This document shows, piece after piece, positions 1-64,000 of a stretch of 64,000 nt of DNA. The first letter of the stretch is position 1. Each line of letters begins with the position of its first letter. This DNA comes from Rhizobium sp. RU20A (GTDB taxonomy: Bacteria; Pseudomonadota; Alphaproteobacteria; Rhizobiales; Rhizobiaceae), in NCBI RefSeq assembly GCF_900155885.1, contig NZ_FTMB01000008.1:62001-126000 (forward strand), given 5' to 3'. The notes below the pieces were generated by a model. The model was not told the DNA's origin and ran no database searches. It worked only from the letters and a program-made list of their open reading frames with translations. Both the position numbers and the translations under genes were made by a program.

Positions 1-2227
1 GCTCATATGACCCGGTCTGCTTGAGGATATGCGTTGCCAGAATATCCCGAAGATTGTGCGGTCCGTGCGGGAGCAATCCCTTGATCGCGCCGCGGCCGGT
101 ATAGGGATTGTAGATGCCGTAGCGTTGGATCACGGTTCGCCAGGCTTCATAGAATTTGGCGGAATCGTATGCCGCGTCCAGGCTGGTTGTCTTCACCGTC
201 TTGACGAACAGGGTGCCAGGATCCTTCGCGGAACCAAGCAGCACACCTCGGTGGCGACCGATATAGGCCTCGAGGTATTTGTAGAGGTCGAGCAAATTCG
301 GCAGGATCAGGCGAAACGGCTTCTGTCCGAAGAATGACGAGCCTGAGTTCTTAAAGGCGATTGATGGGATGAGAACCTCCCATCCATTTTCTCGATCGCT
401 CCAGCGTAGTTCGCCGCATTTCATATCCTCCAGCCGCCGCTCTGAAGTCGGGAAATGCCCGCGTGGGCATAAGCGAAGCTGGCGAAGGTTCTTTTGCCGA
501 AGTCCCAGATGCAGGCCGAGGCGCAGCAAAAGGAAAGAGCGGACCGCTTCGGCTGCTGCCCGAGGATAACGATTTTCATCCGGCATACGCTTCAGGATCT
601 CATCTGTGATCTTGCGGTATTCCGACAGCGGGCTGTCTGCTTCAAGAACCACCATGATCGGCTCGAACGGATCGCGGTGCACGCGCACAACACGCTGGAT
701 TTCCTTCGAGCGATTGGCAGCGTGCCGGTGAAGTGCGTCGCAGGCGCCGTGCCAGTCGCGTGCTGCAAATTCTATCTCCTCCGGCGCGATCAGCCCTTCG
801 ATTGGCTGAACCCTCTTCAGGAGCTCCGGATGCTGGCGGATCCAGCCCACCTCCGCCCGCGTGACAGCTTGCGCCACCATCAGCATGTCTTCTTCCCATT
901 TTGTGTAGAAGCCGCGGCGCTGCTCCCGCCATTGGAGGTACCAGTCCCAAACGCCCGGGAAGATCAACAGGCCAAAGGTTAGTTGGCTGAGCGGCACACC
1001 GCGCCCTTTGACGACGCTGGCGGGTGAGGCAGCAAGTGCACCGAACATGAGGCCGAGATGCTCAACCTTCTGGGATGCGGTTTCCTCTCCCCAAACTCCA
1101 TTTCGTTGGAAGCCGATTGCGGTCAGCGTCGATGTCTTGAAGCGGATCAGATCGGCCATCTCCATAGCCAACCGCGGCGGCGCATCGACGACGCCGGACA
1201 GGAGATCAGGATCTTCAAAGGCCTCGGGATTGTGGCTCGTGCTGTCCGGGTTCATTTGCGGTCGTGCAGACAGGGTGCCTCCGCCATAGGTGATCCCCGG
1301 AAATCGTATTGCATAACGCTGTTTGGTTGCCGCCGCCTGGTAGCGACGATAGTCGGTTGAGCCCGAGATAATAACCCGGCGCACCCATTCGATGATTTCC
1401 TCCCGTTTGGAGAACGGCAAGCTGCTGAAATTGTCCGGAAGGTGCCATGCAAGTCGTCGCCGCTCCGCAGCGCTGATGTCGCCCATATCATGGCCGTATA
1501 GGGAGCGGGATTGGTGCGGCAGCTTCGCTTTGAAATAGCCCTGTCCCAGTCGGTAGCGCCGCTCGATACGGGACAGGATCTCGAAGCTTGTCAGAGATCG
1601 CGGCACGCGCTCGCCCTGAACCCACGACAGCAGAGTCTTGTCATCGAACGTCTCGCCCAGGCGAACGACGGCGCGGTAAAGCTGCCAGTAGCTCTCGCCG
1701 AACCGGCGCATGTGATAAACGAGGGCATCGTGGAAGCTGGTTGGATCATCGGTTGCTTCGAACAATGGCTCAGGGAAAGGACTGATTGGTTTCGGTTGTG
1801 GTCCCCTCGGCACTGACGAAGAGGCAGCCGGGGTCTTGTCGGAGAGGATCTGTTGCGGCCTGGAGCGCGTGACAGTTTCCGACTTGCGGGGAACGGTATT
1901 GCGCGATTTCGTGCGTGTTTTCGTTGACTGGATGTCATCGGCGGCAGGCGGTTCTCCGAGCCAGCGGATAATCGCGTCCAGTCCCGGACGGAGCGCCTTC
2001 TTCAATTCGGACGTCAATTGGTTTTCGATCCCGCATGCGTCGCCAATGGCCGTCCAATCCATACGACCACTAACGATCGGTGGTGGCCGGCGGTGGATGA
2101 CAAGACCAAAGAGATAGGGCCGAATGCTGTCCAGAACGCGCTGTGAGGCGATTGGCGCGATGCGCACGTCGCAGAAATCCGAGATTTTTCGTTGAAAGTG
2201 ATGAGTTGAAAGATCGTGTTTTGTCAT
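1..2227 (-). CDS. Large tyrosine recombinase/integrase-like protein, 3' end cut by window edge
   Basis: An uninterrupted minus-strand frame starts at ATG 2227 and runs off the left end after 742 codons. The C-terminal part looks like a tyrosine recombinase catalytic domain. A GLRQKNLRQLR segment near residue 575 fits the first catalytic Arg (box I), and PHNLRDILATH near residue 728 fits the H-x-x-R of box II. The nucleophilic Tyr would lie beyond the window. The protein is about twice the length of ordinary phage integrases, and residues 1-250 carry a Pro/Ser/Arg-rich linker, so the N-terminus is probably an extra DNA-binding or partner domain. Such long integrase-like proteins often occur in multi-gene recombinase modules of mobile islands. 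It is transcribed away from the HNH and hipBA genes. The fold assignment rests on motifs only; the function at this site is inferred. Confidence 0.7.
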   Translation of the reverse strand, partial: MTKHDLSTHHFQRKISDFCDVRIAPIASQRVLDSIRPYLFGLVIHRRPPPIVSGRMDWTAIGDACGIENQLTSELKKALRPGLDAIIRWLGEPPAADDIQSTKTRTKSRNTVPRKSETVTRSRPQQILSDKTPAASSSVPRGPQPKPISPFPEPLFEATDDPTSFHDALVYHMRRFGESYWQLYRAVVRLGETFDDKTLLSWVQGERVPRSLTSFEILSRIERRYRLGQGYFKAKLPHQSRSLYGHDMGDISAAERRRLAWHLPDNFSSLPFSKREEIIEWVRRVIISGSTDYRRYQAAATKQRYAIRFPGITYGGGTLSARPQMNPDSTSHNPEAFEDPDLLSGVVDAPPRLAMEMADLIRFKTSTLTAIGFQRNGVWGEETASQKVEHLGLMFGALAASPASVVKGRGVPLSQLTFGLLIFPGVWDWYLQWREQRRGFYTKWEEDMLMVAQAVTRAEVGWIRQHPELLKRVQPIEGLIAPEEIEFAARDWHGACDALHRHAANRSKEIQRVVRVHRDPFEPIMVVLEADSPLSEYRKITDEILKRMPDENRYPRAAAEAVRSFLLLRLGLHLGLRQKNLRQLRLCPRGHFPTSERRLEDMKCGELRWSDRENGWEVLIPSIAFKNSGSSFFGQKPFRLILPNLLDLYKYLEAYIGRHRGVLLGSAKDPGTLFVKTVKTTSLDAAYDSAKFYEAWRTVIQRYGIYNPYTGRGAIKGLLPHGPHNLRDILATHILKQTGSYE

Positions 2228-2382
2228 GCTCTTATTCCGTTCTCTCGGCACCAGTGCCGAGCGCGGGCGGGTAGGAGCGGACATTTAACAAATGGTATTG
2301 CCGCAGCGGCGAACATTTGGGGCCGGGCTCAGGTCCCCAGATTTCAAATGAAGCATCAAGAGCCTCATGCTAAAGGTTGAAG

Positions 2383-3294
2383 ATGGGCTTCGGGGTTTTC
2401 ATTCACCGGTCAGATTCGATTTACGACGATAGCCCGGCTGAACAATACCAGTTTCCGGGCCAGTATCTCGGTCGTGTCCAGGCGTGTGTGGGTGACTGGA
2501 TCGTCTACTACGAGCCTCGGAAAGTCGCAGCGACCCGCGGCTATTTTGCTGTCGCCAAGGTTGAACGGCTTATTCCTGATCCGAAGGCCCCCGGCATGTA
2601 TCTGGCGCTGATCGAAGACGGCAGCTATCTCGACTTCATCAATCCCGTTCCGTTCAGTGGACCAGACGGTGTCATAGAGCGAGGCGTACTGAATGAAGAG
2701 GGCCGCATTTCCGGCAGAGCACAGGCCGCGGTCCGGCCGATATCCGCAGCAGATTTCAACCGCATCGTATCGATCGGCATAGACGAGCATGAGCCTGAAC
2801 TGCCTCGACTGGATAGTCCGGGGGTGACGCATACGGTCGATGGATTTGCCGATGAAGCTCAAGCGCCCTTTATGTTCGAGCAGGAGCGTGACCGGGTCAT
2901 GCAAATCTCATCGCGGATCGTTCGAAATCGGCTGTTTCGTCGGCTCGTTCTTCACGCTTATGATAAACGATGCGCCATCACGGGATTGAAGCTCATCAAC
3001 GGTGGTGGCCGGGCGGAGGTCGACGCCGCACATATCCGGCCGGTGGAAGCGAGCGGGCCTGACATTCTTTCCAACGGAATTGCTCTTTCGGGTACCGCAC
3101 ACTGGATGTTTGATCGCGGTCTGATTGGCCTTTCGGACGATCTTGATATCCTGATATCGCGTCAGGCGAATGATCCTGACAGCATTCAAGGACTCCTCAA
3201 CAAGACTGGGAAGGCGATCGTGCCTAGCAGGGTCTTCGAGCGCCCACATCCCCAGTTCCTGAGATGGCACCGTGAGAACTGCTTCAAGCAGTGA
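2383..3294 (+). CDS. HNH endonuclease-fold protein
   Basis: The 303-residue protein carries a C-terminal HNH_2-type nuclease domain at about residues 185-250. YDKRCAITG supplies the first part, DAAHIRPV supplies the His, and NGIALSGTAHWMFDRGLI forms the typical 'N-G-(L/I)-x-L' to 'H-x-x-F-D' end of the family. The N-terminal half (about 1-150) is a beta-rich region of unknown role. ATG 2383 is preferred over the in-frame TTG six bases upstream because AAAGG at 2372-2376 gives normal spacing only to the ATG. Proteins of this build are often annotated as restriction-type HNH endonucleases. The gene sits between a large recombinase and a HipBA pair, a setting that suits a defence or mobile-island role (inference). 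No partner methylase is visible. Confidence 0.8.
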   Translation: MGFGVFIHRSDSIYDDSPAEQYQFPGQYLGRVQACVGDWIVYYEPRKVAATRGYFAVAKVERLIPDPKAPGMYLALIEDGSYLDFINPVPFSGPDGVIERGVLNEEGRISGRAQAAVRPISAADFNRIVSIGIDEHEPELPRLDSPGVTHTVDGFADEAQAPFMFEQERDRVMQISSRIVRNRLFRRLVLHAYDKRCAITGLKLINGGGRAEVDAAHIRPVEASGPDILSNGIALSGTAHWMFDRGLIGLSDDLDILISRQANDPDSIQGLLNKTGKAIVPSRVFERPHPQFLRWHRENCFKQ

Positions 3295-3319
3295 GCGCCA
3301 AGGGAAGTCTGGCGTTGTA

Positions 3320-3440
3320 TTTTCATCCCGAGCGGGTCTATTTCGGTCGGTCGGCGCCAATAATCAGAAAATCATCCCGATCGGTTCTTTTGTGTTCCTT
3401 TTGCACCATCTGATGATATAATCATCCCGATAGGGGTGAT
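3320..3440 (+). promoter_or_regulatory. hipBA promoter with three phased operator-like repeats
   Basis: The 9-mer TCATCCCGA occurs at 3323-3331, 3372-3380 and 3422-3430, so the copies are 49 and 50 bases apart, close to a whole number of helical turns. Each is followed by a GGG/GG half that makes a rough CCCGA-TCGGG dyad; the third copy, ATCATCCCGATAGGGGTGAT at 3421-3440, is a near palindrome. A TATAAT at 3417-3422 overlaps the third copy. HipB proteins bind several spaced palindromes and repress hipBA, so these are the likely operators. The assignment is by position and symmetry. Confidence 0.6.
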
Positions 3441-3441
3441 T

Positions 3442-3669
3442 ATGGAAAAGATCAAAGATGCAAAAAGCCTCGGCATGCTGATCCGTCAGGAGCGCAAACA
3501 GCAAGGGTTAACCCAGGAGCAACTCGCCGGGGTGATTGGTGTGGGCGTACGGTTTCTGCGTGAACTCGAGGCCGGAAAAGAGAGCTGCCAGATTGGCCGT
3601 GCGATGCAAGTCTTGGCCGGTCTTGGCCTCAGTGTTTCGGTCGGGCGTCGCCAGGGCCCGCGATCATGA
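3442..3669 (+). CDS. hipB: HipB-type antitoxin, XRE-family HTH
   Basis: The small (75-residue) protein is an XRE-family helix-turn-helix repressor. RQERKQQGLTQEQLAGVIGV forms helices 1-3, followed by VRFLRELEAGKESCQIGRAMQVLAGLG. It is expected to bind the upstream operator repeats and neutralise the HipA-type kinase encoded next. ATG 3442 is chosen over GTG 3436 because TAGGGG at 3431-3436 gives correct spacing. Its stop overlaps the hipA start (ATGA), as usual for translationally coupled toxin-antitoxin pairs. The C-terminal tail SVGRRQGPRS is short and basic. Confidence 0.85.
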   Translation: MEKIKDAKSLGMLIRQERKQQGLTQEQLAGVIGVGVRFLRELEAGKESCQIGRAMQVLAGLGLSVSVGRRQGPRS

Positions 3670-4928
3670 GCCGCGTCTTGGACGTCTATTTTCGTGACAC
3701 CAAGGCGGGCGTGCTCGGGCGGCTTGACGACGGCCTGCTCACCTTCACCTATGACGGCGCGTATCTTCTGGACCAGACGTCGCGGGCGATCTCCTTCTCA
3801 ATGCCTCTGCGAGAAGAGCCATTTGGTGATCAGGTAGTGCGATCGTTTTTTTCAGGGCTCTTGCCGGATGAGGGCGCGCGGCACCGCCTCGCGGGGGCGC
3901 TCGGCCTTTCGGCAGGCAACGCCTTCGGGCTACTGGAGGTTATCGGGGGTGAATGCGCAGGTGCCTTGTCACTCTATCCCGCCGGCACGGCGCCAGAACC
4001 TTCCGGCCAGTCCGAAGCCGAAATTCTCACTTCGGAACGTCTGGATGAAATTCTCAGCAGGCTGCGGAACCGGCCCTTGCTTGGCGGAGACGAGGGCATT
4101 CGTCTGTCGCTCGCCGGCGCGCAGGATAAACTGGCGGTCATTGTCGATGGAGATTCCATTGCCTTGGCGAGAGATGGGCGACCAACGACCCACATCTTGA
4201 AACCAGTCATCCAGGCGTTGGAAGGCACGGTGGAGAACGAGTATTTTTGTATGCGGCTGGCTGCCCGCCTCAAGCTGCCGGTACCTCATGTCGAGATACG
4301 CCTAGACGGGGCGACTGCCTTTCTCCTGGTTGAACGTTACGATCGGACGAAGGCTGCAGACGGCATCATTGAGCGCCTACACCAGGAAGACTTTTGCCAG
4401 GCCCTTAGCGTGCCGCCGGAGCTGAAGTATGAGGCTGAAGGTGGACCGGGAACGAAGCGGTCTCTCGGGCTAATCGACCAAGCCTGCGCTAGACCTGTCG
4501 TGGATCGGTTACAGTTCATCCGCATGCTGATCTTCAACTATCTCGTCGGCAACGCCGATGCCCACGGCAAGAACTACGCCCTGCTTTATGGCTCGGATGG
4601 ACCGGATCTGGCGCCAATCTACGATGTCGTTTGCACGGCTGTTTATCCCCGCTTGTCAAAGAGGCTCGCAATGAAGATTGGCGGCCGCGATGTGCCCGAC
4701 ACGATCCAGTTGAAGCATTGGACGACACTTGTGCCCGACACCAAGTCTTCCCAGCGTATCCTTGTTCGCGATCTTGCCCAGATGGCGGAAAGGATTGTGG
4801 GCGAGGCCGATGCCCTTGTTGCAGAACTGGCTGAAGAGGGGATCAGGCACCCCATCCTGGGTGCAATTCGCAAGGTCATCTCTAGTCGGGCTGGTTTGCT
4901 ACAGAGAGCCGCGGAGCAGGTCTCTTAA
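3666..4928 (+). CDS. hipA: HipA-type serine/threonine kinase toxin
   Basis: This 420-residue protein has full family length. The N-terminal subdomain includes AISFSMPL (about residues 41-48). RLSLAGAQDKLAV (146-158) matches the HipA loop that carries the autophosphorylated Ser, here S148. The catalytic loop NYLVGNADAHGKNY (291-304) supplies Asp298 and Asn303, and APIYD (316-320) supplies the metal-binding Asp. HipA toxins phosphorylate glutamyl-tRNA synthetase or related targets and induce growth arrest; the target here is not known. The ATGA overlap with hipB indicates coupled expression. All key residues are present, so it is probably active. Confidence 0.88.
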   Translation: MSRVLDVYFRDTKAGVLGRLDDGLLTFTYDGAYLLDQTSRAISFSMPLREEPFGDQVVRSFFSGLLPDEGARHRLAGALGLSAGNAFGLLEVIGGECAGALSLYPAGTAPEPSGQSEAEILTSERLDEILSRLRNRPLLGGDEGIRLSLAGAQDKLAVIVDGDSIALARDGRPTTHILKPVIQALEGTVENEYFCMRLAARLKLPVPHVEIRLDGATAFLLVERYDRTKAADGIIERLHQEDFCQALSVPPELKYEAEGGPGTKRSLGLIDQACARPVVDRLQFIRMLIFNYLVGNADAHGKNYALLYGSDGPDLAPIYDVVCTAVYPRLSKRLAMKIGGRDVPDTIQLKHWTTLVPDTKSSQRILVRDLAQMAERIVGEADALVAELAEEGIRHPILGAIRKVISSRAGLLQRAAEQVS

Positions 4929-5022
4929 GCAGGTGGCGTGTCGCGGATATCCAGCGTTTTGTCCTTCGACCAACGGCCCGGTGGTTCGTGTCCCTTCAAG
5001 AGTCCTATCGCTCCCAACGAAA

Positions 5023-5041
5023 CGCGGAAATAATTTCCGCG
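5023..5041 (+). terminator. Palindrome downstream of hipA
   Basis: CGCGGAAA-TAA-TTTCCGCG is a perfect 8-base stem with a three-base loop, about 95 bases after the hipA stop. There is no clear T-run after it, so it may be a weak terminator or only a structured spacer. Confidence 0.35.
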
Positions 5042-5046
5042 GCTTC

Positions 5047-5298
5047 TTAAGCAGTAAGGGGGTATTGGGATTGGCCCCACTGGATGTCTCTGTTTCCTTT
5101 CCCATTAAGACCAAAATTCGCGGCTTTGCTGTTTTCCATCGCGCAGCGTCCGGTAATGCCCGGGAACGCAATAAGCAGTCCACCAGCCATAATCTGAAGC
5201 ACGATGAAGGGCACGAGTGCCTTGAAAATGATGCCGAGTGTGACGCCGAGAGGCGCCACTGATTTCAGATAAAATGCCGCGGTGCCTAAACATGCGGG
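5047..5298 (-). pseudogene. C-terminal fragment of a TRAP transporter large permease (DctM-like)
   Basis: On the minus strand the frame reads GTAAFYLKSVAPLGVTLG, then an IIFKALVPFIVLQI membrane stretch, then LLIAFPGI. This is the typical last-helix region of DctM-type TRAP permeases. The frame opens only after a stop near 5299 and no upstream helices are present, so about 45 residues of a roughly 430-residue protein survive. After FPGIT the sequence changes to unrelated residues up to the stop. It is probably a remnant left by deletion or insertion of the hipBA segment. The rest of 4929-5532 holds no intact gene that I can recognise. Confidence 0.5.
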
Positions 5299-5532
5299 GA
5301 AGAGCGATTAGGACCTGTTCAGAACGTGAATTCGCAAACTGGCACACGCGACAGCCACATGCGGCCTCTCAACGATGCTCTTGGACTGTTCATCTGCGCT
5401 GAAATTTTGGGAGCTGGTGATGGGCCACAGTCCGGCAAACGCGGGATGTCCAGACAGCGGCGGAACTTGTTTCAGCATCAACAGTTCAGAAGTGCGGCTT
5501 TGGGCCGTGCACCTTCTTACCGGAGATAACCA

Positions 5533-5742
5533 ATGGCAAAGTCTTTGAGCAAGGGCGACAAGGTCGAGTGGTCTACCAGCCAGGGCAAGACGACGGGCAC
5601 GGTCATCAAGAAGCAGACGACGGATACGAAGATCAAGGGTCACGAGGTGAAGGCCTCGAAATCCGATCCACAGTACATCGTGCAAAGCTCGAAGTCGGGC
5701 AAGCGCGCGGCTCACAAGCCTGAACAACTGCACAAAACCTGA
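5533..5742 (+). CDS. DUF2945 / Hva1-TUDOR small protein
   Basis: The 69-residue basic protein starts KGDKVEWSTSQGKTTGTVIKK and continues with GHEVKASKSDPQYIVQSSKSGKRAAHKPEQL. This is the signature of the DUF2945 (hypervirulence-associated TUDOR) family: a single SH3-like barrel followed by a conserved K-S-G-K-x-A-x-H-K-P-x-x-L tail. The biochemical role is unknown. It is widespread in rhizobia and often found near DNA repair genes. Its length is typical. It stands alone on the plus strand. Confidence 0.8.
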   Translation: MAKSLSKGDKVEWSTSQGKTTGTVIKKQTTDTKIKGHEVKASKSDPQYIVQSSKSGKRAAHKPEQLHKT

Positions 5743-6069
5743 GCGGGTTCTGAGGGCATGATCAAGGCGGATGCTCTGGCGCGTGATGTAAGGTGTCTCG
5801 ATATCGTTGCGGTGGGGTGCATCCGCCTGGTGTCAAATTTACAATGAACTGCCTCGCGCTCTTGCGGTCCAAGTTTTGGGCTCAGCGCCACGATGCGACG
5901 GATTATACCAAATTTGGAGGAAGTTCAGAGTCTCAGGTCATCCGCTGCTTCTCGAACTCGACGGGCGACCGCATCCTGAGCCTGCGTGTGTGGGTTTCGG
6001 TTTGTAAAAATCTCGATATAGCCGAGCACATTCTGGCGAGCTTCATTGCATGAATCGTAGATAGGCTTC
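5743..6069. other. Intergenic stretch without recognisable gene
   Basis: These 327 bases lie between the convergent DUF2945 gene and the 2H phosphoesterase gene. Short open frames occur but none has a convincing ribosome binding site, codon pattern or family resemblance. I see no clear terminator hairpin. Confidence 0.5.
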
Positions 6070-6594
6070 TCACAATTGAGGCGCGGCAGCGAAGGGTTCG
6101 AAGGCCACATGCTGCCATGGCCCACTGAGGTAGGCCCAGAGGTCTAGGCTAACGATCTCGATCTGCCACGGCTTCAAACTCGCCTGCAGAGCGAGATGGA
6201 GTGCGTCTGCCTTTGGTCTCGTAACCTTGTTCTGGACCGTGATGTGCGGCCGCCACGGCTGCATGTCCTGTGGGCCGAGCCAGGATAGGAATTGGCTTTT
6301 CAACGTGGTACGAATGCTTTCGAGCTCTGGGCTTTCGATCGTAAAGGCGACGCCGGCGCCGAGATGCCTTACGCCCCCGACCCTGGCCATGATCGCCTGC
6401 GTGCTTCCGATGACGCCGTTGAGCAGATCGGAAATCTGCGGCTCATATTCACCGGGAAGCCGATGAAACATCGTCAGGTGCGCGCGCAGAAAGTTTCGAT
6501 CGGGTGGAAAATGCGCCTGCCTTAGCCGATCGAATGGCGCGAGGTCTTCGTCCTTGATCCGAGCGATCACGATGAGCGGATGGCGCGTCTTCAA
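6070..6594 (-). CDS. 2H phosphoesterase / 2'-5' RNA ligase-like protein
   Basis: The 174-residue protein has the two H-x-T motifs that define the 2H phosphoesterase fold: HLT at residues 39-41 (in RAHLTMFHRLP) and HIT at 117-119 (in WRPHITVQNKV). Their spacing of about 78 residues is usual. Family members open 2',3'-cyclic phosphates or join RNA ends through 2'-5' bonds. The true substrate here is unknown. It is the last gene of a four-gene minus-strand unit that begins with dinB; its start overlaps the end of the upstream gene by four bases, so it is translationally coupled and probably induced with the SOS genes. Confidence 0.82.
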   Translation of the reverse strand: MKTRHPLIVIARIKDEDLAPFDRLRQAHFPPDRNFLRAHLTMFHRLPGEYEPQISDLLNGVIGSTQAIMARVGGVRHLGAGVAFTIESPELESIRTTLKSQFLSWLGPQDMQPWRPHITVQNKVTRPKADALHLALQASLKPWQIEIVSLDLWAYLSGPWQHVAFEPFAAAPQL

Positions 6595-6962
6595 TCAGAT
6601 CTCCTGCTTTGCGGTGGCGCGTCGAACTTGTCTTTCGGCAGCCGATCAAACCAGGCGGCATAGGGAGTGTTCTTCACCAGATGCCGGTTGAGATCCGGCG
6701 CGCCGTCGTCCCACCAGACAGGGCCACGCTCGCCCAGTGCGACCTTCGCCTCGTTTACCCTCTGCCGTGCCAGTCGCATCTTGGCCGGATGGTTCTTTGC
6801 TTCCTGCACCGCGCGCCTGGCAGACATCAGTTCCCTGACCAATCTTTCTCTCGTTTCTGCGTCGAGTGCCGGATTGCTTTTGCGCCAGAGCCGCCCGCGC
6901 ACTAGGAAATACCGACCATCGGGCGTGTCCGGATCGTGTGAAGATGGTGTGTCGGTCGTCAC
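6591..6962 (-). CDS. Conserved hypothetical protein in dinB operon
   Basis: The 123-residue protein begins with a disordered Asp/Pro/Ser-rich stretch, then DGRYFLVRGRLWRKSNPAL, a helical Arg/Glu-rich middle (about 35-75, ARRAVQEAKNHPAKMRLARQ) and a conserved-looking end with GPVWWDDGAPDLNRHLVKNTPYAAWF. I do not recognise a catalytic motif. It overlaps the genes on both sides by four bases, so it is part of the same operon as the exonuclease and the 2H phosphoesterase. Its job is not known; the context suggests DNA or RNA damage handling. Confidence 0.75.
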   Translation of the reverse strand: MTTDTPSSHDPDTPDGRYFLVRGRLWRKSNPALDAETRERLVRELMSARRAVQEAKNHPAKMRLARQRVNEAKVALGERGPVWWDDGAPDLNRHLVKNTPYAAWFDRLPKDKFDAPPQSRRSD

Positions 6963-7735
6963 AGGAATGACCCCTGTGCCGGCTTGTCGGCGTTCGCCTC
7001 TCCATTCTCACCACGCCTGGCCAATTCGCTTTGCGCGCTGAAGCGAATGTCTGCGTCCCGGTCGCGAAGATAGTCCCGCAGCGCGTCCGTGCCGAGCCGA
7101 TCCCAACTCTTGCCACGGTCCGGCCCTGAGGGAACGCGCGGGAGAAGGCCGGGTTCGGTGGTCCATTGCAAGAGCTGCTCGATCGAAGCGGTGTTCAACA
7201 GGTCACGCAGGTGATGCGCCGTGACATAGGCATCCGGCATGGCGCGATGGGCCGGCAGCCCGAGCTCGTGGACCAGGCCTTCGGGCCTGCGCTGATAGCG
7301 CAGCATCTGGTTGGAAAATCGTGTCAGGTCCGGCCAGACACGCAGCGCGCATTTCCAGGTGCAGATCCACGGGGCGCCACCGCTGAGGCGCGGGGTGCAA
7401 TAGCGCTGCTCGAACGCGGCACGGTGCGCCGCCAGTGCCGCGACACCGCCATCTGGGCGCAGGATCGATGGCGCGACGTCCTTCCAGAAGGGCGCGTCAG
7501 CGACCTGTTCGTCGAGAATATGGTGGATTGCCATCGTCTCGGCCGCGATCGGCCGCCCCGGATTGACCAGGCACGCGCCGCGCTCCTCGTTGACGGTCCA
7601 CCGGCCGTCCTCATCGAAGACGACATCCTGCCAGCCGATCTCGCAGACGTCCGTTGCGCCATTCCCAGCGGTTTCGAGATCAATGACGCGGACGCGGGCT
7701 TTCGGCACTGTCGGTGGTTCTTTCCGTTGTTCCAA
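6959..7735 (-). CDS. DEDDh-family 3'-5' exonuclease
   Basis: Exo motifs are visible: VIDLET (Exo I, D19 and E21), AAHRAAFEQR (Exo II region, with Glu109 where Asp is more usual) and HRAMPDA (Exo III, H163 and D168, the DnaQ-type H-x-A-x-x-D-A). The remainder, RDYLRDRDADIRFSAQSELARRG, is a short helical tail. Members trim 3' ends of DNA or RNA in proofreading or repair. The start is taken as TTG 7735, just after the dinB stop; a GTG about 27 bases downstream is an alternative. The position behind dinB suggests joint SOS expression and possibly a proofreading partner for the error-prone polymerase (inference). Confidence 0.82.
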   Translation of the reverse strand: MEQRKEPPTVPKARVRVIDLETAGNGATDVCEIGWQDVVFDEDGRWTVNEERGACLVNPGRPIAAETMAIHHILDEQVADAPFWKDVAPSILRPDGGVAALAAHRAAFEQRYCTPRLSGGAPWICTWKCALRVWPDLTRFSNQMLRYQRRPEGLVHELGLPAHRAMPDAYVTAHHLRDLLNTASIEQLLQWTTEPGLLPRVPSGPDRGKSWDRLGTDALRDYLRDRDADIRFSAQSELARRGENGEANADKPAQGSFL

Positions 7736-7738
7736 CGA

Positions 7739-8842
7739 TCATAAATCAAGACCGAGCTGAAGAAGTTCCCCGTCGCCGGCAACACGGTCATTCGTGAGCG
7801 ACGACAAGGTCACGCCGAGAAGGCGGACGGAACGCCTGAACGGGTAGACGGTCGCCAGCAGGCTGGCCGCAGCCTCGAGAACATCGTTGCCGTTGGCAAA
7901 AGGCAGGCTGTTGCTCCGGGACCGGGTCGCCTGGGTGAAGTCGGAATATTTGATCTTCACGGTCACCGTCTTCCCGCTGAACCCCTTGGCCTCGCAATGG
8001 CGCCATACCTTTTCGGCAAGCGGCTTCAATTCGCTGGTCGCGAGGTCAAGAGTGTCGATATCTTCCGCGAACGTGTCTTCGGCGCCGACGGATTTTCTGA
8101 CCCGGTCGGGCCGCACCTGCCGGTCGTCTATCCCGCGTGCAATGCCATGAAAGTAAGGTCCAGACTTGCCGAAATGCTGTGTCAGGAAAGCCAGCGATTG
8201 CGCCTTCAGATCCGCGCCGGTCTCGATCCCGAGCTTGCGCATCTTCTCGGCGGTCGCCGGACCGACGCCATGGAATTTCTTGATGGGCAGGCTGGCCACG
8301 AAGGCCGGCCCGTTCTTGGGCGTGATCACCGCCTGGCCATTCGGCTTGTTGAGGTCGGACGCCATCTTGGCCAGAAACTTGTTGTAGGAGATCCCGGCCG
8401 ACGCGTTGAGGCCGGTCACAGCCTTGATCTTCGCGCGGATTTCCAGCGCGATCTGCGTGGCGACAGGCATGCCCTTGAGGTTTTGCGTCACGTCGAGATA
8501 GGCTTCGTCCAACGACAGGGGTTCGATCAACGGCGTATATTCGGCGAAGATTTCCCGGATCTGCTGCGAGACTGCCCGGTAGACCTCGAAGCGAGGCTTC
8601 ACGAAGATGATCTCAGGACATTTGCGCGCTGCCGTGACCGACGGCATGGCGGAATGAACCCCGAACGTGCGGGCCTCATAGCTTGCAGCCGCCACCACAC
8701 CGCGGGCAGCGGCGCCACCGACGGCAAGCGGCTTGCCGCGCAATTCCGGATTATCGCGCTGCTCGACCGAGGCATAGAAGGCATCCATATCCACATGGAT
8801 GATCTTACGGATTGCCTCTGCTGGTGCCATCGTGTCGGTCAT
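7739..8842 (-). CDS. dinB: DNA polymerase IV, Y-family translesion polymerase
   Basis: The 367-residue protein has the complete Y-family palm: HVDMDAFYASVEQRDNP (first catalytic Asp), YEARTFGVHSAMP (finger), and PLSLDEAYLDVT (second catalytic Asp/Glu). Helix-hairpin-helix residues lie at KKFHGVGPATAEKMRKLGI, and a little-finger domain follows. The C-terminus ends QLGLDL, resembling a beta-clamp binding pentapeptide. It copies across damaged bases with low fidelity. A LexA box lies 30-45 bases upstream, so it is expected to be SOS-induced. It is first in an operon with an exonuclease, an unknown protein and a 2H phosphoesterase. Confidence 0.93.
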   Translation of the reverse strand: MTDTMAPAEAIRKIIHVDMDAFYASVEQRDNPELRGKPLAVGGAAARGVVAAASYEARTFGVHSAMPSVTAARKCPEIIFVKPRFEVYRAVSQQIREIFAEYTPLIEPLSLDEAYLDVTQNLKGMPVATQIALEIRAKIKAVTGLNASAGISYNKFLAKMASDLNKPNGQAVITPKNGPAFVASLPIKKFHGVGPATAEKMRKLGIETGADLKAQSLAFLTQHFGKSGPYFHGIARGIDDRQVRPDRVRKSVGAEDTFAEDIDTLDLATSELKPLAEKVWRHCEAKGFSGKTVTVKIKYSDFTQATRSRSNSLPFANGNDVLEAAASLLATVYPFRRSVRLLGVTLSSLTNDRVAGDGELLQLGLDL

Positions 8843-8872
8843 GGATCTGCGGCAACTCGTATCGTGTTCACG

Positions 8873-8887
8873 GAACGGAAAGTGAAC
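8873..8887 (-). promoter_or_regulatory. LexA (SOS) box upstream of dinB
   Basis: GAACGGAAAGTGAAC fits the alphaproteobacterial LexA consensus GAAC-N7-GAAC (GTTC-N7-GTTC on the dinB strand). It ends 31 bases upstream of the dinB start codon, where a repressor would block the promoter. The repeat is exact in both halves. Confidence 0.8.
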
Positions 8888-9125
8888 ATACCATCCTTTA
8901 TGCCGATCGCAAACCGCCTTGCAGGCCCCGCGCCGCGCTTCCCTACCTTTTCCTGCTTGAAACCCGGCGAGGGAAGGGTCCTCGTGGATGGTCGATCTTT
9001 ACCGCTCCGTTGAGGTTCTGCAAATGTGAGAGGCTTGGCTCCCGGGTGGATGCAAGCCAGATTTTTCGCGCGCTCGTTTTGAATTGGAAAATTCTGCCTG
9101 TCTCCCGATTTTGATCTAATAATAT

Positions 9126-9138
9126 ATAGATATTATAG
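9126..9138 (+). promoter_or_regulatory. Weak copy of the A/T-rich sulfur-region motif
   Basis: ATAGATATTATAG matches 10 of 13 bases of the recurring ATAAAAACTATAG motif and lies in a very A/T-rich tract (9108-9145). It is only 17 bases upstream of the start codon at 9156, closer than the other copies, so it may be a coincidence of A/T content or an operator overlapping the transcription start. Confidence 0.35.
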
Positions 9139-9155
9139 ACAATTTGGAGGCTGGC

Positions 9156-10160
9156 ATGAGCAATGAATTTCTGGGTGGCGTGAACCGCCGCAATCTCCTG
9201 AAGCTGACCGCCGCGGTGGGCGCGGTCGCGGGCGCTGGGCTTTTCTCGAGCGGTCCGTCCTTTGCTGCGGAAGAGCTTTCGCTCAAGGGCAAGCGCATCG
9301 GCATCAGCACAGCGGGCACCGACCACTTCTTCGACCTTCAGGCCTACAACGCCCAGATCGAGGAGGTGAAGCGCCTCGGGGGCGAGCCGATCGCGGTCGA
9401 CGCCGGCCGCAATGACGGCAAGCTCGTTTCGCAACTGCAGACCCTCATCGCACAGAAGCCCGATGCGATCGTCCAGTTGCTCGGCACGGTCAGCGTCATC
9501 GATCCCTGGCTGAAGAAGGCGCGCGATGCCGGCATTCCGGTGTTGACCATCGACGTCGGCACGACCAATTCGGTCAACAATTCCACCTCGGACAACTGGG
9601 CTATCGGCAAGGATCTCGCGCTGCAGCTCGTGTCCGACATCGGCGGCGAAGGCAATATCGTCGTCTTCAACGGCTTCTACGGGGTGACGCCCTGCGCCAT
9701 CCGCTACGATCAGCTCGTCAATGTCATCAAGTATTTCCCGAAAGTGCAGATCATTCAGCCGGAACTGCGCGACGTCATCCCCAACACGGTCCAGGATGCC
9801 TTCACCCAGATCACGGCGATCCTCAACAAGTATCCGGAGAAGGGCTCCATCAAGGCGATTTGGGCCGCCTGGGATGTTCCGCAGCTCGGCGCTACCCAGG
9901 CGCTGACGGCCGCCGGACGTACCGAGATCAAGACTTATGGCGTCGATGGCAGCCCGGAAGTCCTGCAACTGGTCGCGGATCCGAACTCGCCCGCTGCCGC
10001 CGACGTGGCCCAGCAGCCGGCCGAACTCGGCCGCACCGCCATCCGCAACGTTGCCAAGCTTCTGGCCGGCGGCACCCTGCCGCGCGAAACCTACGTGCCG
10101 GCGCTGCTCGCCAACAAGGAAAATGTCGGGGAGATTTCCAAGAAGCTTGGGCTCGGCTGA
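9156..10160 (+). CDS. CUT2/Rbs-type periplasmic substrate-binding protein, Tat-exported
   Basis: The 334-residue protein starts with an apparent twin-arginine signal, NRRNLLKLTAAVGAVAGAG, and then a Peripla_BP_4-type fold: KGKRIGISTAGTDHFFD, the core IAQKPDAIVQLLG, and AIWAAWDVPQLGATQAL. It captures a ligand in the periplasm for the importer encoded next. The ATG at 9156 is preferred because GGAGG at 9146-9150 gives five-base spacing. It is followed by a strong hairpin and then the ATPase and two permeases. The family usually binds sugars, but the operon ends in an SfnB-type oxygenase, so a sulfur-bearing sugar or similar compound is a reasonable guess (inference). Confidence 0.82.
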   Translation: MSNEFLGGVNRRNLLKLTAAVGAVAGAGLFSSGPSFAAEELSLKGKRIGISTAGTDHFFDLQAYNAQIEEVKRLGGEPIAVDAGRNDGKLVSQLQTLIAQKPDAIVQLLGTVSVIDPWLKKARDAGIPVLTIDVGTTNSVNNSTSDNWAIGKDLALQLVSDIGGEGNIVVFNGFYGVTPCAIRYDQLVNVIKYFPKVQIIQPELRDVIPNTVQDAFTQITAILNKYPEKGSIKAIWAAWDVPQLGATQALTAAGRTEIKTYGVDGSPEVLQLVADPNSPAAADVAQQPAELGRTAIRNVAKLLAGGTLPRETYVPALLANKENVGEISKKLGLG

Positions 10161-10176
10161 TTGCCGGAACCACTGC

Positions 10177-10198
10177 GCCGCGGCCTGATGGCCGCGGC
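10177..10198 (+). other. Intercistronic hairpin after binding-protein gene
   Basis: GCCGCGGCC-TGAT-GGCCGCGGC is a perfect nine-base stem with a four-base loop, 17 bases after the stop codon. With no T-run it is more likely an mRNA-stabilising or partial-attenuation hairpin, which would keep the binding protein more abundant than the membrane parts. Confidence 0.6.
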
Positions 10199-10231
10199 TT
10201 GCGCGCGTCCGACTTGAAGGGAATGGATGGG

Positions 10232-11773
10232 ATGGCGACGTCGGTTGTATGGAATGAGGCGGACGATATCATCCGCCTGAGCGATATCGTCAAAAGGTTC
10301 GGCGGTGCGCAGGCGCTCTCCGGCGCTTCGCTCGCCGTAAGGCGGGGCACGGTTCATGGCCTCGTCGGCCAGAACGGCGCGGGCAAGTCGACGCTGATCA
10401 AGCTCCTGGCCGGCCTGCATGCGGCGGACGAGGGCGTGATCGAAATCGATGGCACTGCCTATGCCAGCCTGTCGCCCCAGCAGGTCGAGCATCTCGGCAT
10501 CCATTTCATTCATCAGGACAGGCTGCTGGTGCCGACCTTCACCGTCGGCGAAGCGCTGTTCCTTGGCCGCGAACCGCGCATCCCGGGCACTCCCTTCCTC
10601 GATCGCAAGCGGATGCGGCAGACGTCAGCCGAGATTCTCGACCGCTACTTCGGTCTTCGCCTGCCGCATTCGGCCCTGATCGGCGAGCTGACGGCCGCGG
10701 AAAAGCAGATCGTCCAGATCACCCGCGCGCTGCTCGACAATCCGAAGATCCTGGTGTTCGACGAGCCGACCGCGGCCCTCGTGCGGCGGGAGGCCGAACT
10801 TCTGTTCACGCTCATCCGTCGCCTGCGCGACGAGGGCATCACCATCCTCTACATCTCCCATTACCTCAGCGAGATCGTCGATCTGTGCGACACGGTCACA
10901 GTGCTGCGCAATGGCCGCGATGTCGCGACACTTCCCGTCAAGAAAACCTCGGCCAAGGAAATCGGTGCGCTGATGGTCAATCGCGATATCGCCGAGCTCT
11001 ATCCGAAGCCGAAGGTCTTGCCCGGCCGCCCGTTTCTCGAACTCGATGGGCTCGGCCTTGCCAATCGATATGCCGATGTCTCGCTGACGCTCCACCGCGG
11101 CGAGGTGCTGGGCCTGACGGGTCTGGTCGGCTCCGGCGCGAAGGAGCTGCTGCGGACGCTTTTCGGCCTGGAAACGGCAACGGCCGGCACGGTGGCCATC
11201 GAAGGTGAGACGGTGTTTTCTGCAAGTCCCGCTGCCGCGACGGCCAAGCGCCTGGCACTGGTGCCGGAGGACCGGCGGCGGGATGGCGTGGCGCTCGATC
11301 TCACCGTCAGCGAAAACACGACGCTTGCGAGCCTCGACCGCTTTGGGCGCGCCGGCTTGCTCGACAAGGGCGCGGAAAAGCGCCAGGCCCGCGAGTTGAT
11401 CGAGCGGCTGCAGATCAAGACCGACAGTGCCGATGCGTTGGTGCGCACGCTCTCGGGCGGCAACCAGCAGAAGGTGGCGATCGCCAAATGGCTGAGCCGC
11501 CAGTCGGAAATCTATCTGCTCGACGAACCCTCCGTCGGCGTGGATATCGCGGCAAAGGTCGAGATCTACACGCTGATCGGCGAGCTTGCCGCGCGCGGCG
11601 CCGCCGTCATCGTGCTGTCCTCCGATATCGATGAACTGCTCGGCATCACTGATCGCGTGCTCGTCTTCTTCCGCGGCAGGATCACGCGGGAATTCATCTC
11701 GGCCGAAACATCCCCGGATCAGGTTCTTGCCGAACTGACCGGCGCCAACGAGACCCTTCGCCATGTCGGTTGA
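10232..11773 (+). CDS. CUT2/Rbs-type ABC ATPase with two nucleotide-binding domains
   Basis: The protein (513 residues from ATG 10232) has two fused ATPase domains. The first has Walker A GQNGAGKST and Walker B ILVFDEPTA. The second has a degenerate P-loop (GLVGSGAKELL), an intact LSGGNQQKVAIAKW signature and YLLDEPSVGVD. This pairing is normal for RbsA-type proteins. In the first domain the signature is unusual (GELTAAEKQIVQI). ATG 10232 is chosen because AAGGGA at 10217-10222 suits it; ATG 10223 is too close. It powers import with the two permeases downstream; its end overlaps the next gene by 11 bases. Confidence 0.88.
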   Translation: MATSVVWNEADDIIRLSDIVKRFGGAQALSGASLAVRRGTVHGLVGQNGAGKSTLIKLLAGLHAADEGVIEIDGTAYASLSPQQVEHLGIHFIHQDRLLVPTFTVGEALFLGREPRIPGTPFLDRKRMRQTSAEILDRYFGLRLPHSALIGELTAAEKQIVQITRALLDNPKILVFDEPTAALVRREAELLFTLIRRLRDEGITILYISHYLSEIVDLCDTVTVLRNGRDVATLPVKKTSAKEIGALMVNRDIAELYPKPKVLPGRPFLELDGLGLANRYADVSLTLHRGEVLGLTGLVGSGAKELLRTLFGLETATAGTVAIEGETVFSASPAAATAKRLALVPEDRRRDGVALDLTVSENTTLASLDRFGRAGLLDKGAEKRQARELIERLQIKTDSADALVRTLSGGNQQKVAIAKWLSRQSEIYLLDEPSVGVDIAAKVEIYTLIGELAARGAAVIVLSSDIDELLGITDRVLVFFRGRITREFISAETSPDQVLAELTGANETLRHVG

Positions 11774-12812
11774 TGCTGCCCATCTCTCCACTGCGCTGTC
11801 TGCTCCCGTCCGACATGAAACGGGCGCGACAAAAACTGCGACTGGCGCCTTTGGACGCAGGCTCGCCGTGCTGGCCCTGCGCCAGGGTTCGATGGCGGTG
11901 TTCATCGGCGTGCTCGTCTATTTCTCCATCGCCGCGCCCTACTTCTTCACCGTTGGCAACATCGGCAATGTGCTCGGGCAGTCGGCCATCGCCGGCGTCC
12001 TGGCGATCGGGCTGACGATCGTGATCATCGCTGGCGGCTCCAATGTGGTAACGGGCGGCATCGATCTGTCGCTGGCGGCCAATATGGGTCTGAGCGCGGC
12101 CGTCTATGCCTCGCTCTTGCAGGCCGGGCAGGGGGATGCTGTCGCCATCATCGGTGCCCTCGGCACGGGGCTTGTCATCGGCGCGATCAATGCGGCGGCA
12201 ATCACGCTCGCCGGCATCGTGCCGCTGCTGGCGACGCTGGCGGTGATGAATGTCGTCGCAGGCCTCGAACTGGTGCTGACCCAGAACACCGTCGTTCCCG
12301 CATCGAGCGACTTCCTCTCCGCCGTCTCGGCAAGCGGCCCCTTCGGCATTCCGGTGCTGGCCTATGTGCTGCTCGGCTTCGCGGCGCTCGTGGCAGCCCT
12401 GGTGCAGTATACGCCGCTTGGCCTACGCCTTTATGCCGTCGGCGAGTTTCCCGAAGCGGCGCGGGCGGCAGGGCTTCGCGTCAAGCTCTTCATTTCCGGC
12501 GCCTTTCTGGCGAGTGGCCTGTGCGGCGGCTTCGCGGGCATTCTCTCCGTTTCCTATCTCAGCGGCAGCACGACCGGAGCGGGCGACATGCTCCTGCCAG
12601 TCGTGGTGACTGCGCTCCTGGGCACTGTCTTTTCCCGCCGTCTGGTGCCGACCATCGGCGGCACGCTGCTCGCGACCCTCTTCGTCTCGTCTCTCATCAA
12701 CGGCTTCCAGCTTCTCAACATCTCCAGCACGCTGGTGAGCGGGGTTCAGGGTCTGCTGATCCTGCTGGTCGTTTCCGCCACCACGCTTCTGCAACGCAAG
12801 GGAAACCAGTGA
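11763..12812 (+). CDS. CUT2/Rbs-type ABC permease, first subunit
   Basis: The 349-residue membrane protein has about ten hydrophobic segments. It carries the RbsC-family patch GGIDLSLAANMGLSAAVYA and the permease loop GLRLYAVGEFPEAARAAGLRV, which contacts the ATPase. It starts inside the ATPase gene and ends with TGA overlapping the ATG of the second permease. Two different permease genes imply a heterodimeric channel. Residues 1-40 form a cytoplasmic Ser/Thr/Ala-rich tail. Confidence 0.88.
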   Translation: MSVDAAHLSTALSAPVRHETGATKTATGAFGRRLAVLALRQGSMAVFIGVLVYFSIAAPYFFTVGNIGNVLGQSAIAGVLAIGLTIVIIAGGSNVVTGGIDLSLAANMGLSAAVYASLLQAGQGDAVAIIGALGTGLVIGAINAAAITLAGIVPLLATLAVMNVVAGLELVLTQNTVVPASSDFLSAVSASGPFGIPVLAYVLLGFAALVAALVQYTPLGLRLYAVGEFPEAARAAGLRVKLFISGAFLASGLCGGFAGILSVSYLSGSTTGAGDMLLPVVVTALLGTVFSRRLVPTIGGTLLATLFVSSLINGFQLLNISSTLVSGVQGLLILLVVSATTLLQRKGNQ

Positions 12813-13795
12813 TGGCCAGCAACGCGTCTTCTGCCTCTTCCTCCCTGCGCGGGCTGGCGCGCTACGCTCTGGTCGCTGCGTTCGTGGTCGTCTTCGCGAT
12901 CTTTTCCGCCATCGCGCCCGCCTTTCTCAGCGGCGCCAATCTCTTAAGCGTGCTGGTCAACAATTTCGCCCTGCTCGCCATCGTCGCCATTGCCATGACC
13001 TTTGCGGTCGCGGCCGGCGGTATCGATCTGTCTGTCGGCACGGCCATCGATTTTGCCAGCTTCGCCTTCGTGTCGCTGGTGCTTGCCGGCCAGCCGATCC
13101 CGCTGGCAATCCTCGGTGGCCTCGCGGGCGGCACGCTCGTCGGGGTCTTCAACGCCCTTTTGATTTCGGGCATCGGCATTTCCCCGTTTCTTGCGACGCT
13201 TGGCACGCTCTTCGTCGGGCGCAGCGCCCAGCAGTTACTCACCAACGGCGGAAACCCGGTCTATCTGCCACCATCGGGCGTGCCGGAAGCCTTCCGCTTC
13301 CTTGGTCACGGCACGTTGGCAGGCATTCCGGTTCCGCTGGTTCTTGCCTTCGCGGTGATCCTCGGCACCTATCTGATCCTATCGCACACCCGCTTCGGCC
13401 GGGTGGTGCTGGCAACGGGTATCCAGGCCAGCGTCGTGCGCTATTCCGGCATCGCACTGTCGCGCTATACGGCGCTGACTTACGTGCTGGTCTCGGCGAT
13501 CGCCGCCATTGTCGGGCTGATCGTGACATCGACGGTGACTGTCTACATTCCCTCCTCCGGCAATGCCTTCCTGCTGAATGCCATCGGTGCGACCTTCATC
13601 GGCACGACGCTCGACCCGCACGGCCGACCGAACATTCCCGGCACGGTTCTGGGCGTTCTGCTTCTGAGCATCGTCGCAAACGGACTGCTGTTGTCGGGGC
13701 TCAATTTCTATTGGCAGCAGGTCGCCACGGGTCTCCTGATCTTCTTCGTCCTGGCCATCGGTTTTGCCAATCGCAAGGCCGCGTCGCGGGCCTGA
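12812..13795 (+). CDS. CUT2/Rbs-type ABC permease, second subunit
   Basis: The 327-residue permease is homologous to the preceding gene. It has AGGIDLSVGTAIDFASFAFVS, the membrane pattern of RbsC proteins, and an ATPase-contact region around TRFGRVVLATGIQASVVRYSGI. Its start overlaps the stop of the first permease (TGATG). It completes the four-part importer. A SfnB-type oxygenase gene follows only 25 bases later and is probably in the same transcript. Confidence 0.88.
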   Translation: MASNASSASSSLRGLARYALVAAFVVVFAIFSAIAPAFLSGANLLSVLVNNFALLAIVAIAMTFAVAAGGIDLSVGTAIDFASFAFVSLVLAGQPIPLAILGGLAGGTLVGVFNALLISGIGISPFLATLGTLFVGRSAQQLLTNGGNPVYLPPSGVPEAFRFLGHGTLAGIPVPLVLAFAVILGTYLILSHTRFGRVVLATGIQASVVRYSGIALSRYTALTYVLVSAIAAIVGLIVTSTVTVYIPSSGNAFLLNAIGATFIGTTLDPHGRPNIPGTVLGVLLLSIVANGLLLSGLNFYWQQVATGLLIFFVLAIGFANRKAASRA

Positions 13796-13820
13796 GCCTT
13801 CCCTTTCGAAAGGACATGTC

Positions 13821-15035
13821 ATGAGCAGTGTCACCAAAATCGCGGAGCATCGCGGCTCCGCCCATCGCATCGCCAGCGAAGAGGAAGCGTTGTCGATCGC
13901 AAGGCATCTCGCCGGCGAATTTTCGAGCGGTGCCAGCCGCCGCGATCTGGAACGGGCGCTGCCCTACGAGGAGCTGGAAAAACTCTCCGCCTCCGGCCTC
14001 CTTGGCATTACCGTGCCGTCCGAATATGGCGGCATCGACGTTTCGAATGCGGTGCTCGCGGAAGTCACGGCCATCCTTTCGGAGGCTGACAGCTCGATCG
14101 GCCAGATTCCGCAGAACCATTTCTATATTCTCGAAGCGCTGCGCCACGATGGCAGCGAGGACCAGAAGCACTTCTATTTCAGCCGCGCGCTGGCCGGCGA
14201 CCAGTTCGGCAATGCGCTGTCGGAAACCGGCACGAAGACCGTCGGCCATTACCATACCCGCATCACGGCAGATGGCGCCGGCTACCGCATCAACGGTCGT
14301 AAATTCTATTCGACAGGCGTTCTCTTTGCCCACTGGGTCGTTATCTTTGCGCTGGATGACAACGACTTGCTGACCATGTCTTTCGTGCCGAAGGGGACCG
14401 AGGGCATCGAGATTGTCGATGACTGGGACGGCTTTGGCCAGCGCACCACGGGCAGCGGCTCCACGATCCTCACGGATGTCTTCGTGACGGCCGATGCGGT
14501 CGTGCACCATCACAAGGGTTTCGAGCGGCCGACGACGATCGGCTCGGTCGGGCAGATCATCCATGCCGGCGTCGATCTCGGCATTGCCCGGGCCGCGCTG
14601 AAGGAAACCATCGGCTTCGTACGCGAGCGTGCACGACCCTGGACCGATAGCGGCGTGGAGCGCGCCGCCGATGATCCGCTGACGATTGCGCGCATCGGCG
14701 AAATTGCCATCAGCATCGAGGCGGCAGAGGCGACCGTGGAGCGCGCTGGCCGCAAGGTCGATCTGGCCCAGATCACGCCGACCGAGACCAACACCGTCGC
14801 GGCATCACTTGCGGTGGCCGCCGCCAAGGTGCTGACGACGGAAGTCGCGCTCGACGCGACCAATATCCTCTTCGAACTCGCCGGCACGGCGTCGACCAAG
14901 CGCGGCTTCAACCTCGAGCGCCACTGGCGCAATGCCCGCACCCACACCCTGCATGATCCCGTGCGCTGGAAATACCACGTCGTCGGCAACTACCACCTGA
15001 ACGGCGTCATTCCGCCCCGCAGCGGCGCTCTCTGA
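13821..15035 (+). CDS. SfnB/DszC-type flavin oxygenase (acyl-CoA dehydrogenase fold)
   Basis: The 404-residue protein matches the SfnB 'sulfur acquisition oxidoreductase' group. It shows SEYGG-type N-terminal region, GQIPQNHFYILEALR (94-108), RKFYSTGVLFAHWV (160-173, the strand facing FMN), EIVDDWDGFGQRTTGSGST, and the C-terminal block RHWRNARTHTLHDPVRWKYHVVGNYHLNG. Members use reduced FMN and oxygen to oxidise organosulfur compounds such as sulfones; the substrate here is unknown. The ATG at 13821 has GAAAGGA at 13808-13813. It closes the operon of the first Rbs-type importer, which suggests that it acts on the imported compound. Confidence 0.85.
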   Translation: MSSVTKIAEHRGSAHRIASEEEALSIARHLAGEFSSGASRRDLERALPYEELEKLSASGLLGITVPSEYGGIDVSNAVLAEVTAILSEADSSIGQIPQNHFYILEALRHDGSEDQKHFYFSRALAGDQFGNALSETGTKTVGHYHTRITADGAGYRINGRKFYSTGVLFAHWVVIFALDDNDLLTMSFVPKGTEGIEIVDDWDGFGQRTTGSGSTILTDVFVTADAVVHHHKGFERPTTIGSVGQIIHAGVDLGIARAALKETIGFVRERARPWTDSGVERAADDPLTIARIGEIAISIEAAEATVERAGRKVDLAQITPTETNTVAASLAVAAAKVLTTEVALDATNILFELAGTASTKRGFNLERHWRNARTHTLHDPVRWKYHVVGNYHLNGVIPPRSGAL

Positions 15036-15061
15036 TCTCTCATCCGATTGGGTGCAGTTGG

Positions 15062-15092
15062 GCCGTGATCCCCTGAGACCACGGCTCTTTTT
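15062..15092 (+). terminator. Rho-independent terminator after SfnB-type gene
   Basis: GCCGTG and CACGGC form a six-base stem separated by 12 bases and are followed by TCTTTTT at 15086-15092. It lies 27 bases after the stop codon at 15035, in the right place to end the importer-oxygenase operon. Confidence 0.65.
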
Positions 15093-15103
15093 CGTGCACC
15101 AAA

Positions 15104-15127
15104 AAACCGCGGCGCCGGCCGCGGTTT
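15104..15127. terminator. Bidirectional hairpin between convergent genes
   Basis: AAACCGCGG-CGCCGG-CCGCGGTTT is a perfect nine-base stem. It is preceded by a run of A (15101-15106), which reads as T on the minus strand, so it may terminate the minus-strand gene ending at 15163. Confidence 0.65.
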
Positions 15128-15162
15128 GTGAGTCTTAACGGGCAGGCGAGGCCCGGCGAAGG

Positions 15163-16389
15163 TCAGCTGTAGAGGCTCGGTTCCGGTACGCGTCCGTTCA
15201 GGGCAAAATCCCCGACTTCGCGCGCTTTGTAGAACACCGGATCATGGAGCGTGTGGGTGCGCACATTGCGCCAGTAGCGATCGAAGCGGTAGTGGGATGC
15301 GGTTGCCCGCGCGCCCATCAGCTCGAAAACACGCGACGTGACGTCGAGCGAGACATGGGTGGCATTGACCTTGGCCGTATAGGCTTCGATCGCCGCCTCG
15401 CCACGCTCGCGCTCGGTGACATTGCGCCCGCGCGAAAGCGCCGCCTGCACGGCGTGCGCCGCAGCATCGGCAAGCGCCGCCGACGCCTTGAGCGTTGCGC
15501 GGAACTCCCCGATCCGCTCCAGAATATACGGATCTTCGCTGGCCGTCGCGACACCTGAGGTCACCCAGGGTCGCGTCGTGGTGCGCACATAGTCGGTTGC
15601 CGCCGAAAGCGCGCCCTCCGCCGTGCCGATGTAGAAGTTCACGAAGACCAGCTGGATCAGCGGTGTATTGAAGGTCGCCAGCACCGTGGGTGCCGCACCC
15701 TTCTCGACCAGCGGGAACAGGAAATCGCTCTCGTAGACGACGTAGTCCTTGAACTCGACGCTGCCGCTGTCGGACAGCCGCTGGCCGATATTGTCCCAAT
15801 CGTCATAGGCGATGTAGCCCGCGCGATCGGTCGGCAGCACGAGGTTGGCGACCTGGTTCCTATAGGCGGCATTGGCGTTGATGCGGTCGGAAACATGCGC
15901 GCCGGTGGAGAAGGTCTTGCGGCCGTTGAGAAGGTATTGATCGCCGCGTTTCGTGAGCGTCAGTCCCGGATCGCGCGGATTGACGGCGGCTCCCCAGTAG
16001 AGGGATTTCTGCACGGTCTCGACGCCGAGATCATGGGCCTTCTGCGACTCGGACACGGCCCAGTAGGGATACTGGCTGTTGACATAGTGATAGCCGAGCA
16101 ACTGGCCGATCGAGCTTTCGCCGCGCGCCAGGATGCGCACCAACCGGAGCCCATCGATCCAATCGAGCCCGCCGCCGCCGATCTCGGTCGGGTGAAGTGC
16201 GGTCAGCAGGCCCGCAGCCTTCAATGTCGTGATGTCCTCGAGCGGTGGCCTGCCTTCGGCATCGAGTTTGGCGCCGCGGCGGACAAGATCGGCGGAAATC
16301 GCCGCTGCCCTGGCAAACAGGTCCTCCCGCTGGCTCGTTGGCTGGGTTGGGGATTGGTCGCGCTCCTTGAGCAGATGCAAGGCGGTCAT
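15163..16389 (-). CDS. DszC/SfnC-type flavin oxygenase (acyl-CoA dehydrogenase fold)
   Basis: The 408-residue protein has GLLTALHPTEIGGGGLDW, GQLLGYHYVNSQY, GRKTFSTGAHVSD (the F-S-T-G strand equivalent to Y-S-T-G in SfnB proteins), YIAYDDWDNIGQRLSDSGSVEF and the C-terminal RYWRNVRTHTLHDPVFYKAREVGDFALNG. It is closer to DszC/SfnC than to the SfnB paralogues nearby. ATG 16389 has AGGAGT five bases upstream. It probably oxidises a sulfide, thiophene or sulfone using reduced FMN. It follows a binding-protein gene on the same strand, 142 bases downstream of it, and may be co-transcribed. Confidence 0.83.
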   Translation of the reverse strand: MTALHLLKERDQSPTQPTSQREDLFARAAAISADLVRRGAKLDAEGRPPLEDITTLKAAGLLTALHPTEIGGGGLDWIDGLRLVRILARGESSIGQLLGYHYVNSQYPYWAVSESQKAHDLGVETVQKSLYWGAAVNPRDPGLTLTKRGDQYLLNGRKTFSTGAHVSDRINANAAYRNQVANLVLPTDRAGYIAYDDWDNIGQRLSDSGSVEFKDYVVYESDFLFPLVEKGAAPTVLATFNTPLIQLVFVNFYIGTAEGALSAATDYVRTTTRPWVTSGVATASEDPYILERIGEFRATLKASAALADAAAHAVQAALSRGRNVTERERGEAAIEAYTAKVNATHVSLDVTSRVFELMGARATASHYRFDRYWRNVRTHTLHDPVFYKAREVGDFALNGRVPEPSLYS

Positions 16390-16531
16390 CTCAAACTCCT
16401 GATGTTTGTTCGAAAAAGAAACAGGGCGCCGCCCTTCCATCCAAAGGGGAACCCCGGCGTTCAGCCGAGGCTCCCGGAGCGGAGAAGGGGAGGGCGCTTT
16501 CCTGGCCGGGTTTTGATCCGAGACAGGCAGA

Positions 16532-17578
16532 TCAGAACAGTTTTGCCGGGATCCAGTCGGCGGTGACAGCATCGCTGTCGCTGAAGGCCGGAACCTTGGC
16601 CGCCAGTTCCTCGATCGTCTTGACACCGGCTTCGCGAAGCGCCGTCTGGGTCAGGAGCGCCGGCTTGACAAGCACCTGCGCCGGGACATCCTGACCGGCG
16701 ATCTTCAGCGCCACGGCACGGATCGAGACAGCGCCGACGACGGCGGGGTTGGTCGCAACGGTCGCCACCCACGGACTGCCGTCCTCGGTGATTTCCTGAA
16801 TATCGGCGGTCGAGACGTCGGCCGAATAGATCTTCAGCCTGTCGGAAATGCCGAGATCGGCCGCCGCAAGCTTCACGCCACGGGCGAATTCATCATAGGG
16901 TGCGAAAATGACGCTGATATCGGGGTTCGCGGTCAGCACGGCCTTGGCCTGGTCGGCCGTACTGGTCGCGGTCGTGTCGTTGACCGCGCCGAAGCGCGCC
17001 TTTTCGACGACACCCTTGTTCTCCGCCTTGAACTTTTCCCAGACCTCGTTGCGCCGGTCGAGCGGGGCAAAGCCGGCGACATAGACATAGCCGGCGTTGA
17101 ACGCGGTGCCGTTGTCCTTGACCACCTGCTCCAGCGCGAGGCGGGAAAGCTCATGGTCGCTCTGTTCCACCTGCGGAATGGCGGGGTTGTTGAGATTGAC
17201 GTCGAAGGCGACGACCTTGATGCCGGCATCCAGCGCCTGCTGGGCGACATCCGTCAGGGATTCCGGCTGGCCGTGATCGATGACGATGCCCTGAACGCCG
17301 AGATTGATCGCCTGCTGAATCTGGTCGCGCTGCTCGGCGGCGTTCTGCCGGCCGGGGAAGACGCGCAGGTCGATGCCGAGCGCCTTGGCCTGGGCTTCGG
17401 CGCCGGCCTGGTAGGCTTGGAAGAAATCGCCGGCGGAAATATAGGAGATCAGTGCCACCTTGACGCCGCCCTTGTCGAACGGGGCAGGCGCGCCCGCAAG
17501 GCCTTCGGCCTGCGCGGCGCCAAAGAGAGTGAAGGTGACCACCGTCGCGGCCATGAATGTCTTGATCGCCTGTCGCAT
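16532..17578 (-). CDS. CUT2/Rbs-type periplasmic substrate-binding protein
   Basis: The 348-residue protein has a clear Sec signal (ATVVTFTLFGAAQA, cleavage near residue 25). The Peripla_BP_4 fold follows: VKVALISYISAGDFFQAYQ, GVQGIVIDHGQPESL, and VIFAPYDEFARGVKLAA. It is the likely partner of the permease and ATPase encoded 2-4 kb away on the same strand (19473-21991). The intervening plus-strand monooxygenase gene appears to be inserted between them. The DszC-type gene follows directly. A palindromic motif copy lies 71 bases upstream of the start. Confidence 0.82.
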   Translation of the reverse strand: MRQAIKTFMAATVVTFTLFGAAQAEGLAGAPAPFDKGGVKVALISYISAGDFFQAYQAGAEAQAKALGIDLRVFPGRQNAAEQRDQIQQAINLGVQGIVIDHGQPESLTDVAQQALDAGIKVVAFDVNLNNPAIPQVEQSDHELSRLALEQVVKDNGTAFNAGYVYVAGFAPLDRRNEVWEKFKAENKGVVEKARFGAVNDTTATSTADQAKAVLTANPDISVIFAPYDEFARGVKLAAADLGISDRLKIYSADVSTADIQEITEDGSPWVATVATNPAVVGAVSIRAVALKIAGQDVPAQVLVKPALLTQTALREAGVKTIEELAAKVPAFSDSDAVTADWIPAKLF

Positions 17579-17648
17579 ATGCTATGCTCCCTCAAATGCC
17601 GTTCGAGGATGGGCCCTCGATCTTGCGGCTTGGGGTCAAGTTTAAAAT

Positions 17649-17661
17649 CTATAGAATAGAT
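17649..17661 (-). promoter_or_regulatory. Sulfur-region motif copy, palindromic form
   Basis: The 17-base sequence AATCTAT-AGA-ATAGATT at 17646-17662 is a perfect dyad. Read on the minus strand its core, ATCTATTCTATAG, shares the CTATAG end with the recurring motif. It lies 71 bases upstream of the minus-strand binding-protein gene, the same distance range as other copies. Confidence 0.5.
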
Positions 17662-17855
17662 TGATAAATATGGCCGTGCCATTTGCGGCGGCTGAACGGG
17701 AATATTTTGCTTCCGGCAGCACCATCCGCGGCATAGATGCGTAGGCCGTCTGACGGCATCCTTCCCACGGCCGGGAGACGGTGCATGGAAGAGCGCGAGG
17801 CGGTCTAACGGGCTCGCAAGGAAGCGGAACGCAAAACTCTTCCATAAATTAATTG

Positions 17856-17868
17856 ATGAAAAATATAG
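17856..17868 (+). promoter_or_regulatory. Sulfur-region motif copy upstream of monooxygenase
   Basis: ATGAAAAATATAG matches the ATAAAAAATATAG form of the motif at 12 of 13 bases. It is in an A/T island (17841-17875) within otherwise GC-rich DNA, 84 bases upstream of the monooxygenase start at 17952. Confidence 0.55.
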
Positions 17869-17951
17869 AATTTCTGTATCCGCTACCGCAGCCGGGTATG
17901 CTCTTCCAAATGGCGCTTTCCAGCGCCCGATCAGCAATGCCGGAGAGACCC

Positions 17952-19367
17952 ATGGCCCGCCACATCCGTTTCAATGCCTTCGACATGAATTGCGTCGGCC
18001 ATCAGTCACCCGGCCTCTGGGCGCATCCGCGCGATAAATCCTGGAAGTACAAGGATCTGGATTACTGGCAGGATCTCGCCCGCACGCTAGAGCGCGGCAT
18101 TTTCGATGGCATCTTCATCGCCGACGTCATCGGCTATTACGACGTCTACAAGGGCTCGAACTACCATGCCATCCATCAGGCGGCCCAGATCCCAGTCAAC
18201 GATCCGCTGCAGCTCGCCGCGCCCATTGCGCTTGCGACCGAGCATCTCGGCATCGGCATCACGGCATCGACGAGTTTCGAGCATCCCTACACCTTCGCCC
18301 GCCGGCTCGCGACGGCCGACCACCACACCAAGGGGCGTGTGGGCTGGAACATCGTGACCTCCTATCTGGAGAGCGGCGCCAAGAATGTCGGGCAGGGGGG
18401 CTTGCGCCGTCACGACGATCGCTACGAGGTCGCCAACGAGTATGTCGAAGTGCTCTACAAGCTCTTCGAAGGCAGCTGGGAAGAGGGCGCGGTGCTGCGC
18501 GACCGTGAGAACCGCATTTTCACCGATCCCTCCAAGGTTCACGAGATCGCGCACAAGGGCAAGTATTTCGACGTTCCCGGCTATCATCTCAGCGAGCCCT
18601 CGCCGCAGCGCACGCCCGTTCTCTATCAGGCCGGGGCGTCCGGTCCGGGCAAGACCTTCGCCGCCGGCCATGCCGAGTGCATCTTTGTCGCCGCACCCAC
18701 GAAATCGGTGCTGAAGGGCTATGTCGCCGACATCCGCGAGCGCATCGCGGCTGCCGGTCGCGATCCGAAGAAGGTCTATATCTACACGCTGATCACCATC
18801 ATCACCGACGAGACGGAAGAAAAGGCGCAGGCGAAGTTCGATGACTACAAGCGCTATGTGTCCTATGATGGCTCGCTCACTTTCATGTCCGGCTGGAGCG
18901 GCATCGACTTCGGCCAGTATGCGCCGACGGATGTGGTGGAGCGAATCGAGACGAACGCCATCCACTCCTTCGTCGAGCATATTGCCGGCGGCGACAAATC
19001 CTGGACCATCGATGAACTCGCCCAGTTCGGCGGTATCGGCGGCATGGGCCCGGTCTTCGTCGGCTCCCGCGAACGCATCGCCGATATCCTGCAGGAATGG
19101 GTGGAAGACACGGATGTCGATGGCTTCAACATCGCCTATGCGGTGACCCCCGACAGCTTCGAGGATGTCGTTGCCCACATCGTGCCGGAACTGCAAAGAC
19201 GCGGCGCCTATCCGACGGCCTACAAGCCCGGCACGTTGCGCGAGAAGCTGTTCGGTGAGGGGCCGTATCTGCCCGCATCCCACCCGGCCGATCTCTACCG
19301 CGATATCGAGGCGGTGAAGAAGCGCGAAGCGGAGCAGGTGGTGTCGCCGAAGTCTGTGAACGGCTAA
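17952..19367 (+). CDS. DszA/NtaA-type FMN-dependent monooxygenase
   Basis: The 471-residue protein belongs to the NtaA/SnaA/DszA branch of bacterial-luciferase-like TIM barrels. It has HIRFNAFDMNCVGHQSPGLW at the N-terminus, FDGIFIADVIGYYDVY, EHPYTFARRLATADHHTKGR, VGWNIVTSYLESGAKN and PQRTPVLYQAGASGPGKTFAA. These enzymes use FMNH2 from a separate reductase and oxygen to cleave C-S or C-N bonds. ATG 17952 with GGAGAG upstream is chosen; the open frame extends further but its extra residues do not match the family. It is very close to the paralogue at 40070. Transcribed divergently from the binding-protein gene. Confidence 0.87.
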   Translation: MARHIRFNAFDMNCVGHQSPGLWAHPRDKSWKYKDLDYWQDLARTLERGIFDGIFIADVIGYYDVYKGSNYHAIHQAAQIPVNDPLQLAAPIALATEHLGIGITASTSFEHPYTFARRLATADHHTKGRVGWNIVTSYLESGAKNVGQGGLRRHDDRYEVANEYVEVLYKLFEGSWEEGAVLRDRENRIFTDPSKVHEIAHKGKYFDVPGYHLSEPSPQRTPVLYQAGASGPGKTFAAGHAECIFVAAPTKSVLKGYVADIRERIAAAGRDPKKVYIYTLITIITDETEEKAQAKFDDYKRYVSYDGSLTFMSGWSGIDFGQYAPTDVVERIETNAIHSFVEHIAGGDKSWTIDELAQFGGIGGMGPVFVGSRERIADILQEWVEDTDVDGFNIAYAVTPDSFEDVVAHIVPELQRRGAYPTAYKPGTLREKLFGEGPYLPASHPADLYRDIEAVKKREAEQVVSPKSVNG

Positions 19368-19375
19368 CAGGTCCC

Positions 19376-19403
19376 GCCCTCTCCCTGCGTGCGGGGAGAG
19401 GGC
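19376..19403. terminator. Hairpin between convergent genes
   Basis: GCCCTCTCCC and GGGAGAGGGC form a perfect ten-base stem around an eight-base loop, nine bases after the monooxygenase stop. It has no T-run, but convergent genes flank it, so termination on either strand is plausible. Confidence 0.5.
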
Positions 19404-19472
19404 CCGATCGCGTTTGCAAGACATCCCGAACCCGCTTCCGCCCCGGCCGGGGCAGGCTTTGCGCTCGCCGCC

Positions 19473-20501
19473 TCAGGCTTTGCGGGCAATGCCGTAGGTC
19501 AGCGCCAGCGCCCCGACCAGCACGGCGCCCTTGACGAAATCCTGGGTGTAGTAGGGGGCGTTCAGCATGGTCAGCCCGTTCAGCAGCACGCCCACGAAGA
19601 CCGCTCCGACGAGCGTGCCCAGGACGTTCGGTCGGCGAAGGCCGAGCACGGCATAGCCGATCAGGGAGGCCGCGACGGCATCCATCAGCAACGAGCCGCC
19701 GGAGGAAACGTCACCGCGCCCGACGCGCGCGGCAACCACGATCCCGCCGAGCGACGCGAGGGTCCCCGAGATCACATAGGCCAGCGTTTTCAACCTGTCG
19801 GTCGGCCCACCGGCGAGCCGCGTCGCCAGCTCATTGCCACCGGTCGCAAACAGGAGCCGCCCGATGCGCGTGCGCTCCGTCAGCACGTAAAGCGCAATCG
19901 CAACGACAGCCATCAGGATCACCGGCAGCGGCACGATGCCGAAGAGGCTGGAGCGGCCGATGGTGAGAAACGCCGGATCGTATTTCCCCGTCGCCGTCGC
20001 GCCATCGGGCAGGATCAGCCCCGGCGAGATCGAGCGTCCGGCGGTGGGGATCAGCTGCAGGCCTGTCAGCAGGAACATCATGGCCAGCGTCGCGAGCAGA
20101 TCCGGAACCTTGAGGCGGACGATGAGCAGCGCATTGAGCAGCCCGATCACCGCCCCCAGCGCCAGGACCAGCGCGACGGTTTCGGCCGTACCGAGGCCCC
20201 AGACGATCATGGCATAGCTTGCCGCCATGACGCTCGAGGCGGCCACCGCCCCGATCGACAGATCGAAGCCGCCGACGGCAAGCGTGACGGTGACGCCCAC
20301 GCCAAGGATCGCGACGACGGAGACCGCCTGCAGGATGCTCATTAGATTGTTGAGGTTGATGAAGGCCGGCTCGGCAAGCGAGAAGCCGATCATCAGCGCA
20401 GCGAGCAGAATGAACACCGCGCCGGATCGCAGGATATCGCGGATACCGTCGCCGGTCCTTGCCGGTGTTCCGGCGGCAGGCGTGTTGTCTTGGGCTGTCA
20501 T
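19473..20501 (-). CDS. CUT2/Rbs-type ABC permease
   Basis: The 342-residue membrane protein has the RbsC-family pattern: LAVGGFDLSIGAVAASSVMAA, IVRLKVPDLLATLAMMFLLTG, and a cytoplasmic loop TRIGRLLFATGGNELATRLAGG. It is probably a homodimeric channel, since only one permease gene is present. Its start overlaps the end of the ATPase gene by four bases (ATGA). It should work with the binding protein at 16532. Confidence 0.87.
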   Translation of the reverse strand: MTAQDNTPAAGTPARTGDGIRDILRSGAVFILLAALMIGFSLAEPAFINLNNLMSILQAVSVVAILGVGVTVTLAVGGFDLSIGAVAASSVMAASYAMIVWGLGTAETVALVLALGAVIGLLNALLIVRLKVPDLLATLAMMFLLTGLQLIPTAGRSISPGLILPDGATATGKYDPAFLTIGRSSLFGIVPLPVILMAVVAIALYVLTERTRIGRLLFATGGNELATRLAGGPTDRLKTLAYVISGTLASLGGIVVAARVGRGDVSSGGSLLMDAVAASLIGYAVLGLRRPNVLGTLVGAVFVGVLLNGLTMLNAPYYTQDFVKGAVLVGALALTYGIARKA

Positions 20502-21991
20502 TGGGTGGTTTCCCTGCTGCGCACTGGCGACGCATTGCCATCGCGGTGGCTGTGGAGAATGGTGTGGTGGTCCATGGTCACAACGCGGTCCGCGACCTCA
20601 TAGGCCTCTTCCGGATCGGACGTTGCGATCAGCGTGGCGCGGTCGTCGCGGCTGCGAATGGCGGCGATGATGTCGTGGCGGGCGCCGACATCGACGCCCT
20701 GGAACGGCTCGTCGAGAAGCAAAAGCCTGCCGGGCTCGGCCTCCCAGCGCGCGAGAACCACCTTCTGCTGATTGCCGCCGGACAGCGTCCAGACGGACGC
20801 ATCCGGTCCGGAGGCCCGAATGCCGAGTCGCCTGATCGCGGCCTTGGCCTTTTCCCGCTCCAGCCGCGGCCGGATCAGGCCGGCCGGGTTCCAGCGGGTG
20901 AGATGCGGGAGGCTGATGGTCGCGGCGATTTCTTCCCCGGGCCATCCCGCCGGCATCAGCGATGAGCGATGCCGATCCTCGCCCGCCATGAAGACACCGG
21001 CATCCACGGCGTCCCGCGGGCTCGAGGGCGTATAGGCCTCTCCGCCCAGCCGCATGATGCCGCCTGCCAGAACGCCGTTTCCAAAGATCGCGCAGAGCAG
21101 CCGGCTTTTGCCGGCGCCGAGAACGCCGGTGATTGCCAGCACCTCGCCCCGATGCACTGTGAGATCGAACGGATCGCTGCCGGGCAGAAGTCTTGCGCCG
21201 GAAAGCTCGAGCATGGGCTCGCCGCCTGCGGCCCGCGCATCGGGGCGCGCAGAGGCAAGCGGCCTGCCGATCATCGTCTCGATGGCCTGGTCGAAGTTCA
21301 CCGGACGGGCAAAGGTTTCGACCAGCCGTCCGCCGCGCAGCACCGCCACGCGATCGGCCAGGGCTTCGAGGTCGGCCGTGCGGTGGGAGATATAGAGAAT
21401 GGCGATGCCGCGGTTCTTCAGGTCGAGCAGCGTCTGGTAGAGCCTGCGGGATTCGGTGGCCGAAAGGCTGGCCGTCGGCTCGTCAAGGATCAGCAGTTCC
21501 GCCCGGTTGGCAAGCCCGCGGGCAATCGCTACCAGCTGCCGCTCGGCGGCGGACAGCGCGGCAAAATCCCTGTCGACGGGAAGGTCGAAGCCAGCGTCCC
21601 GCAGCATCGCCTGCGCTTCGCGCCTAACCCGCGCTCGGGAGACGAAGAAGGGCTGGCTGCGATCGACAAACCGGTTGAGCAGAAGCGCATCACCGACGCT
21701 GAGGCCGGGAATGCCGACGAGATCGGTCGACTGATGAACGGTCACGACCCCGGCTGTGTTCGCCTCGGCGGGGGTCGCGGGGGCATAGGTCCGGCCCTTG
21801 AATGTCAGGCCGCCGCCGTCTGCGGCGAGCACGCCTGAGATGATCTTGACGAAGGTCGATTTTCCCGCGCCGTTTGCCCCCATCAGCGCAACGATCTCGC
21901 CGGGCTCGATGGAGAAACTGAAATCCGCAAGCGCCCGGGTCGATCCGAAGGACCGGCTGAGAGACTTGGCTTGAAGGAGGGGCATGGGCAT
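20498..21991 (-). CDS. CUT2/Rbs-type ABC ATPase with two nucleotide-binding domains
   Basis: Two ATPase domains are fused in 497 residues. The first has GANGAGKSTF, an atypical signature (ALSAAERQLVAIARGLA) and LLILDEPTASL. The second has GVLGAGKSRLL, LSGGNQQKVVLARW and LLLDEPFQGVD. This is the RbsA architecture. ATG 21991 gives MPMPLLQAKSL; the open frame continues upstream, but those residues are not family-like. No strong ribosome binding site is visible. A motif copy lies 83-95 bases upstream. Together with the overlapping permease gene it forms the second Rbs-type importer. Confidence 0.85.
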   Translation of the reverse strand: MPMPLLQAKSLSRSFGSTRALADFSFSIEPGEIVALMGANGAGKSTFVKIISGVLAADGGGLTFKGRTYAPATPAEANTAGVVTVHQSTDLVGIPGLSVGDALLLNRFVDRSQPFFVSRARVRREAQAMLRDAGFDLPVDRDFAALSAAERQLVAIARGLANRAELLILDEPTASLSATESRRLYQTLLDLKNRGIAILYISHRTADLEALADRVAVLRGGRLVETFARPVNFDQAIETMIGRPLASARPDARAAGGEPMLELSGARLLPGSDPFDLTVHRGEVLAITGVLGAGKSRLLCAIFGNGVLAGGIMRLGGEAYTPSSPRDAVDAGVFMAGEDRHRSSLMPAGWPGEEIAATISLPHLTRWNPAGLIRPRLEREKAKAAIRRLGIRASGPDASVWTLSGGNQQKVVLARWEAEPGRLLLLDEPFQGVDVGARHDIIAAIRSRDDRATLIATSDPEEAYEVADRVVTMDHHTILHSHRDGNASPVRSRETTQ

Positions 21992-22073
21992 CAACCGCAA
22001 TTGGGACGCGTGCACTGTGCCGAGGCGAAAGGCCTCCCCGCAAGGATGCGTTTTGCGCGCGGGTGCCCCGGTC

Positions 22074-22086
22074 GAAAAAACTATTC
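22074..22086. promoter_or_regulatory. Sulfur-region motif copy between divergent transport operons
   Basis: GAAAAAACTATTC shares the uninterrupted AAAAACTAT core with the copies at 31533, 34842 and 48060. It lies in the 239-base divergent region, 83 bases upstream of the minus-strand ATPase start. Confidence 0.5.
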
Positions 22087-22175
22087 CATCGAAAGGCGAC
22101 GTGGGCCGTGGTGAGGCTGGCGGCTGCGAGGGAGAATTTTTTACGAACCGGTGCTTGGAGGAACAAACATCTCTC

Positions 22176-22188
22176 TCAAAAACCATTT
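22176..22188 (+). promoter_or_regulatory. Weak motif copy upstream of metQ-type gene
   Basis: TCAAAAACCATTT agrees with the GTAAAAACTATTT copy at 10 of 13 bases and lies 43 bases before the metQ start. A TCTATTAATTTAGA dyad at 22191-22204 follows immediately and resembles the palindromic copy at 17646. Confidence 0.4.
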
Positions 22189-22230
22189 CGTCTATTAATT
22201 TAGATGAAAATCGATGTTTGAGAGGTTCCC

Positions 22231-23022
22231 ATGACACTGAAAGCGCTTTTCTCTGCCCTCCTGATTGCCATTGCCGGGCCGGCCGCGGCCGAAACCGTGA
22301 AGATCGGCGTCGTGCCGGGGGTCTATGGCGATTCCGTCGAGGCCCTTGTCCCGGAGGCGAAGGCGGCCGGGATTGACTTGCAGGTCATCGAATTCAGCGA
22401 CTGGACGACGCCGAACGAGGCGCTGCAGGCCGGCGATCTCGACCTCAACTACTTCCAGCATGTGCCCTTCCTCACCAATGCGATCAAGCAGAAGGGGTAT
22501 ACCATCGTTCCGATCGGTGTCGGCACGCTTGCCAATATCGGCATCTACTCCCTGAAGCATAAGGATTTCGCCAGCGTTCCGGACGGTGCGACGGTGGCGA
22601 TCGCCAATGACCCGGTCAACCAGGGGCGCGGCCTGCTACTGCTCGAAAAGGGTGGCCTGATCAAGCTGAAGGACGGCGTCGGCTATCTCGGCACGCTGGA
22701 CGATATCGTTGAGAACCCGAAGAACGTGACCTTCAGCGAAGTGGAAGGCCCGCAGCTTGCCCGCGTGACCGGCGATGTCGATCTGGCGCTCGGCTATCCC
22801 CACTTCATCATTGCGGCCAAGACCTTCGATCCCGGCTCGGCCCTGATCTATTCCGGCATCGATGACAAGCAGTTCGCCATCGTTTTTGCCGCCAATGCCG
22901 CGAAGGCCGACAATCCGGCGCTGAAGAAGGTGGTCGAACTCTACCAGTCCTCCAAGGCCGTGCGCGAAGCGATCGATACCGGCTTTGCCCGCAATCCGAA
23001 GCTCTACACGATCGCGTGGTGA
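22231..23022 (+). CDS. metQ: MetQ/NlpA-type substrate-binding protein
   Basis: The 263-residue protein has a Sec signal ([18 protein letters not shown]) and a full NlpA fold: [69 protein letters not shown] and [16 protein letters not shown]. MetQ proteins bind methionine. The sequence is a divergent paralogue of the second MetQ in this window, and the operon continues with two SfnB oxygenases and a DszA monooxygenase, so a methionine-like organosulfur compound is more likely than methionine itself (inference). The stop overlaps the metN start region. No lipobox Cys is visible. Confidence 0.82.
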
Positions 23023-23024
23023 CC

Positions 23025-24206
23025 ATGAGCCTCGCTTTTCTGGGTGGAGCAGACCACCCGATCTCCGAAACCGGCGCGGTAGCGCGTCATCATGCGAAAT
23101 CAGAGAGGCGCCCAGGCGCCGCGTCAAATGCCGGGCTCTCCAGCACTCACGTGACGCCGGCGGCCGGGTCCGTGCGCTTCGAGGGTGTCGAGAAGGTCTA
23201 TACATCCTCGGCGGGCCGCGTCGAGGCGCTGAAGGATATCAGCATCGACATTCCCGCTGGCGCGATCTTCGGCATCATCGGCCGCTCCGGTGCGGGCAAG
23301 TCGAGCCTGCTGCGCACCATCAACCGGCTGGAGCGGCCCACCGCCGGCCGGATGCTGGTCGATGGCCAGGATATCGCGGCCTATGGCGAGGATGAACTCG
23401 TCGCGCTCCGGCGCCGCGTCGGCATGATCTTCCAGCATTTCAATCTGCTCTCGGCCAAGACCGTGTTCGGCAATGTCGCCCTGCCGCTTCTGGTGGCGGG
23501 CGTCGGTGCGGCCGAAATCGAGGCGCGGGTGGCGGAGGTGCTGAAGCTCGTCGGCCTCGAGGGCAAGGAGACCACTTATCCGTCCCGACTTTCCGGCGGC
23601 CAGAAGCAGCGTGTCGGCATTGCCCGGGCGCTCGTCAGTCGCCCGGAAATCCTGCTCTGCGACGAGGCGACATCCGCGCTCGATCCGGAAACGACGCTGT
23701 CCATCCTGTCGCTGCTGAAGGACATCAATCGTCGCCTCGGCCTTACCATCGTGCTTATCACCCACGAGATGAGCGTCATTCGCGAGATCTGCGACGAGGT
23801 GCTGGTGCTCGAGGCTGGCCGCATCGCTGAGACAGGTCCCGTCTGGAAGGTCTTCGGCAATCCCCGGCATGATGCGACGCAGGCGCTGCTTGCGCCGCTG
23901 ACGCGCGGCTTGCCAGAGGAGATCGCCAGCCGCATGACGCCAAACCCGGTGGATGACGCGTCGCTCGCCATCATCGAATTCGCCTATACGGGCGAGGGCG
24001 GGCGCGAACCCGATCTTGCCCGGCTCGTGGCGCTGCTCGGGCCAGAAGCACGCATCGTTCAAAGCCAGCTCGACCGCATCGACGGCCACCTCAGCGGCCG
24101 CCTGATCGTCTCGGCGCCGGCATCAGGCGATCTGCCGTCCCGTCTTTCCGGCCAGGATCTGGTCAATGCCGCAAGGATCATCGGTTATGTCCCCGCAAAT
24201 GCTTGA
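23025..24206 (+). CDS. metN: MetN-type ABC ATPase
   Basis: The protein is about 393 residues from ATG 23025 (GTG 23016 is an alternative overlapping metQ). It has Walker [11 protein letters not shown]-loop [14 protein letters not shown], signature [15 protein letters not shown], Walker [16 protein letters not shown] and H-switch ITHEMSV, all typical of MetN. The C-terminal 90 residues form the NIL ligand-sensing domain that in MetN inhibits transport when the ligand is abundant. An N-terminal extension of about 50 residues ([12 protein letters not shown]) is unusual. It overlaps metI by 20 bases. Confidence 0.88.
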
Positions 24207-24840
24207 CCGCCTCTGGCAGGCCTTTCTCGACACGCTGACCATGGTCGGCGTTTCCGCCGTGATCGCGCTCTTCGTCGGCGTGCCGCTGGCCGTGTTCCTC
24301 GTCCTGTCCTCGCCCGGCGGCCTCATTCACGCGCCGCGCACCAACCGGGTGCTCGGTGCCGTCATCAACGGCTTTCGCGCCGCGCCATTCATCGTGCTCC
24401 TCGTGGCGCTCCTGCCCTTCACGCGGCTGGTCACGGGGACAACGATCGGTGTCTGGGCCGCCATCGTGCCGCTGTCGATCAGCGCCACGCCGTTTCTGGC
24501 CCGCATCGCCGAGGTCAGCCTGCGCGAGGTGGAGCATGGGCTGATCGAGGCGGCGCAGGCCATCGGTTGCCGGCGCTGGCACATCATCCGCCATGTGCTG
24601 CTGCCCGAAGCACTGCCCGGCCTCGTCGGCGGCTTCACGATCACGATCGTGTCGATGATCGGCGCTTCCGCCATGGCTGGTGCCGTGGGCGCCGGCGGGC
24701 TCGGCGACATGGCGATCCGCTATGGCTACCAGCGTTTCGACACCACGGTGATGCTCGCGGTTCTCGCCGTCCTGATCGCCACCGTCTGCCTCGTCCAGTT
24801 CATCGGCGATACCGCCGTGCGGCGCCTGCGCGCCCGCTGA
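24187..24840 (+). CDS. metI: MetI-type ABC permease
   Basis: The 217-residue permease has about five membrane spans and the EAA loop region [37 protein letters not shown], plus the MetI hallmark [30 protein letters not shown] 24187 is favoured because GCAAGGA lies nine bases upstream; an in-frame ATG at 24166 is possible. It completes the first MetQNI importer. The SfnB-type gene follows 32 bases later. Confidence 0.88.
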
Positions 24841-24872
24841 AGCTCTTCCATGCCTCGCACCGAGATCACGTC

Positions 24873-26117
24873 ATGACCCGTTCCGAAGCCGATATTGCGC
24901 TCGCCACCGAACGTCGCCGCCCCCGGCCTCCGCGCCCGGTGCATCGCATTCGCGACGATGCCGAGGCGATTGAGATCGCCCATCTCTTGGCCGAACGCTT
25001 CGCGGCCGGTGCGAGCGCGCGCGACCGCGAACGCCGGCTGCCCTGGGACGAGATCGAGGCCTACACCGACAGTGGTCTCGGCGCGATCACCGTACCGAAA
25101 GCCTATGGCGGCACGGGTGCAAGCTTTGAAACCCTGGCAAAAGTGTTCGAAATTCTCTGCGCGGCCGATCCGGCGCTGGGGCAGATCCCGCAGAACCAGT
25201 TCGGCGTGCTGGCCCTCGTCCATGATATCGGGACGGAGGCGCAGAAGGCGCGCATCTATGCCGATGTGCTCGGTGGTTACCGCATCGGCAATGCCGGGCC
25301 GGAGCGCAAGACGCGGCTGATCACCATTGCCACCACCCGGCTGGAGGAGACCGGCGAGGGCCTGCGCCTCACCGGCGAGCGCTTCTACTCCACCGGCTCG
25401 ATCTTCGCGCACTACATCCCCACACGGGCGGTGGATGCTAAGGGGCGGGTGGTGCAGGTCTGGGCGCGTGGCGATGCCGAGGGCGTCACCGTCATCGACG
25501 ACTGGAATTCTTTCGGCCAGCGCACCACGGCAAGCGGCAGCGTCGTCTTCGATCGTGTGGTGATCGATCCGCTGCTTGTCTTCCCGGTCCATGCCTTTGC
25601 CGATCGGCCCGGCCTTGCCGGCCCCATTTCGCAGCTGATCCAGGCGGCCATCGATGCCGGCATCGCGCAGGCGGCCTTGGACGAAGCCTGCCGCTTTGTA
25701 CGGGAGCGGGCGCGGCCCTGGGTGGATTCGGGGCTCGAGCGGGCCACGGACGATCCGACTATTCTCCATTCGGTCGGACATCTGGCGACCGAACTGCATG
25801 CCGCGCAGGAGATCCTCTACGAGGCGGGCCGGATGCTCGACCGCGTTTCCGCCGCGCCCGTGACGGCGGAGAGCAGCGCCGAGGCCTCCGTCACCATCGC
25901 CGAGGCGAAGATCGTGACGACAGAAATCGCGCTCGAAGCCAGCGAAACGCTTTTCGACCTCGCCGGCTCCTCCGCCACCCGCGCGACCCACAATCTCGAC
26001 CGGCACTGGCGCAATGCCCGTGTCCATACGCTGCATGATCCCGTGCGCTGGAAATATCACCTGATCGGCAATTACGATCTCAACGGCGTGCTGCCCGCCC
26101 GCCATCAGTGGAATTGA
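24873..26117 (+). CDS. SfnB-type flavin oxygenase
   Basis: The 414-residue protein of the SfnB group has VPKAYGGTGASF, GQIPQNQFGVLALVHD, GERFYSTGSIFAHYIPTRAV (FMN-facing strand), VTVIDDWNSFGQRTTASGSV and C-terminal RHWRNARVHTLHDPVRWKYHLIGNYDLNG. Oxidation of an organosulfur compound with reduced FMN is expected. The first 20 residues are Arg/Pro-rich. It lies in an operon between MetI and another SfnB-type gene, three bases upstream of the latter's start. Confidence 0.85.
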   Translation: MTRSEADIALATERRRPRPPRPVHRIRDDAEAIEIAHLLAERFAAGASARDRERRLPWDEIEAYTDSGLGAITVPKAYGGTGASFETLAKVFEILCAADPALGQIPQNQFGVLALVHDIGTEAQKARIYADVLGGYRIGNAGPERKTRLITIATTRLEETGEGLRLTGERFYSTGSIFAHYIPTRAVDAKGRVVQVWARGDAEGVTVIDDWNSFGQRTTASGSVVFDRVVIDPLLVFPVHAFADRPGLAGPISQLIQAAIDAGIAQAALDEACRFVRERARPWVDSGLERATDDPTILHSVGHLATELHAAQEILYEAGRMLDRVSAAPVTAESSAEASVTIAEAKIVTTEIALEASETLFDLAGSSATRATHNLDRHWRNARVHTLHDPVRWKYHLIGNYDLNGVLPARHQWN

Positions 26118-26120
26118 GCG

Positions 26121-27380
26121 ATGACGATCCACAATCCCGCCCCGTCCGTGCCTGCGCAGCCCGTGCTTGCCCAGCCGGCGGCTTTGCCAGAGGCTGTTCC
26201 GTACCGCATCGCCTCCGATGCCGAGGCGATCACTGTCGCCGAGGCCTTCGCCGAGACGCTGCGGGCCGGCGCGTCAAAACGCGATGCCGAGCGCCAGCTT
26301 CCCTTCGATGAACTGGATGCCTTCGTGGCCACAGGGCTCTGGGGCATCAGCGTGCCAAAGGCCTATGGCGGCGCTGGCGTTTCGGCCGGCACGCTCGCCC
26401 GCGTCACCGCGATCATTGCCGCAGCCGACGGTTCGCTGTCGCAGATTCCGCAGAACCATTATTATTCGCTGGAGGTGCTGCGCGTCGGCGGCAGCGAGGC
26501 GCAGAAGCGGTTCTTCTATGATCGCGTGCTGGCCGGCGAACGGACGGGCAATGCGCTGGCGGAAATCGGGCACAAGGATTTCAAGCGCCGCACCCGGCTT
26601 TATCGCGAGGGCAGCGGCTGGCGTGTCGATGGCACCAAATATTACTGCACCGGCGCCATCTACGCCCACTGGATCCCGACGCTCGTCTCGGTGGAAGAGG
26701 CTTCGGGCGCAAGAACGTATATCGTCTTCATCCCGCGCAGCGCGCCGGGCGTCAGCATCATCGATGACTGGGACGGTTTCGGCCAGCGGGTGACGGGCAG
26801 CGGCACGGTGCGCTTCGATGCCGTCTCCATCGAGCCGGAATGGATCGTGCCGTTCCAATCGTCTTTCGAACGGGCAACGACCATTGGCCCGGTCGCGCAG
26901 ATTATACACGCCGCCATCGATCTCGGCATTGGCGAGGGCGCCTATCGCGATATGCTCGCCTTCGTGCGCAGCCGGGCACGGCCGTGGATCGACGCAAAGG
27001 TCGAGACGGCGGCGGAGGATCCGCTGACGCTTAGCGAAATCGGCAAGGTGCGGGTGCGCCTGAGAGCAGCCGATGCGCTGTTGCGCAAGGCGGGCGAACG
27101 CGTCGATGCGGCGATGGCGAACCCGACCGAAGACACGGTCGCGGCCGCCTCCATCGCGGTTGCCGAGGCGAAGATCCTCTCCACGAAGGCCGGGCTTCTC
27201 GCGGCCAACAAGCTCTTCGAGCTCTCGGGCACCTCCGCCACCATGGTCGAGGACAATTACGACCGGCACTGGCGCAATGTACGCACGCACACGCTGCATG
27301 ATCCCGTCCGGTGGAAATACCAGGCGGTCGGCCAGTATCATCTCAATGGCCGGCGTCCGCCGCGCCACGGCGCGATCTGA
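26121..27380 (+). CDS. SfnB-type flavin oxygenase
   Basis: The 419-residue SfnB paralogue starts three bases after the previous gene. Key segments are VPKAYGGAGVSAGTLA, SQIPQNHYYSLEVLRVGG, TKYYCTGAIYAHWIPTLVSV (Y-C-T-G instead of Y-S-T-G), VSIIDDWDGFGQRVTGSGTV and RHWRNVRTHTLHDPVRWKYQAVGQYHLNG. The Ser-to-Cys change in the FMN-side strand is a small oddity that could alter substrate or oxygen chemistry. Two tandem SfnB paralogues suggest either different substrates or a hetero-oligomer. Confidence 0.85.
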   Translation: MTIHNPAPSVPAQPVLAQPAALPEAVPYRIASDAEAITVAEAFAETLRAGASKRDAERQLPFDELDAFVATGLWGISVPKAYGGAGVSAGTLARVTAIIAAADGSLSQIPQNHYYSLEVLRVGGSEAQKRFFYDRVLAGERTGNALAEIGHKDFKRRTRLYREGSGWRVDGTKYYCTGAIYAHWIPTLVSVEEASGARTYIVFIPRSAPGVSIIDDWDGFGQRVTGSGTVRFDAVSIEPEWIVPFQSSFERATTIGPVAQIIHAAIDLGIGEGAYRDMLAFVRSRARPWIDAKVETAAEDPLTLSEIGKVRVRLRAADALLRKAGERVDAAMANPTEDTVAAASIAVAEAKILSTKAGLLAANKLFELSGTSATMVEDNYDRHWRNVRTHTLHDPVRWKYQAVGQYHLNGRRPPRHGAI

Positions 27381-27415
27381 GCGCGTCCGCACGTCCCGAA
27401 AGATCGAGATCAGGC

Positions 27416-28789
27416 ATGTCCCAGAGAAAACAGATCCTTCTCAACGCCTTCAGCATGAACTGCGTCGGCCATATCAATCACGGGCTGTGGACGCATCCGC
27501 GTGATCGCTCCGCAGACTATCGCCGGCTCTCCTACTGGACGGAGCTGGCCCGGACGCTGGAGCGCGGCCTGTTCGACGGCATCTTCCTCGCCGACATCAT
27601 CGGGGTCTACGACATCTATCAGGGATCGGTGGACCTGACGCTGAAGGAAACGATCCAGCTCCCGGTCAATGATCCGATCCTGCTGATCTCGGCCATGGCG
27701 GCGGCAACCCAACATCTCGGCTTCGGCGTCACCGTGAACACCAGCGTGGAGGCGCCCTATACCTTCGCGCGGCGCATGTCGACGCTTGATCACCTCACCG
27801 AGGGGCGCATCGGCTGGAACATCGTGACCGGCTATCTCGACAGCGCCGCCCGCGCGCTCGGGCAGTCCGGCCTTGGCGAGCACGACAACCGCTATGACCG
27901 GGCGGACGACTACCTCGACGTGCTCTACAAGCTCTGGGAGGCGAGCTGGGCGGAGGATGCGGTGCAGCGCGACAAGACTGCCCGCATGTTCGCCGACCCT
28001 GCCCGTGTTCGGGCGATCCAGCACGATGGCCCCTATTATCACAGCGAAGGCTATCATCTGGCCGAACCTTCCGCACAGCGCACGCCGGTGCTCTACCAGG
28101 CCGGCACCTCAGGCCGCGGCCGGAAGTTTGCGGCGCGGCACGGCGAGTGCATCTTCATCGGCGCTACCGACAAGGCCGCCGCCGCGCGCACGGCCAAGGC
28201 GCTGCGGGAGGCGTCGGTCGCGGCCGGTCGGGCGCCCGACGATATTAAGATCTTCGTCGGCATCACCGTCGTGCCGGGCCGCACGAATGCCGAGGCCGAG
28301 GAAAAGCTCGCCGACTACCTCGATCATGCCAGCCCCGAAGCGGGCCTTGCGCATTTTGCGGCCGGTAGCGGCATCGATTTTTCCCGCTTCGAGGCGGACG
28401 AGCCGATCGACTACGGCACAGGCAATGCCATCCAGTCCGTCAACCAGCTTGCCCGCCAGAAGGGCTGGACGAAACGCCAGCTTCTGAAGGAACTCGCCAT
28501 TGGCGGGCGCTATCCGCTTGTCGTCGGGGACGGTGCCAAGGTGGCCGAGGAGTTGATCGGCTGGATCGAGGAGGGAGGCATCGACGGCTTCAATCTCACC
28601 CGGACCGTGGTGCCGGAAAGCTATGTCGACTTCATCGACGTCGTCATTCCCGAACTGCAGGCCCGCGGCGCCTACAAGACCGCCTATACCGATGGAACGC
28701 TCCGCCACCGCCTGTTCGGCAACGGTGACCGCCTGCCCGACAACCACCCCGGAAGCCGGCAGGCACGCGAGCTGGCACGACGCTGGTAA
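27416..28789 (+). CDS. DszA/NtaA-type FMN-dependent monooxygenase
   Basis: The 457-residue luciferase-like protein has QILLNAFSMNCVGHINHGLW, FDGIFLADIIGVYDIYQGS, EAPYTFARRMSTLDHLTEGR, IGWNIVTGYLDSAAR and PVLYQAGTSGRGRKFAA. It is more distant from the pair at 17952 and 40070 than they are from each other. The role is likely C-S bond cleavage of a substrate oxidised by the SfnB enzymes or imported by the MetQNI-type system, using FMNH2. It is the last gene of the metQNI-sfnB-sfnB operon. Confidence 0.86.
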   Translation: MSQRKQILLNAFSMNCVGHINHGLWTHPRDRSADYRRLSYWTELARTLERGLFDGIFLADIIGVYDIYQGSVDLTLKETIQLPVNDPILLISAMAAATQHLGFGVTVNTSVEAPYTFARRMSTLDHLTEGRIGWNIVTGYLDSAARALGQSGLGEHDNRYDRADDYLDVLYKLWEASWAEDAVQRDKTARMFADPARVRAIQHDGPYYHSEGYHLAEPSAQRTPVLYQAGTSGRGRKFAARHGECIFIGATDKAAAARTAKALREASVAAGRAPDDIKIFVGITVVPGRTNAEAEEKLADYLDHASPEAGLAHFAAGSGIDFSRFEADEPIDYGTGNAIQSVNQLARQKGWTKRQLLKELAIGGRYPLVVGDGAKVAEELIGWIEEGGIDGFNLTRTVVPESYVDFIDVVIPELQARGAYKTAYTDGTLRHRLFGNGDRLPDNHPGSRQARELARRW

Positions 28790-28886
28790 AGATGGATCGA
28801 GGTCATCTCGCTCGAGTTTCGCGACCGGCATCCCTTGCCGAGCGGCACGAGGCTGCCGCAAAGATCCGCAACGGACTAGCGTGACC

Positions 28887-29534
28887 TCAGCGATGGTCTT
28901 GCAGGGCCTGTTTCGGCTGGATCGCATCCAGGGGCTGGCGCAGCGTTGCGGCCCGCCGCTGCATCTGGCGCCGGTCGATCTCGCGCGTCTTGACGCCGTT
29001 CAGCAGGTGGTAGCCAAGGGGCCAGCGGCCATGGCCGCTCGCGATATTGATGTGGCCACTCGGTCCGAGATCGACGAGATCGCTGCCCCAGAGATTGGCA
29101 AAACAGGTTGACGTCTCAAAACGCATATAGGGGTCGTTTCGGCTGGCAACGATCACGCTGGGAAAGGGCAGGCGGCGGTTCGGCATGGTGCCGAAATCGA
29201 CGATACAGGGGTGCATGGCCTCCACGCGCTCCAGATCGCAGGGCGCGACCAGCAGGGCGCCTCGCACCTTTGCCGCCGCCGGCCGACCGGCCAGCTTGGC
29301 GACGAGGATACAGCCGAGACTGTGCGCGACGAGCCAGACGCCATCACTTGCCGATAGCGCTGCATCCAGTCGTGCTTCCCAGGCCGCAAGGCTCGGGCAC
29401 GCCCAGTCATCCTGCACCAGTAGCTCCGCACCCGGAATGTCCCGCGCCCAGTGGGTTTGCCAGTGGCCCTCGCCAGAGCCGTTGAGGCCGGGAAGGATCA
29501 GCGTGTCCAGCGGTGTCCCGGAAAACGTCGACAT
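28887..29534 (-). CDS. RBBP9/YdeN-type alpha/beta hydrolase
   Basis: The 215-residue protein begins with TLILPGLNGSGEGHWQTHW, the RBBP9/YdeN hallmark. The catalytic triad is visible: Ser in VAHSLGCILVAKL, Asp in VASRNDPYMRFE and His in GPSGHINIASGHGRWPLG. It is probably a serine hydrolase of unknown substrate, perhaps an esterase acting on an organosulfur compound. It is convergent with the upstream monooxygenase operon. A degenerate motif-like sequence (CTATAAGG at 29608-29615) lies about 74 bases upstream. Confidence 0.8.
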   Translation of the reverse strand: MSTFSGTPLDTLILPGLNGSGEGHWQTHWARDIPGAELLVQDDWACPSLAAWEARLDAALSASDGVWLVAHSLGCILVAKLAGRPAAAKVRGALLVAPCDLERVEAMHPCIVDFGTMPNRRLPFPSVIVASRNDPYMRFETSTCFANLWGSDLVDLGPSGHINIASGHGRWPLGYHLLNGVKTREIDRRQMQRRAATLRQPLDAIQPKQALQDHR

Positions 29535-29762
29535 TGCGGTGGCTCCCTTGCGATCGCCCCAGTATCCGCAATTGCCAGTCGTGCGCGAAGGATCCGCGTT
29601 CTATTGTCTATAAGGTAAGTAGATTATCTTTTGCCTGCCGCCCGCTTTTGCACCCGTCTTGCAGGTTGTCCGCCCCTTCACGACCGAATTTCGCAAGGCG
29701 GTGCCGTGGCTTGGAGGCGCAGGGGCCCGGAGCTCCGCTATAAGGCTTGCTTCTCGATATAT

Positions 29763-29787
29763 ATACCCTACTATCTCTGTAGAGTAT
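29763..29787 (+). promoter_or_regulatory. Inverted repeat upstream of FAD-binding oxidoreductase
   Basis: ATACCCTAC and GTAGAGTAT (8 of 9 paired) flank a seven-base spacer, 56 bases upstream of the start at 29843. It is an operator-like dyad different from the A-tract motif. The surrounding A/T-rich tract suggests a promoter. Confidence 0.4.
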
Positions 29788-29842
29788 GCGTGATACCAGT
29801 CACCGGCCGTTGTCGGCCCAACTCGATCGGAAGGAGCCCCGG

Positions 29843-31225
29843 ATGACCCTCGTCCCTGCCTCGCCGTCCCCCAGCAGCATCGCCATCGACCGCCTGCCGC
29901 GCATCGCCATTGTCGGCCGCGGATTGACGGGCATGGTGACGGCCATTGCCCTCCTGAAAGCCTGCCGCCAGCCTTTCCATCTGGTGCTCTACGATCCCGA
30001 TCCGAAGATCGAGATGGCGGGCGAGATCGGCTGGTCGGGGTCGGGCCTTGTCAACAGCCGGGTGCGCGACCTTTCCATCGATCCCGGCCTGCCGCTCGAT
30101 TTCGGCACCTGGCTCGAAACGGATGGCGCAGCGCTGTCGGAACCGCAGGCGGATTCGGCCGATCTCCATGCCTTCGTCTCCGGCGATGTCTTCAGCACCT
30201 ATGCCTACCAGCGCTTTGCCGAGGCACATCGGGCGCGGACGGATGTTCTGGTGCAGTTGCGTCAGGATGTCGTGACGGCCGTGGATCGCAAGGCCGACGG
30301 TCTTCTGCGCCTGCGCGCGGGCGCCGGCGAAGACTCCGTCGCTTTCGACGCCGTGTTCCTGGCGACCGGCTACGGCCTGCGCCCGGCCTCGGTCAGCGCG
30401 CCGCCGGCGGGAAAGCCGGACCACGTCGCCGTTCTCGGCGGCGGCGTGCATGCTGTGGATCGCGCGCTCCATCTGCTCTCCAGCGGCGCGGCCTCCCATG
30501 TCACCCTCATTTCGGCCTCCGGCTTCCTGCCGCAGCCGCACGCCCCGCAAGGCGTCGGCGCGGTGCCCACGACCGCGATCGACAGCCCCTTTCCGAAGAC
30601 CTTGCGCGGCGTCTTCCGCCGTCTGCGCGAGGCGGCCAACCATGCCGCCGAGGCGGGAACGGGCTGGCAGGGCATCATGAACGACTTCCGCGCCCATGCC
30701 TACGGGCTCTGGCAGGGCCTCAGCGTCGAGGAGCGCCGCCGGTTCAAGCGCCATGTGAAGCCGATCTATGACAGCCACCGCAATCGCCTGCCGCTCAAGC
30801 AGTATGAGGCGCTGCAGCGCGCCATTTCGGTCGGCGCGATCACTGTGCGAAAGGCCCGCGTCGAGCAGATCGTTCCCCACGGCGTCCTGCTGTCCACTCC
30901 GGCCGGTATCGAGGTTCTGGCCGTCCAGTCGTTGATCGATTGTCGCCTGCGCCCTGCTGCGGTGGATTCCCATTTGATCCGCGGCCTAGTGCGCGACGGG
31001 CTGCTAGCCCGCGACGAGCTCGACCTCGGCATCGCCGTCGATACGGCCGGACGTGCCACGGGCACGGCAGACGATGGTGCGGGGCTCTTCGCCATGGGCC
31101 CGCTCGGCCTCGGCAGCCTGCCTGACATCGATCTCGCGCCGCAGATCGTGCAACAGGCCTTTTGGGCAGCCAGAACAATCGAGATCTGGCTCGTCGCACG
31201 GCGCGAGGCGGCCCTGACGGCATAG
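29843..31225 (+). CDS. FAD/NAD(P)-binding oxidoreductase
   Basis: The 460-residue protein has an N-terminal dinucleotide fold, IAIVGRGLTGMVTAIALLKA (FAD), and a second at about residue 200, HVAVLGGGVHAVDRALHL (NAD(P)H). The layout with EIGWSGSGLVNSRVRDLS matches the NAD_binding_9 (HpyO-like) group of flavoproteins. It could be an N- or S-oxygenase or a reductase; the substrate is unknown. ATG 29843 has AAGGAG at 29831-29836. A paralogue lies at 34945. A decayed copy of this gene's 3' end lies at 36784-36904. Confidence 0.75.
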   Translation: MTLVPASPSPSSIAIDRLPRIAIVGRGLTGMVTAIALLKACRQPFHLVLYDPDPKIEMAGEIGWSGSGLVNSRVRDLSIDPGLPLDFGTWLETDGAALSEPQADSADLHAFVSGDVFSTYAYQRFAEAHRARTDVLVQLRQDVVTAVDRKADGLLRLRAGAGEDSVAFDAVFLATGYGLRPASVSAPPAGKPDHVAVLGGGVHAVDRALHLLSSGAASHVTLISASGFLPQPHAPQGVGAVPTTAIDSPFPKTLRGVFRRLREAANHAAEAGTGWQGIMNDFRAHAYGLWQGLSVEERRRFKRHVKPIYDSHRNRLPLKQYEALQRAISVGAITVRKARVEQIVPHGVLLSTPAGIEVLAVQSLIDCRLRPAAVDSHLIRGLVRDGLLARDELDLGIAVDTAGRATGTADDGAGLFAMGPLGLGSLPDIDLAPQIVQQAFWAARTIEIWLVARREAALTA

Positions 31226-31532
31226 GCTTCGCGGCAGTCCGATCCGAATGATCTCAGGCCGACCACTCCGAGGTTTTGAGGAGCCCTTTCCCGTCAAGTA
31301 AAGGGAACTCAGGGATTGCCACCGATCCTGCGCATGCGCCTCATCGTCTATGCGTCTGCAACACGCACGGCCTCGGCTGCATCGTTGACAGGATTGGAAC
31401 GGTCCCCGCTGAAGCGATCGGATCCCATCGCGGCCAGGAAAACCGTGGTTTAGATGGTCATTTTTGCAACTGTGCGGCCAAATGTGCGTGTCCGTCCAGG
31501 CTTTTCGCTGGCATGGCTTGAGAGTCAAATCG
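31226..31532. other. Intergenic stretch without recognisable gene
   Basis: These 307 bases follow the FAD oxidoreductase gene and precede the Rrf2 promoter. GGTTTTGAGGAGCCC and CCCGTCAAGTAAAGGG hint at local structure, but I see no convincing terminator and no open frame with family resemblance on either strand. Confidence 0.4.
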
Positions 31533-31545
31533 GTAAAAACTATTT
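31533..31545 (+). promoter_or_regulatory. Sulfur-region motif copy upstream of rrf2 gene
   Basis: GTAAAAACTATTT shares the AAAAACTAT core. Extended by two bases it is a dyad GTAAA-AACTA-TTTAC at 31533-31547. It lies 58 bases upstream of the Rrf2-type start codon, so the regulator may bind it and control its own gene. Confidence 0.6.
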
Positions 31546-31602
31546 ACTAACTTTGGAATTGCATTCTTTCTCGACCCCATCGCTAGGCAGCCAGGCACAA
31601 TA

Positions 31603-32049
31603 ATGCTGACGAAAAAAGGAAAATACGGACTGAAGGCTCTGGTCGATCTCGCGCGTCTGGCGCCGGGGCAGACCGCTTTCGTGACCGAAATTGCCGTACG
31701 GAACAACATTCCGAAGAAATTTCTCGATACCATTCTTCTCGAATTGCGCAACACGGGCATCCTGAAGTCGAAGAAGGGGCCGAACGGCGGATATTCGCTG
31801 TCGAAGCCCGCCGACGAGATCAGAATCGGGCAGGTGATCCGGGCCCTCGATGGACCGCTTGCTCCGATCCGCTGCGCCAGCCGGACCGCGTTCGAAGCCT
31901 GCGACGACTGCAACGATCCCGAGACCTGTCAGGTGCGCCTGTCGATGACCGAAGTCCGCGATGCCATCGCGACGATCCTCGACAACATGACCCTGTCGCA
32001 GTTTGTTGCGAAAGAGACCTCCGTCGATCTGTTGATCGCCGGCGAATAA
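31603..32049 (+). CDS. Rrf2-family transcriptional regulator with cysteine cluster
   Basis: The 148-residue protein has the Rrf2 winged-helix: LTKKGKYGLKALVDLA, VTEIAVRNNIPKKFLDTILLEL (recognition helix) and the wing LKSKKGPNGGYSLSKPA. Four cysteines at 91, 100, 103 and 109 (C-x8-C-x2-C-x5-C) lie where IscR and NsrR hold a Fe-S cluster, though the spacing differs. It could sense a cluster, a redox state or, like CymR, cysteine status. It is central to the sulfur region and preceded by the recurring motif. Regulation of the neighbouring operons is inferred. Confidence 0.85.
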   Translation: MLTKKGKYGLKALVDLARLAPGQTAFVTEIAVRNNIPKKFLDTILLELRNTGILKSKKGPNGGYSLSKPADEIRIGQVIRALDGPLAPIRCASRTAFEACDDCNDPETCQVRLSMTEVRDAIATILDNMTLSQFVAKETSVDLLIAGE

Positions 32050-32090
32050 GCGGCAGATCGTCAAACGACCGAGTTGCCGCCGGCCCCGCA

Positions 32091-32975
32091 TCAGCGCGGG
32101 GTGTTTCCGCGCGCCGTCCCAATGAGCGACTCGAGCGCGCGAGCCGTCTGCCGCATGTCGCCGATCGTCAATGTCGAGGCGCCGACCTGTATGCCGTCGA
32201 TGGCGGTCGCAAGCCGGGTCACCATGGCGCGTAGCCATTCGATGTGAACGGACATCACGTCGCCGGCTTGCGGATCGTCATCGGTACGTGGGCGCGTCTT
32301 CGCCTGAAGTGTTCCGACTAGGGAGGCGGCGTCGAGGAGCGTCGCAACGGCGTGTGCACACACGTCCGTTTGCGGGCCGGATGCGAGAAACTGGTCCCGC
32401 GGCAGGTGAAGGCCGACCGTGGTCGAACCGGCCTCGACGGCGGCCGACGGCACGAGAGCGATGCCGCGCCTGTCCTCGTCGCTGACCGGGAAAACCGTCC
32501 AATCCTGCTCCATGACCGGAAGGGACATGAGCGGCAGTGACAGCGTCAGCCCGATCCGGTCGGTCTCGCAGGGGAGGGCGGCGATGAAACCGGCATGCGC
32601 GAGCCGCTCGCCTCGCAGCACGAGTTGGTGGATGCTGCGGCGCTGCTCTGCACTGCCCGACGTCCGGACCTGTTCGAGGGCGACAAAATGCGATGCGGCC
32701 CGCAGGGCGGCCGCCTCGGACCTTAGCGCCAGCGCCGTAAAAAGCTCCGCGATCAGGTCGTTTGACAGGTCGCCCCCGCCGTCATCCGCGGGCACCGACA
32801 AGGCCAGAAGGCCGCGCCCGGTGATCCAGTCGATGAGGTCGCCCACTCCATCGTCACCGGCATCATCGACGGGCACCTCTGCCACGCTCTCGATCGCGGC
32901 GCGCACCTCATCGTCCGTCACCAGGGCAAGAGGAATGGCTTTCAGCCTCTCGTTCAGCTGCGTGATGACACCCAT
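32091..32975 (-). CDS. Short, divergent acyl-CoA dehydrogenase-fold protein
   Basis: The 294-residue protein resembles the SfnB/DszC group in outline: RGLLALSVPADDGGGDLSNDL (compare VP-x-x-YGG), then a helical block, a strand PVMEQDWTVFPVSDEDRRGIALVP, and a long-helix C-terminal part. It is about 100 residues shorter than its relatives. It lacks the Y-S-T-G strand, the DDWDGFGQR segment and the RHWRN-R-HTLHDP block, so catalytic FMN use is doubtful. ATG 32975 has GGGAGAA upstream. It follows ssuD and a flavin reductase in an operon; an accessory or scaffolding role is possible (inference). Confidence 0.6.
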   Translation of the reverse strand: MGVITQLNERLKAIPLALVTDDEVRAAIESVAEVPVDDAGDDGVGDLIDWITGRGLLALSVPADDGGGDLSNDLIAELFTALALRSEAAALRAASHFVALEQVRTSGSAEQRRSIHQLVLRGERLAHAGFIAALPCETDRIGLTLSLPLMSLPVMEQDWTVFPVSDEDRRGIALVPSAAVEAGSTTVGLHLPRDQFLASGPQTDVCAHAVATLLDAASLVGTLQAKTRPRTDDDPQAGDVMSVHIEWLRAMVTRLATAIDGIQVGASTLTIGDMRQTARALESLIGTARGNTPR

Positions 32976-33036
32976 CGCTTTGGTTCTCCCATCCGGCGCG
33001 GGCTGCGCGATACCAGAACGATCGCGGCGCGCCCTG

Positions 33037-33579
33037 TCATGCGAAATGACGGTAGGCACCATCCACATAGGCTAGCGACAGCCCGTTGCCGGAACGAATG
33101 CCGACGACGCGGCCGATGATGATGACATGGCTGTGGCGTTCGATCGCCTCTTCCAGTTCGCAATCGATGGCCGCGACCGCATCATCGAGCAGCGGCGCGC
33201 CGGAGACGAGGCTCTGCCAAGTCGCGCCAGCGTAGCGGTCCGGACCCTTCAGGCCGCCGACGCCGGCGAACTGGTTCGCCAGATCCTGATGGCGGGAGCC
33301 GACAATATTGACCCCGAACGTCCCGAAGGCCTGCACGACGGGCCAGGTGGACGATGTCCTGTTCAGCGCAACGAGCATGCGCGGCGGATGGAGCGAGAGC
33401 GCCGTTGCCGAGGTCACGGTCGCGCCGGTGCGCTCGCTTCCCGATCCCGTCGTGATGATCGTGACGCCGCCGGCCAGACGCCGAAGGGCGCCCTTCAGGG
33501 CCTGCGGATCGGCGTCCGGTGTCGCATCGACCTTGTGGTCGGCATTGAGGGTGACGATCTGTGCGGTCTGGCTGGTCAT
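33037..33579 (-). CDS. Flavin reductase (HpaC-like, NAD(P)H:FMN)
   Basis: The 180-residue protein has the flavin reductase-like FMN-binding split barrel: LRRLAGGVTIITTG, GATVTSATALSLHPPRMLVALNRTSSTWPVV, FGVNIVGSRHQDLANQFAG and HSHVIIIGRVVGI. It should supply reduced FMN to SsuD and perhaps to the many SfnB and DszA enzymes, which all need an external reductase; it is the only one in the window. ATG 33579 has AGAGGA seven bases upstream. It follows the SsuD-type gene 35 bases later in the same operon. Confidence 0.86.
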   Translation of the reverse strand: MTSQTAQIVTLNADHKVDATPDADPQALKGALRRLAGGVTIITTGSGSERTGATVTSATALSLHPPRMLVALNRTSSTWPVVQAFGTFGVNIVGSRHQDLANQFAGVGGLKGPDRYAGATWQSLVSGAPLLDDAVAAIDCELEEAIERHSHVIIIGRVVGIRSGNGLSLAYVDGAYRHFA

Positions 33580-33614
33580 TGTCCTATCCTCTAGCGAAAC
33601 GAGGGAACGCGATG

Positions 33615-34781
33615 TCACGATGCGGATGCGGTCTTGACGTTGCCGCCATGCCCGCCGCCGCCGAAGACCTGATGCTCTCCGAAGGACGAGCGAATCTGGC
33701 CGTGCGGTCCGGGCAGCCCGATTTCCGGGAACAGAAGTTCGGACACGCGATAGGCTTCCTCAAGATGCGGATAGCCGGACGCGATGACCGTATCGATGCC
33801 GATCTCCTGATACTCGCGAAGGCGTGCTGCGATGGTTTTGGGAGAACCGACGAGGGCGGTTCCGGCGCCGGACCGCACAAGTCCGATGCCGGCCCAAAGG
33901 TTTGGCGAGACTTCCAGTTTGTCCCTGCGGCCCTGATGAAGGGCGACCATGCGCGCCTGGCCGACGGAGTCGGAGTTCTGCGCGAAGACTTTCTGGGCGG
34001 CGGCGATTGTGTCGTCCGAGAGCTTCGAGATCAGCCGGTCGGCGGCCTCCCATGCCTCGTCATCGGTCTCGCGAACGATGAAATGCAGGCGGATGCCGAA
34101 CGTCACCGTCTTGCCGTGCGCCCTTGCCGCCTTGCGAACCTTGGCGACCTTCTCGGCAACTTGCGCCGGCGGTTCGCCCCAGGTCAGGTACTTGTCGATG
34201 ATGCCGCCCGAAAAATCGATTGCGGCGTCGGAGGACCCACCGAAATAGAGCGGCGGGCGCGGTTCCTGCACGGGTGGAAGGCCGAGGCGCGCGTCGAGCG
34301 CCTTGATGTAGCGGCCGTCGAGGTTGGCCTTGCCGGTTTCGATCAGCGCATTGAACACCTGGAAGAATTCGTCGGCGTGATCGTAGCGTTCGTCATGGGG
34401 CAGGAAGATGCCGTCGCCCGCCAGTTCCTGCGCGCTGCCGCCGACCACGATATTGAGAAGCAGGCGGCCGTTCGACACCCGGTCCAGTGTCGAGGCAAGA
34501 CGCGCATAATAGGCGGGCGATGCCGTTCCGGGCCGGATCGCCACGAGGAACTTCAACCGCTCCGTATGCGCAGCCAGATCCGCCGCCAGAATGAAGGATT
34601 CCTCGCAGGCAACGCCGGTCGGGATGAGCACGCCGGAATAGCCCAGCCGGTCGGCAGCCCTGGCGATCTCCCGGAAATAGGCCGGGTCGGCGGGCCGGCT
34701 CAGATCGTCCGAGCCCAGATAGGCGCCATCGCCGGAAGAGGGGATGAACCAGAGAAAATCGAGAGGCTTGTCGATGGCCAT
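33615..34781 (-). CDS. ssuD: SsuD-type alkanesulfonate monooxygenase
   Basis: The 388-residue luciferase-like protein has [72 protein letters not shown] and [12 protein letters not shown], which are SsuD hallmarks. Conserved Cys near residue 60 (GVACEES) is in its usual place. SsuD converts alkanesulfonates, FMNH2 and oxygen to aldehyde and sulfite. The last 20 residues are Gly/His-rich (FGGGGHGGN). It is first in an operon with the flavin reductase and the ACAD-like gene. A strong motif copy lies 61 bases upstream. Confidence 0.9.
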
Positions 34782-34841
34782 AGGTAAAGTCCTGTGAACG
34801 CGGCGCCGCTGATCGCGGCATGCGGCAGATATTATGAAAGC

Positions 34842-34854
34842 CTATAGTTTTTAT
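34842..34854 (-). promoter_or_regulatory. Sulfur-region motif copy upstream of ssuD
   Basis: On the minus strand this is ATAAAAACTATAG, the best match to the consensus. It lies 61 bases upstream of the ssuD start codon and stands out in GC-rich DNA. Confidence 0.65.
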
Positions 34855-34944
34855 AAGGAACGCTTTTCCAATTATTGCCGGCCTTCGAAAACAACTGTTC
34901 TTCGGTGGCCGGCGCGCAGCTTCCTGAAAAGCGTCCCCCGGATT

Positions 34945-36393
34945 TCAGGAGGCCTTTGGCCAAGGACTGGAAAGCTGCTGGCGTTCCTGCAGGCAGGAGC
35001 GGACGCGATCCGCGATGAAGATGGCGTGATCCGTCACCTGCGGTAGGCCCATGAGTTCGCCGAAAGTGCCGCGCGCCAGCGGACCGGCGATCAGAATGTC
35101 GCGTGAGACCTTCGCGTCGCGCCCGACGGGATGTCCGTTGCGGTCGCAGGCAATGCCGAGCCCTGTCGGGCACGGCTGCAGAATACCCGCAGCCTCGAGG
35201 TCGCCCAAGAATGCCTGGCTCGTGAGAATGTTGCCATGCGCCGGACCCGTCGTCACGACGATCGCATCCACCTCGATAGGGCGCGTCGTGCTCTGATGAC
35301 GCTGGCGAAGCTGCACCCGGTAGGCGCCTGCGGCAGCCTCGACGGCGGCGACGGAGGCTGCGAGAATATCGAGACGCCCCTCCCGGCAGGCCGCGTCGAT
35401 GACATCCTCGACCTGCGGCGCGATGCGGAAGCGGTGCACGTCCCAATAGGGACGCAGATGCTGTACAATCCGCCGGCGTTCGGGCAGCGGGAGAATTGCC
35501 CACAGGTCTTGACCCTGCGCCCGCAGAGCATCGAGCACGCTATGCCAGGTGAACCCTTCAGCCTGCGCCGCCGCAATCTGGCGACGGACCCGCCGCAGCA
35601 GGGCGCTGGCGGTTTTCGCAGGCTGCGTGACGAAGTCTCCATAGGCCTCCTGGCCGGCGGGCCCGTGTCCACGCGAGCGAAGTCCGCGACGGGAAATCGA
35701 TGTGAGAGGGCCGCGATGCCCGCGCCGTGCGAGCGAGGCGACGACATCGGCCGACGTCAGGCCGTTCCCGATGATCAGGATGCGGTCGTCAACGTCTATC
35801 GGGTCAAGCGCGCCGAGGCGCGTGACATCGGCGATGAGCTTTGCATCGTCGCGAAACGGCGCCAGCACGCGGGGCAAGGCGGGAGAGGGATGGCTGACGG
35901 CCAGCACGATGAGGTCGGCGCTCACCGCGCGCCCGTCTTCGCCCCGCAGACTGTAGCCGCCTGCCTCTGCCCGAACCGATGTCACGTGCGTGCGCCAGTG
36001 CTCGACGCCCGTGTCCCTCAGGGTTTTGCCGAGTCTTGCCGCCATATAGTCCCCGAAGACGCTGCGCTGCGGATAGGGCTGGCCGTCCCGCCCGACGAGA
36101 TCCGCGTCCCTTGACGGCCCCGAGGCGGCATCGATGAAATCCTGGAAATCACTGGGGCAGTCGGGAAAGAGCGTCATCTTGCCTGCGGGCACGTTGACCC
36201 GGTGCGCCGGATCATCGGTGCCATAGGCAAGGCCGCGCCCAAGCTCGTCCCGCGGTTCGACGACCACAATCCGCACACCGTCCGGCAGGCCGCCACCGCG
36301 CGTCAGATGCGCCACCAAGGCCGCCCCCGTATATCCGCCGCCGATGATCGCGAGCGTTGGGGGGCGGTGGGAAGATGGGTTTCGAGCGCTCAT
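34945..36393 (-). CDS. FAD/NAD(P)-binding oxidoreductase (HpyO-like)
   Basis: The 482-residue protein has TLAIIGGGYTGAALVAHL (FAD-binding fold), RGLAYGTDDPAHRVNVPAGKM (a hallmark of the NAD_binding_9 / HpyO group), and a second nucleotide-binding fold RILIIGNGLTSADVVASL. The end has ILIAGPLARGTFGELMGLPQV. It may be an FAD-dependent oxygenase acting on an organosulfur or N-containing intermediate. ATG 36393 has AGAGGA seven bases upstream. It is a remote paralogue of the protein at 29843. It is preceded by a short open frame on the same strand. Confidence 0.78.
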   Translation of the reverse strand: MSARNPSSHRPPTLAIIGGGYTGAALVAHLTRGGGLPDGVRIVVVEPRDELGRGLAYGTDDPAHRVNVPAGKMTLFPDCPSDFQDFIDAASGPSRDADLVGRDGQPYPQRSVFGDYMAARLGKTLRDTGVEHWRTHVTSVRAEAGGYSLRGEDGRAVSADLIVLAVSHPSPALPRVLAPFRDDAKLIADVTRLGALDPIDVDDRILIIGNGLTSADVVASLARRGHRGPLTSISRRGLRSRGHGPAGQEAYGDFVTQPAKTASALLRRVRRQIAAAQAEGFTWHSVLDALRAQGQDLWAILPLPERRRIVQHLRPYWDVHRFRIAPQVEDVIDAACREGRLDILAASVAAVEAAAGAYRVQLRQRHQSTTRPIEVDAIVVTTGPAHGNILTSQAFLGDLEAAGILQPCPTGLGIACDRNGHPVGRDAKVSRDILIAGPLARGTFGELMGLPQVTDHAIFIADRVRSCLQERQQLSSPWPKAS

Positions 36394-36479
36394 GGCTTTA
36401 TCCTCTCGTTGACAGCTTTGAGTTGTCGATCGCGCGCCGGCCGGAGACCCTCTCGGTGCGCTGAGACCGCTGCCCCGCG

Positions 36480-36677
36480 TCAGAGGACCGGGAAATAGAG
36501 AGGTCCCCAAAGGGCCTGCTCCGCCGTCGCCTGGAGATCCTGATCGTCCTTTTTCCCATCGGCATCGGTAACCTGCGGGCGCGGACCATCCGGCAGCGTC
36601 GCACCGGCATCATCGCATCTATGACGTCGAAACGCCGCCAGAAGATCGAATGAGAACAGACCAAATCCCATCGGCAT
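36480..36677 (-). CDS. Small hypothetical protein upstream of FAD oxidoreductase
   Basis: The 65-residue frame starts at ATG 36677 with GGGAGAA upstream, much like the leader of the gene at 32975. It reads MPMGFGLFSFDLLAAFRRHR, then an Asp-rich middle (DADGKKDDQDLQ) and a distinct end ALWGPLYFPVL. I do not recognise a family. Supporting its reality are the position between a promoter-like A/T region (36715-36785) and the FAD gene, and the sensible codon use. It could equally be a leader peptide. Confidence 0.45.
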   Translation of the reverse strand: MPMGFGLFSFDLLAAFRRHRCDDAGATLPDGPRPQVTDADGKKDDQDLQATAEQALWGPLYFPVL

Positions 36678-36730
36678 CTTGGTTCTCCCTTTTCCCCAAG
36701 CTCAAAACTCTCCCCTCTTCGAATGAATAT

Positions 36731-36766
36731 GTCAATATATTCTACAAATTTACTCTTCTAATTGAC
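36731..36766 (-). promoter_or_regulatory. Inverted repeat in A/T-rich promoter region
   Basis: GTCAAT at 36731-36736 and ATTGAC at 36761-36766 form a perfect six-base dyad 24 bases apart within a strongly A/T-rich island. It lies 54 bases upstream of the small frame at 36677. ATTGAC could also serve as a -35-like element on the plus strand. Confidence 0.35.
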
Positions 36767-36783
36767 GCTGATTTTTGTGAATT

Positions 36784-36904
36784 TGGGCCGTTATCAGCCT
36801 GCCGGACATCGATCTTGCGCCCCCGATCCAGCCGTTGGCCTTTGCTTCAGCCGGAATGATCGAGACCAAGGCTGGTCGCTCGCCGGGCGGCTCTGACGGC
36901 ATAG
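36784..36904 (+). pseudogene. Decayed 3' fragment of a FAD oxidoreductase gene copy
   Basis: The plus strand reads CAGCCTGCCGGACATCGATC (36796-36815) then TTGCGCC and, after divergent bases, GGCCTTTGCTTCAGCC, ATGATCGAGA, CGGCTCTGACGGCATAG. The last 120 bases of the intact gene at 29843-31225 contain the same order (CAGCCTGCCTGACATCGATC, CTCGCGCC, GGCCTTTTGGGCAGCC, CAATCGAGA, GGCCCTGACGGCATAG). Indels put the stop out of frame, so this is a relic of a second copy. It lies next to the paralogue-bearing segment on the opposite strand. Confidence 0.65.
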
Positions 36905-36991
36905 GTCGCACCGCATGCTGACCGGGTCGGATCTGGACCGCTCCGGTAACAAAGAACACCGCGGGACCATCAGTCGCCCCGCAGCAGCGCA

Positions 36992-37645
36992 TCACCGCCG
37001 CTCCAGTCTGGCCACCAGCCGGTCACCGCCCCACTGGATGAGGCTGACCAGCGCGATCAGCACCACCACGACGGCGATCATCACACCGGTCTCGAAACGC
37101 TGGTAGCCGTAGCGGATGGCGAGATCGCCAAGGCCGCCGGCGCCGATCGCGCCCGCCATGGCAGAGGCGCCGACGAGAGTCACCAGCGTCACGGTAAAGC
37201 CGGAGACGAGGCCGGGCAGCGCCTCGGGCACCAGCACTTCGCGCAGGATCGTCCAGCGATTGCCCCCCATGGCGCGCACGGCGTCGATCAGGCCGCGGTC
37301 GACTTCGCGCAAGGAAACCTCGGCGATGCGGGCGTAGTAGGGCGTGGCGGCAATGGCGAGCGGCACGATGGCCGCCCAGGTGCCGAGCGCCGTTCCGACG
37401 ATGAGGCGCGTGACTGGAATCAGCGCCACGAGCAGGATGATGAAGGGGACGGAGCGGAAGGCGTTGACGACGGAGCCGAGGATGCGGTTGACCCAGAGGT
37501 TTTCGGCAATCCCGCCCTTGGCCGTCGCGACGAGAGCAAGGCCGAGCGGTAAGCCGGTCACGAAGGAAATCAAGCCCGCGGCGAGCGTCATCAGGATGGT
37601 TTCCCAAAGGGATTTCAAAAGAAGTTCAAACAGGATCGGCGACAT
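36992..37645 (-). CDS. metI: MetI-type ABC permease, second copy
   Basis: The 217-residue permease has the MetI hallmarks [37 protein letters not shown] and [27 protein letters not shown] and about five membrane spans. ATG 37645 starts inside the metN gene, overlapping by 20 bases exactly as in the other MetNI pair. It belongs to the metQNI operon read from 39644 to 36992. Confidence 0.88.
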   Translation of the reverse strand: MSPILFELLLKSLWETILMTLAAGLISFVTGLPLGLALVATAKGGIAENLWVNRILGSVVNAFRSVPFIILLVALIPVTRLIVGTALGTWAAIVPLAIAATPYYARIAEVSLREVDRGLIDAVRAMGGNRWTILREVLVPEALPGLVSGFTVTLVTLVGASAMAGAIGAGGLGDLAIRYGYQRFETGVMIAVVVVLIALVSLIQWGGDRLVARLERR

Positions 37646-38747
37646 GGCCAAGAGCCTCCAGCTGCGCACCGCGGGCGGTCAGATCGTCGCGCACGCGCGA
37701 TATGAGGGCGGGATTTGAGGGCAGGGCGAGAAAGCCGCGAAAGACCGGGTTCGACTGGATCTCATCGATACCGCCATGGACGACGCGCACGCCGTCCGCC
37801 AGAAGAGCCGAAAGCGACGCCTGGACGGCCTTAACGCTATCTGCGCCGGCCGCATCGAGGCTGAGGATCGCGGTGCCCGCCGTGCTGCCGGTCGTCGCGG
37901 GCAACAGTCTGGCCGCTATGCTGTTGGGCAGTTGCGGGCGGCTGCTTTTCAGCAGGCTGCGGGTAATCTGGGCCTGCGGGCTGGAAAACACCTGCCAGAT
38001 CGACCCCTCTTCGACAATCCGCCCGGCGTCGATGACGGCGACCCTGTCGGCCACGGCGCGCACCACATCCATCTCGTGGGTGATGAGGATGATGGTGAGG
38101 CCAAGCTTGCGGTTGATGTCCCGCAGGAGAGCGAGGATCGAGCGGGTCGTTTCCGGATCGAGCGCCGATGTGGCTTCGTCGGAGAGGAGAAGGGCGGGTT
38201 CGGCCGAGAGTGCACGGGCGATGCCGACGCGCTGTTTCTGTCCGCCCGAGAGCGCGGCCGGATTGGCCCGGGCCTTGTCCGAGAGGCCGACGAGATCAAG
38301 AAGGTCCCGGGCGCGGGCCAGCCGTTCGGCCTTCGCCACGCCGGCGATCTTCAGCGGCAGCGCGACATTTTCCTCGACCGTTTTGGCCGAGAGCAGGTTG
38401 AAGTGCTGGAAGATCATGCCGATGCGCCGGCGCACCGGTTGCAGGGCCTGTTCCGACAGCGTGGCGATCTCCGTCCCCTCGATGCGGATCGCCCCGCTGT
38501 CCGGCCGCTCCAGCCCGTTGAGGCAGCGGATCAGCGTCGACTTGCCGGCGCCGCTGCGGCCGATGATGCCGAGCACCTCGCCCTTGCGCACGCTCAGCGA
38601 AATGCCGTCGAGCGCCGGCACGGTGCCAAAGCGGCGGTGCACATCGACAAGTTCGATAACGGGGGCGTCGCCGGCCGATTGTTTCTCGGCACGGGTGGTC
38701 GGAGAGATCTGCGGTGCCGTTTCCGGCGGGTGTGTGTGAAGGGTCAT
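37626..38747 (-). CDS. metN: MetN-type ABC ATPase, second copy
   Basis: The 373-residue protein has GRSGAGKST (Walker A), [44 protein letters not shown] and ITHEMDV. The C-terminal NIL-type sensing domain spans about 290-373. An N-terminal extension of about 25 residues is Pro/Thr-rich. It resembles the copy at 23025 closely in the catalytic part but differs in the extensions, consistent with an older duplication. Confidence 0.88.
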   Translation of the reverse strand: MTLHTHPPETAPQISPTTRAEKQSAGDAPVIELVDVHRRFGTVPALDGISLSVRKGEVLGIIGRSGAGKSTLIRCLNGLERPDSGAIRIEGTEIATLSEQALQPVRRRIGMIFQHFNLLSAKTVEENVALPLKIAGVAKAERLARARDLLDLVGLSDKARANPAALSGGQKQRVGIARALSAEPALLLSDEATSALDPETTRSILALLRDINRKLGLTIILITHEMDVVRAVADRVAVIDAGRIVEEGSIWQVFSSPQAQITRSLLKSSRPQLPNSIAARLLPATTGSTAGTAILSLDAAGADSVKAVQASLSALLADGVRVVHGGIDEIQSNPVFRGFLALPSNPALISRVRDDLTARGAQLEALGHVADPV

Positions 38748-38765
38748 ACATTGCTCCGAACGGCA

Positions 38766-38793
38766 CGAGGCGGCAGGATGACCGGCCGCCTCG
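38766..38793 (-). other. Intercistronic hairpin between metQ and metN
   Basis: CGAGGCGGC and GCCGCCTCG form a perfect nine-base stem with a ten-base loop in the 66-base gap after metQ. It is placed to stabilise the metQ message or reduce read-through into metN. Confidence 0.55.
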
Positions 38794-38813
38794 CTGACAG
38801 GAAAAGGGATGGA

Positions 38814-39644
38814 TCAGTAGGCGATGAGACCCGTGCCCTTGTAGACCTTCTCGAAGACGGCGCGGACGGCGTCGTTCTGATAGGAGGCAACGAGTTCCTT
38901 GACCCAGGGCTCGTTCTCGCTGCCTTCCTTCACGGCGATGAAGTTGCGGTAGGGATTATCGGCGATCGGCTCCTGGGCGATGCGCTCGGCCGGGCTAAGC
39001 CCGGCCTTCAGGGCCCAGTCGGTGTTGACGACGGCGGCGTCGAGGTCATCGATGGAGCGGCCGACGATGCCCGCATCGAGTTCCTTGATCTCGATCTTCT
39101 TCGGGTTTTCCACGATGTCGGCGATGGTGGCGAGAATGCCGGTGCCATCCTTCAGCTTGATCAGGCCTTCATTCTGCAGCACGCGCAGCGCACGGCCTTC
39201 GTTGGACGGGTCGTTGGGAACGCCGATCGATGCGCCCTCGGCGATTTCGGCAACGGACTTCGCCTTCTTCGAATAGAGGCCGATCGGCCAGACGCCGGTA
39301 TAGCCGACCGGCACGATCTTGTAGCCGTGCTGCTTGATCTGGTTGTCGAGGTAGGGCTTGTGCTGGAAGGCGTTGGCGTCGATCTCGCCGCGCTCCAGCG
39401 CTTCGTTCGGCTGGGTGTAGTCGTTGAAGACGACGGTTTCGATCTTCAGGCCACGCTTGGCGCCCTCTTCCTGCACGGCGCGCCAGACATCTTCGTCCTC
39501 GCCGCTGATGATGCCGACCTTGATCTCCCTGTCGGCCGCAAAGCTCGCGAGCGGAGCGGCGAAGGTGACGACGGCCGCGGCAACGGCTGCGCCGAGCGTC
39601 AGGAGACGGGTGAAGGCAGGGGTGTTTCCGGTCTTGTTCTTCAT
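38814..39644 (-). CDS. metQ: MetQ/NlpA-type substrate-binding protein, second copy
   Basis: The 276-residue protein has a Sec signal (TLGAAVAAAVVTFAAPLASFAA) and the NlpA fold: [76 protein letters not shown] and DDLDAAVVNTDWALKAGL. These match canonical MetQ better than the copy at 22231 (which has NYFQHVPFL and GYPHFI). It is probably a D/L-methionine or related binding protein. First gene of a metQNI operon. Confidence 0.87.
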   Translation of the reverse strand: MKNKTGNTPAFTRLLTLGAAVAAAVVTFAAPLASFAADREIKVGIISGEDEDVWRAVQEEGAKRGLKIETVVFNDYTQPNEALERGEIDANAFQHKPYLDNQIKQHGYKIVPVGYTGVWPIGLYSKKAKSVAEIAEGASIGVPNDPSNEGRALRVLQNEGLIKLKDGTGILATIADIVENPKKIEIKELDAGIVGRSIDDLDAAVVNTDWALKAGLSPAERIAQEPIADNPYRNFIAVKEGSENEPWVKELVASYQNDAVRAVFEKVYKGTGLIAY

Positions 39645-39992
39645 TGGGTTCTCCAGTCGGTTTCAAGTCTGGGATGACGCCAACAAGAATGACGCGGCTG
39701 ATGCTGCAGTGCGAAGGATCAACGTCTTTTCTCTGAGCGGCGCGCGGAAAAGAAATTGGCGAGACACCGCAGGAATGGAAATATTGTTCACTGAAATTGT
39801 GGACTAATGGTGCGCGCTCCGGGTGAGGAGGCCGGGGTGCACCCGTAAGCATAAGATATTTCGCTGTTATAGGAGGATCGTTGGACTATCGCGTCGCGCG
39901 CGAGAGCGGACAAGAGTGGAATGACTGTGGAGCCGGTACAACCCATTTGGCATCCGCCAGAGCGTGAAGAAAAATTTTCTCCGAAATTCTCT
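39645..39992. other. Divergent promoter region of metQNI and DszA-Liv operons
   Basis: The region carries promoters for both directions but no gene that I can support. CATAAGATATTTCGCTGTTATAGG at 39850-39873 (ATAAG and TTAT flanks) is a possible operator or promoter. I looked for a SAM riboswitch in front of metQ and did not see the SAM-II signature. Confidence 0.35.
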
Positions 39993-40005
39993 ATAAAAAA
40001 TATAG
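39993..40005 (+). promoter_or_regulatory. Sulfur-region motif copy upstream of DszA-Liv operon
   Basis: ATAAAAAATATAG, an essentially perfect motif with CTATA/TATAG dyad ends (39991-40005), lies 65 bases upstream of the monooxygenase start at 40070. Confidence 0.65.
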
Positions 40006-40069
40006 AAAATGTTTTTTTGTTGGGCCTCGTCTCCTACTGTCGCATCGAAAGTGGCATCGGGGGTTCATC

Positions 40070-41467
40070 ATGGCCAAGACAATCCGTTTCAACGCGTTCG
40101 AAATGAACTGCGTCGGGCATCAGTCCCCGGGGCTGTGGCGTCATCCGCGCGACCGGTCGTGGGACTATAAGGACCTCGACTACTGGACCGATCTGGCGAA
40201 GCTTCTCGAGAGCGGCTTCTTCGAGTCGATCTTCATCGCGGATGTGATCGGCTACTACGATGTCTACAAGGGCAATCTCGACAATGCGCTGCGGCAGGGC
40301 GTGCAGATCCCGGTCAACGATCCGCTGCAGCTCGCCAATCCGATCGCGCAGGCGACCAAGCATCTCGGCATCGGCATCACCGCGTCCACGAGCTTCGAGC
40401 ACCCCTACACCTTTGCGCGTCGCCTCTCCACGGCGGACCACCACACCAAGGGGCGCGTGGGCTGGAACATCGTAACCTCCTATCTGGAGAGCGGCGCCAA
40501 GAATGTCGGGCAGGGGGGCTTGCGCTCCCACGACAACCGCTACGATGTCGCTACCGAATATGTGGAAGTCCTCTACAAACTCTTCGAAGGAAGCTGGGAG
40601 GAGGGGGCCGTGCTGCGCGACAAGGAGCGCGGCATCTTCATCGATCCGACGAAGGTGCACGAGATCGGCCATAAGGGCACCTATTTCGACGTGCCGGGCT
40701 ATCACCTGTGCGAACCCTCGCCGCAGCGCACGCCCGTCCTGTTCCAGGCAGGCGCGTCCGGTGCCGGAAAACAGTTTGCGGCCGGCCACGCCGAATGCGT
40801 CTTCATCTCCACACCGCTGAAGGATGCGACACGCGCCTATGTCACCGATATCCGCCAGCGCGCCGCCGCTCAGGGGCGGGATCCGAAGAAGGTGCTGATC
40901 TACGCCATGGCGACGATCATTGTCGATGAAACCGATGCCAAGGCGCGCGCCAAATACGAAGATTACGTCAAGCACGCGTCCTATGACGGTGCGCTGGTGC
41001 TGATGTCGGGCTGGACCGGCATCGATTTTGGCCAGTACCGCCCGACCGATACGGTCCGCAAGGTCAAGACCAACGCGATCATCTCCGCTGTCGAGCATCT
41101 GGCGGAGGGTGACAAGGTCTGGACAATCGAAGAGCTGGCCAGGTGGGGCGGCATTGGCGGTCTCGGACCACTTTTCGTGGGATCGCCGGAGACGATCGCC
41201 GATCTGTTGCAAGAGTGGGTCGAGGAAACCGACATTGATGGCTTCAATCTCGCCTACGCCCTGGCGCATGACACGTTTGCGGATGTGATCGGCTACGTCG
41301 TGCCGGAGCTCCAGAGGCGCGGCGTCTATGCCACGGCCTATCGAGAGGGGACACTGCGCGAGAAGCTCTTCGGCGACGGCCCCTATCTGCCGGCCTCCCA
41401 TCCCGCCCATCAGTTCCGGGATATCGAGCGCCTGAAACGGGAGGCGGCAGGCGGCCAGGCAGCCTGA
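40070..41467 (+). CDS. DszA/NtaA-type FMN-dependent monooxygenase
   Basis: The 465-residue protein is a close paralogue of the one at 17952: TIRFNAFEMNCVGHQSPGLW, FFESIFIADVIGYYDVYKG, EHPYTFARRLSTADHHTKGR, GWNIVTSYLESGAKNVGQGG and PVLFQAGASGAGKQFAAGHA. One stretch of about 50 bases is identical in the two genes (near 18360-18410 and 40475-40525). It should cleave a C-S bond using FMNH2. It is the first gene of an operon with a Liv-type importer, which links import and oxidation of one substrate class. Confidence 0.87.
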   Translation: MAKTIRFNAFEMNCVGHQSPGLWRHPRDRSWDYKDLDYWTDLAKLLESGFFESIFIADVIGYYDVYKGNLDNALRQGVQIPVNDPLQLANPIAQATKHLGIGITASTSFEHPYTFARRLSTADHHTKGRVGWNIVTSYLESGAKNVGQGGLRSHDNRYDVATEYVEVLYKLFEGSWEEGAVLRDKERGIFIDPTKVHEIGHKGTYFDVPGYHLCEPSPQRTPVLFQAGASGAGKQFAAGHAECVFISTPLKDATRAYVTDIRQRAAAQGRDPKKVLIYAMATIIVDETDAKARAKYEDYVKHASYDGALVLMSGWTGIDFGQYRPTDTVRKVKTNAIISAVEHLAEGDKVWTIEELARWGGIGGLGPLFVGSPETIADLLQEWVEETDIDGFNLAYALAHDTFADVIGYVVPELQRRGVYATAYREGTLREKLFGDGPYLPASHPAHQFRDIERLKREAAGGQAA

Positions 41468-41499
41468 CGCCCACCACACAACCCGATGCCGTGATGCAA

Positions 41500-41534
41500 C
41501 GTGCCGGTGATCGCGCCGGCCGCGACCGGTCACG
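41500..41534 (+). other. Hairpin between monooxygenase and Liv-type genes
   Basis: CGTG-CCGGT-GAT-CGCG pairs with CGCG-ACCGG-T-CACG around CCGGC, giving a long stem with small bulges. It lies 32 bases after the monooxygenase stop, with no T-run. It may protect or partly terminate the monooxygenase message. Confidence 0.45.
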
Positions 41535-41560
41535 CATGTCCATTCATTCGGAGAATGCCC

Positions 41561-42373
41561 GTGACTTTAGAAGCGCCGACACCCCAGCAGCCCGACCTCG
41601 TCCTTGAGGTGAGCGGCGTGTCGCTGTCCTTCAACGGCGTGAAGGCGATCTCGGATTTGTCGTTCAAGGTCGCGCAAGGCGAGATCTGCGCCCTGATCGG
41701 GCCAAATGGCGCCGGCAAGAGTTCGCTTCTCAACATCCTCAACGGCGTCTACGTGCCGGATCAGGGCGAGATCGTTTTCGCGGGCGAGCATTTCCGTCGC
41801 ATGCATCCGCTGGAAGCGGCCCGCCGGGGCATCGGACGCGGCTTCCAGAACAACGCGCTGTTCCGGGGCATGAGTGTCATCGACAATGTCATCGCCGGCC
41901 TTTCGCGGCGCCAGACGGCGAGCCTCGTTGAAGAGGCGCTTCTCCTGCCGCGCGCGCGTCGCCAGGAGCGGGCCTTCCGCGATCGCGCCCGGGCCGTGCT
42001 GGCACTCTTCGGTCTCGAAGCCGTGGCTGAGACAACGGTTTCGTCGCTTCCCTATGGCGTGCAGAAGAAGGTGGAGATTGCGCGCGCCATCGTCGCCGAG
42101 CCGAAGCTGCTGCTGCTCGATGAGCCGCTGGCCGGCATGAATGCGGGCGAAAAGCAGGAGATCGCCGCGGCCATCGCGCGTCTCAACCGCGATCTCGGCC
42201 TGACGATCGTGCTGATCGAGCACGATATCGGCATCGTCCTGAAACTCGCCCACCATGTCGTCGTCCTCGATTACGGGCGCAAGCTGGCCGACGGCGCGCC
42301 CGACACGATCCGCGACAATCCCGATGTCATCGCTGCCTATCTCGGCAAGCAAACCAGCGAGCGCGCCGCATGA
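41561..42373 (+). CDS. LivG-type ABC ATPase
   Basis: The protein is about 270 residues with Walker [13 protein letters not shown], the LivG-type insertion GRGFQNNALFRGMSVIDNV, signature SLPYGVQKKVEIARAI (a normal LivG variant), Walker B LLLLDEPLAGMN and H-loop IEHDIGIVL. GTG 41561 is preferred because GGAG at 41550-41553 is seven bases away; ATG 41555 is the alternative. It overlaps the permease gene by four bases. It is one of two ATPases of the Liv-type importer. Confidence 0.86.
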   Translation: MTLEAPTPQQPDLVLEVSGVSLSFNGVKAISDLSFKVAQGEICALIGPNGAGKSSLLNILNGVYVPDQGEIVFAGEHFRRMHPLEAARRGIGRGFQNNALFRGMSVIDNVIAGLSRRQTASLVEEALLLPRARRQERAFRDRARAVLALFGLEAVAETTVSSLPYGVQKKVEIARAIVAEPKLLLLDEPLAGMNAGEKQEIAAAIARLNRDLGLTIVLIEHDIGIVLKLAHHVVVLDYGRKLADGAPDTIRDNPDVIAAYLGKQTSERAA

Positions 42374-43251
42374 ACATGTTCCTGGAAACCCTGATCGGCG
42401 GCCTCCTTGCCGGCACCATGTATTCCCTCGTCGCCATCGGCTTCGTGCTGATCTACAAGGCGTCGGGCGTCTTCAACTACGCGCAGGGCTCGCTGCTTCT
42501 CTTCGCGGCGCTGACCTTCGTGACACTGACGGACAACGGCCTGCCGGCGATTGCGGCCATCGCCATCACCATCGCCATCCTGATCGCGACCGCCATCGCC
42601 ATCGAACGCTTCCTGCTGCGGCCGCTAACCAACCGCAGCCCGATGACCCTCTTCATGGCGACGCTCGGCCTCGCCTATGTGGTCGAGGGTGTTGCGCAGG
42701 GCATCATGGGCTCGCAGGTCCGCGCCATCGATCTCGGCATCGAGGACATGCCGATCTTTATCGGCGACATCCTCATCAGCCAGTTCGACCTGACGGCCGC
42801 CGCCGTGGCGATCACGCTCGTCGCCGTTCTGGCGCTGCTCTTCAATCGCACCCGGATCGGTATCCAGCTTCGCGGTGTGGCAGACGACACGCGCGCGGCG
42901 CTTTCGATCGGCATCGACATCAACCGCATCTGGCAGATCGTCTGGGCGGCGGCCGGCCTTGTCGGGCTGGTGGCGGGCCTACTGTGGGGTGCGCGCCAGG
43001 GCGTGCAGTTCTCCCTCTCGCTCGTGGTGCTGAAGGCGCTGCCGGTGCTCATCATCGGCGGCTTCACCTCCATTCCCGGCGCCATCGTTGGCGGGCTCAT
43101 CGTGGGCGCGGGCGAGAGCCTTGCCGAAACCTACATCGGCCCCTTCCTCGGCGGCGGCATCACGCCGTGGTTCGCCTATGCGCTCGCACTCGTCTTCCTG
43201 TTCATCCGCCCGGCCGGCCTGTTCGGCGAGCGACAGATCGAAAGGGTCTGA
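42370..43251 (+). CDS. LivH-type ABC permease
   Basis: The 293-residue membrane protein has LIGGLLAGTMYSLVAIGFVLIYKASGVFNYAQGSL, the LivH N-terminal hallmark. The end has IIGGFTSIPGAIVGGLIVGAGESLAETYI and a short FIRPAGLFGE tail. It overlaps the ATPase gene by four bases. With the LivM-type protein it forms the channel. Confidence 0.9.
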   Translation: MNMFLETLIGGLLAGTMYSLVAIGFVLIYKASGVFNYAQGSLLLFAALTFVTLTDNGLPAIAAIAITIAILIATAIAIERFLLRPLTNRSPMTLFMATLGLAYVVEGVAQGIMGSQVRAIDLGIEDMPIFIGDILISQFDLTAAAVAITLVAVLALLFNRTRIGIQLRGVADDTRAALSIGIDINRIWQIVWAAAGLVGLVAGLLWGARQGVQFSLSLVVLKALPVLIIGGFTSIPGAIVGGLIVGAGESLAETYIGPFLGGGITPWFAYALALVFLFIRPAGLFGERQIERV

Positions 43252-43254
43252 CCC

Positions 43255-44319
43255 ATGTCCGATGTCGAAGCCCCCGCCGTCCTCGATCCCGCCATCCGGT
43301 TCACGCCACGCGTCCTTCTTGCGGCGGCCGGTCTTGCCCTCCTGACCGCGGCGCCATTCCTTGCCAGCGAATACTGGATCAACGCCATCGTCGTGCCGTT
43401 CCTGATCCTCTCGCTTGCTGGCCTCGGCCTCAACCTGCTGACGGGCTATGCGGGCCAGATGTCGCTCGGTGCCGGTGCCTTCATGATGGTCGGCGCCTAC
43501 GCAACCTTCGCCTTCCAGCTGCGCGTTCCGGAGCTGCCGCTGCCGCTGGCGCTGATCCTTGCAGGCGTCATCGCAGGCGCCACCGGCCTCGTCTTTGGCA
43601 TCCCTTCGACCCGCATCAAGGGCTTCTATCTCATCGTCAGCACCCTCGCGGCGCAATTCTTCTTCGAGTGGCTGTTCCTGAAGTTTCCCTGGTTTTACAA
43701 CGGCAACTCGTCCGCGACGATCTCCCTGCCGGGCGGCCTGTCGATCTTCGGTATCTCTGCAGAAAATCCGCACGGCCGCTATTTCCTGACGCTCGCCACG
43801 GTGGCGCTTCTCACTATCCTGTCCTTCAATCTGGTGCGTGGCCAGACGGGCCGCAACTGGATGGCGATCCGCGACATGGACACGGCCGCCGCGGTCATCG
43901 GCGTGCCCATCGTGCGCTCAAAGCTTGAGGCCTTTGCCGTGTCGAGCTTCATTCTCGGCATCGCCGGCGCGCTCTGGGCTTTTGCCTATCTTGGCTCTGC
44001 CAGCGTCCAGAGCTTCGGCCTGACTCGTTCTTACCAGATCCTGTTCATCATCATCATCGGCGGCCTTGGCACCATCCGCGGTGCTTTTTACGGTGCATTC
44101 TTCGTCAGCCTCCTGCCGCTCGCGCTGGACTGGCTGTTCCAGCACCTGCTCGGCGGCCAGATCGATGCCGGCCTGCTCCAGAACATCCAGAAGGCCATCT
44201 TCGGCCTGCTCATCATCGGCTTCCTGATCCGCGAGCCCGAGGGCCTTGCAAGGCTCATCGGATGGAAGGCAGCCGCGCCTATCCGCAACCCCTTTTCCCG
44301 TTCCAGAACCCGGAGGTAA
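43255..44319 (+). CDS. LivM-type ABC permease
   Basis: The 354-residue permease has AGLGLNLLTGYAGQMSLGAGAFMMVGAYA, FGIPSTRIKGFYLIVSTLAAQF, MAIRDMDTAAAVIGVPIVRSKLEAFAVSSFILGIAGALWAF and IIIIGGLGTIRGAFYGAFFV, all LivM hallmarks. It starts three bases after the LivH-type gene. A basic C-terminal tail of about 20 residues extends beyond the usual FREPEGLARL end. Confidence 0.9.
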   Translation: MSDVEAPAVLDPAIRFTPRVLLAAAGLALLTAAPFLASEYWINAIVVPFLILSLAGLGLNLLTGYAGQMSLGAGAFMMVGAYATFAFQLRVPELPLPLALILAGVIAGATGLVFGIPSTRIKGFYLIVSTLAAQFFFEWLFLKFPWFYNGNSSATISLPGGLSIFGISAENPHGRYFLTLATVALLTILSFNLVRGQTGRNWMAIRDMDTAAAVIGVPIVRSKLEAFAVSSFILGIAGALWAFAYLGSASVQSFGLTRSYQILFIIIIGGLGTIRGAFYGAFFVSLLPLALDWLFQHLLGGQIDAGLLQNIQKAIFGLLIIGFLIREPEGLARLIGWKAAAPIRNPFSRSRTRR

Positions 44320-44325
44320 TCCAGA

Positions 44326-45654
44326 ATGAAATCCTTGCTTCTTGCCCTGCTGGTCGCCAGCAGCGCCCTTTCCAGTGTTCTTCCTGCCTCGGCTGCCGAT
44401 GTCAGCCAGTACGTGCCGCTGCCGACCTACCGCGTCGGACCCTACGCGTCGTCGGGCGAATTGTGGTGGGCCGGTACCCGCGACTATTTCCGCTACATCA
44501 ACGAGGTCGAGGGTGGCATCGACGGCATCAAGATCGATTACGAGGAATTCGAGACCGAATGGAGCCCGGACCGCACGGTTGAAGTTTATGAGCGCGTTAA
44601 GGCCGGCAAGAACGGCTCGCCGCTTGCCTTCTTCTTTACCCATGGCACGCCGGCCACCTATGCGCTCCTCGAAAAGGCTGCCGCCGACAAGATCCCGCTC
44701 ATCGATCCGGCTGGCGGCAAGACGGAGTCGGTCGATGGTACCGTCTTCCCCTATGCCTTCCCGCTGCTCTTCAGCTATTACAGCCAGGCTTCGACGGGCA
44801 TCAACTACATCGCCTCCAAGGTCGGCGGTCTCGACAAGCTGAAGGGCCTGAAGATCGCCACCGTCTATCATGACAGCGCCTATGGCCGCGCCACCCAGCC
44901 GGCCGTCGATCTGCTGGCGAAGACCTACGGCTTCGAAAACATCCAGATCCCCGTCGCCGACCCCAACAACGAACAGTCGCCGCAGTGGCGCCAGATCCGC
45001 GAGGCCAAGCCCGACTGGGTGTTTCTGCGCACCTGGGGTGTTTCGACCGTTGTGGCCATCAAGACCGCCCAGCGCTTCGGTTTTCCGTCCGACAAGATTA
45101 TCGGCGACGTCTGGGCCGGATCCGAATCCGACGTGATCCCGGCGGGTGCTGCCGCCATCGGCTATTCGGCTCTCGCGCCCTATCCGGCTGGCACGGATTT
45201 CGAGATCCACAAGCGGCTGAAGGCCGAGATCCTCGACAAGGGCAAGTCGGACCTGCGCGACCAGAAGTATTTCGGGGCCGTGAACTACAATGTCGGTCTG
45301 GTGAACGCCGCGCTCGCGGTCGAGGCCTTGCGGACCGGATATGCCAAGTTCGGCAAGCGTCCCCTGAATGGCGAGGAAGGTCGCTGGGCTTTCGAGCACC
45401 TGACGGTCGACGATGCCCGTCTCGAGAAGATCGGTTTCAAGGGACTTCTCCAGCCCCTCAACATCACGGCGACTGATCACGAGGGCGGCGGTGCAGCGCG
45501 TATCCAGAGCTGGGACGGCCAGAAATGGGTGCTCCAGACGGACTGGATCAAGGCGGACCACGCGCTGCTTCGCCCCCTCATCGAACAGGGCGCGCAGGCC
45601 TATGCCAAGGAGCACGGCATCACGCCGCGGACCCCCGAAACCGAAACCAACTGA
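44326..45654 (+). CDS. LivK-type (Peripla_BP_6) substrate-binding protein, first copy
   Basis: The 442-residue protein has a Sec signal (SLLLALLVASSALSSVLPASA) and VPLPTYRVGPYASSGELWW, FFFTHGTPATYALLEKAA, IATVYHDSAYGRATQPAV and WVFLRTWGVSTVVAIKTAQRF. This branch of LivK-type receptors binds aromatic or other non-amino-acid ligands in many proteobacteria. It lies six bases after the LivM-type gene and is followed by a second, homologous receptor gene, implying an expanded ligand range. Confidence 0.85.
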   Translation: MKSLLLALLVASSALSSVLPASAADVSQYVPLPTYRVGPYASSGELWWAGTRDYFRYINEVEGGIDGIKIDYEEFETEWSPDRTVEVYERVKAGKNGSPLAFFFTHGTPATYALLEKAAADKIPLIDPAGGKTESVDGTVFPYAFPLLFSYYSQASTGINYIASKVGGLDKLKGLKIATVYHDSAYGRATQPAVDLLAKTYGFENIQIPVADPNNEQSPQWRQIREAKPDWVFLRTWGVSTVVAIKTAQRFGFPSDKIIGDVWAGSESDVIPAGAAAIGYSALAPYPAGTDFEIHKRLKAEILDKGKSDLRDQKYFGAVNYNVGLVNAALAVEALRTGYAKFGKRPLNGEEGRWAFEHLTVDDARLEKIGFKGLLQPLNITATDHEGGGAARIQSWDGQKWVLQTDWIKADHALLRPLIEQGAQAYAKEHGITPRTPETETN

Positions 45655-45662
45655 CTCTTTGG

Positions 45663-45691
45663 CGGGAGGCGCGCCTTCGGGGCGTCTCCCG
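45663..45691 (+). other. Intercistronic hairpin after first receptor gene
   Basis: CGGGAGGCGC pairs with GCGTCTCCCG (one G-T wobble) around GCCTTCGGG, nine bases after the stop. It is similar in place to the hairpins after other binding-protein genes here. Confidence 0.55.
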
Positions 45692-45713
45692 TCTCCAACA
45701 CCTGGAGACGATC

Positions 45714-47063
45714 ATGCGTAAGACTTTCCTCCGCTCGCTGGCGGCTGCCGCCACCGCCACGCTTCTTCTTGCCGGCCAGGCGAGCGCGCTCGACACGACG
45801 CCCGGCCCCGACAGCGACAAGCAGTTCTTTCCGATCGCGAGTTACCGCGTCGGGCCGTACGCTGCGGTCGGCGCGTCGATCTGGGCTGCCCGAATCGATT
45901 ACTACCGCTACCTCAACGAGGTCGAAGGCGGCATCAACGGGGTGAAGATCGTCTGGCAGGAATGCGAGACAGAATGGACCGCCGAAAAGGGCATCGAGTG
46001 CTATGAGCGCTTCAAGAACGGCCTGAACGGCGCACCGGTCTCGGCCTATTTCCCCAACGGCGCCCCGGCGGCCTATGCGCTGGCCGACCGCGCCGCCAAG
46101 GACAAGATCCCGCAGGTAACGCTGGCCTATGGCCGGACGGAAGCCACGGACGGTCGCGTCTTTCCCTATATCTTCCCAGTCGTCCTGACCTTCTATTCCG
46201 AAGCCTCTGCGCTGCTGAACTACATCGCGGAACGCGAAGGCGGCTTCGACAAGCTCAAGGGCAAGAAGATCGCCACTGTCTATCATGACAGTGCCTATGG
46301 CCGCGAAACGCTCGATCCCCTGGCGTTGCTGGCCGAGAAATACGGCTTCGAGAACATCCAGATCCCCGTCGCCGATCCCGGCAACGAACAGTCGGCGCAG
46401 TGGCGCCAGGTTCGCGAGGTAAAGCCGGACTGGGTGTTCCTGCGCACCTGGGGTGTCTCGACGCCGGTCGCCATCAAGACAGCGCAGCGTTTCGGTTTCC
46501 CCTCCGACCGCATCATCGGCGATGTCTGGGCCAGTTCCGAAGAGGATGCGATCCCCGCCGGGGATGCCGCCAAGGGCTATCTGGCGCTGACACCGTACCC
46601 GGCCGGTGCGAATTTCGAGATCCACAAGCGCCTGAAGAAATACATCCTCGATCAGGGCAAGTCGGACCTGCGTGATCCCAAGGCCTTCGGCTCGGTCTAC
46701 TACAATTCCGGCCTTCTCGATGCCCTGATCTCCGTCGAGATCGTCCGCCAGGCGCAGGCCAAATTCGGCAATCGTCCGATCACCGGCGAGGAAGGTCAGT
46801 GGGCGCTGGAGCATCTGAAGCTCGATGACGCCGCCCTTGAGAAAGCCGGTTTCCTCGGCCTTTCGCAGAACCTGCAACTGACGCCGCTCGACCATGAAGG
46901 TGGCGGCTCCGTGCGCGTCCAGCAGTGGGACGGCAAGGCCTGGACGCCGGTCAGCGACTGGGTCAAGGCCGACCGCGAAACGCTGCGTCCGCTGATCGAG
47001 GCAAAGTCTGCCGCCTATGCCAAGGAGCACGGCATCAAGCCGCGCGACGTCGGAACGAACTGA
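45714..47063 (+). CDS. LivK-type (Peripla_BP_6) substrate-binding protein, second copy
   Basis: The 449-residue protein is a tandem paralogue of the previous gene: FPIASYRVGPYAAVGASIWA, KIATVYHDSAYGRETLDPLA, YGFENIQIPVADPGNEQSAQWRQ and WVFLRTWGVSTPVAIKTAQRF. It has a Sec signal ending GQASA and two cysteines (CETEW, IECYERF) not present in the first copy, which may form a disulfide. ATG 45714 has TGGAGA five bases upstream. It probably shares the Liv-type channel with the first receptor. Confidence 0.85.
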   Translation: MRKTFLRSLAAAATATLLLAGQASALDTTPGPDSDKQFFPIASYRVGPYAAVGASIWAARIDYYRYLNEVEGGINGVKIVWQECETEWTAEKGIECYERFKNGLNGAPVSAYFPNGAPAAYALADRAAKDKIPQVTLAYGRTEATDGRVFPYIFPVVLTFYSEASALLNYIAEREGGFDKLKGKKIATVYHDSAYGRETLDPLALLAEKYGFENIQIPVADPGNEQSAQWRQVREVKPDWVFLRTWGVSTPVAIKTAQRFGFPSDRIIGDVWASSEEDAIPAGDAAKGYLALTPYPAGANFEIHKRLKKYILDQGKSDLRDPKAFGSVYYNSGLLDALISVEIVRQAQAKFGNRPITGEEGQWALEHLKLDDAALEKAGFLGLSQNLQLTPLDHEGGGSVRVQQWDGKAWTPVSDWVKADRETLRPLIEAKSAAYAKEHGIKPRDVGTN

Positions 47064-47073
47064 TCGACATAAT

Positions 47074-47098
47074 CGGGCACGTGGTTGCTGCGTGCCCG
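47074..47098 (+). other. Intercistronic hairpin after second receptor gene
   Basis: CGGGCACG and CGTGCCCG form a perfect eight-base stem with a nine-base loop, ten bases after the stop codon and 29 bases before the LivF start. Confidence 0.6.
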
Positions 47099-47126
47099 TC
47101 CTTCAACCCGAGCAAGGATCTTGACC

Positions 47127-47909
47127 ATGACCCCTGGTGTGACGCATCCGACTGCCGAAACGGCTTCGCAAAGCATTCTCGATGTCGAGTCCATCGAGGT
47201 CGTCTATGGCGGGGCGATCCTGGCGGTGGCCGATGTTTCCCTCACGCTCGGGCCGGGGGAGATCGTCGCCCTGCTGGGGGCGAATGGGGCTGGCAAGAGC
47301 ACGACGCTGAAGGCGATCTCCGGTCTCGCGGCCGCCGATCGCGCCACTGTCAGCCGCGGCGCGGTGCGGTTCGACGGTCAGGATGTGCTGGCCATTCCCG
47401 CCAATCTGAGGGCCAAACGCGGCCTCGTGCATGTTCTGGAGGGCCGGCACGTCTTCCCGCATCTGACGGTGGAGGAAAATCTCCTGACGGGGGCCTTCCT
47501 GCAAAAGCCCTCGCGCAAGGCACTTCTGTCGAAGGTCAACGACATCTACGCCTGGTTTCCCCGTCTGAAGGACAAGCGGCAAACCCAGGCTGGCCTGACT
47601 TCGGGCGGCGAACAGCAGATGCTGGCGATCGGTCGCGCGCTCCTGACCGAACCGCGCCTCGTGCTTCTCGACGAGCCGTCCATGGGCCTTGCGCCGCTGA
47701 TCGTCGAGGAAATCTTCGAGATCATTACCCGGCTCAACCGTGAACGCGGCACGGCCTTCCTGCTGGCCGAGCAGAATGCGGCCCTCTCGCTCAGCCACGC
47801 CCACCGCGCCTATGTGCTGGAGACGGGACGTGTGGCGCTGGAGGGAGCAGCACAGGATCTCGCCGCCCGCTCAGATCTCCATCACATCTATCTCGGCGGT
47901 ATCGACTGA
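47127..47909 (+). CDS. LivF-type ABC ATPase
   Basis: The 260-residue ATPase has GANGAGKSTTLKAISGL (Walker A), HVLEGRHVFPHLTVEENLL (LivF hallmark), TSGGEQQMLAIGRALLTEP (signature), LVLLDEPSMGLAPL and LAEQNAALSLS. ATG 47127 has AAGGA eight bases upstream. It is the second ATPase of the Liv-type importer and the last gene of that operon; the ssu-type operon begins about 220 bases later. Confidence 0.88.
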   Translation: MTPGVTHPTAETASQSILDVESIEVVYGGAILAVADVSLTLGPGEIVALLGANGAGKSTTLKAISGLAAADRATVSRGAVRFDGQDVLAIPANLRAKRGLVHVLEGRHVFPHLTVEENLLTGAFLQKPSRKALLSKVNDIYAWFPRLKDKRQTQAGLTSGGEQQMLAIGRALLTEPRLVLLDEPSMGLAPLIVEEIFEIITRLNRERGTAFLLAEQNAALSLSHAHRAYVLETGRVALEGAAQDLAARSDLHHIYLGGID

Positions 47910-48059
47910 CGTCGGCAACGTGCGCCGGCCGTCTGCGGTTGAATTCGGCTTTCTGTGCCCTCCGCCCGGCCATCGGAAACGATTTGTCGATGGGAGCTGA
48001 CCCTTGGCGCGGAAATTCCCTGAAGGCCGGGATCTAAGTATTTTATTCCTGTGAAATCC

Positions 48060-48072
48060 ATAAAAACTATCG
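48060..48072 (+). promoter_or_regulatory. Sulfur-region motif copy upstream of ssuA
   Basis: ATAAAAACTATCG matches the consensus at 12 of 13 bases and lies 60 bases upstream of the ssuA start at 48132. A TTTTATTCCT tract at 48041-48050 just before it may hold promoter elements. Confidence 0.65.
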
Positions 48073-48131
48073 GATTTTCGATCAGGTCCCGCAGAACCGC
48101 CGGGGCAGGGGATTTGAACAGGAGTTTTGCG

Positions 48132-49085
48132 ATGCGCATCACCAGACGTGGCTTCACCGGATTGTTGGGAGGGTCTGCGGTTCTGCCGTTCCTTGGCGCG
48201 AAAGGCGCATTGGCCGAGGACAAGGTCGTGCGCATCGGCTTCCAGAAATACGGAACGCTCGTGCTGCTGAAGGGCAAGGGTCTCCTGGAAAAGAAGCTGG
48301 AGGCCATCGGCTATCAGGTGCAGTGGACGGAGTTTCCGGCCGGGCCGCAATTGCTGGAAGGGCTGAATGTCGGCGCCGTCGATTTCGGCTCGACGGGCGA
48401 AACGCCGCCGATCTTCGCGCAGGCCGCCGGCGCCCCGCTGGTCTATGTCGCCCACGAACCGCCGGCTCCGCGCGGCGAGGCGATCCTTGTGCCGAAGGAC
48501 AGCCCGATCAAGACGGTTGCCGACCTCAAGGGCAAGACGGTGGCGCTCAACAAGGGCTCCAACGTGCACTATCTGCTCGTCAAGGCGCTGGAAGAGGCCG
48601 GTCTTGCCTATACGGATATCAAGGTCTCCTTCCTGCCTCCGGCCGATGGGCGTGCCGCCTTCGAACGCGGCGCCGTCGATGCCTGGGTCATCTGGGATCC
48701 CTTCCAGGCGGCGGCCGAAGTCGCCATCGAGGCGCGCGAGTTGCGCAATGGCGAGGGCATCGTGCCCAACCACCAGTTCTATCTCGGCGCCCGTCCCTTC
48801 GTGGAGGCCCATGCCAACGCTGTCGAGGTTGTCATCGAGGCGATCGCCGAAATCGATGAATGGACGAAAGCCAACACGGCCGCCGCGGCAGCCGAACTCT
48901 CGCCCTCGGTCGGCATTCCCGAACCGGTTCTGGTGCGTGCCCTCGACCGCCAGTCCTATGGCGTGAAGACGCTCGACGAGGCCGTCGTTGCCCAGCAGCA
49001 AGCCATCGCCGATACGTTCTTCGAACTCGGCCTCGTTCCGAAGAAGCTGAGCATCGCCGATGCCGTCTGGAAAGGCGGGGCGTGA
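48132..49085 (+). CDS. ssuA: SsuA-type sulfonate-binding protein, Tat-like signal
   Basis: The 317-residue protein has a twin-arginine-like signal RITRRGFTGLLGGSAVLPFLG and the SsuA/NMT1 fold: VRIGFQKYGTLVLLKGKGLLEK, LLEGLNVGAVDFGSTGETPPIFAQAAG, GKTVALNKGSNVHYLLVKAL and VDAWVIWDPFQAAAE. SsuA proteins bind alkanesulfonates in the periplasm. ATG 48132 has AGGAG at 48120-48124. Its stop overlaps the ssuC start (TGATG), so ssuACB form one translationally coupled unit. Confidence 0.9.
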   Translation: MRITRRGFTGLLGGSAVLPFLGAKGALAEDKVVRIGFQKYGTLVLLKGKGLLEKKLEAIGYQVQWTEFPAGPQLLEGLNVGAVDFGSTGETPPIFAQAAGAPLVYVAHEPPAPRGEAILVPKDSPIKTVADLKGKTVALNKGSNVHYLLVKALEEAGLAYTDIKVSFLPPADGRAAFERGAVDAWVIWDPFQAAAEVAIEARELRNGEGIVPNHQFYLGARPFVEAHANAVEVVIEAIAEIDEWTKANTAAAAAELSPSVGIPEPVLVRALDRQSYGVKTLDEAVVAQQQAIADTFFELGLVPKKLSIADAVWKGGA

Positions 49086-49924
49086 TGGCGGAGGTGGCGC
49101 TGGCGCCGCATGAGGCCGGGCGGGAGAAGGCGGCCTCCGACCGCTCCCGTATCCTCTGGGAGCGGCTTGCCCCCTGGGCCCTGCCGCTCGCTCTTCTCAT
49201 CATCTGGGAGATCGCGGCACGGGCCGGCTTCGTCACGGCGCGGCTGATGCCGGCGCCGAGCACGGTGGCGCTGGCCGGCTGGACGGCGCTGCTCGACGGG
49301 ACGCTGATCTATCATACGCTGGTCTCCACGCAGCGGGCCTTGATCGGTCTTGCCATTGGCGGTGGCCTCGGCTTCGTGGCCGGCATCGTCAACGGCCTTT
49401 GGAAGCCGGCCGAAACCCTGCTCGACAGCACGCTGCAGATGCTGCGCAACATTCCGCATCTGGCGCTCATCCCGCTCGTCATCCTCTGGTTCGGCATCGA
49501 CGAGACGGCCAAGATCTTCCTCGTCTCGATCGGCGTCTTCTTCCCGATCTACATCAACACCTTCCATGGCGTGCGGACCGTCGATCCGCAGGTGATCGAG
49601 ATGGCGCAGATCTACGGGCTGGACCGCAAGGCGCTGATCACGCGCATCATTCTTCCCGGCGCCCTGCCGTCGATCCTCATTGGTCTTCGCTATGCGCTGG
49701 GCTTCATGTGGCTTACCCTCATCGTCGCCGAAACCATCTCGGCAAATGCCGGTATCGGCTATATGACGATGAATGCGCGCGAGTTCTTTCTGACCGACGT
49801 CGTGCTGCTCGGCATCATCATCTACGCGCTGCTCGGCAAGGTTGCCGACAGCCTGACGCGGCTGATCGAAAAGCGGGTGCTGGCCTGGCATCCCGCCTAC
49901 CAGACATCCGGAGAGAAACGCTGA
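49085..49924 (+). CDS. ssuC: SsuC-type ABC permease
   Basis: The 279-residue membrane protein has [56 protein letters not shown] and the EAA-type loop [35 protein letters not shown], as in SsuC/TauC permeases. Start and stop each overlap the adjacent gene by a TGATG junction. Confidence 0.9.
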
Positions 49925-50685
49925 TGGCCGCCGTTGAAGACTGGACGCGGCAGGATTCGACCGCGCCGGCTGCCGATGGCGGTCTGGGCATCTCCCTCTC
50001 ACGCGTCGAAAAGGCGTTCGGTGCGCTTCAGGTTCTCAGGCGCTTCGACCTTAACATTCCCGCCGGGCAGTTCGTGGCCGTCGTCGGTCGCTCGGGCGGC
50101 GGCAAGTCCACGCTGCTGCGCCTGATTGCCGGGCTCGACCGGCCGACGGCCGGGCAGGTGGCGATCGGCAAAAGTCAGGTCGAGGGGCTGAACCCGCAGG
50201 TGCGGCTGCTCTTCCAGGAGGCGCGCCTGGTGCCCTGGCAGCGCGTCGTCGAAAATGTCGGCATCGCCCGCGGTCCGGACTGGCGCGAGGCGGCCACCGA
50301 AACGCTGGCCGCCGTCGGCCTTGCCGGGCGTGAAGACGACTGGCCGTCGGTTCTCTCCGGCGGGCAGCGCCAGCGCGTCGCGCTGGCCCGCGCGCTGGTC
50401 AGCCGCCCGCAGATCCTTCTCCTCGACGAGCCCTTCGGTGCGCTGGATGCATTGACCCGCATCGAGATGCACAAGCTGCTTGAGGGCATCTGGCGCCAGC
50501 GCGGTTTCACCACGGTGCTGATCACCCATGACGTCGCCGAGGCCGTTGCGCTCGCCGATCGCGTCATCGTGCTGAAGGAAGGCGCCATCGCCCTCGACAT
50601 TCCCGTCGACCTGGAACGCCCGCGCCGGGAACTCGCCGACCCCCGCGCCGTCGAACTGCAAAGGCAGATCCTCGAAACGGTCTGA
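49924..50685 (+). CDS. ssuB: SsuB-type ABC ATPase
   Basis: The 253-residue ATPase has [17 protein letters not shown] (Walker A), [18 protein letters not shown] (SsuB hallmark Q-loop), [15 protein letters not shown] and [15 protein letters not shown], with ITHDVAEAV. It energises sulfonate uptake with ssuA and ssuC. The matching SsuD monooxygenase is about 14 kb away in the same window rather than in this operon. Confidence 0.91.
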
Positions 50686-50689
50686 TGCG

Positions 50690-50720
50690 GTGTCGGGCGG
50701 GATTCGCTTCTGCCCGGCAC
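50690..50720. terminator. Hairpin between convergent ssuB and cysE
   Basis: GTGTCGGGC and GCCCGGCAC pair over nine bases (one wobble) around a 13-base loop, four bases after the ssuB stop. There is no T-run, so this is a moderate call. Confidence 0.4.
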
Positions 50721-50791
50721 GCCCGCAGCCTGCGGCGGTCGCCTTCAGGCCAACGCCTTCTCAAACCCTCTGGTGATCCCTTTCCCATACT

Positions 50792-51658
50792 TCAAATCAC
50801 GTAGTCCGGCTCGCTTAGCACCTGGTCCATCGTGACGCCGGGAAGGGCGGTGTGGGGGCGCCCGATGGGTCGCGCGGGAACGCCGACGACGGAGGTGTAG
50901 GGGGCGACAGATGAGACGACGACGCTTCCGGCGCCGACCTTCGCCCCCATGCCGACCTCGATATTGCCGAGAATCTTCGCGCCGGCGCCGATCAGCGCGC
51001 CCCGGCGCACCTTCGGGTGGCGATCGCCGGTCTCCTTGCCCGTGCCGCCGAGCGTCACGTTCTGCAGGATCGAGACATCATCCTCGACGACGGCGGTTTC
51101 GCCAATGACGAGACCGCTGCCGTGATCGAGCATGATGCCGCGTCCCATCACTGCGGCCGGATGGATATCGATGGCAAAGACCTCCGAGATGCGGCTTTGA
51201 ATGTGCCGCGCCAAATGGCTTCGGTCATGGGTCCACAGCCAGTGGGCGATGCGGTAGCCCTGAAGGGCATAGAAGCCCTTGAAGTACAGGAAGGGGGTCA
51301 GGACCTCCGTGTTGCTCGGATCCCGATCCTTGACCGCGAGGAGGTCCGCCACGGCGGCCGACAGAAGGTCCGGCGCGTCGATATAGGCGCCATGAACCAG
51401 CGTCAGCAATTCGTCCCGGTCGATATCATGATCGAAAAGCTTGATGGCCAGGCGGTGCGAGAGCGCGTGGCCAAAACTGGCATGCATGAGCACAGCCGCG
51501 TTCATGGTGCGCGCCAGCGCCCGGTCCCGCCGGAGCGCAGCATCCGCTTCCCGACGCAAGGTTTCCCACAGCAGGGCGACATTGCGGCTCGCGGGTTCCT
51601 CAAGCGGCAGGAAGATGATGTTGTCATCGTGCACCGGCACGTCGCGAGCTCCCCGCAT
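50792..51658 (-). CDS. cysE: Serine O-acetyltransferase
   Basis: The 288-residue protein has the N-terminal helical domain (RREADAALRRDRALARTMNAAVL, with FGHALSHRLA) and a left-handed beta-helix with hexapeptide repeats: DIHPAAVMGRGIMLDHGSGLVIGETAVV and LQNVTLGGTGKETGDRHPKV. Asp and His of the active site (D-H-G-S-G) are present. It makes O-acetylserine, the acceptor for sulfide in cysteine synthesis. Placement behind a DszC-type oxygenase links organosulfur breakdown to cysteine synthesis. The C-terminus ends in Ile, as in cysteine-synthase-complex forms. Confidence 0.92.
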   Translation of the reverse strand: MRGARDVPVHDDNIIFLPLEEPASRNVALLWETLRREADAALRRDRALARTMNAAVLMHASFGHALSHRLAIKLFDHDIDRDELLTLVHGAYIDAPDLLSAAVADLLAVKDRDPSNTEVLTPFLYFKGFYALQGYRIAHWLWTHDRSHLARHIQSRISEVFAIDIHPAAVMGRGIMLDHGSGLVIGETAVVEDDVSILQNVTLGGTGKETGDRHPKVRRGALIGAGAKILGNIEVGMGAKVGAGSVVVSSVAPYTSVVGVPARPIGRPHTALPGVTMDQVLSEPDYVI

Positions 51659-51775
51659 GGTTTCAAGGCTTTCGTGGCTTTGCGATCGGATGCAGCAGAT
51701 CTTGATGGTGCGCCGTGGCGATGTCGCGATGGGAGGGCAGCCGGCTTTTGCTGCGCAGGGGCTTTTCCTGCGGCG

Positions 51776-53005
51776 TCATGCCGGCGCTTGGCCGATGCGC
51801 CACTGGTAGGGCGGCGGCGTGCCGTTGACGGCGAAATCGCCGACGATGCGGTCCTTGTAGATGCGCGGATTGTGGGAGGCGAGCGTGCGGGCATTGCGCC
51901 AGTGCCGGTCGAGCCCGGCGGGCTTGCGCGCCGCCGATGCGCCGAGCGTGTCGAAGAGGATCGTCGCCGCCTCCAGCACGAGATTTGTAACGACGGTCAG
52001 CGCTTGCGACGTTTCGATTTCGGCGATCACGTTGGCGCGCTCTTCTGCCGCCTGATCTCCGGCGAAATGCGCCTGATAGGCACGCTCCAGAGAACGTGCC
52101 ACCTGCAGTACGATGGCCGTTGCGGCATAGGCATTGGAGCGGATGCGGCCGACGACCTGAAGAACCTGGGGATCCTGGCTGGAGCGCGGGCCGGCCGCGT
52201 TGGTGTAATGACGCGTGCGCTTGGCGACCGCGTCGGCCGTCTCGTTCGCGATCGCCCGGGCGATGCCGGCGAGCGTCGCGAGGTGAACCGTCTGGTAATA
52301 GCCCGCGCCATACCGGAACTGCGCCTCGTCCGGCACCACATCGGCGGGATCGACGGGAACATCGGCGAAGGTGGCCGTGCCGGACGCCGTCAGGATTTGT
52401 CCGAAGCCGTCCCAGTCGTCGATGACTGTCACGCCGGCTGCGTCGCGGCGCACCTGCGCGGCACCGCTGGCGCCATCAAGGCCGGTCACGCCGACATTGA
52501 TCCAGTCGGCAAAGAGCGAGCCGGTCGTGTAGTACTTGGCGCCATTGACGACCAGTGCGCCATCCTTTTCGCTGACGCGCGTCGAAAAGGCCTCCTGGCT
52601 GGCATTGCCGATTTCGGTCCAGGCATTGCCGACGATCTCGCCGGCCACGATCCGCTTGACCCAGCGGGCGCGCTGCGGCCCTGAGGGCCGGTTGACGACC
52701 TCTTCCGCAAACCCGAAATGGCCGCGCAGCGCCTGCGTAATGTTGGAATCGGCGGCCGAGAGCTCGATGAGCAGGTTGAAGAGTTCGGGAAGTGTCGCCC
52801 CCGCGCCACCCTCTGCCTCAGGAATGCGGATGGCACCGAAGCCGACAGCCTTCAGCGCCGCAATTTCGCCGACCGGCAGCTGGCGCGAGAGATCGCGCTC
52901 GACGGCTCCCTTGGCAATCTCGGCAAAGAGCGGGCGAAAGCGTTGGGCCAAAGTCTCGTAACGCTCCGAAGGGCCTTCCCCCCAGGCGCTGTCAATCTGT
53001 GTCAT
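51776..53005 (-). CDS. SfnB/DszC-type flavin oxygenase
   Basis: The 409-residue protein has GFGAIRIPEAEGGAGATLPEL, NITQALRGHFGFAEEVV, GAKYYTTGSLFADWINVGV (Y-T-T-G strand), VTVIDDWDGFGQILTASGTATF and the C-terminal RHWRNARTLASHNPRIYKDRIVGDFAVNG. The last block has LASHNP where SfnB paralogues have HTLHDP, so it belongs to a different subgroup. It is probably a reduced-FMN-dependent oxygenase for a sulfur compound. It is transcribed with cysE, 117 bases downstream. Confidence 0.82.
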   Translation of the reverse strand: MTQIDSAWGEGPSERYETLAQRFRPLFAEIAKGAVERDLSRQLPVGEIAALKAVGFGAIRIPEAEGGAGATLPELFNLLIELSAADSNITQALRGHFGFAEEVVNRPSGPQRARWVKRIVAGEIVGNAWTEIGNASQEAFSTRVSEKDGALVVNGAKYYTTGSLFADWINVGVTGLDGASGAAQVRRDAAGVTVIDDWDGFGQILTASGTATFADVPVDPADVVPDEAQFRYGAGYYQTVHLATLAGIARAIANETADAVAKRTRHYTNAAGPRSSQDPQVLQVVGRIRSNAYAATAIVLQVARSLERAYQAHFAGDQAAEERANVIAEIETSQALTVVTNLVLEAATILFDTLGASAARKPAGLDRHWRNARTLASHNPRIYKDRIVGDFAVNGTPPPYQWRIGQAPA

Positions 53006-53146
53006 CCCATGGTCCTCGGAAAATCAAAGCGGTGTCAGAAGCGCCGTCCTGCGTTAGATGCGGGCCGATCTCCATGGTCTGGGACAGGCCGACAACGGAG
53101 AATTCTGCGGCAATATAAAGAACGCATGCTGATAAAAACAGAAATT

Positions 53147-53159
53147 ATATATTTTTAAT
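53147..53159 (-). promoter_or_regulatory. Sulfur-region motif copy upstream of oxygenase-cysE operon
   Basis: On the minus strand this reads ATTAAAAATATAT, 11 of 13 bases of the ATAAAAAATATAG form, in an A/T island (53131-53160). It is 142 bases upstream of the start at 53005, farther than other copies. A second partial match, ATAAAAAC, occurs at 53132-53139. Confidence 0.45.
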
Positions 53160-53482
53160 CAGAAAATGGGAGTTGGTTTTGCTCCGATTCCCATTTCAAT
53201 GTGTAGATTTGCACTGAGAGCTGACGCGGCGCCGAGGCGTTCGGCGCCAAGAAGCGGGCAGCAGGCGCTGGCAGCGGCTGGGATGAGTTCTGGCCGATAA
53301 CGCCGAGAATGTAGTCGCTCAACCCAGGACCCTTGGCGCGTCATTCTACCCAGAATGACGCGCTATCGCTTTGTGAACGCTCCAAGCTCCCCCGAACTTC
53401 AGAGGCAATGCGGGTCCAGACGAACCAGCAGGATGCCGAGGACGTCACGGTCACGAGTCGCTTCGGCGTCCAGTCTTCGCTC
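53160..53482. other. Intergenic stretch without recognisable gene
   Basis: About 320 bases between the oxygenase promoter and the end of the exported-protein gene. TTGGCGCGTCATTCTACCCAGAATGACGCG at 53331-53360 contains a CGCGTCATTCT/AGAATGACGCG dyad that could terminate transcription. I see no supported gene. Confidence 0.4.
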
Positions 53483-53974
53483 TCAGCTTGCCGGCTTGAG
53501 GGAGGCCAGCATCTCGCCGAGCTCTTTCTGGTGCGCGGCCTGCGTGTCCTTCGAACCCCAATAGGTGAAGATCAGCACTTTCTCACCGGCGGCGGCAAAG
53601 CCGATCGAGACGTCAACCGGGCCGTCCTCGTCCGTGCCCTGGTAATCGAGAGAGGAGATCTTCAAGCCGTTCACATCGGTCTCGGGAGACTCCTTCAGCG
53701 TTGCCGGGTCGATCTTGACGCCGTTCTTCGTCAGAAAGTCGATGGCGATTTCCGTCGTCTTGTCCGTCGAGGCAGCATCAGCGACATCGATCGAGAAGTA
53801 GATTGCCCCGTCTTCGGAGGTGGCGTCGACGCCGGTTTCGGTTTCCTTGGGGCCCCAGCTGTCGGGAATGGTGATCGATGCGACCGGAGCATCGCTGGGG
53901 AAGATCAGTTCGGCAGCGGAGACGCTGAACGGCAGAGAGAGTGCAAAAGCGCAGGCGAGAAGAAGCTTCTTCAT
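53483..53974 (-). CDS. Exported hypothetical protein
   Basis: The 163-residue protein has a clear Sec signal (KKLLLACAFALSLPFSVSA, cleaved near residue 20). The mature part contains ASITIPDSWGPKETETG, a beta-rich segment and VSIGFAAAGEKVLIFTYWGSK, ending in an alpha-helix (HQKELGEMLASLKPAS). The arrangement recalls DcrB/PsbP-like single-domain periplasmic proteins, but I cannot assign a family with confidence. ATG 53974 has AAAAGG six bases upstream. The function is not known. Confidence 0.7.
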   Translation of the reverse strand: MKKLLLACAFALSLPFSVSAAELIFPSDAPVASITIPDSWGPKETETGVDATSEDGAIYFSIDVADAASTDKTTEIAIDFLTKNGVKIDPATLKESPETDVNGLKISSLDYQGTDEDGPVDVSIGFAAAGEKVLIFTYWGSKDTQAAHQKELGEMLASLKPAS

Positions 53975-54287
53975 GGTCGACCTTTTCAAGGATGTTCCCG
54001 GTAAGGGATGCGGACGATGTCCAGCGGCATCGATATATCCAAGGCGATTGTGTCTCGTAAAGGGATCTCTAAAACGGCGATGTGCATGGCGATCTGTCGG
54101 ATCGCGGGTGCCCCACCAGCCCGCGCGAGCGACTCTGCTGCTGAGCGCGATGGGCACGGTAGCTTGAGCCCCACGTTAACCATACGCGGGCTCTTTGTTC
54201 CGGATGCGTTCTGATCCCTTGCCGGAGTGCGTTCTCCGGGCTATGTCGACAGTGTCGGCAGAAACTGAACATCTGCAGACACTTAGC
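53975..54287. other. Region without supported gene
   Basis: Between the exported-protein gene and the hairpin at 54288 there are only short open frames with unconvincing composition. The sequence may be decayed mobile-element DNA. Confidence 0.35.
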
Positions 54288-54322
54288 GGCCCCCGCCGGT
54301 GCTGGAACACCGAACGGGGGCC
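54288..54322 (+). other. Strong GC hairpin, possible structured leader
   Basis: GGCCCCCG-CC-GGTG pairs with CACC-GAA-CGGGGGCC around CTGGAA, giving 12 base pairs with one internal loop. It lies 34 bases upstream of a small open frame that has a good ribosome binding site (GGAAAGG at 54341-54347). Confidence 0.4.
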
Positions 54323-54356
54323 TGACCAGCAACCTTCCTTGGAAAGGTCTCCGGCT

Positions 54357-54455
54357 ATGTCGACCCTTAAATGCTTCGCTTCCCGCACGGAAGCGGCTTC
54401 TCCCTCTCTCCCCACCACACAGCGGCTTCTGCCCGACCGGCGCACCCAGCTTTAG
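54357..54455 (+). CDS. Possible 32-residue small protein behind a hairpin leader
   Basis: ATG 54357 follows GGAAAGG with nine-base spacing and encodes a Ser/Thr/Pro-rich peptide beginning MSTLKCFASRTEAASPSLP and ending RRTQL. It has no recognisable domain. The combination of strong hairpin, ribosome binding site and short frame is the main support; it could also be a remnant. Confidence 0.25.
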   Translation: MSTLKCFASRTEAASPSLPTTQRLLPDRRTQL

Positions 54456-54539
54456 GCCGAGCATCCAAACCGATCGACTGGGTAGTAGGGCGCGAACGCA
54501 ACGCGCTTGCATCGCGGACCCGTGCCGCAGCGCTGCCCA

Positions 54540-54674
54540 GGCGATCCTGTAGCCTTCAGGCTGTTGGTTTGCGCGCAGAACTGAGCCGGTTAGGCGCATA
54601 ATTTCCATTGAGAATTGAGCCATGTGAACCTTCCCCCGACGCGGAGAGCGACGTGGGCAACGGAGTGATCCACA
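54540..54674. other. Probable mobile-element debris
   Basis: On the minus strand this stretch reads through CTCAATTCTCAATGGAAATT and a frame giving [21 protein letters not shown]. It joins directly to the IS256-family fragment on one side and to unrelated sequence on the other, so it is probably part of another element or its end. Confidence 0.3.
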
Positions 54675-54867
54675 TGGCCTGATCTGGTCGGCGACATTGC
54701 GCCACTGGGTACTTGCTGCCTCCGGTATATCCTGGGCAAAAGCCGCGGCGATGAATGCGGAGACGACGCGCCTTCCGCTCTTCCCGGCATGGTCCAGCGC
54801 GTGGCGCATAAAGTGAATCCTGCACCTCTGCCAGGTAGCCGAGAGCACCTTCGATAACCCTGGCGTG
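54675..54867 (-). mobile_element. IS256-family transposase fragment
   Basis: On the minus strand, [20 protein letters not shown] followed by [20 protein letters not shown] and [11 protein letters not shown] is the central part of an IS256 (Mutator-like) transposase. Only about 65 residues survive, starting at the junction with the transketolase stub and ending abruptly near 54675. It is inactive. Confidence 0.75.
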
Positions 54868-55190
54868 GCCGTATTCCGGGTGGCCGGCGGTCTTGGAGCC
54901 GAGCTGGCGGAACGCCTTCAGATCGTCAACCGACATGTCCGGGTAACCGGTCAAGTACAGCAGCGAGTAAAGCGGCATCGAGCCATGGCCGGTCGACAGT
55001 AAGAACTTGTCACGGTCCGGCCAATGCGGTTTGGTCGGGTCGAACTTCAGATACTTCGAGAACAGGACGGTGGCGACGTCGGCCATACCCATCGGCATGC
55101 CCGGATGGCCGGAATTCGCCTTCTCGACTGCATCCATTGAGGGGGAACGGATCGCATTGCCATCCGGTCGTGTTGTTGAGGAGAAATCAT
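54868..55190 (-). pseudogene. tkt: Truncated, frameshifted transketolase 5' end
   Basis: The minus strand starts at ATG 55190 ([11 protein letters not shown]), loses one base near GCAATGCG, then continues in a second frame with [60 protein letters not shown] and [13 protein letters not shown]. These are the first 100 or so residues of transketolase, including the thiamine-diphosphate-binding His regions. It then breaks at about 54868 into IS256 sequence. Both the frameshift and the truncation inactivate it. Confidence 0.82.
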
Positions 55191-55224
55191 GAACCCAATG
55201 TCTTGCGATCAGAGAAGGAGAAGC

Positions 55225-56013
55225 TCAGCCGTAGATCTCGACAAGCGCCTGGTAGATCGTCTCGTTGCCGGCGATTACCCGATTGCCCTTGCGAAGCCCG
55301 TCATCGGCTAGGAAGTCGTTGGTCTTCAGGCCAGCGGCGCGGATGACGGCGATGGCGCCGAGGCAATCCCACGAGTTGATATGTGGCTCGATGTAGCCGA
55401 GCAGGCGGCCGCTGGCGATGTAGCAGAGCGTCAGCGCCCCCGATCCGTCGCGGTAGAACATGCCGCCTTCCTTCAGGAAGCGTTCGAACATCGGCAGGAA
55501 TTCGTCGGGCGTCACGCGCGGCGAATAACCGACGCCGACGATGCCGTCGCGGATGGTTTTTCCGGGATGCCGGCCAACCGGCGCGCCGTTCAGCGTTGCC
55601 GGAGAATCGATGCCGCCGGCAAAGAGCTCGTTGCGCTCGGGCGCGTAGACCATGCCGAATTTCAGCGCGCTGTCTTGCACGAAGGCGATGGAGACACACC
55701 AGCTCGACATGCCGGAGATAAACGGCTGGGTGCCGTCGATCGGATCGACCACCCAGATCCCCTGGCCTTCGGCGAATTCCGAAAGGCCGGTCTCCTCGCC
55801 GAGGAAGGCGTCATCGGGGAAGTGCTTTTCCAGTGCGCCGCGGATCAGCAGTTCGGTGTTGAGGTCGGCCTCGCTGGCCATGTCCTGCAGACCCTTCTCC
55901 TTGATCGTCAGGCTGTCGCGGTTCTTGAAATAGCCATGAGCGAGATCGCCGGCCTGACGGATGAGGTCGAGCGCGAACTGGAAGCGCGCGTTGATACTGG
56001 ATTGAGCGGTCAT
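55225..56013 (-). CDS. Inositol monophosphatase-family protein
   Basis: The 262-residue protein has the family metal-binding motifs: GEETG (about 73-77), WVVDPIDGTQPFISGMSSW (about 87-105) and the late motif INSWDCLGAIAVIRAAG. It hydrolyses phosphate monoesters, likely a sugar or inositol phosphate or a histidinol-type phosphate. It ends the minus-strand operon that begins with the ROK regulator and ROK kinase, so a role in the same sugar pathway is likely. ATG 56013 is taken as start. Confidence 0.84.
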   Translation of the reverse strand: MTAQSSINARFQFALDLIRQAGDLAHGYFKNRDSLTIKEKGLQDMASEADLNTELLIRGALEKHFPDDAFLGEETGLSEFAEGQGIWVVDPIDGTQPFISGMSSWCVSIAFVQDSALKFGMVYAPERNELFAGGIDSPATLNGAPVGRHPGKTIRDGIVGVGYSPRVTPDEFLPMFERFLKEGGMFYRDGSGALTLCYIASGRLLGYIEPHINSWDCLGAIAVIRAAGLKTNDFLADDGLRKGNRVIAGNETIYQALVEIYG

Positions 56014-56051
56014 CGAGTGTTGTCCTTGAATGAGGTCGGGCAGCGGGCAGC

Positions 56052-56948
56052 TCAGTCTTTCCAGAGCCAGGCGGCGCCACGCACGCCGCTGGAATCGCCA
56101 TGCACGGCCTTTCGGATGGGCGTATGGAAGACGGTGGAGAAGGTTCGCTTGGCGAGCGCCGGCGGCAGGTCCTCGTAGAGTTCGTCGACGTTGGACATGC
56201 CGCCGCCCATCACGAGAACATCCGGGTCCAGCGTGTTGACGACGGTCGCAAGCCCCCTGGCAACGCGGTCGACATAGCGATCCCAAAGAAGCCCGCAGAG
56301 GCGGTCGCCATCGCGCTTCTTGGCGATAATCTCCCGCGCCTTAAGCTCCTCGTTGGTGTGGCGCGTATATTCGGCCTCGAAGGCGCGGCCGGCGACCCAG
56401 GTCTCCATGCAGCTATGGCGGCCGCAATAGCAGGGGCGGCCGGCGATTTCGGTGACATCGGGAAAGGGCAGGGGATTGTGGCCCCACTCGCCGCCGCTGT
56501 TGTTCGGACCATGATGCGCCTTGCCGCCGACGGCGATGCCGGCGCCGGCGCCCGAGCCGAGGATGACAGCAAAGACCACGTTGTGGCCGACGCCGGCGCC
56601 ATCGACCGCTTCCGAAGCGGCGAAGCAATCGGCGTCGTTTTCGACGCGCAGGTCGCGCTGGATCGCGTCATGCAGGTCCTTCTCTACCGGCCGTCCAAGC
56701 AGCCAGGTCGAGCTTGCGCCCTTGCCCAGCCGGCTGACGGGCTCGAGCGAGCCGGGAATGCCGATGCCGATCGATCCCCTCTCGCCGGTCTTTTCCTCCA
56801 GCGCATCGATCATCGCCTTGATCATGGCGATGCAGCCGAAATAGTCGTGGCGTGGCGTATCCTCGCGCAGTCGCAGCAATTCCCTGCCTTCGCGCGTCAT
56901 GGCGACACCTTCGATCTTGGTGCCACCCCAATCTATTCCTATGAGCAC
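56052..56948 (-). CDS. ROK-family sugar kinase
   Basis: The 298-residue protein starts LIGIDWGGTKIEGVAM (ATP-binding phosphate 1 loop), then GSIGIGIPGSLEP and VENDADCFAASEAVDGAG (catalytic Asp region). The ROK zinc site is GRPCYCGRHSCMETWVAG with His and three Cys. GTG 56948 is chosen because GGAGG lies five bases upstream; the in-frame residues before it are not family-like. It probably phosphorylates fructose, allulose, N-acetylglucosamine or a similar hexose imported by the divergent transporter. Confidence 0.88.
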   Translation of the reverse strand: MLIGIDWGGTKIEGVAMTREGRELLRLREDTPRHDYFGCIAMIKAMIDALEEKTGERGSIGIGIPGSLEPVSRLGKGASSTWLLGRPVEKDLHDAIQRDLRVENDADCFAASEAVDGAGVGHNVVFAVILGSGAGAGIAVGGKAHHGPNNSGGEWGHNPLPFPDVTEIAGRPCYCGRHSCMETWVAGRAFEAEYTRHTNEELKAREIIAKKRDGDRLCGLLWDRYVDRVARGLATVVNTLDPDVLVMGGGMSNVDELYEDLPPALAKRTFSTVFHTPIRKAVHGDSSGVRGAAWLWKD

Positions 56949-56999
56949 GTTTTCCTCCCAGGCTCGCTTGGGCCGAGCCCTATTGCGTGATGATATCAA

Positions 57000-58235
57000 T
57001 CACGAGGCCGCCGAGCTGAAGAGCACGTCGCGGTCGCGCGCGTAGTCGGCAAGAAGCGGCAGGCTTGCGGCGCCTAAGACGCGTGCGTCGCTGCCGATTT
57101 TGCCTTCGACGATTTCCACGGGCGCCGCTCCCTGCATCTCCAGGCGCCCGAGCTTCTCCCTGGTCCTTTCCACCACCACGGCGCGGACATGCGGCGGAAA
57201 ACCGCCGTCGATCACGACGTGATGGAAGTCGATCACCGATATGAACGAGCCGATCGCCAGCGCCAGGCTGTCGGTCGTCTGCTCGATCCAGCGATCGAGC
57301 ACCGCGCCGATGTGCGACCAGTCGTCCGATTTGTGCCAGATGACGCTGGGGTCGCCGCCCTCGGCGACGATCATCCGCTCCAGCAGGAAGATCGAGGCGC
57401 ACTGGATCAGCCGCTGCGGTGCACCACCCGGTACCGTTGACGGAACCGGCGCCGAGCCGATCGAGCCAGCATAGCCGCGCCGACCGGGATAAAGCGAGCC
57501 GTCGAGGACGACGCCGCCGCCGATCAGCGTTGCGAAGAATATGTAGAGAAAATCCGGATATTTCCGCCCCTCGCCGAAGGCGAGCTCCGCAGCGCAGGCT
57601 GCCGTCGCGTCGTTGTAGGAATGGACGGGCAGGGCGAACATCTGCTCGATCTCGGATTTCAGGTCGAACCATTTCCACGCTTCCACTACATCGTGCGGCG
57701 CGCCGACTTCTTCTTCCCAGCTCCACATTTCCGAGGGAACGGCGATGCCGATGCCGCGCATGCGCGAGAACTGCAGCCGGGTCATGTTGTCGATGATCTC
57801 GTTGACGCCCTGCTCCAGGAAGGCGAGCAGCAGCGAGGGCGTCGGGTAGCGATAGGTGGTGCTGATGAACCGGCGCACCGCACCCGAGAGATCCATCAAG
57901 ACCAGCTCCGCCGTGCGTCGACCGACCTTGAGGCCGATCGAAAACGCGCCTTCGGGATTGAGCGACATCGGAACCGAGGGCTGGCCGACCTTGCCGCGCT
58001 GCGGAGCGCCCTTGATCAACAAGCCATCGCTTTCGAGCTGCTTCATGATGACGGAGCTTGCCTGCGTCGAAAGGCCGGTCAGGCGGGAGATCTCGACCTT
58101 CGACAACGAGCCGTGGGCGCGCACCAGCGAGAGCACGAGCCGCTCATTGTAGAGCTTGATCCCTGTCTGGTTGGTGCCGCGGCTCGGATCGCCAAGGCTC
58201 GGCTGATCCTGTTCGGCTCTTTCGGTCTCCAGCAA
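57000..58235 (-). CDS. ROK-family transcriptional repressor
   Basis: An N-terminal MarR-like helix-turn-helix (VLSLVRAHGSLSKVEISRLTGLSTQASSVIMKQLESDGLL) is followed by a ROK sugar-kinase-like domain with IGLKVGRRTAELVLMDLSG and ALPVHSYNDATAACAAELAFG, as in FrcR and NagC types. The zinc-site Cys motif of true kinases is absent. TTG 58235 is proposed as start because GGAGGGG is six bases away; an upstream ATG at 58427 is possible but adds non-family residues. It probably represses both divergent operons through the dyads at 58368 and 58464 and is released by sugar. Confidence 0.83.
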   Translation of the reverse strand: MLETERAEQDQPSLGDPSRGTNQTGIKLYNERLVLSLVRAHGSLSKVEISRLTGLSTQASSVIMKQLESDGLLIKGAPQRGKVGQPSVPMSLNPEGAFSIGLKVGRRTAELVLMDLSGAVRRFISTTYRYPTPSLLLAFLEQGVNEIIDNMTRLQFSRMRGIGIAVPSEMWSWEEEVGAPHDVVEAWKWFDLKSEIEQMFALPVHSYNDATAACAAELAFGEGRKYPDFLYIFFATLIGGGVVLDGSLYPGRRGYAGSIGSAPVPSTVPGGAPQRLIQCASIFLLERMIVAEGGDPSVIWHKSDDWSHIGAVLDRWIEQTTDSLALAIGSFISVIDFHHVVIDGGFPPHVRAVVVERTREKLGRLEMQGAAPVEIVEGKIGSDARVLGAASLPLLADYARDRDVLFSSAAS

Positions 58236-58367
58236 ATCCGTCCCCTCCAACAAGACGCGCCCTTTTCGGGCTGGCGTTACCCATAGCAAAGCGCCGATTG
58301 CGCCGCCGGGCAAGTGCTCGCTGATGAATCGACTATCGGAAATAACAGGATTGTCGTCAACATATAA

Positions 58368-58382
58368 ATCATTCGGTATGAT
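58368..58382. promoter_or_regulatory. Candidate ROK operator, site 1
   Basis: ATCAT-TCGGT-ATGAT is a perfect five-base dyad. Its minus-strand form ATCATACCGAATGAT shares ATCATACCGA with site 2, 96 bases away on the plus strand. Both lie between the divergent regulator and binding-protein genes. Confidence 0.6.
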
Positions 58383-58463
58383 TATTGTTGATGCTGGAAG
58401 GGCGTAAATCAGCAATAAAAACGACAAAGGCTGATGTTCTGGGCGTTTCGCGTCATTTCATAA

Positions 58464-58478
58464 ATCATACCGACTTAT
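58464..58478 (+). promoter_or_regulatory. Candidate ROK operator, site 2, beside frcB-type promoter
   Basis: ATCATACCGACTTAT shares ATCATACCGA with site 1. It ends four bases before TTGACA at 58482-58487, a good -35 element for the binding-protein gene at 58594, so bound repressor would occlude the promoter. Confidence 0.6.
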
Positions 58479-58593
58479 CTATTGACAGTGAATGGCTTTG
58501 ATGTTTGCCTGTGACGGTCGGCAGTGAGGAGCCGATGACGCCCGGTCGCCACCGATCGGGAGAGCGAACGCCTAAGGGCATAGGGAGGAAAAC

Positions 58594-59616
58594 ATGCGAA
58601 ATCTTTTTGCAGGCACTGTCTCGGGGATCGCGATGGCGCTCGCGCTCGGCGCGCCGGCACACGCCGAAGACATCACCGCCTGCCTGATCACCAAGACCGA
58701 GGTCAATCCGTTCTTCGTCAAGATGAAGGAAGGTGCGTCCGCAAAGGCGAAGGAACTCGGCATTAACCTCTTGACCTTCGCGGGCAAGCAGGACGGCGAT
58801 GCCGACACGCAAATCGCCGCGATCGAATCCTGCATCGGCAGCGGCGCCAAGGGTATTCTTTTGACGCCGAACGATTCGAGCGCGCTGGTGCCCGTCATCA
58901 CCGAGGCCCGCAAGGCCGGCCTGCTGACGATCGCGCTGGATACGCCGCTTGATCCCGCCAATGCCGCCGACGCGACCTTCGCGACCGACAATTTCAAGGC
59001 CGGCGAGCTCGTCGGCAAATGGGCGGCCGGAACACTTGGCGACAAGAGCAAGGATGCGAAGATCGCGCTCCTCAACCTTAATGCCCAGCAGATCACCGTC
59101 GACTATATGCGCAACCAGGGTTTCCTGACGGGGTTCGGCATCGATGTGAAGAACCCGCAGCGGATCGGCGACGAGGATGACAAGCGCATCATCGGCAACG
59201 CCGTGACCAATGCGAATGAAGACGGCGGCCGTACCGGCATGGAAAGCCTGCTGCAGGTCGATCCGGAGATCAACCTCGTCTACACGATCAACGAGCCGAC
59301 GGCGGCTGGCGCCTACGAGGCGATCAAGGCCGCGGGCCGTAAGGACAAGGTGACGGTCGTGTCGATCGATGGTGGATGCCCTGGCGTCCAGAACGTCAAG
59401 GCCGGCATCATCGGCGCCACCTCCATGCAGTTCCCGCTGATGATGGCGTCGATGGGCATCGAGGCAATCAAGACATTTGCCGACAGCGGCAAGAAGCCCG
59501 AGCCGACTCCCGGCCTCGACTTCTTCAACACCGGCGTGGAACTGGTGACCGACCATCCCGTCGAAGGACTGAAGTCGATGACTTCGGACGAAGCCCTGAA
59601 GAAGTGCTGGGGCTGA
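58594..59616 (+). CDS. CUT2/FrcB-type sugar-binding protein
   Basis: The 340-residue protein has a Sec signal ([18 protein letters not shown]) and the Peripla_BP_4 fold: [60 protein letters not shown] and [18 protein letters not shown]. This resembles FrcB, the fructose/ribose/mannose-binding protein of Sinorhizobium. Divergent from a ROK regulator and kinase, as in the frc locus. A hairpin separates it from the permease gene. Confidence 0.87.
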
Positions 59617-59671
59617 TCCAGGTCCCTTATCGGGAAAGCCTCTGAAAACGGTCCTCCCAAGGACAAAGCAG

Positions 59672-59697
59672 GGGATGCGCGTGACCTCGCGCATCCC
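59672..59697 (+). other. Intercistronic hairpin after sugar-binding protein gene
   Basis: GGGATGCGCG-TGACCT-CGCGCATCCC is a perfect ten-base stem, 55 bases after the stop. It probably stabilises the binding-protein message or limits read-through to the permease gene. Confidence 0.65.
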
Positions 59698-59758
59698 ATC
59701 GAAACGCCATGTGCACGCCAAGGAGCGTGTCGGCGCGCCCAGGAATAAGGGGTTCTCA

Positions 59759-60835
59759 ATGATCAACACCGAAGGGCAATTGCCGCATCCGGGCGGCGTC
59801 AACGCCGAAAGTGCCGCTGACGCCCATGCCAGGTTCGACCTTGATGATGTCGGAATCGTCGGCAGATTGCAGCGGTTCCTGCACGGCTATCCCACCATCA
59901 TCCCGCTGATCGTGCTGATGCTCTCGCTGATCGGCTTCGGGTTGTTTGCCGGATCGAAGTTCTTCTCGCCCTACAACATGTCCCTGATCGTCCAGCAGGT
60001 GTCGATCATCGGCGTGCTTGCCGTGGCGCAGAGCCTTGTCATCCTGACGGCCGGCATCGATCTGTCGGTGGCTGCCATTCTGGTGCTTAGTTCCGTCATT
60101 GCCGGCAATCTTGCCGTCAAGCTCGGCTGGCCGGCGCCGATCGCGCTCTTGATCGCCTTTGCATGCGGCATCGGCATCGGGCTGTTCAACGGCTTCCTCG
60201 TGACCAAGATCAAACTGCCGCCGTTCATCGCCACGCTCGGCACCTGGAACGTGTTCTACGCGCTGAACCTCTATCTCTCCGGCGCCCAATCGATCCGCGG
60301 CAGCGAGATCGACACGTCAGCACCGCTTCTGAAGTTTTTCGGGCAGAACTTCTCTGTCTTCGGCACCGATGTCAGCTACGGCTCCATCCTGTTCGTTATC
60401 GTGTTCCTCGTCCTCTGGTACGCGCTGACGCGCACCGCCTGGGGGCGCCACATCTATGCGGTGGGCGATGATCGCGAGGCGGCGGAGCTGGCCGGCATCC
60501 GCACCGATCGGGTTCTGATCTCGGTCTACGCCGTGGCGGGCCTGATCTGCGCTCTGGCCGGCTGGTCGGCGATCGGCCGCGTCGGCGCCGTGTCGCCGAC
60601 AAGCTTCTTCGAAGGCAATCTGCAGTCGATCACGGCGGTCGTCATCGGCGGCATCTCGCTCTTCGGGGGCAGGGGCTCGATCCTTGGGCCGTTGATCGGC
60701 GCGCTTATCGTCGGCGTCTTCCAGTCGGGCCTCAGGATCGCCGGCGTCGATGTGCTCTGGCAGCTCTTCGCCATCGGCTGGCTCATTCTCATTGCGGTCG
60801 CGATCGATCAGTGGATCAGGAAGGTATCAGCATGA
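59759..60835 (+). CDS. CUT2/FrcC-type ABC permease
   Basis: The 358-residue membrane protein has an acidic N-terminal cytoplasmic tail (about 55 residues) then about ten spans with LTAGIDLSVAAILVLSSVIAG, NGFLVTKIKLPPFIATLGTWNVFYALNLYLSG and the ATPase-contact loop GRHIYAVGDDREAAELAGIRTDRVL. AAGGGG at 59747-59752 supports ATG 59759. Its end overlaps the ATPase start by four bases. Confidence 0.88.
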   Translation: MINTEGQLPHPGGVNAESAADAHARFDLDDVGIVGRLQRFLHGYPTIIPLIVLMLSLIGFGLFAGSKFFSPYNMSLIVQQVSIIGVLAVAQSLVILTAGIDLSVAAILVLSSVIAGNLAVKLGWPAPIALLIAFACGIGIGLFNGFLVTKIKLPPFIATLGTWNVFYALNLYLSGAQSIRGSEIDTSAPLLKFFGQNFSVFGTDVSYGSILFVIVFLVLWYALTRTAWGRHIYAVGDDREAAELAGIRTDRVLISVYAVAGLICALAGWSAIGRVGAVSPTSFFEGNLQSITAVVIGGISLFGGRGSILGPLIGALIVGVFQSGLRIAGVDVLWQLFAIGWLILIAVAIDQWIRKVSA

Positions 60836-61611
60836 CCGAGATGGCAAAACCCGTTCTGCAGGCCAAGGGCCTCGTCAAGAAATACGGTCGCGTCGTCGCC
60901 ATCGACCATGCCGACTTCGACCTGATGCCGGGCGAAATCCTCGGCGTGATCGGCGACAATGGCGCCGGCAAGTCGAGCCTGATCAAGGCGCTGTCCGGTG
61001 CCATCCGTCTCGATGCCGGCGAGATATTGCTCGATGGCGCCCCGGTTGCCTTCAACTCGCCGATCGAGGCGCGCAAGGCCGGTATCGAGACGGTCTATCA
61101 GACGCTCGCTCTGTCACCGGCGCTGTCGATCAGCGACAACCTGTTTCTCGGCCGCGAGATCTACAGCAAAAGCATCTTCGGCCGGCTGCTGCGTCAGCTC
61201 GATCGGCCGGCGATGGATCGGATCGCCCGCGAAAAGCTCTCCGATCTCGGCCTGCTGACGATCCAGAACATCCAGCAGGCGGTGGAAACACTATCCGGCG
61301 GGCAGCGCCAAGGGGTGGCGGTGGCGAGGGCGGCAGCCTTCGGCAGCAAGGTCATCATCATGGATGAGCCGACCGCCGCACTTGGCGTGAAGGAGTCCCG
61401 CAAGGTGCTCGATCTCATCCTCAAGGTGAGAGCGCGCGGCGTGCCGATCGTGCTGATCAGCCACAACATGCCGCATGTGTTTGAGGTGGCGGACCGGATC
61501 CACATCCACCGCCTGGGACGCCGCGCGGCGATCATCAAGCCGTCCGATTATTCGATGTCCGACGCCGTCGCGATTATGACGGGCGCTATCGCGCCGCCAG
61601 TGGCGGCGTGA
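60832..61611 (+). CDS. CUT2/FrcA-type ABC ATPase, single domain
   Basis: The 259-residue ATPase has GDNGAGKSSLIKALSGAI (Walker A), TLSGGQRQGVAVARAAAFG (signature), VIIMDEPTAALG (Walker B) and LISHNMPHVFEVADRIHIHRLGRR. Unlike the two RbsA-type proteins in the window it has one domain and must dimerise, as FrcA does. ATG 60832 overlaps the permease stop. Confidence 0.9.
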   Translation: MTEMAKPVLQAKGLVKKYGRVVAIDHADFDLMPGEILGVIGDNGAGKSSLIKALSGAIRLDAGEILLDGAPVAFNSPIEARKAGIETVYQTLALSPALSISDNLFLGREIYSKSIFGRLLRQLDRPAMDRIAREKLSDLGLLTIQNIQQAVETLSGGQRQGVAVARAAAFGSKVIIMDEPTAALGVKESRKVLDLILKVRARGVPIVLISHNMPHVFEVADRIHIHRLGRRAAIIKPSDYSMSDAVAIMTGAIAPPVAA

Positions 61612-61641
61612 CGGAGCGATCCGGAATACAAGGAATCCAGG

Positions 61642-62499
61642 ATGAAATTCGCTTTCAATACCTTTCCGTTCAGCAGCTTTCCGACCTTTCTTCCGACCTA
61701 CTCGCTGCAGGACACCATCAAGATCCTCGCCGGCATCGGTTATGACGCGGTGGAGATCGGCTGCTGCGCGCCGCACGCCTGGCCGGCGCATCTTTCCAAG
61801 GGGCGTCGGGCTGAAATCCGGGCGCTGGCGGAGGGCGAGGGTATCGCCATCAGCAGCCTTTTGCCGGCGATCGGCGGCGGTTTCGGATGTAACCCTTGCT
61901 CTGTGCTGCGCGCCGAGCGGCTGGCGACGGTCGCCCATTACATCGAGATCGTTGATCTAGCGCATGATCTCGGCGCGAAAATGGCGCTGTTCATCGGCGG
62001 ATGGCGGGCCGAGGGCATGTCGTTGGAGGAAGGCTGGGCGCATAGTCGCGATTGCCTGCGCGCGGTCGCAAATCATGCGGCGGAGCGCGGCATCACCGTC
62101 GCCATCGAGCCGACCACCGCCGACACCAACCTCATCGACACCGCTGCCGATGCGCGCCGGATGATGGTCGAGGCCGAGTGCGCCAATGTCGGGCTGATGT
62201 TCGACACCTGCCATGTCGCCTATGAGGGCCGTCAGCTTTCGTCCTACGTGATCGATATGGGCGCCGACCTGATTCATCTCCATGCCGCTGATACGGGCCG
62301 CAAGGCGATCGGCCACGGCGATACAGATTGGGACGACCTTATTCGCGCGCTGGTGGAAGCGAACTACCAGGGATACTTCACTGTGGAGACTGGCTTCGGC
62401 TCCCGCCACATCAATCCGGTCGAGGTCGCAAGGCACAGCTTGTTACATATAAAATCAAAACTGTCCCTTACGAGTTCGGCCTGCATAAGCGCACTTTGA
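61642..62499 (+). CDS. TIM-barrel sugar isomerase/epimerase, C-terminus probably altered
   Basis: The 285-residue AP_endonuc_2-type barrel has YDAVEIGCCAPHAWPAHL, VAIEPTTADTNLIDTAADARRM, LMFDTCHVAYEG, DLIHLHAADTGRKAIGHGDTDW and VETGFGSRHINPVEVARHSL. Metal ligands are recognisable (Glu in IEPT, Asp in FDTCH, His in HLHA, Glu in VETGF). Its relatives are hexulose 3-epimerases or inositol-type isomerases. After VARHSL the last residues (LHIKSKLSLTSSACISAL) do not look like the family, and an IS element starts 23 bases after the stop, so the end may have been replaced. Confidence 0.8.
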   Translation: MKFAFNTFPFSSFPTFLPTYSLQDTIKILAGIGYDAVEIGCCAPHAWPAHLSKGRRAEIRALAEGEGIAISSLLPAIGGGFGCNPCSVLRAERLATVAHYIEIVDLAHDLGAKMALFIGGWRAEGMSLEEGWAHSRDCLRAVANHAAERGITVAIEPTTADTNLIDTAADARRMMVEAECANVGLMFDTCHVAYEGRQLSSYVIDMGADLIHLHAADTGRKAIGHGDTDWDDLIRALVEANYQGYFTVETGFGSRHINPVEVARHSLLHIKSKLSLTSSACISAL

Positions 62500-62521
62500 T
62501 GTTGCATTGAACCTACCTGTC

Positions 62522-62552
62522 TGGCCTGCTGCCGGTTTTTCGGACACCGAGT
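62522..62552 (+). repeat. Left inverted repeat of the IS3-family element
   Basis: It starts TGGCCTGCTGCCGGTTT and ends GGACACCGAGT. It matches the inverse of 63741-63771 except for three central bases (TTC against CAT). The terminal TG is typical of IS3 elements. Confidence 0.85.
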
Positions 62553-63422
62553 CAAGCTAATCGCACCTTTGTTTCAAAGTCATTGGGGCTGAGATAGCCC
62601 AGTGTCGAGTGGCGGCGCTTTGGATTGTAGAAGCGCTCGATGTAATCGAACACATCCGCTCTTGCATCATTCCTCGTGCGATAAACCCTCCGTGCTGTTC
62701 TCTCCGTTTCCAGTGATGAGAAGAAGCTCTCCGTTGCAGCGTTGTCCCCGACTTTTCCAGAGCGGCTCATGGCGCAGGTGATGCCGTGGTCGCTCATGAG
62801 ACGCTGGAACTGCTCGCTCGTATATTGGCTTCCCTGATCGGCATGATGCAGTAGCGCGTCTGGTTTTCCTCGATGCCAGATTCCCATGATCAGGGCATCT
62901 GTAACGACTTGGGCCGTCATGTTGGCATTCATCGACCAGCCGACAGCACGGCGTGAGGACAGGTCAATGATGGCCGTGACATACAGCCGGCCTTCTGCTG
63001 TCCAGATATAGATGAAGTCGGCCACCCATTTCTGGATTGGTCGCTCTGCCACGAACTGACGGTCCAGCACGCTCGGCATGATGCCGGCACGGTCACCGGC
63101 ATCTTTCAGCAAGCCACGCCGTCTCGGCCTAGCCCTGAGCGCATTCAAGCGCATCAGCCGCTCGCTACGATGGAGGCCACAGGATAATCCTTCTTCCACC
63201 ACGTCATGGTCGCTGATTTTGAAGCTCTGCCTGATCTTGTCCAGCAGAACCTCATCATAGCGAGCGCGTTCACGCGCAGAACGGTTGAGCCAGGCATGGA
63301 AACCTGAACGAGAAATCCCTAGCGCTTCGCAGAGCCATGCCACCCATTGCCCGGCAGTCGTTGCGCAGCAACGGCGAAAGAGTCCAGATCGAACGGTGCT
63401 TTGCAATGAACGCGAACCTCAT
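62552..63422 (-). pseudogene. IS3-family transposase orfB, N-terminal frameshift
   Basis: The integrase core has all three acidic residues: ADFIYI (Asp), HHADQGSQY (Asp) and ATESFFSSLE (Glu), and ends YNPKRRHSTLGYLSP. The family N-terminus MRFAFIAKHRSIW starts at ATG 63422, but the expected continuation VAWLCEALGISRSGFHAWL is in another frame about 40 bases later. An insertion between them breaks the reading frame, so full-length transposase cannot be made from the usual frameshift site. Confidence 0.75.
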
Positions 63423-63439
63423 ATCGCGTCCCTGGCAAA

Positions 63440-63709
63440 CTAGGCTGCGGCCTTTTTTAGGATGTCGCGCTCCGCGTTCAACTCGGCGACTTCACGACGG
63501 AGCCGGTCAATCTGAAGCTGCTGCGGCTTCATCGGGCCTTTTCCAGGAAAGGACTGGCTGGGATCGTCACCGTATTCGCGAACCCATTTGCGCAACACAT
63601 TCTCGTGGACATCAAGATCACTGGCCGCCTGGGCAACAGCGACCCCGCGCTCCTTGACCAACTTTGCCGCCTCAAGCTTTTACTCGCGACTGAACTTCCT
63701 TCTTTGCAT
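63440..63709 (-). pseudogene. IS3-family orfA with an in-frame stop
   Basis: From ATG 63709 the frame reads MQRRKFSRE, then TAA at 63680-63682, then KLEAAKLVKERGVAVAQAA, SDLDVHENVLRKWVREYG and RDILKKAAA to the stop at 63440. The intact family reads FSREFKLEA, so a Phe codon has become a stop at codon 10. Restart at GTG 63661 might give a shorter protein that still has the helix-turn-helix. Confidence 0.8.
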
Positions 63710-63740
63710 TCACGCTCTTCGTTTTCAGAGGAACACAGTA

Positions 63741-63771
63741 ACTCGGTGTCCATGAAACCGGCAGCAGGCCA
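63741..63771 (-). repeat. Right inverted repeat of the IS3-family element
   Basis: On the minus strand it starts TGGCCTGCTGCCGGTTT, followed by CAT and GGACACCGAGT. It defines the upstream end of the element, 32 bases before the orfA start. Confidence 0.85.
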
Positions 63772-63795
63772 ATGGGATCAACTTTCCGCGCCGAA

Positions 63796-63960
63796 TTACA
63801 GCCCAAAGCTCCCATTTTCTACCATCGGTCCCGCATAAGCCATCATCTGGCAATGGAGGCCCGCGAACTGGAGGGCAGAGAAACTAACAGGGTGTGCCTC
63901 CGCACGCGTCTCATGCAGCTCTTGCCATACCAGCTGCTCCGTCTGTGTCTGGCTATGCAT
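63796..63960 (-). CDS. Small unassigned open frame beside the IS element
   Basis: A 54-residue minus-strand frame from ATG 63960 reads MHSQTQTEQLVWQELHETRA and ends AYAGPMVENGSFGL. Its composition is protein-like but I do not recognise a family and no clear ribosome binding site is visible. It may be the end of a gene cut by the IS insertion or by rearrangement. Confidence 0.25.
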   Translation of the reverse strand: MHSQTQTEQLVWQELHETRAEAHPVSFSALQFAGLHCQMMAYAGPMVENGSFGL

Positions 63961-64000
63961 ACCTGTCGGTGATCAGAATACATCATCATTGACATATTAT

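Follow-up and report, generated by a model that had tools for sequence, protein, structure and literature searches.

By homology, importer B of Rhizobium sp. RU20A belongs to the methylthioribose (MTR) importer family. We consider it probable that importer B takes up MTR or a very close 5-alkylthio-pentose and that the neighbouring importer A takes up a related sulfur compound, flavin monooxygenases having replaced the kinases of both so that the sulfur would be removed by oxidative desulfurisation. The tie of importer B to this family is new here and narrows the ligand class, which the preliminary description of this DNA had left as unknown.

In the window (the whole stretch of 64,000 nucleotides that was analysed), both importers form the left part of an organosulfur island of about 44 kb (9-53 kb). 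As first described, two CUT2 importers lie there among oxygenases, here assigned to SfnB, DszC/MsuC-like and DmoA/NtaA-type flavin monooxygenases, and no sugar kinase was identified between 9 and 53 kb among the genes scanned by profile or read by eye. The features are the following:

9156..10160, + strand: SBP-A, substrate-binding protein of CUT2 type bearing a TAT signal (Peripla_BP_4, 156.8 bits)
about 10223..11773, + strand: ATPase A, RbsA-type, two ABC domains (ABC_tran in two stretches)
11763..12812, + strand: permease A1 (BPD_transp_2, 75.2 bits)
about 12812..13795, + strand: permease A2 (BPD_transp_2, 105.2 bits)
13821..15035, + strand: SfnB-A, group D flavin monooxygenase type (TIGR04022, 603.7 bits; cut-off 430.9)
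15163..16389, - strand: DszC-B, DszC/MsuC/SfnB-like monooxygenase (homology to 8cda, DszC 4doy and MsuC 6u76)
16532..17578, - strand: SBP-B, methylthioribose-type CUT2 binding protein (phmmer, 4ry8, E 1.9e-65)
17952..19367, + strand: LLM1, putative DmoA-type FMN monooxygenase, divergent, splitting importer B (TIGR03860, 538.8 bits; cut-off 279.7)
19473..20501, - strand: permease B (BPD_transp_2, 126 bits)
about 20498..21991, - strand: ATPase B, two ABC domains (ABC_tran in two stretches)
22231..24840, + strand: MetQ-MetN-MetI, methionine-type importer genes (MetI 217.5 bits, above the cut-off of 212)
24873-26117, + strand: SfnB gene (TIGR04022, 588.4 bits, above the cut-off of 430.9)
26121-27380, + strand: SfnB gene (TIGR04022, 597.8 bits, above the cut-off of 430.9)
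27416-28789, + strand: second NtaA/DmoA-family monooxygenase (TIGR03860, 524 bits, above the cut-off of 279.7)
33037-33618, - strand: flavin reductase (Flavin_Reduct, 130.7 bits)
33615-34781, - strand: SsuD alkanesulfonate monooxygenase (TIGR03565, 579.9 bits; cut-off 518.2)

Importers A and B are both of the CUT2 (RbsABC) type, with Peripla_BP_4, a two-domain ATPase and BPD_transp_2 all above the Pfam cut-offs; the ribose-binding RbsB equivalog NF007936 (cut-off 337) was not reached by SBP-A (64.1 bits) or SBP-B (40.2 bits). The TAT_signal of SBP-A (22.0 bits) is slightly below the Pfam cut-off of 22.7, and the NCBIfam TAT model is above its own. SfnB-A starts 25 bases 3' of permease A2, exactly the spacing given before (13795 to 13821), and among solved relatives DszC is its nearest and MsuC the second. 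DszC-B begins 142 bases past the SBP-B stop codon and stays under both the DszC cut-off (NF043015, 277.3 bits; 850) and that of SfnB (TIGR04022, 248.8 bits; 430.9). Taking His92 and His391 as the catalytic residues of DszC, the alignment gives mixed evidence for monooxygenation, since His391 is kept and the His92 position is Gln; by homology, DszC-B may work like a DszC/MsuC-type enzyme. Importer B is indeed split by the divergent gene at 17952-19367, but the label "DszA-type" given to that gene is better replaced by DmoA-type: the nearest match of LLM1 is the dimethylsulfide monooxygenase DmoA (6ak1; 224 of 461 aligned residues identical, 49%; E 3.4e-155), with LadA and DszA behind, and YtnJ (1yw1) is also matched (E 8e-67). 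LLM1, which passes TIGR03860 as a member of the DmoA/NtaA family, is thus a putative DmoA-type enzyme that by this homology may oxidise dimethylsulfide; unlike DmoA, it is linked to a sugar-type importer.

The island further holds two MetNIQ sets, a LIV-type importer, SsuABC, SsuD, the flavin reductase and CysE; the second MetN, LivF, SsuB and SsuC were assigned by eye. In the set at 22231-24840, MetQ (164 bits) and MetN (352 bits) are each below cut-off, yet are the best match. The gene at 40070 belongs to the NtaA/DmoA family (TIGR03860, 531.5 bits; cut-off 279.7), and the one at 51776-53005 is below the SfnB cut-off (TIGR04022, 277.7 bits; 430.9).

The MTR-like ligand of importer B is well supported by four lines of evidence: the nearest solved structure, relatives linked to mtnK and mtnA, near-identical contact positions and a host genome lacking mtnK and mtnA. 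Among solved structures SBP-B is closest to 4ry8, deposited as "5-methylthioribose transporter solute binding protein" (TLET_1677, Thermotoga lettingae), which we take to have been solved in complex with 5-methylthioribose. The SBP-B model (pLDDT 88.6) shares its CUT2 fold (VIA Z 37.7, rmsd 3.9, 315 residues, 36% identity), the next structure having Z 34.8. For the pocket comparison we assumed 12 ribose-contact positions in RbsB, of which 11 were compared; F164 could not be aligned. The B clade shares 8/11 of them with 4ry8 (Gly, Phe, Phe, Asp, Asp, Arg, Asp, Thr), and at the other three the two differ (Leu/Val, Trp/Tyr and Val/Ala). Between the B clade and the mtnK-linked clade 10/11 positions are the same at 59% overall identity, compared with 6/11 at 57% for the similarly distant sister paralogue B2, the second binding protein of some B operons, and 5/11 for E. 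coli RbsB. All 11 are the same in the Kaistia/Bosea-type mtnK-linked branch.

The one difference from the mtnK-linked clade, at the position of RbsB N64 (Asp in the B clade, Gln in the mtn clade), would fit a sulfur-bearing sugar other than MTR, that is, a sulfo-sugar such as sulfoquinovose, thioglucose or S-oxidised MTR, and so would the presence of oxygenases with SsuD and the clearly changed pocket of B2. Considering that the remaining 10/11 contacts agree with the mtnK-linked clade, and 11/11 with the Kaistia/Bosea-type branch, we regard such a ligand as quite unlikely. Against the main reading also stand two oxygenase-linked members elsewhere (L054, L056), whose group has a changed pocket (6/11), and the low identity of 36% to 4ry8.

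For MTR itself, the known salvage genes were not found: MtnK (TIGR01767) and MtnA (TIGR00512) had no match in the host genome (99.79% complete), while the same models were positive in 2/14 and 9/14 of the genomes searched. An mtnK query matched in 8/14 genomes, the host being among the six without a match, and MTA phosphorylase (MTAP) had no match in the host genome either. Canonical MTR salvage through MtnK and MtnA is therefore not encoded there as far as these searches reach.

The neighbours of the SBP-B relatives change with distance. Among the fetched neighbourhoods at or below about 60% identity (L001, L121, which is the same record as L106, and our own window left out), mtnK was found within 9 kb in 42/50 and mtnA in 40/50, oxygenases in 5/50, kinase and oxygenase together in 0/50 and neither in 3/50; S. 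meliloti pSymB and Shinella are examples of such MTR operons. Of 98 places in this range, 31 had their neighbourhoods covered (24 newly fetched, 4 as second binding proteins on B regions, 3 from an earlier set). In another set of 27 places, flanks were covered for all but L027, which lies at a contig end. At 75% identity or more in the family sample, own window excluded, oxygenases lay within 9 kb in 13/18 and mtnK in 0/18, those without oxygenases being L113, L114, L116, L117 and L118. Among the best 80 of 571 SBP-B candidates (named loci, 71-96% identity), SfnB/DszC/LLM genes were present at 66/80, with DszC-B-type genes at 64/80 and LLM1-type genes at 54/80 by best-hit type. An MtnK-like kinase was present at 6/80 of these (five Kaistia, one Bosea MAG), and the three of the six kinases that were scanned all exceeded the MTR-kinase cut-off. 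Kinase and oxygenase together were found at 0/80 of the same best 80, and mtnK with an oxygenase near 0/73 members of the SBP-B family. The recurrence of the importer-oxygenase adjacency in other genomes, which had been suggested as a check, is thus borne out.

Neighbourhood counts of this kind are phylogenetically non-independent. On the tree of binding proteins, one clade of 40, all mtnK-linked, has an SH-aLRT of 89, and the neighbour labels need 15 changes, compared with a mean of 42 on shuffling (0/200 shuffles as low). Adjacency without a functional link, if transporters had simply gathered in an accessory region, would be in keeping with the region's at least six importers and with the 8/80 B loci (best 80 of 571) having neither oxygenase nor mtnK; among these eight, L203, L204 and L224 end at contig ends, and L216 and L222 are amid other carbohydrate genes. 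We give this explanation little credit: the neighbour labels group on the tree, the B gene set recurs across genera with varying order and strands, and in the same search 0/40 loci having both mtnK and mtnA had such oxygenases within 9 kb. Chance adjacency was rejected on these grounds, the association exceeding chance because oxygenases accompany 13/18 and 66/80 (best of 571) of the close relatives vs 0/40 of the mtnK+mtnA loci. Loss of MtnK is no rule, since in three genomes a B system linked to oxygenases occurs together with an mtnK-mtnA operon at a separate place (G417, L104/L123; G475, L108/L084; G511, L107/L122).

The more distant SBP-B relatives of Rahnella (32%) and Bradyrhizobium (40%), kept outside the family counts, showed no mtnK, LLM or SfnB in their incomplete gene tables. 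A ribokinase is listed some 6.6 kb from the Bradyrhizobium relative.

For importer A, the replacement of the kinase by oxygenases was observed in the same way. Relatives below 64% identity have a ribokinase-like kinase in 15/18 and an oxygenase in 0/18, whereas those at 64% or more have the kinase in 0/73 and an oxygenase in 64/73; these counts take in our own window as well as loci included for lying near SBP-B, and some genomes, several in number, are counted twice. With distinct A proteins fetched otherwise, our own included, oxygenases were found in 18/25 at 64% or more and 0/12 below. The nine relatives without such an oxygenase within 9 kb are L072, L075, L077, L138, L139, three on plasmids of the Rhizobium leguminosarum group (L124, L127, L234) and Agrobacterium rubi (L235, an A operon without oxygenase). 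Sequence search (E 2.9e-176) and the predicted structure (Z 19.2, rmsd 5.1) agree on 4wt7 as the best solved relative of SBP-A; the ligand of 4wt7 is presumably allitol. The SBP-A model, built on 13 close sequences only, has a mean pLDDT of 62.9, too low for a pocket to be read from it. The earlier proposal of sulfur-bearing, sugar-like ligands is thus well supported for B as MTR-like; for A the kinase-to-oxygenase replacement is what is shown, and its putative ligand would be a sulfur compound related to that of B and resembling a sugar or polyol.

A Klebsiella relative of SBP-A (41% identity) sits between mtnC/mtnD and mtnB. S. meliloti mtnK and mtnA had no match in the Klebsiella stretch around it; as a clue to the A ligand this neighbourhood was set aside, and it may be coincidence.

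Sulfur-free sugars taken up as carbon, 5-deoxyribose by B and a polyol or pentose by A, would leave the oxygenases to serve the substrates of MetNIQ, Ssu and the LIV-type importer. According to the available text of PMC10986504, MtnK-family enzymes act on 5-deoxyribose besides MTR, so the ligand of the SBP-B family may be sulfur-free; the other importer classes adjoining in the island, the 9/73 A relatives without such oxygenases and the presumed allitol of 4wt7 are in line with this. We judge it unlikely all the same: without a match for MtnK or MtnA, the host would lack the known first enzymes for an imported 5-deoxypentose, DszC-B-type and LLM1-type genes recur at most of the best 80 of 571 B loci, and mtnK is never joined there by an oxygenase, nor among the 73 family members.

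We therefore return to uptake of MTR by importer B. Most distant relatives pair the importer with a kinase (MtnK for B, ribokinase-like for A), and monooxygenases would act here instead. Enzymes of the DszC/MsuC/SfnB type (acyl-CoA-dehydrogenase fold, S-O bond forming) would oxidise the thioether sulfur of the B ligand, and the DmoA-type LLM1 (TIM barrel, C-S cleaving) would cut the C-S bond, releasing a one-carbon sulfur fragment, either methanethiol or, if the sulfur is oxidised first, methanesulfinate. MsuC/SfnB-type and SsuD steps would take this fragment to sulfite and on to cysteine synthesis, with reduced flavin supplied by the flavin reductase at 33037. That the removal of sulfur is oxidative is suggested by the enzyme families, and regulation by sulfur may be expected.

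Each known system resembles this arrangement in part. The mtnK-mtnA operons of S. meliloti pSymB and Shinella have an ATPase, permease and binding protein of the same family, but with MTR kinase and isomerase where importer B has flavin monooxygenases and neither gene. The dsz 4S pathway pairs S-O forming monooxygenases (acyl-CoA dehydrogenase fold) with C-S cleaving ones (TIM barrel), its substrate being dibenzothiophene, and Pseudomonas sfn/msu (SfnG, MsuC, MsuD) likewise combines S-O forming and C-S cleaving two-component monooxygenases, as here, where SsuD is present; it acts on dimethylsulfone, so that both differ from the proposed thio-sugar route. In Bacillus, the ytm/yxe S-alkylcysteine clusters join an importer to a luciferase-type monooxygenase for thioether sulfur, with ligands and importers of the amino-acid, not the sugar type. 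Transporters for dimethylsulfone are described as still to be characterised in the accessible part of PMC8234197.

MTR arises whenever methylthioadenosine is cleaved. According to PMC6302742, E. coli excretes it, and work on MTR transporters is given in supplementary material. In the open-access literature searched, outside which most subscription papers lie, we found no description of the importer-oxygenase pairing or of MTR as such a sulfur source. More tentatively, each of two separate sugar-importer families may have exchanged its kinase for a set of DszC/SfnB plus DmoA enzymes, so that Rhizobiaceae would have a kinase-free, oxygen-dependent, 4S-like route for MTR and related thio-sugars; the sulfur would be drawn from by-products that plants and microbes release from their S-adenosylmethionine metabolism. 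If soil bacteria do import MTR and remove its sulfur by oxidation, MTR would have a fate beyond both methionine salvage and the DHAP shunt and would be a rhizosphere sulfur source for soil bacteria, and a CUT2 importer beside SfnB/DmoA genes would, as a rule for reading genomes, suggest a thio-sugar ligand.

The organosulfur island spans 9-53 kb of the window. The preliminary description had placed two CUT2 importers, here A and B, amid sulfur oxygenases, and this arrangement was confirmed: the SfnB gene that follows importer A (SfnB-A) starts 25 bases past the end of the importer, and importer B is split round a monooxygenase gene. The features are as follows.

9156-13795, forward strand: importer A, with a TAT-signal binding protein (SBP-A), a two-domain ATPase and two permeases
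15163-16389, reverse strand: DszC/SfnB-like gene (DszC-B), behind SBP-B
16532-17578, reverse strand: binding protein of importer B (SBP-B)
17952-19367, forward strand: luciferase-type monooxygenase (LLM1), divergent, splitting importer B between binding protein and permease
19473-20501, reverse strand: permease of importer B
20498-21991, reverse strand: ATPase of importer B
After importer B, with rightmost end 28789: MetQNI, then two further SfnB genes and a second NtaA/DmoA-family gene
Right of 28789: serine hydrolase, FAD/NAD(P) proteins, flavin reductase, SsuD and a second MetNIQ (some calls by eye)
Further right: third NtaA/DmoA-family gene, LIV-type importer, SsuABC, CysE and another SfnB-like gene (some calls by eye)

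Gene scans of the 9-53 kb island, with reading by eye in part, turned up no sugar kinase. The third NtaA/DmoA-family gene, with 75% identity to LLM1, directly precedes the LIV-type importer and its two Peripla_BP_6 binding proteins (40070-47909), so that another importer class is joined to an enzyme of this family. The island also holds two FAD/NAD(P)-binding proteins (PF13454; 29786-31225 and 34945-36393) and a protein of 325 aa (32091-33068) whose match to the SfnB model is partial (43.6 bits), perhaps a shortened or divergent relative. A third CUT2 set of binding protein, permease and single-domain ATPase (58594-62499) is accompanied by a TIM-barrel sugar-isomerase-like gene and, judged by eye, resembles ordinary sugar importers; an IS3-type transposase-like gene, also read by eye, lies right of the island at 62552-63406.

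SfnB-A scored over the TIGR04022 cut-off. DszC-B fell under both the SfnB and the DszC cut-offs, its nearest solved proteins being 8cda, DszC and MsuC. LLM1 was over the TIGR03860 cut-off, and DmoA came closest to it, with identity at 224 of 461 residues. Passages of PMC8234197 describe C-S bond cleavage by TIM-barrel members including DmoA, CmoJ, BdsA and SsuD, and S-O bond formation by MsuC, which has the acyl-CoA dehydrogenase fold. The island holds both oxygenase kinds plus a flavin reductase.

The SBP-B family was found in 25 of 199 genomes of the order and, scoring the best few candidates per genome, in 108 of the 297 genomes searched in the taxonomic family (own included in both). Identities in the latter search left a gap: 19 places, with own counted, reached 75% or more to SBP-B, and the other 98 lay at about 60% or less. 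Neighbourhoods within 9 kb were sampled from both searches and from plasmids. Near the 50 binding proteins at about 60% or less, the 5-methylthioribose (MTR) kinase gene mtnK occurred in 42, the MTR-1-P isomerase gene mtnA in 40 and SfnB/DszC/LLM flavin monooxygenases in 5; kinase and oxygenase occurred together in none of the 50. For the 22 proteins with identities of 72% or higher (scores of at least 530, own excluded), oxygenases lay within this range in 14 and an mtnK-like kinase in two, and none had both. Annotated examples of mtnK with mtnA are S. meliloti pSymB and Shinella H4-D48, and of oxygenases R. leguminosarum, R. johnstonii pRL9 (L236) and Methylobacterium. Three genomes (G417, G475, G511) carry both kinds at separate places.

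From a species-genome scan the best 80 of 571 candidates were kept, all named loci, the closest being Pararhizobium arenae (96%). SfnB/DszC/LLM genes were present in 66 of these 80 loci, an MtnK-like kinase in six (five Kaistia and one Bosea MAG), neither in eight, and both in none; Fisher's exact test gave p = 1e-5, which is no true probability, the loci being related. A scan of three of these six kinases put all three over the MTR kinase cut-off (461-471 versus 275 bits). By best hit, the 80 loci held DszC-B-type genes in 64, SfnB-A-type in 63 and LLM1-type in 54, and SBP-A also in 38. A tree of 103 sequences, built by a quick method, placed 40 mtnK-linked proteins in a single clade with SH-aLRT support of 89 and put the Kaistia/Bosea-type branch next to the mostly oxygenase-linked Rhizobiaceae; the labels needed 15 changes versus 42 in shuffles. 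We only infer the direction of the kinase/oxygenase swap, because the root was placed on 4ry8, with a very long branch.

This same 4ry8, titled "5-methylthioribose transporter solute binding protein TLET_1677", is the nearest solved relative of SBP-B (E 1.9e-65). The SBP-B model (mean pLDDT 88.6) aligned to it with Z 37.7 and rmsd 3.9 over 315 residues, the next entry giving Z 34.8. The pockets were compared at 11 alignable positions that contact ribose in RbsB. Between the B clade and the mtnK-linked clade 10 of the 11 were equal, at an overall consensus identity of 59%, and against the Kaistia/Bosea-type mtnK-linked branch all 11 were. The mtnK-linked clade shared 6 of 11 with the equally distant paralogue B2, 6 of 11 with a small oxygenase-linked group (L054, L056, L057) and 5 of 11 with RbsB. 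Of all the evidence, this pocket match speaks most strongly for the MTR-type ligand having been kept by the oxygenase-linked members of the window's clade. B2, a second binding protein in some B operons (L107, L112, L115, L118, L151, L155, L217, L226), has Trp and Leu replacing the two Phe and Trp replacing Tyr, and this changed pocket suggests a second ligand.

The host genome (4.5 Mb, 99.79% complete) gave no match for MtnK, MtnA or MTAP, so MTR entering the cell would be without its canonical first steps; the mtnK query had matches in 8 of 14 genome handles, own being among the silent ones. MTA/SAH nucleosidase gave a sub-cut-off match only.

Among solved structures, importer A comes closest to 4wt7 from Agrobacterium vitis. 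It shows a swap similar to that of B, since within 9 kb the kinase is absent and oxygenases are frequent among close relatives, and the reverse holds among distant ones. At 64% or more identity to SBP-A, 64 of 73 relatives had oxygenases and none of the 73 a ribokinase-like kinase; below 64%, 15 of 18 had the kinase (PfkB-type, below all equivalog cut-offs), 14 of 18 a FucA-like aldolase and none an oxygenase. Many of the 73 were fetched for their position near SBP-B; among distinct proteins fetched otherwise, oxygenases accompanied 18 of 25 at 64% or more versus 0 of 12 below. A operons of the R. leguminosarum group lie away from SfnB/DszC/LLM-type oxygenases. At L079, L080, L141 and L228-L231 the operon of SBP-A relatives is catabolic, with ribokinase-like kinase, FucA-like aldolase and SDRs, several having aldehyde dehydrogenase and acetoacetyl-CoA ligase nearby. 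A Klebsiella relative (41%, L232), with a ribokinase-like kinase, lies between mtnC/mtnD and mtnB. The sulfur-bearing, sugar-like ligands proposed in the preliminary description are supported for the ligand class of B, by 4ry8, the mtnK linkage and the pocket; for A, what is shown is the replacement of the kinase by oxygenases.

In the proposed route SBP-B with its permease and ATPase would import the ligand; DszC/SfnB-type enzymes would then oxidise the sulfur and LLM1 would break the C-S bond, in one order or the other, the sulfinate or sulfonate would be converted to sulfite by MsuC/SfnB-type enzymes and SsuD, and sulfite would enter cysteine synthesis, CysE being encoded in the island. From the observed gene content and family logic we infer this chemistry. 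The system is a new combination of known parts, putative CUT2 thio-sugar importers with two-component flavin monooxygenases replacing kinases.
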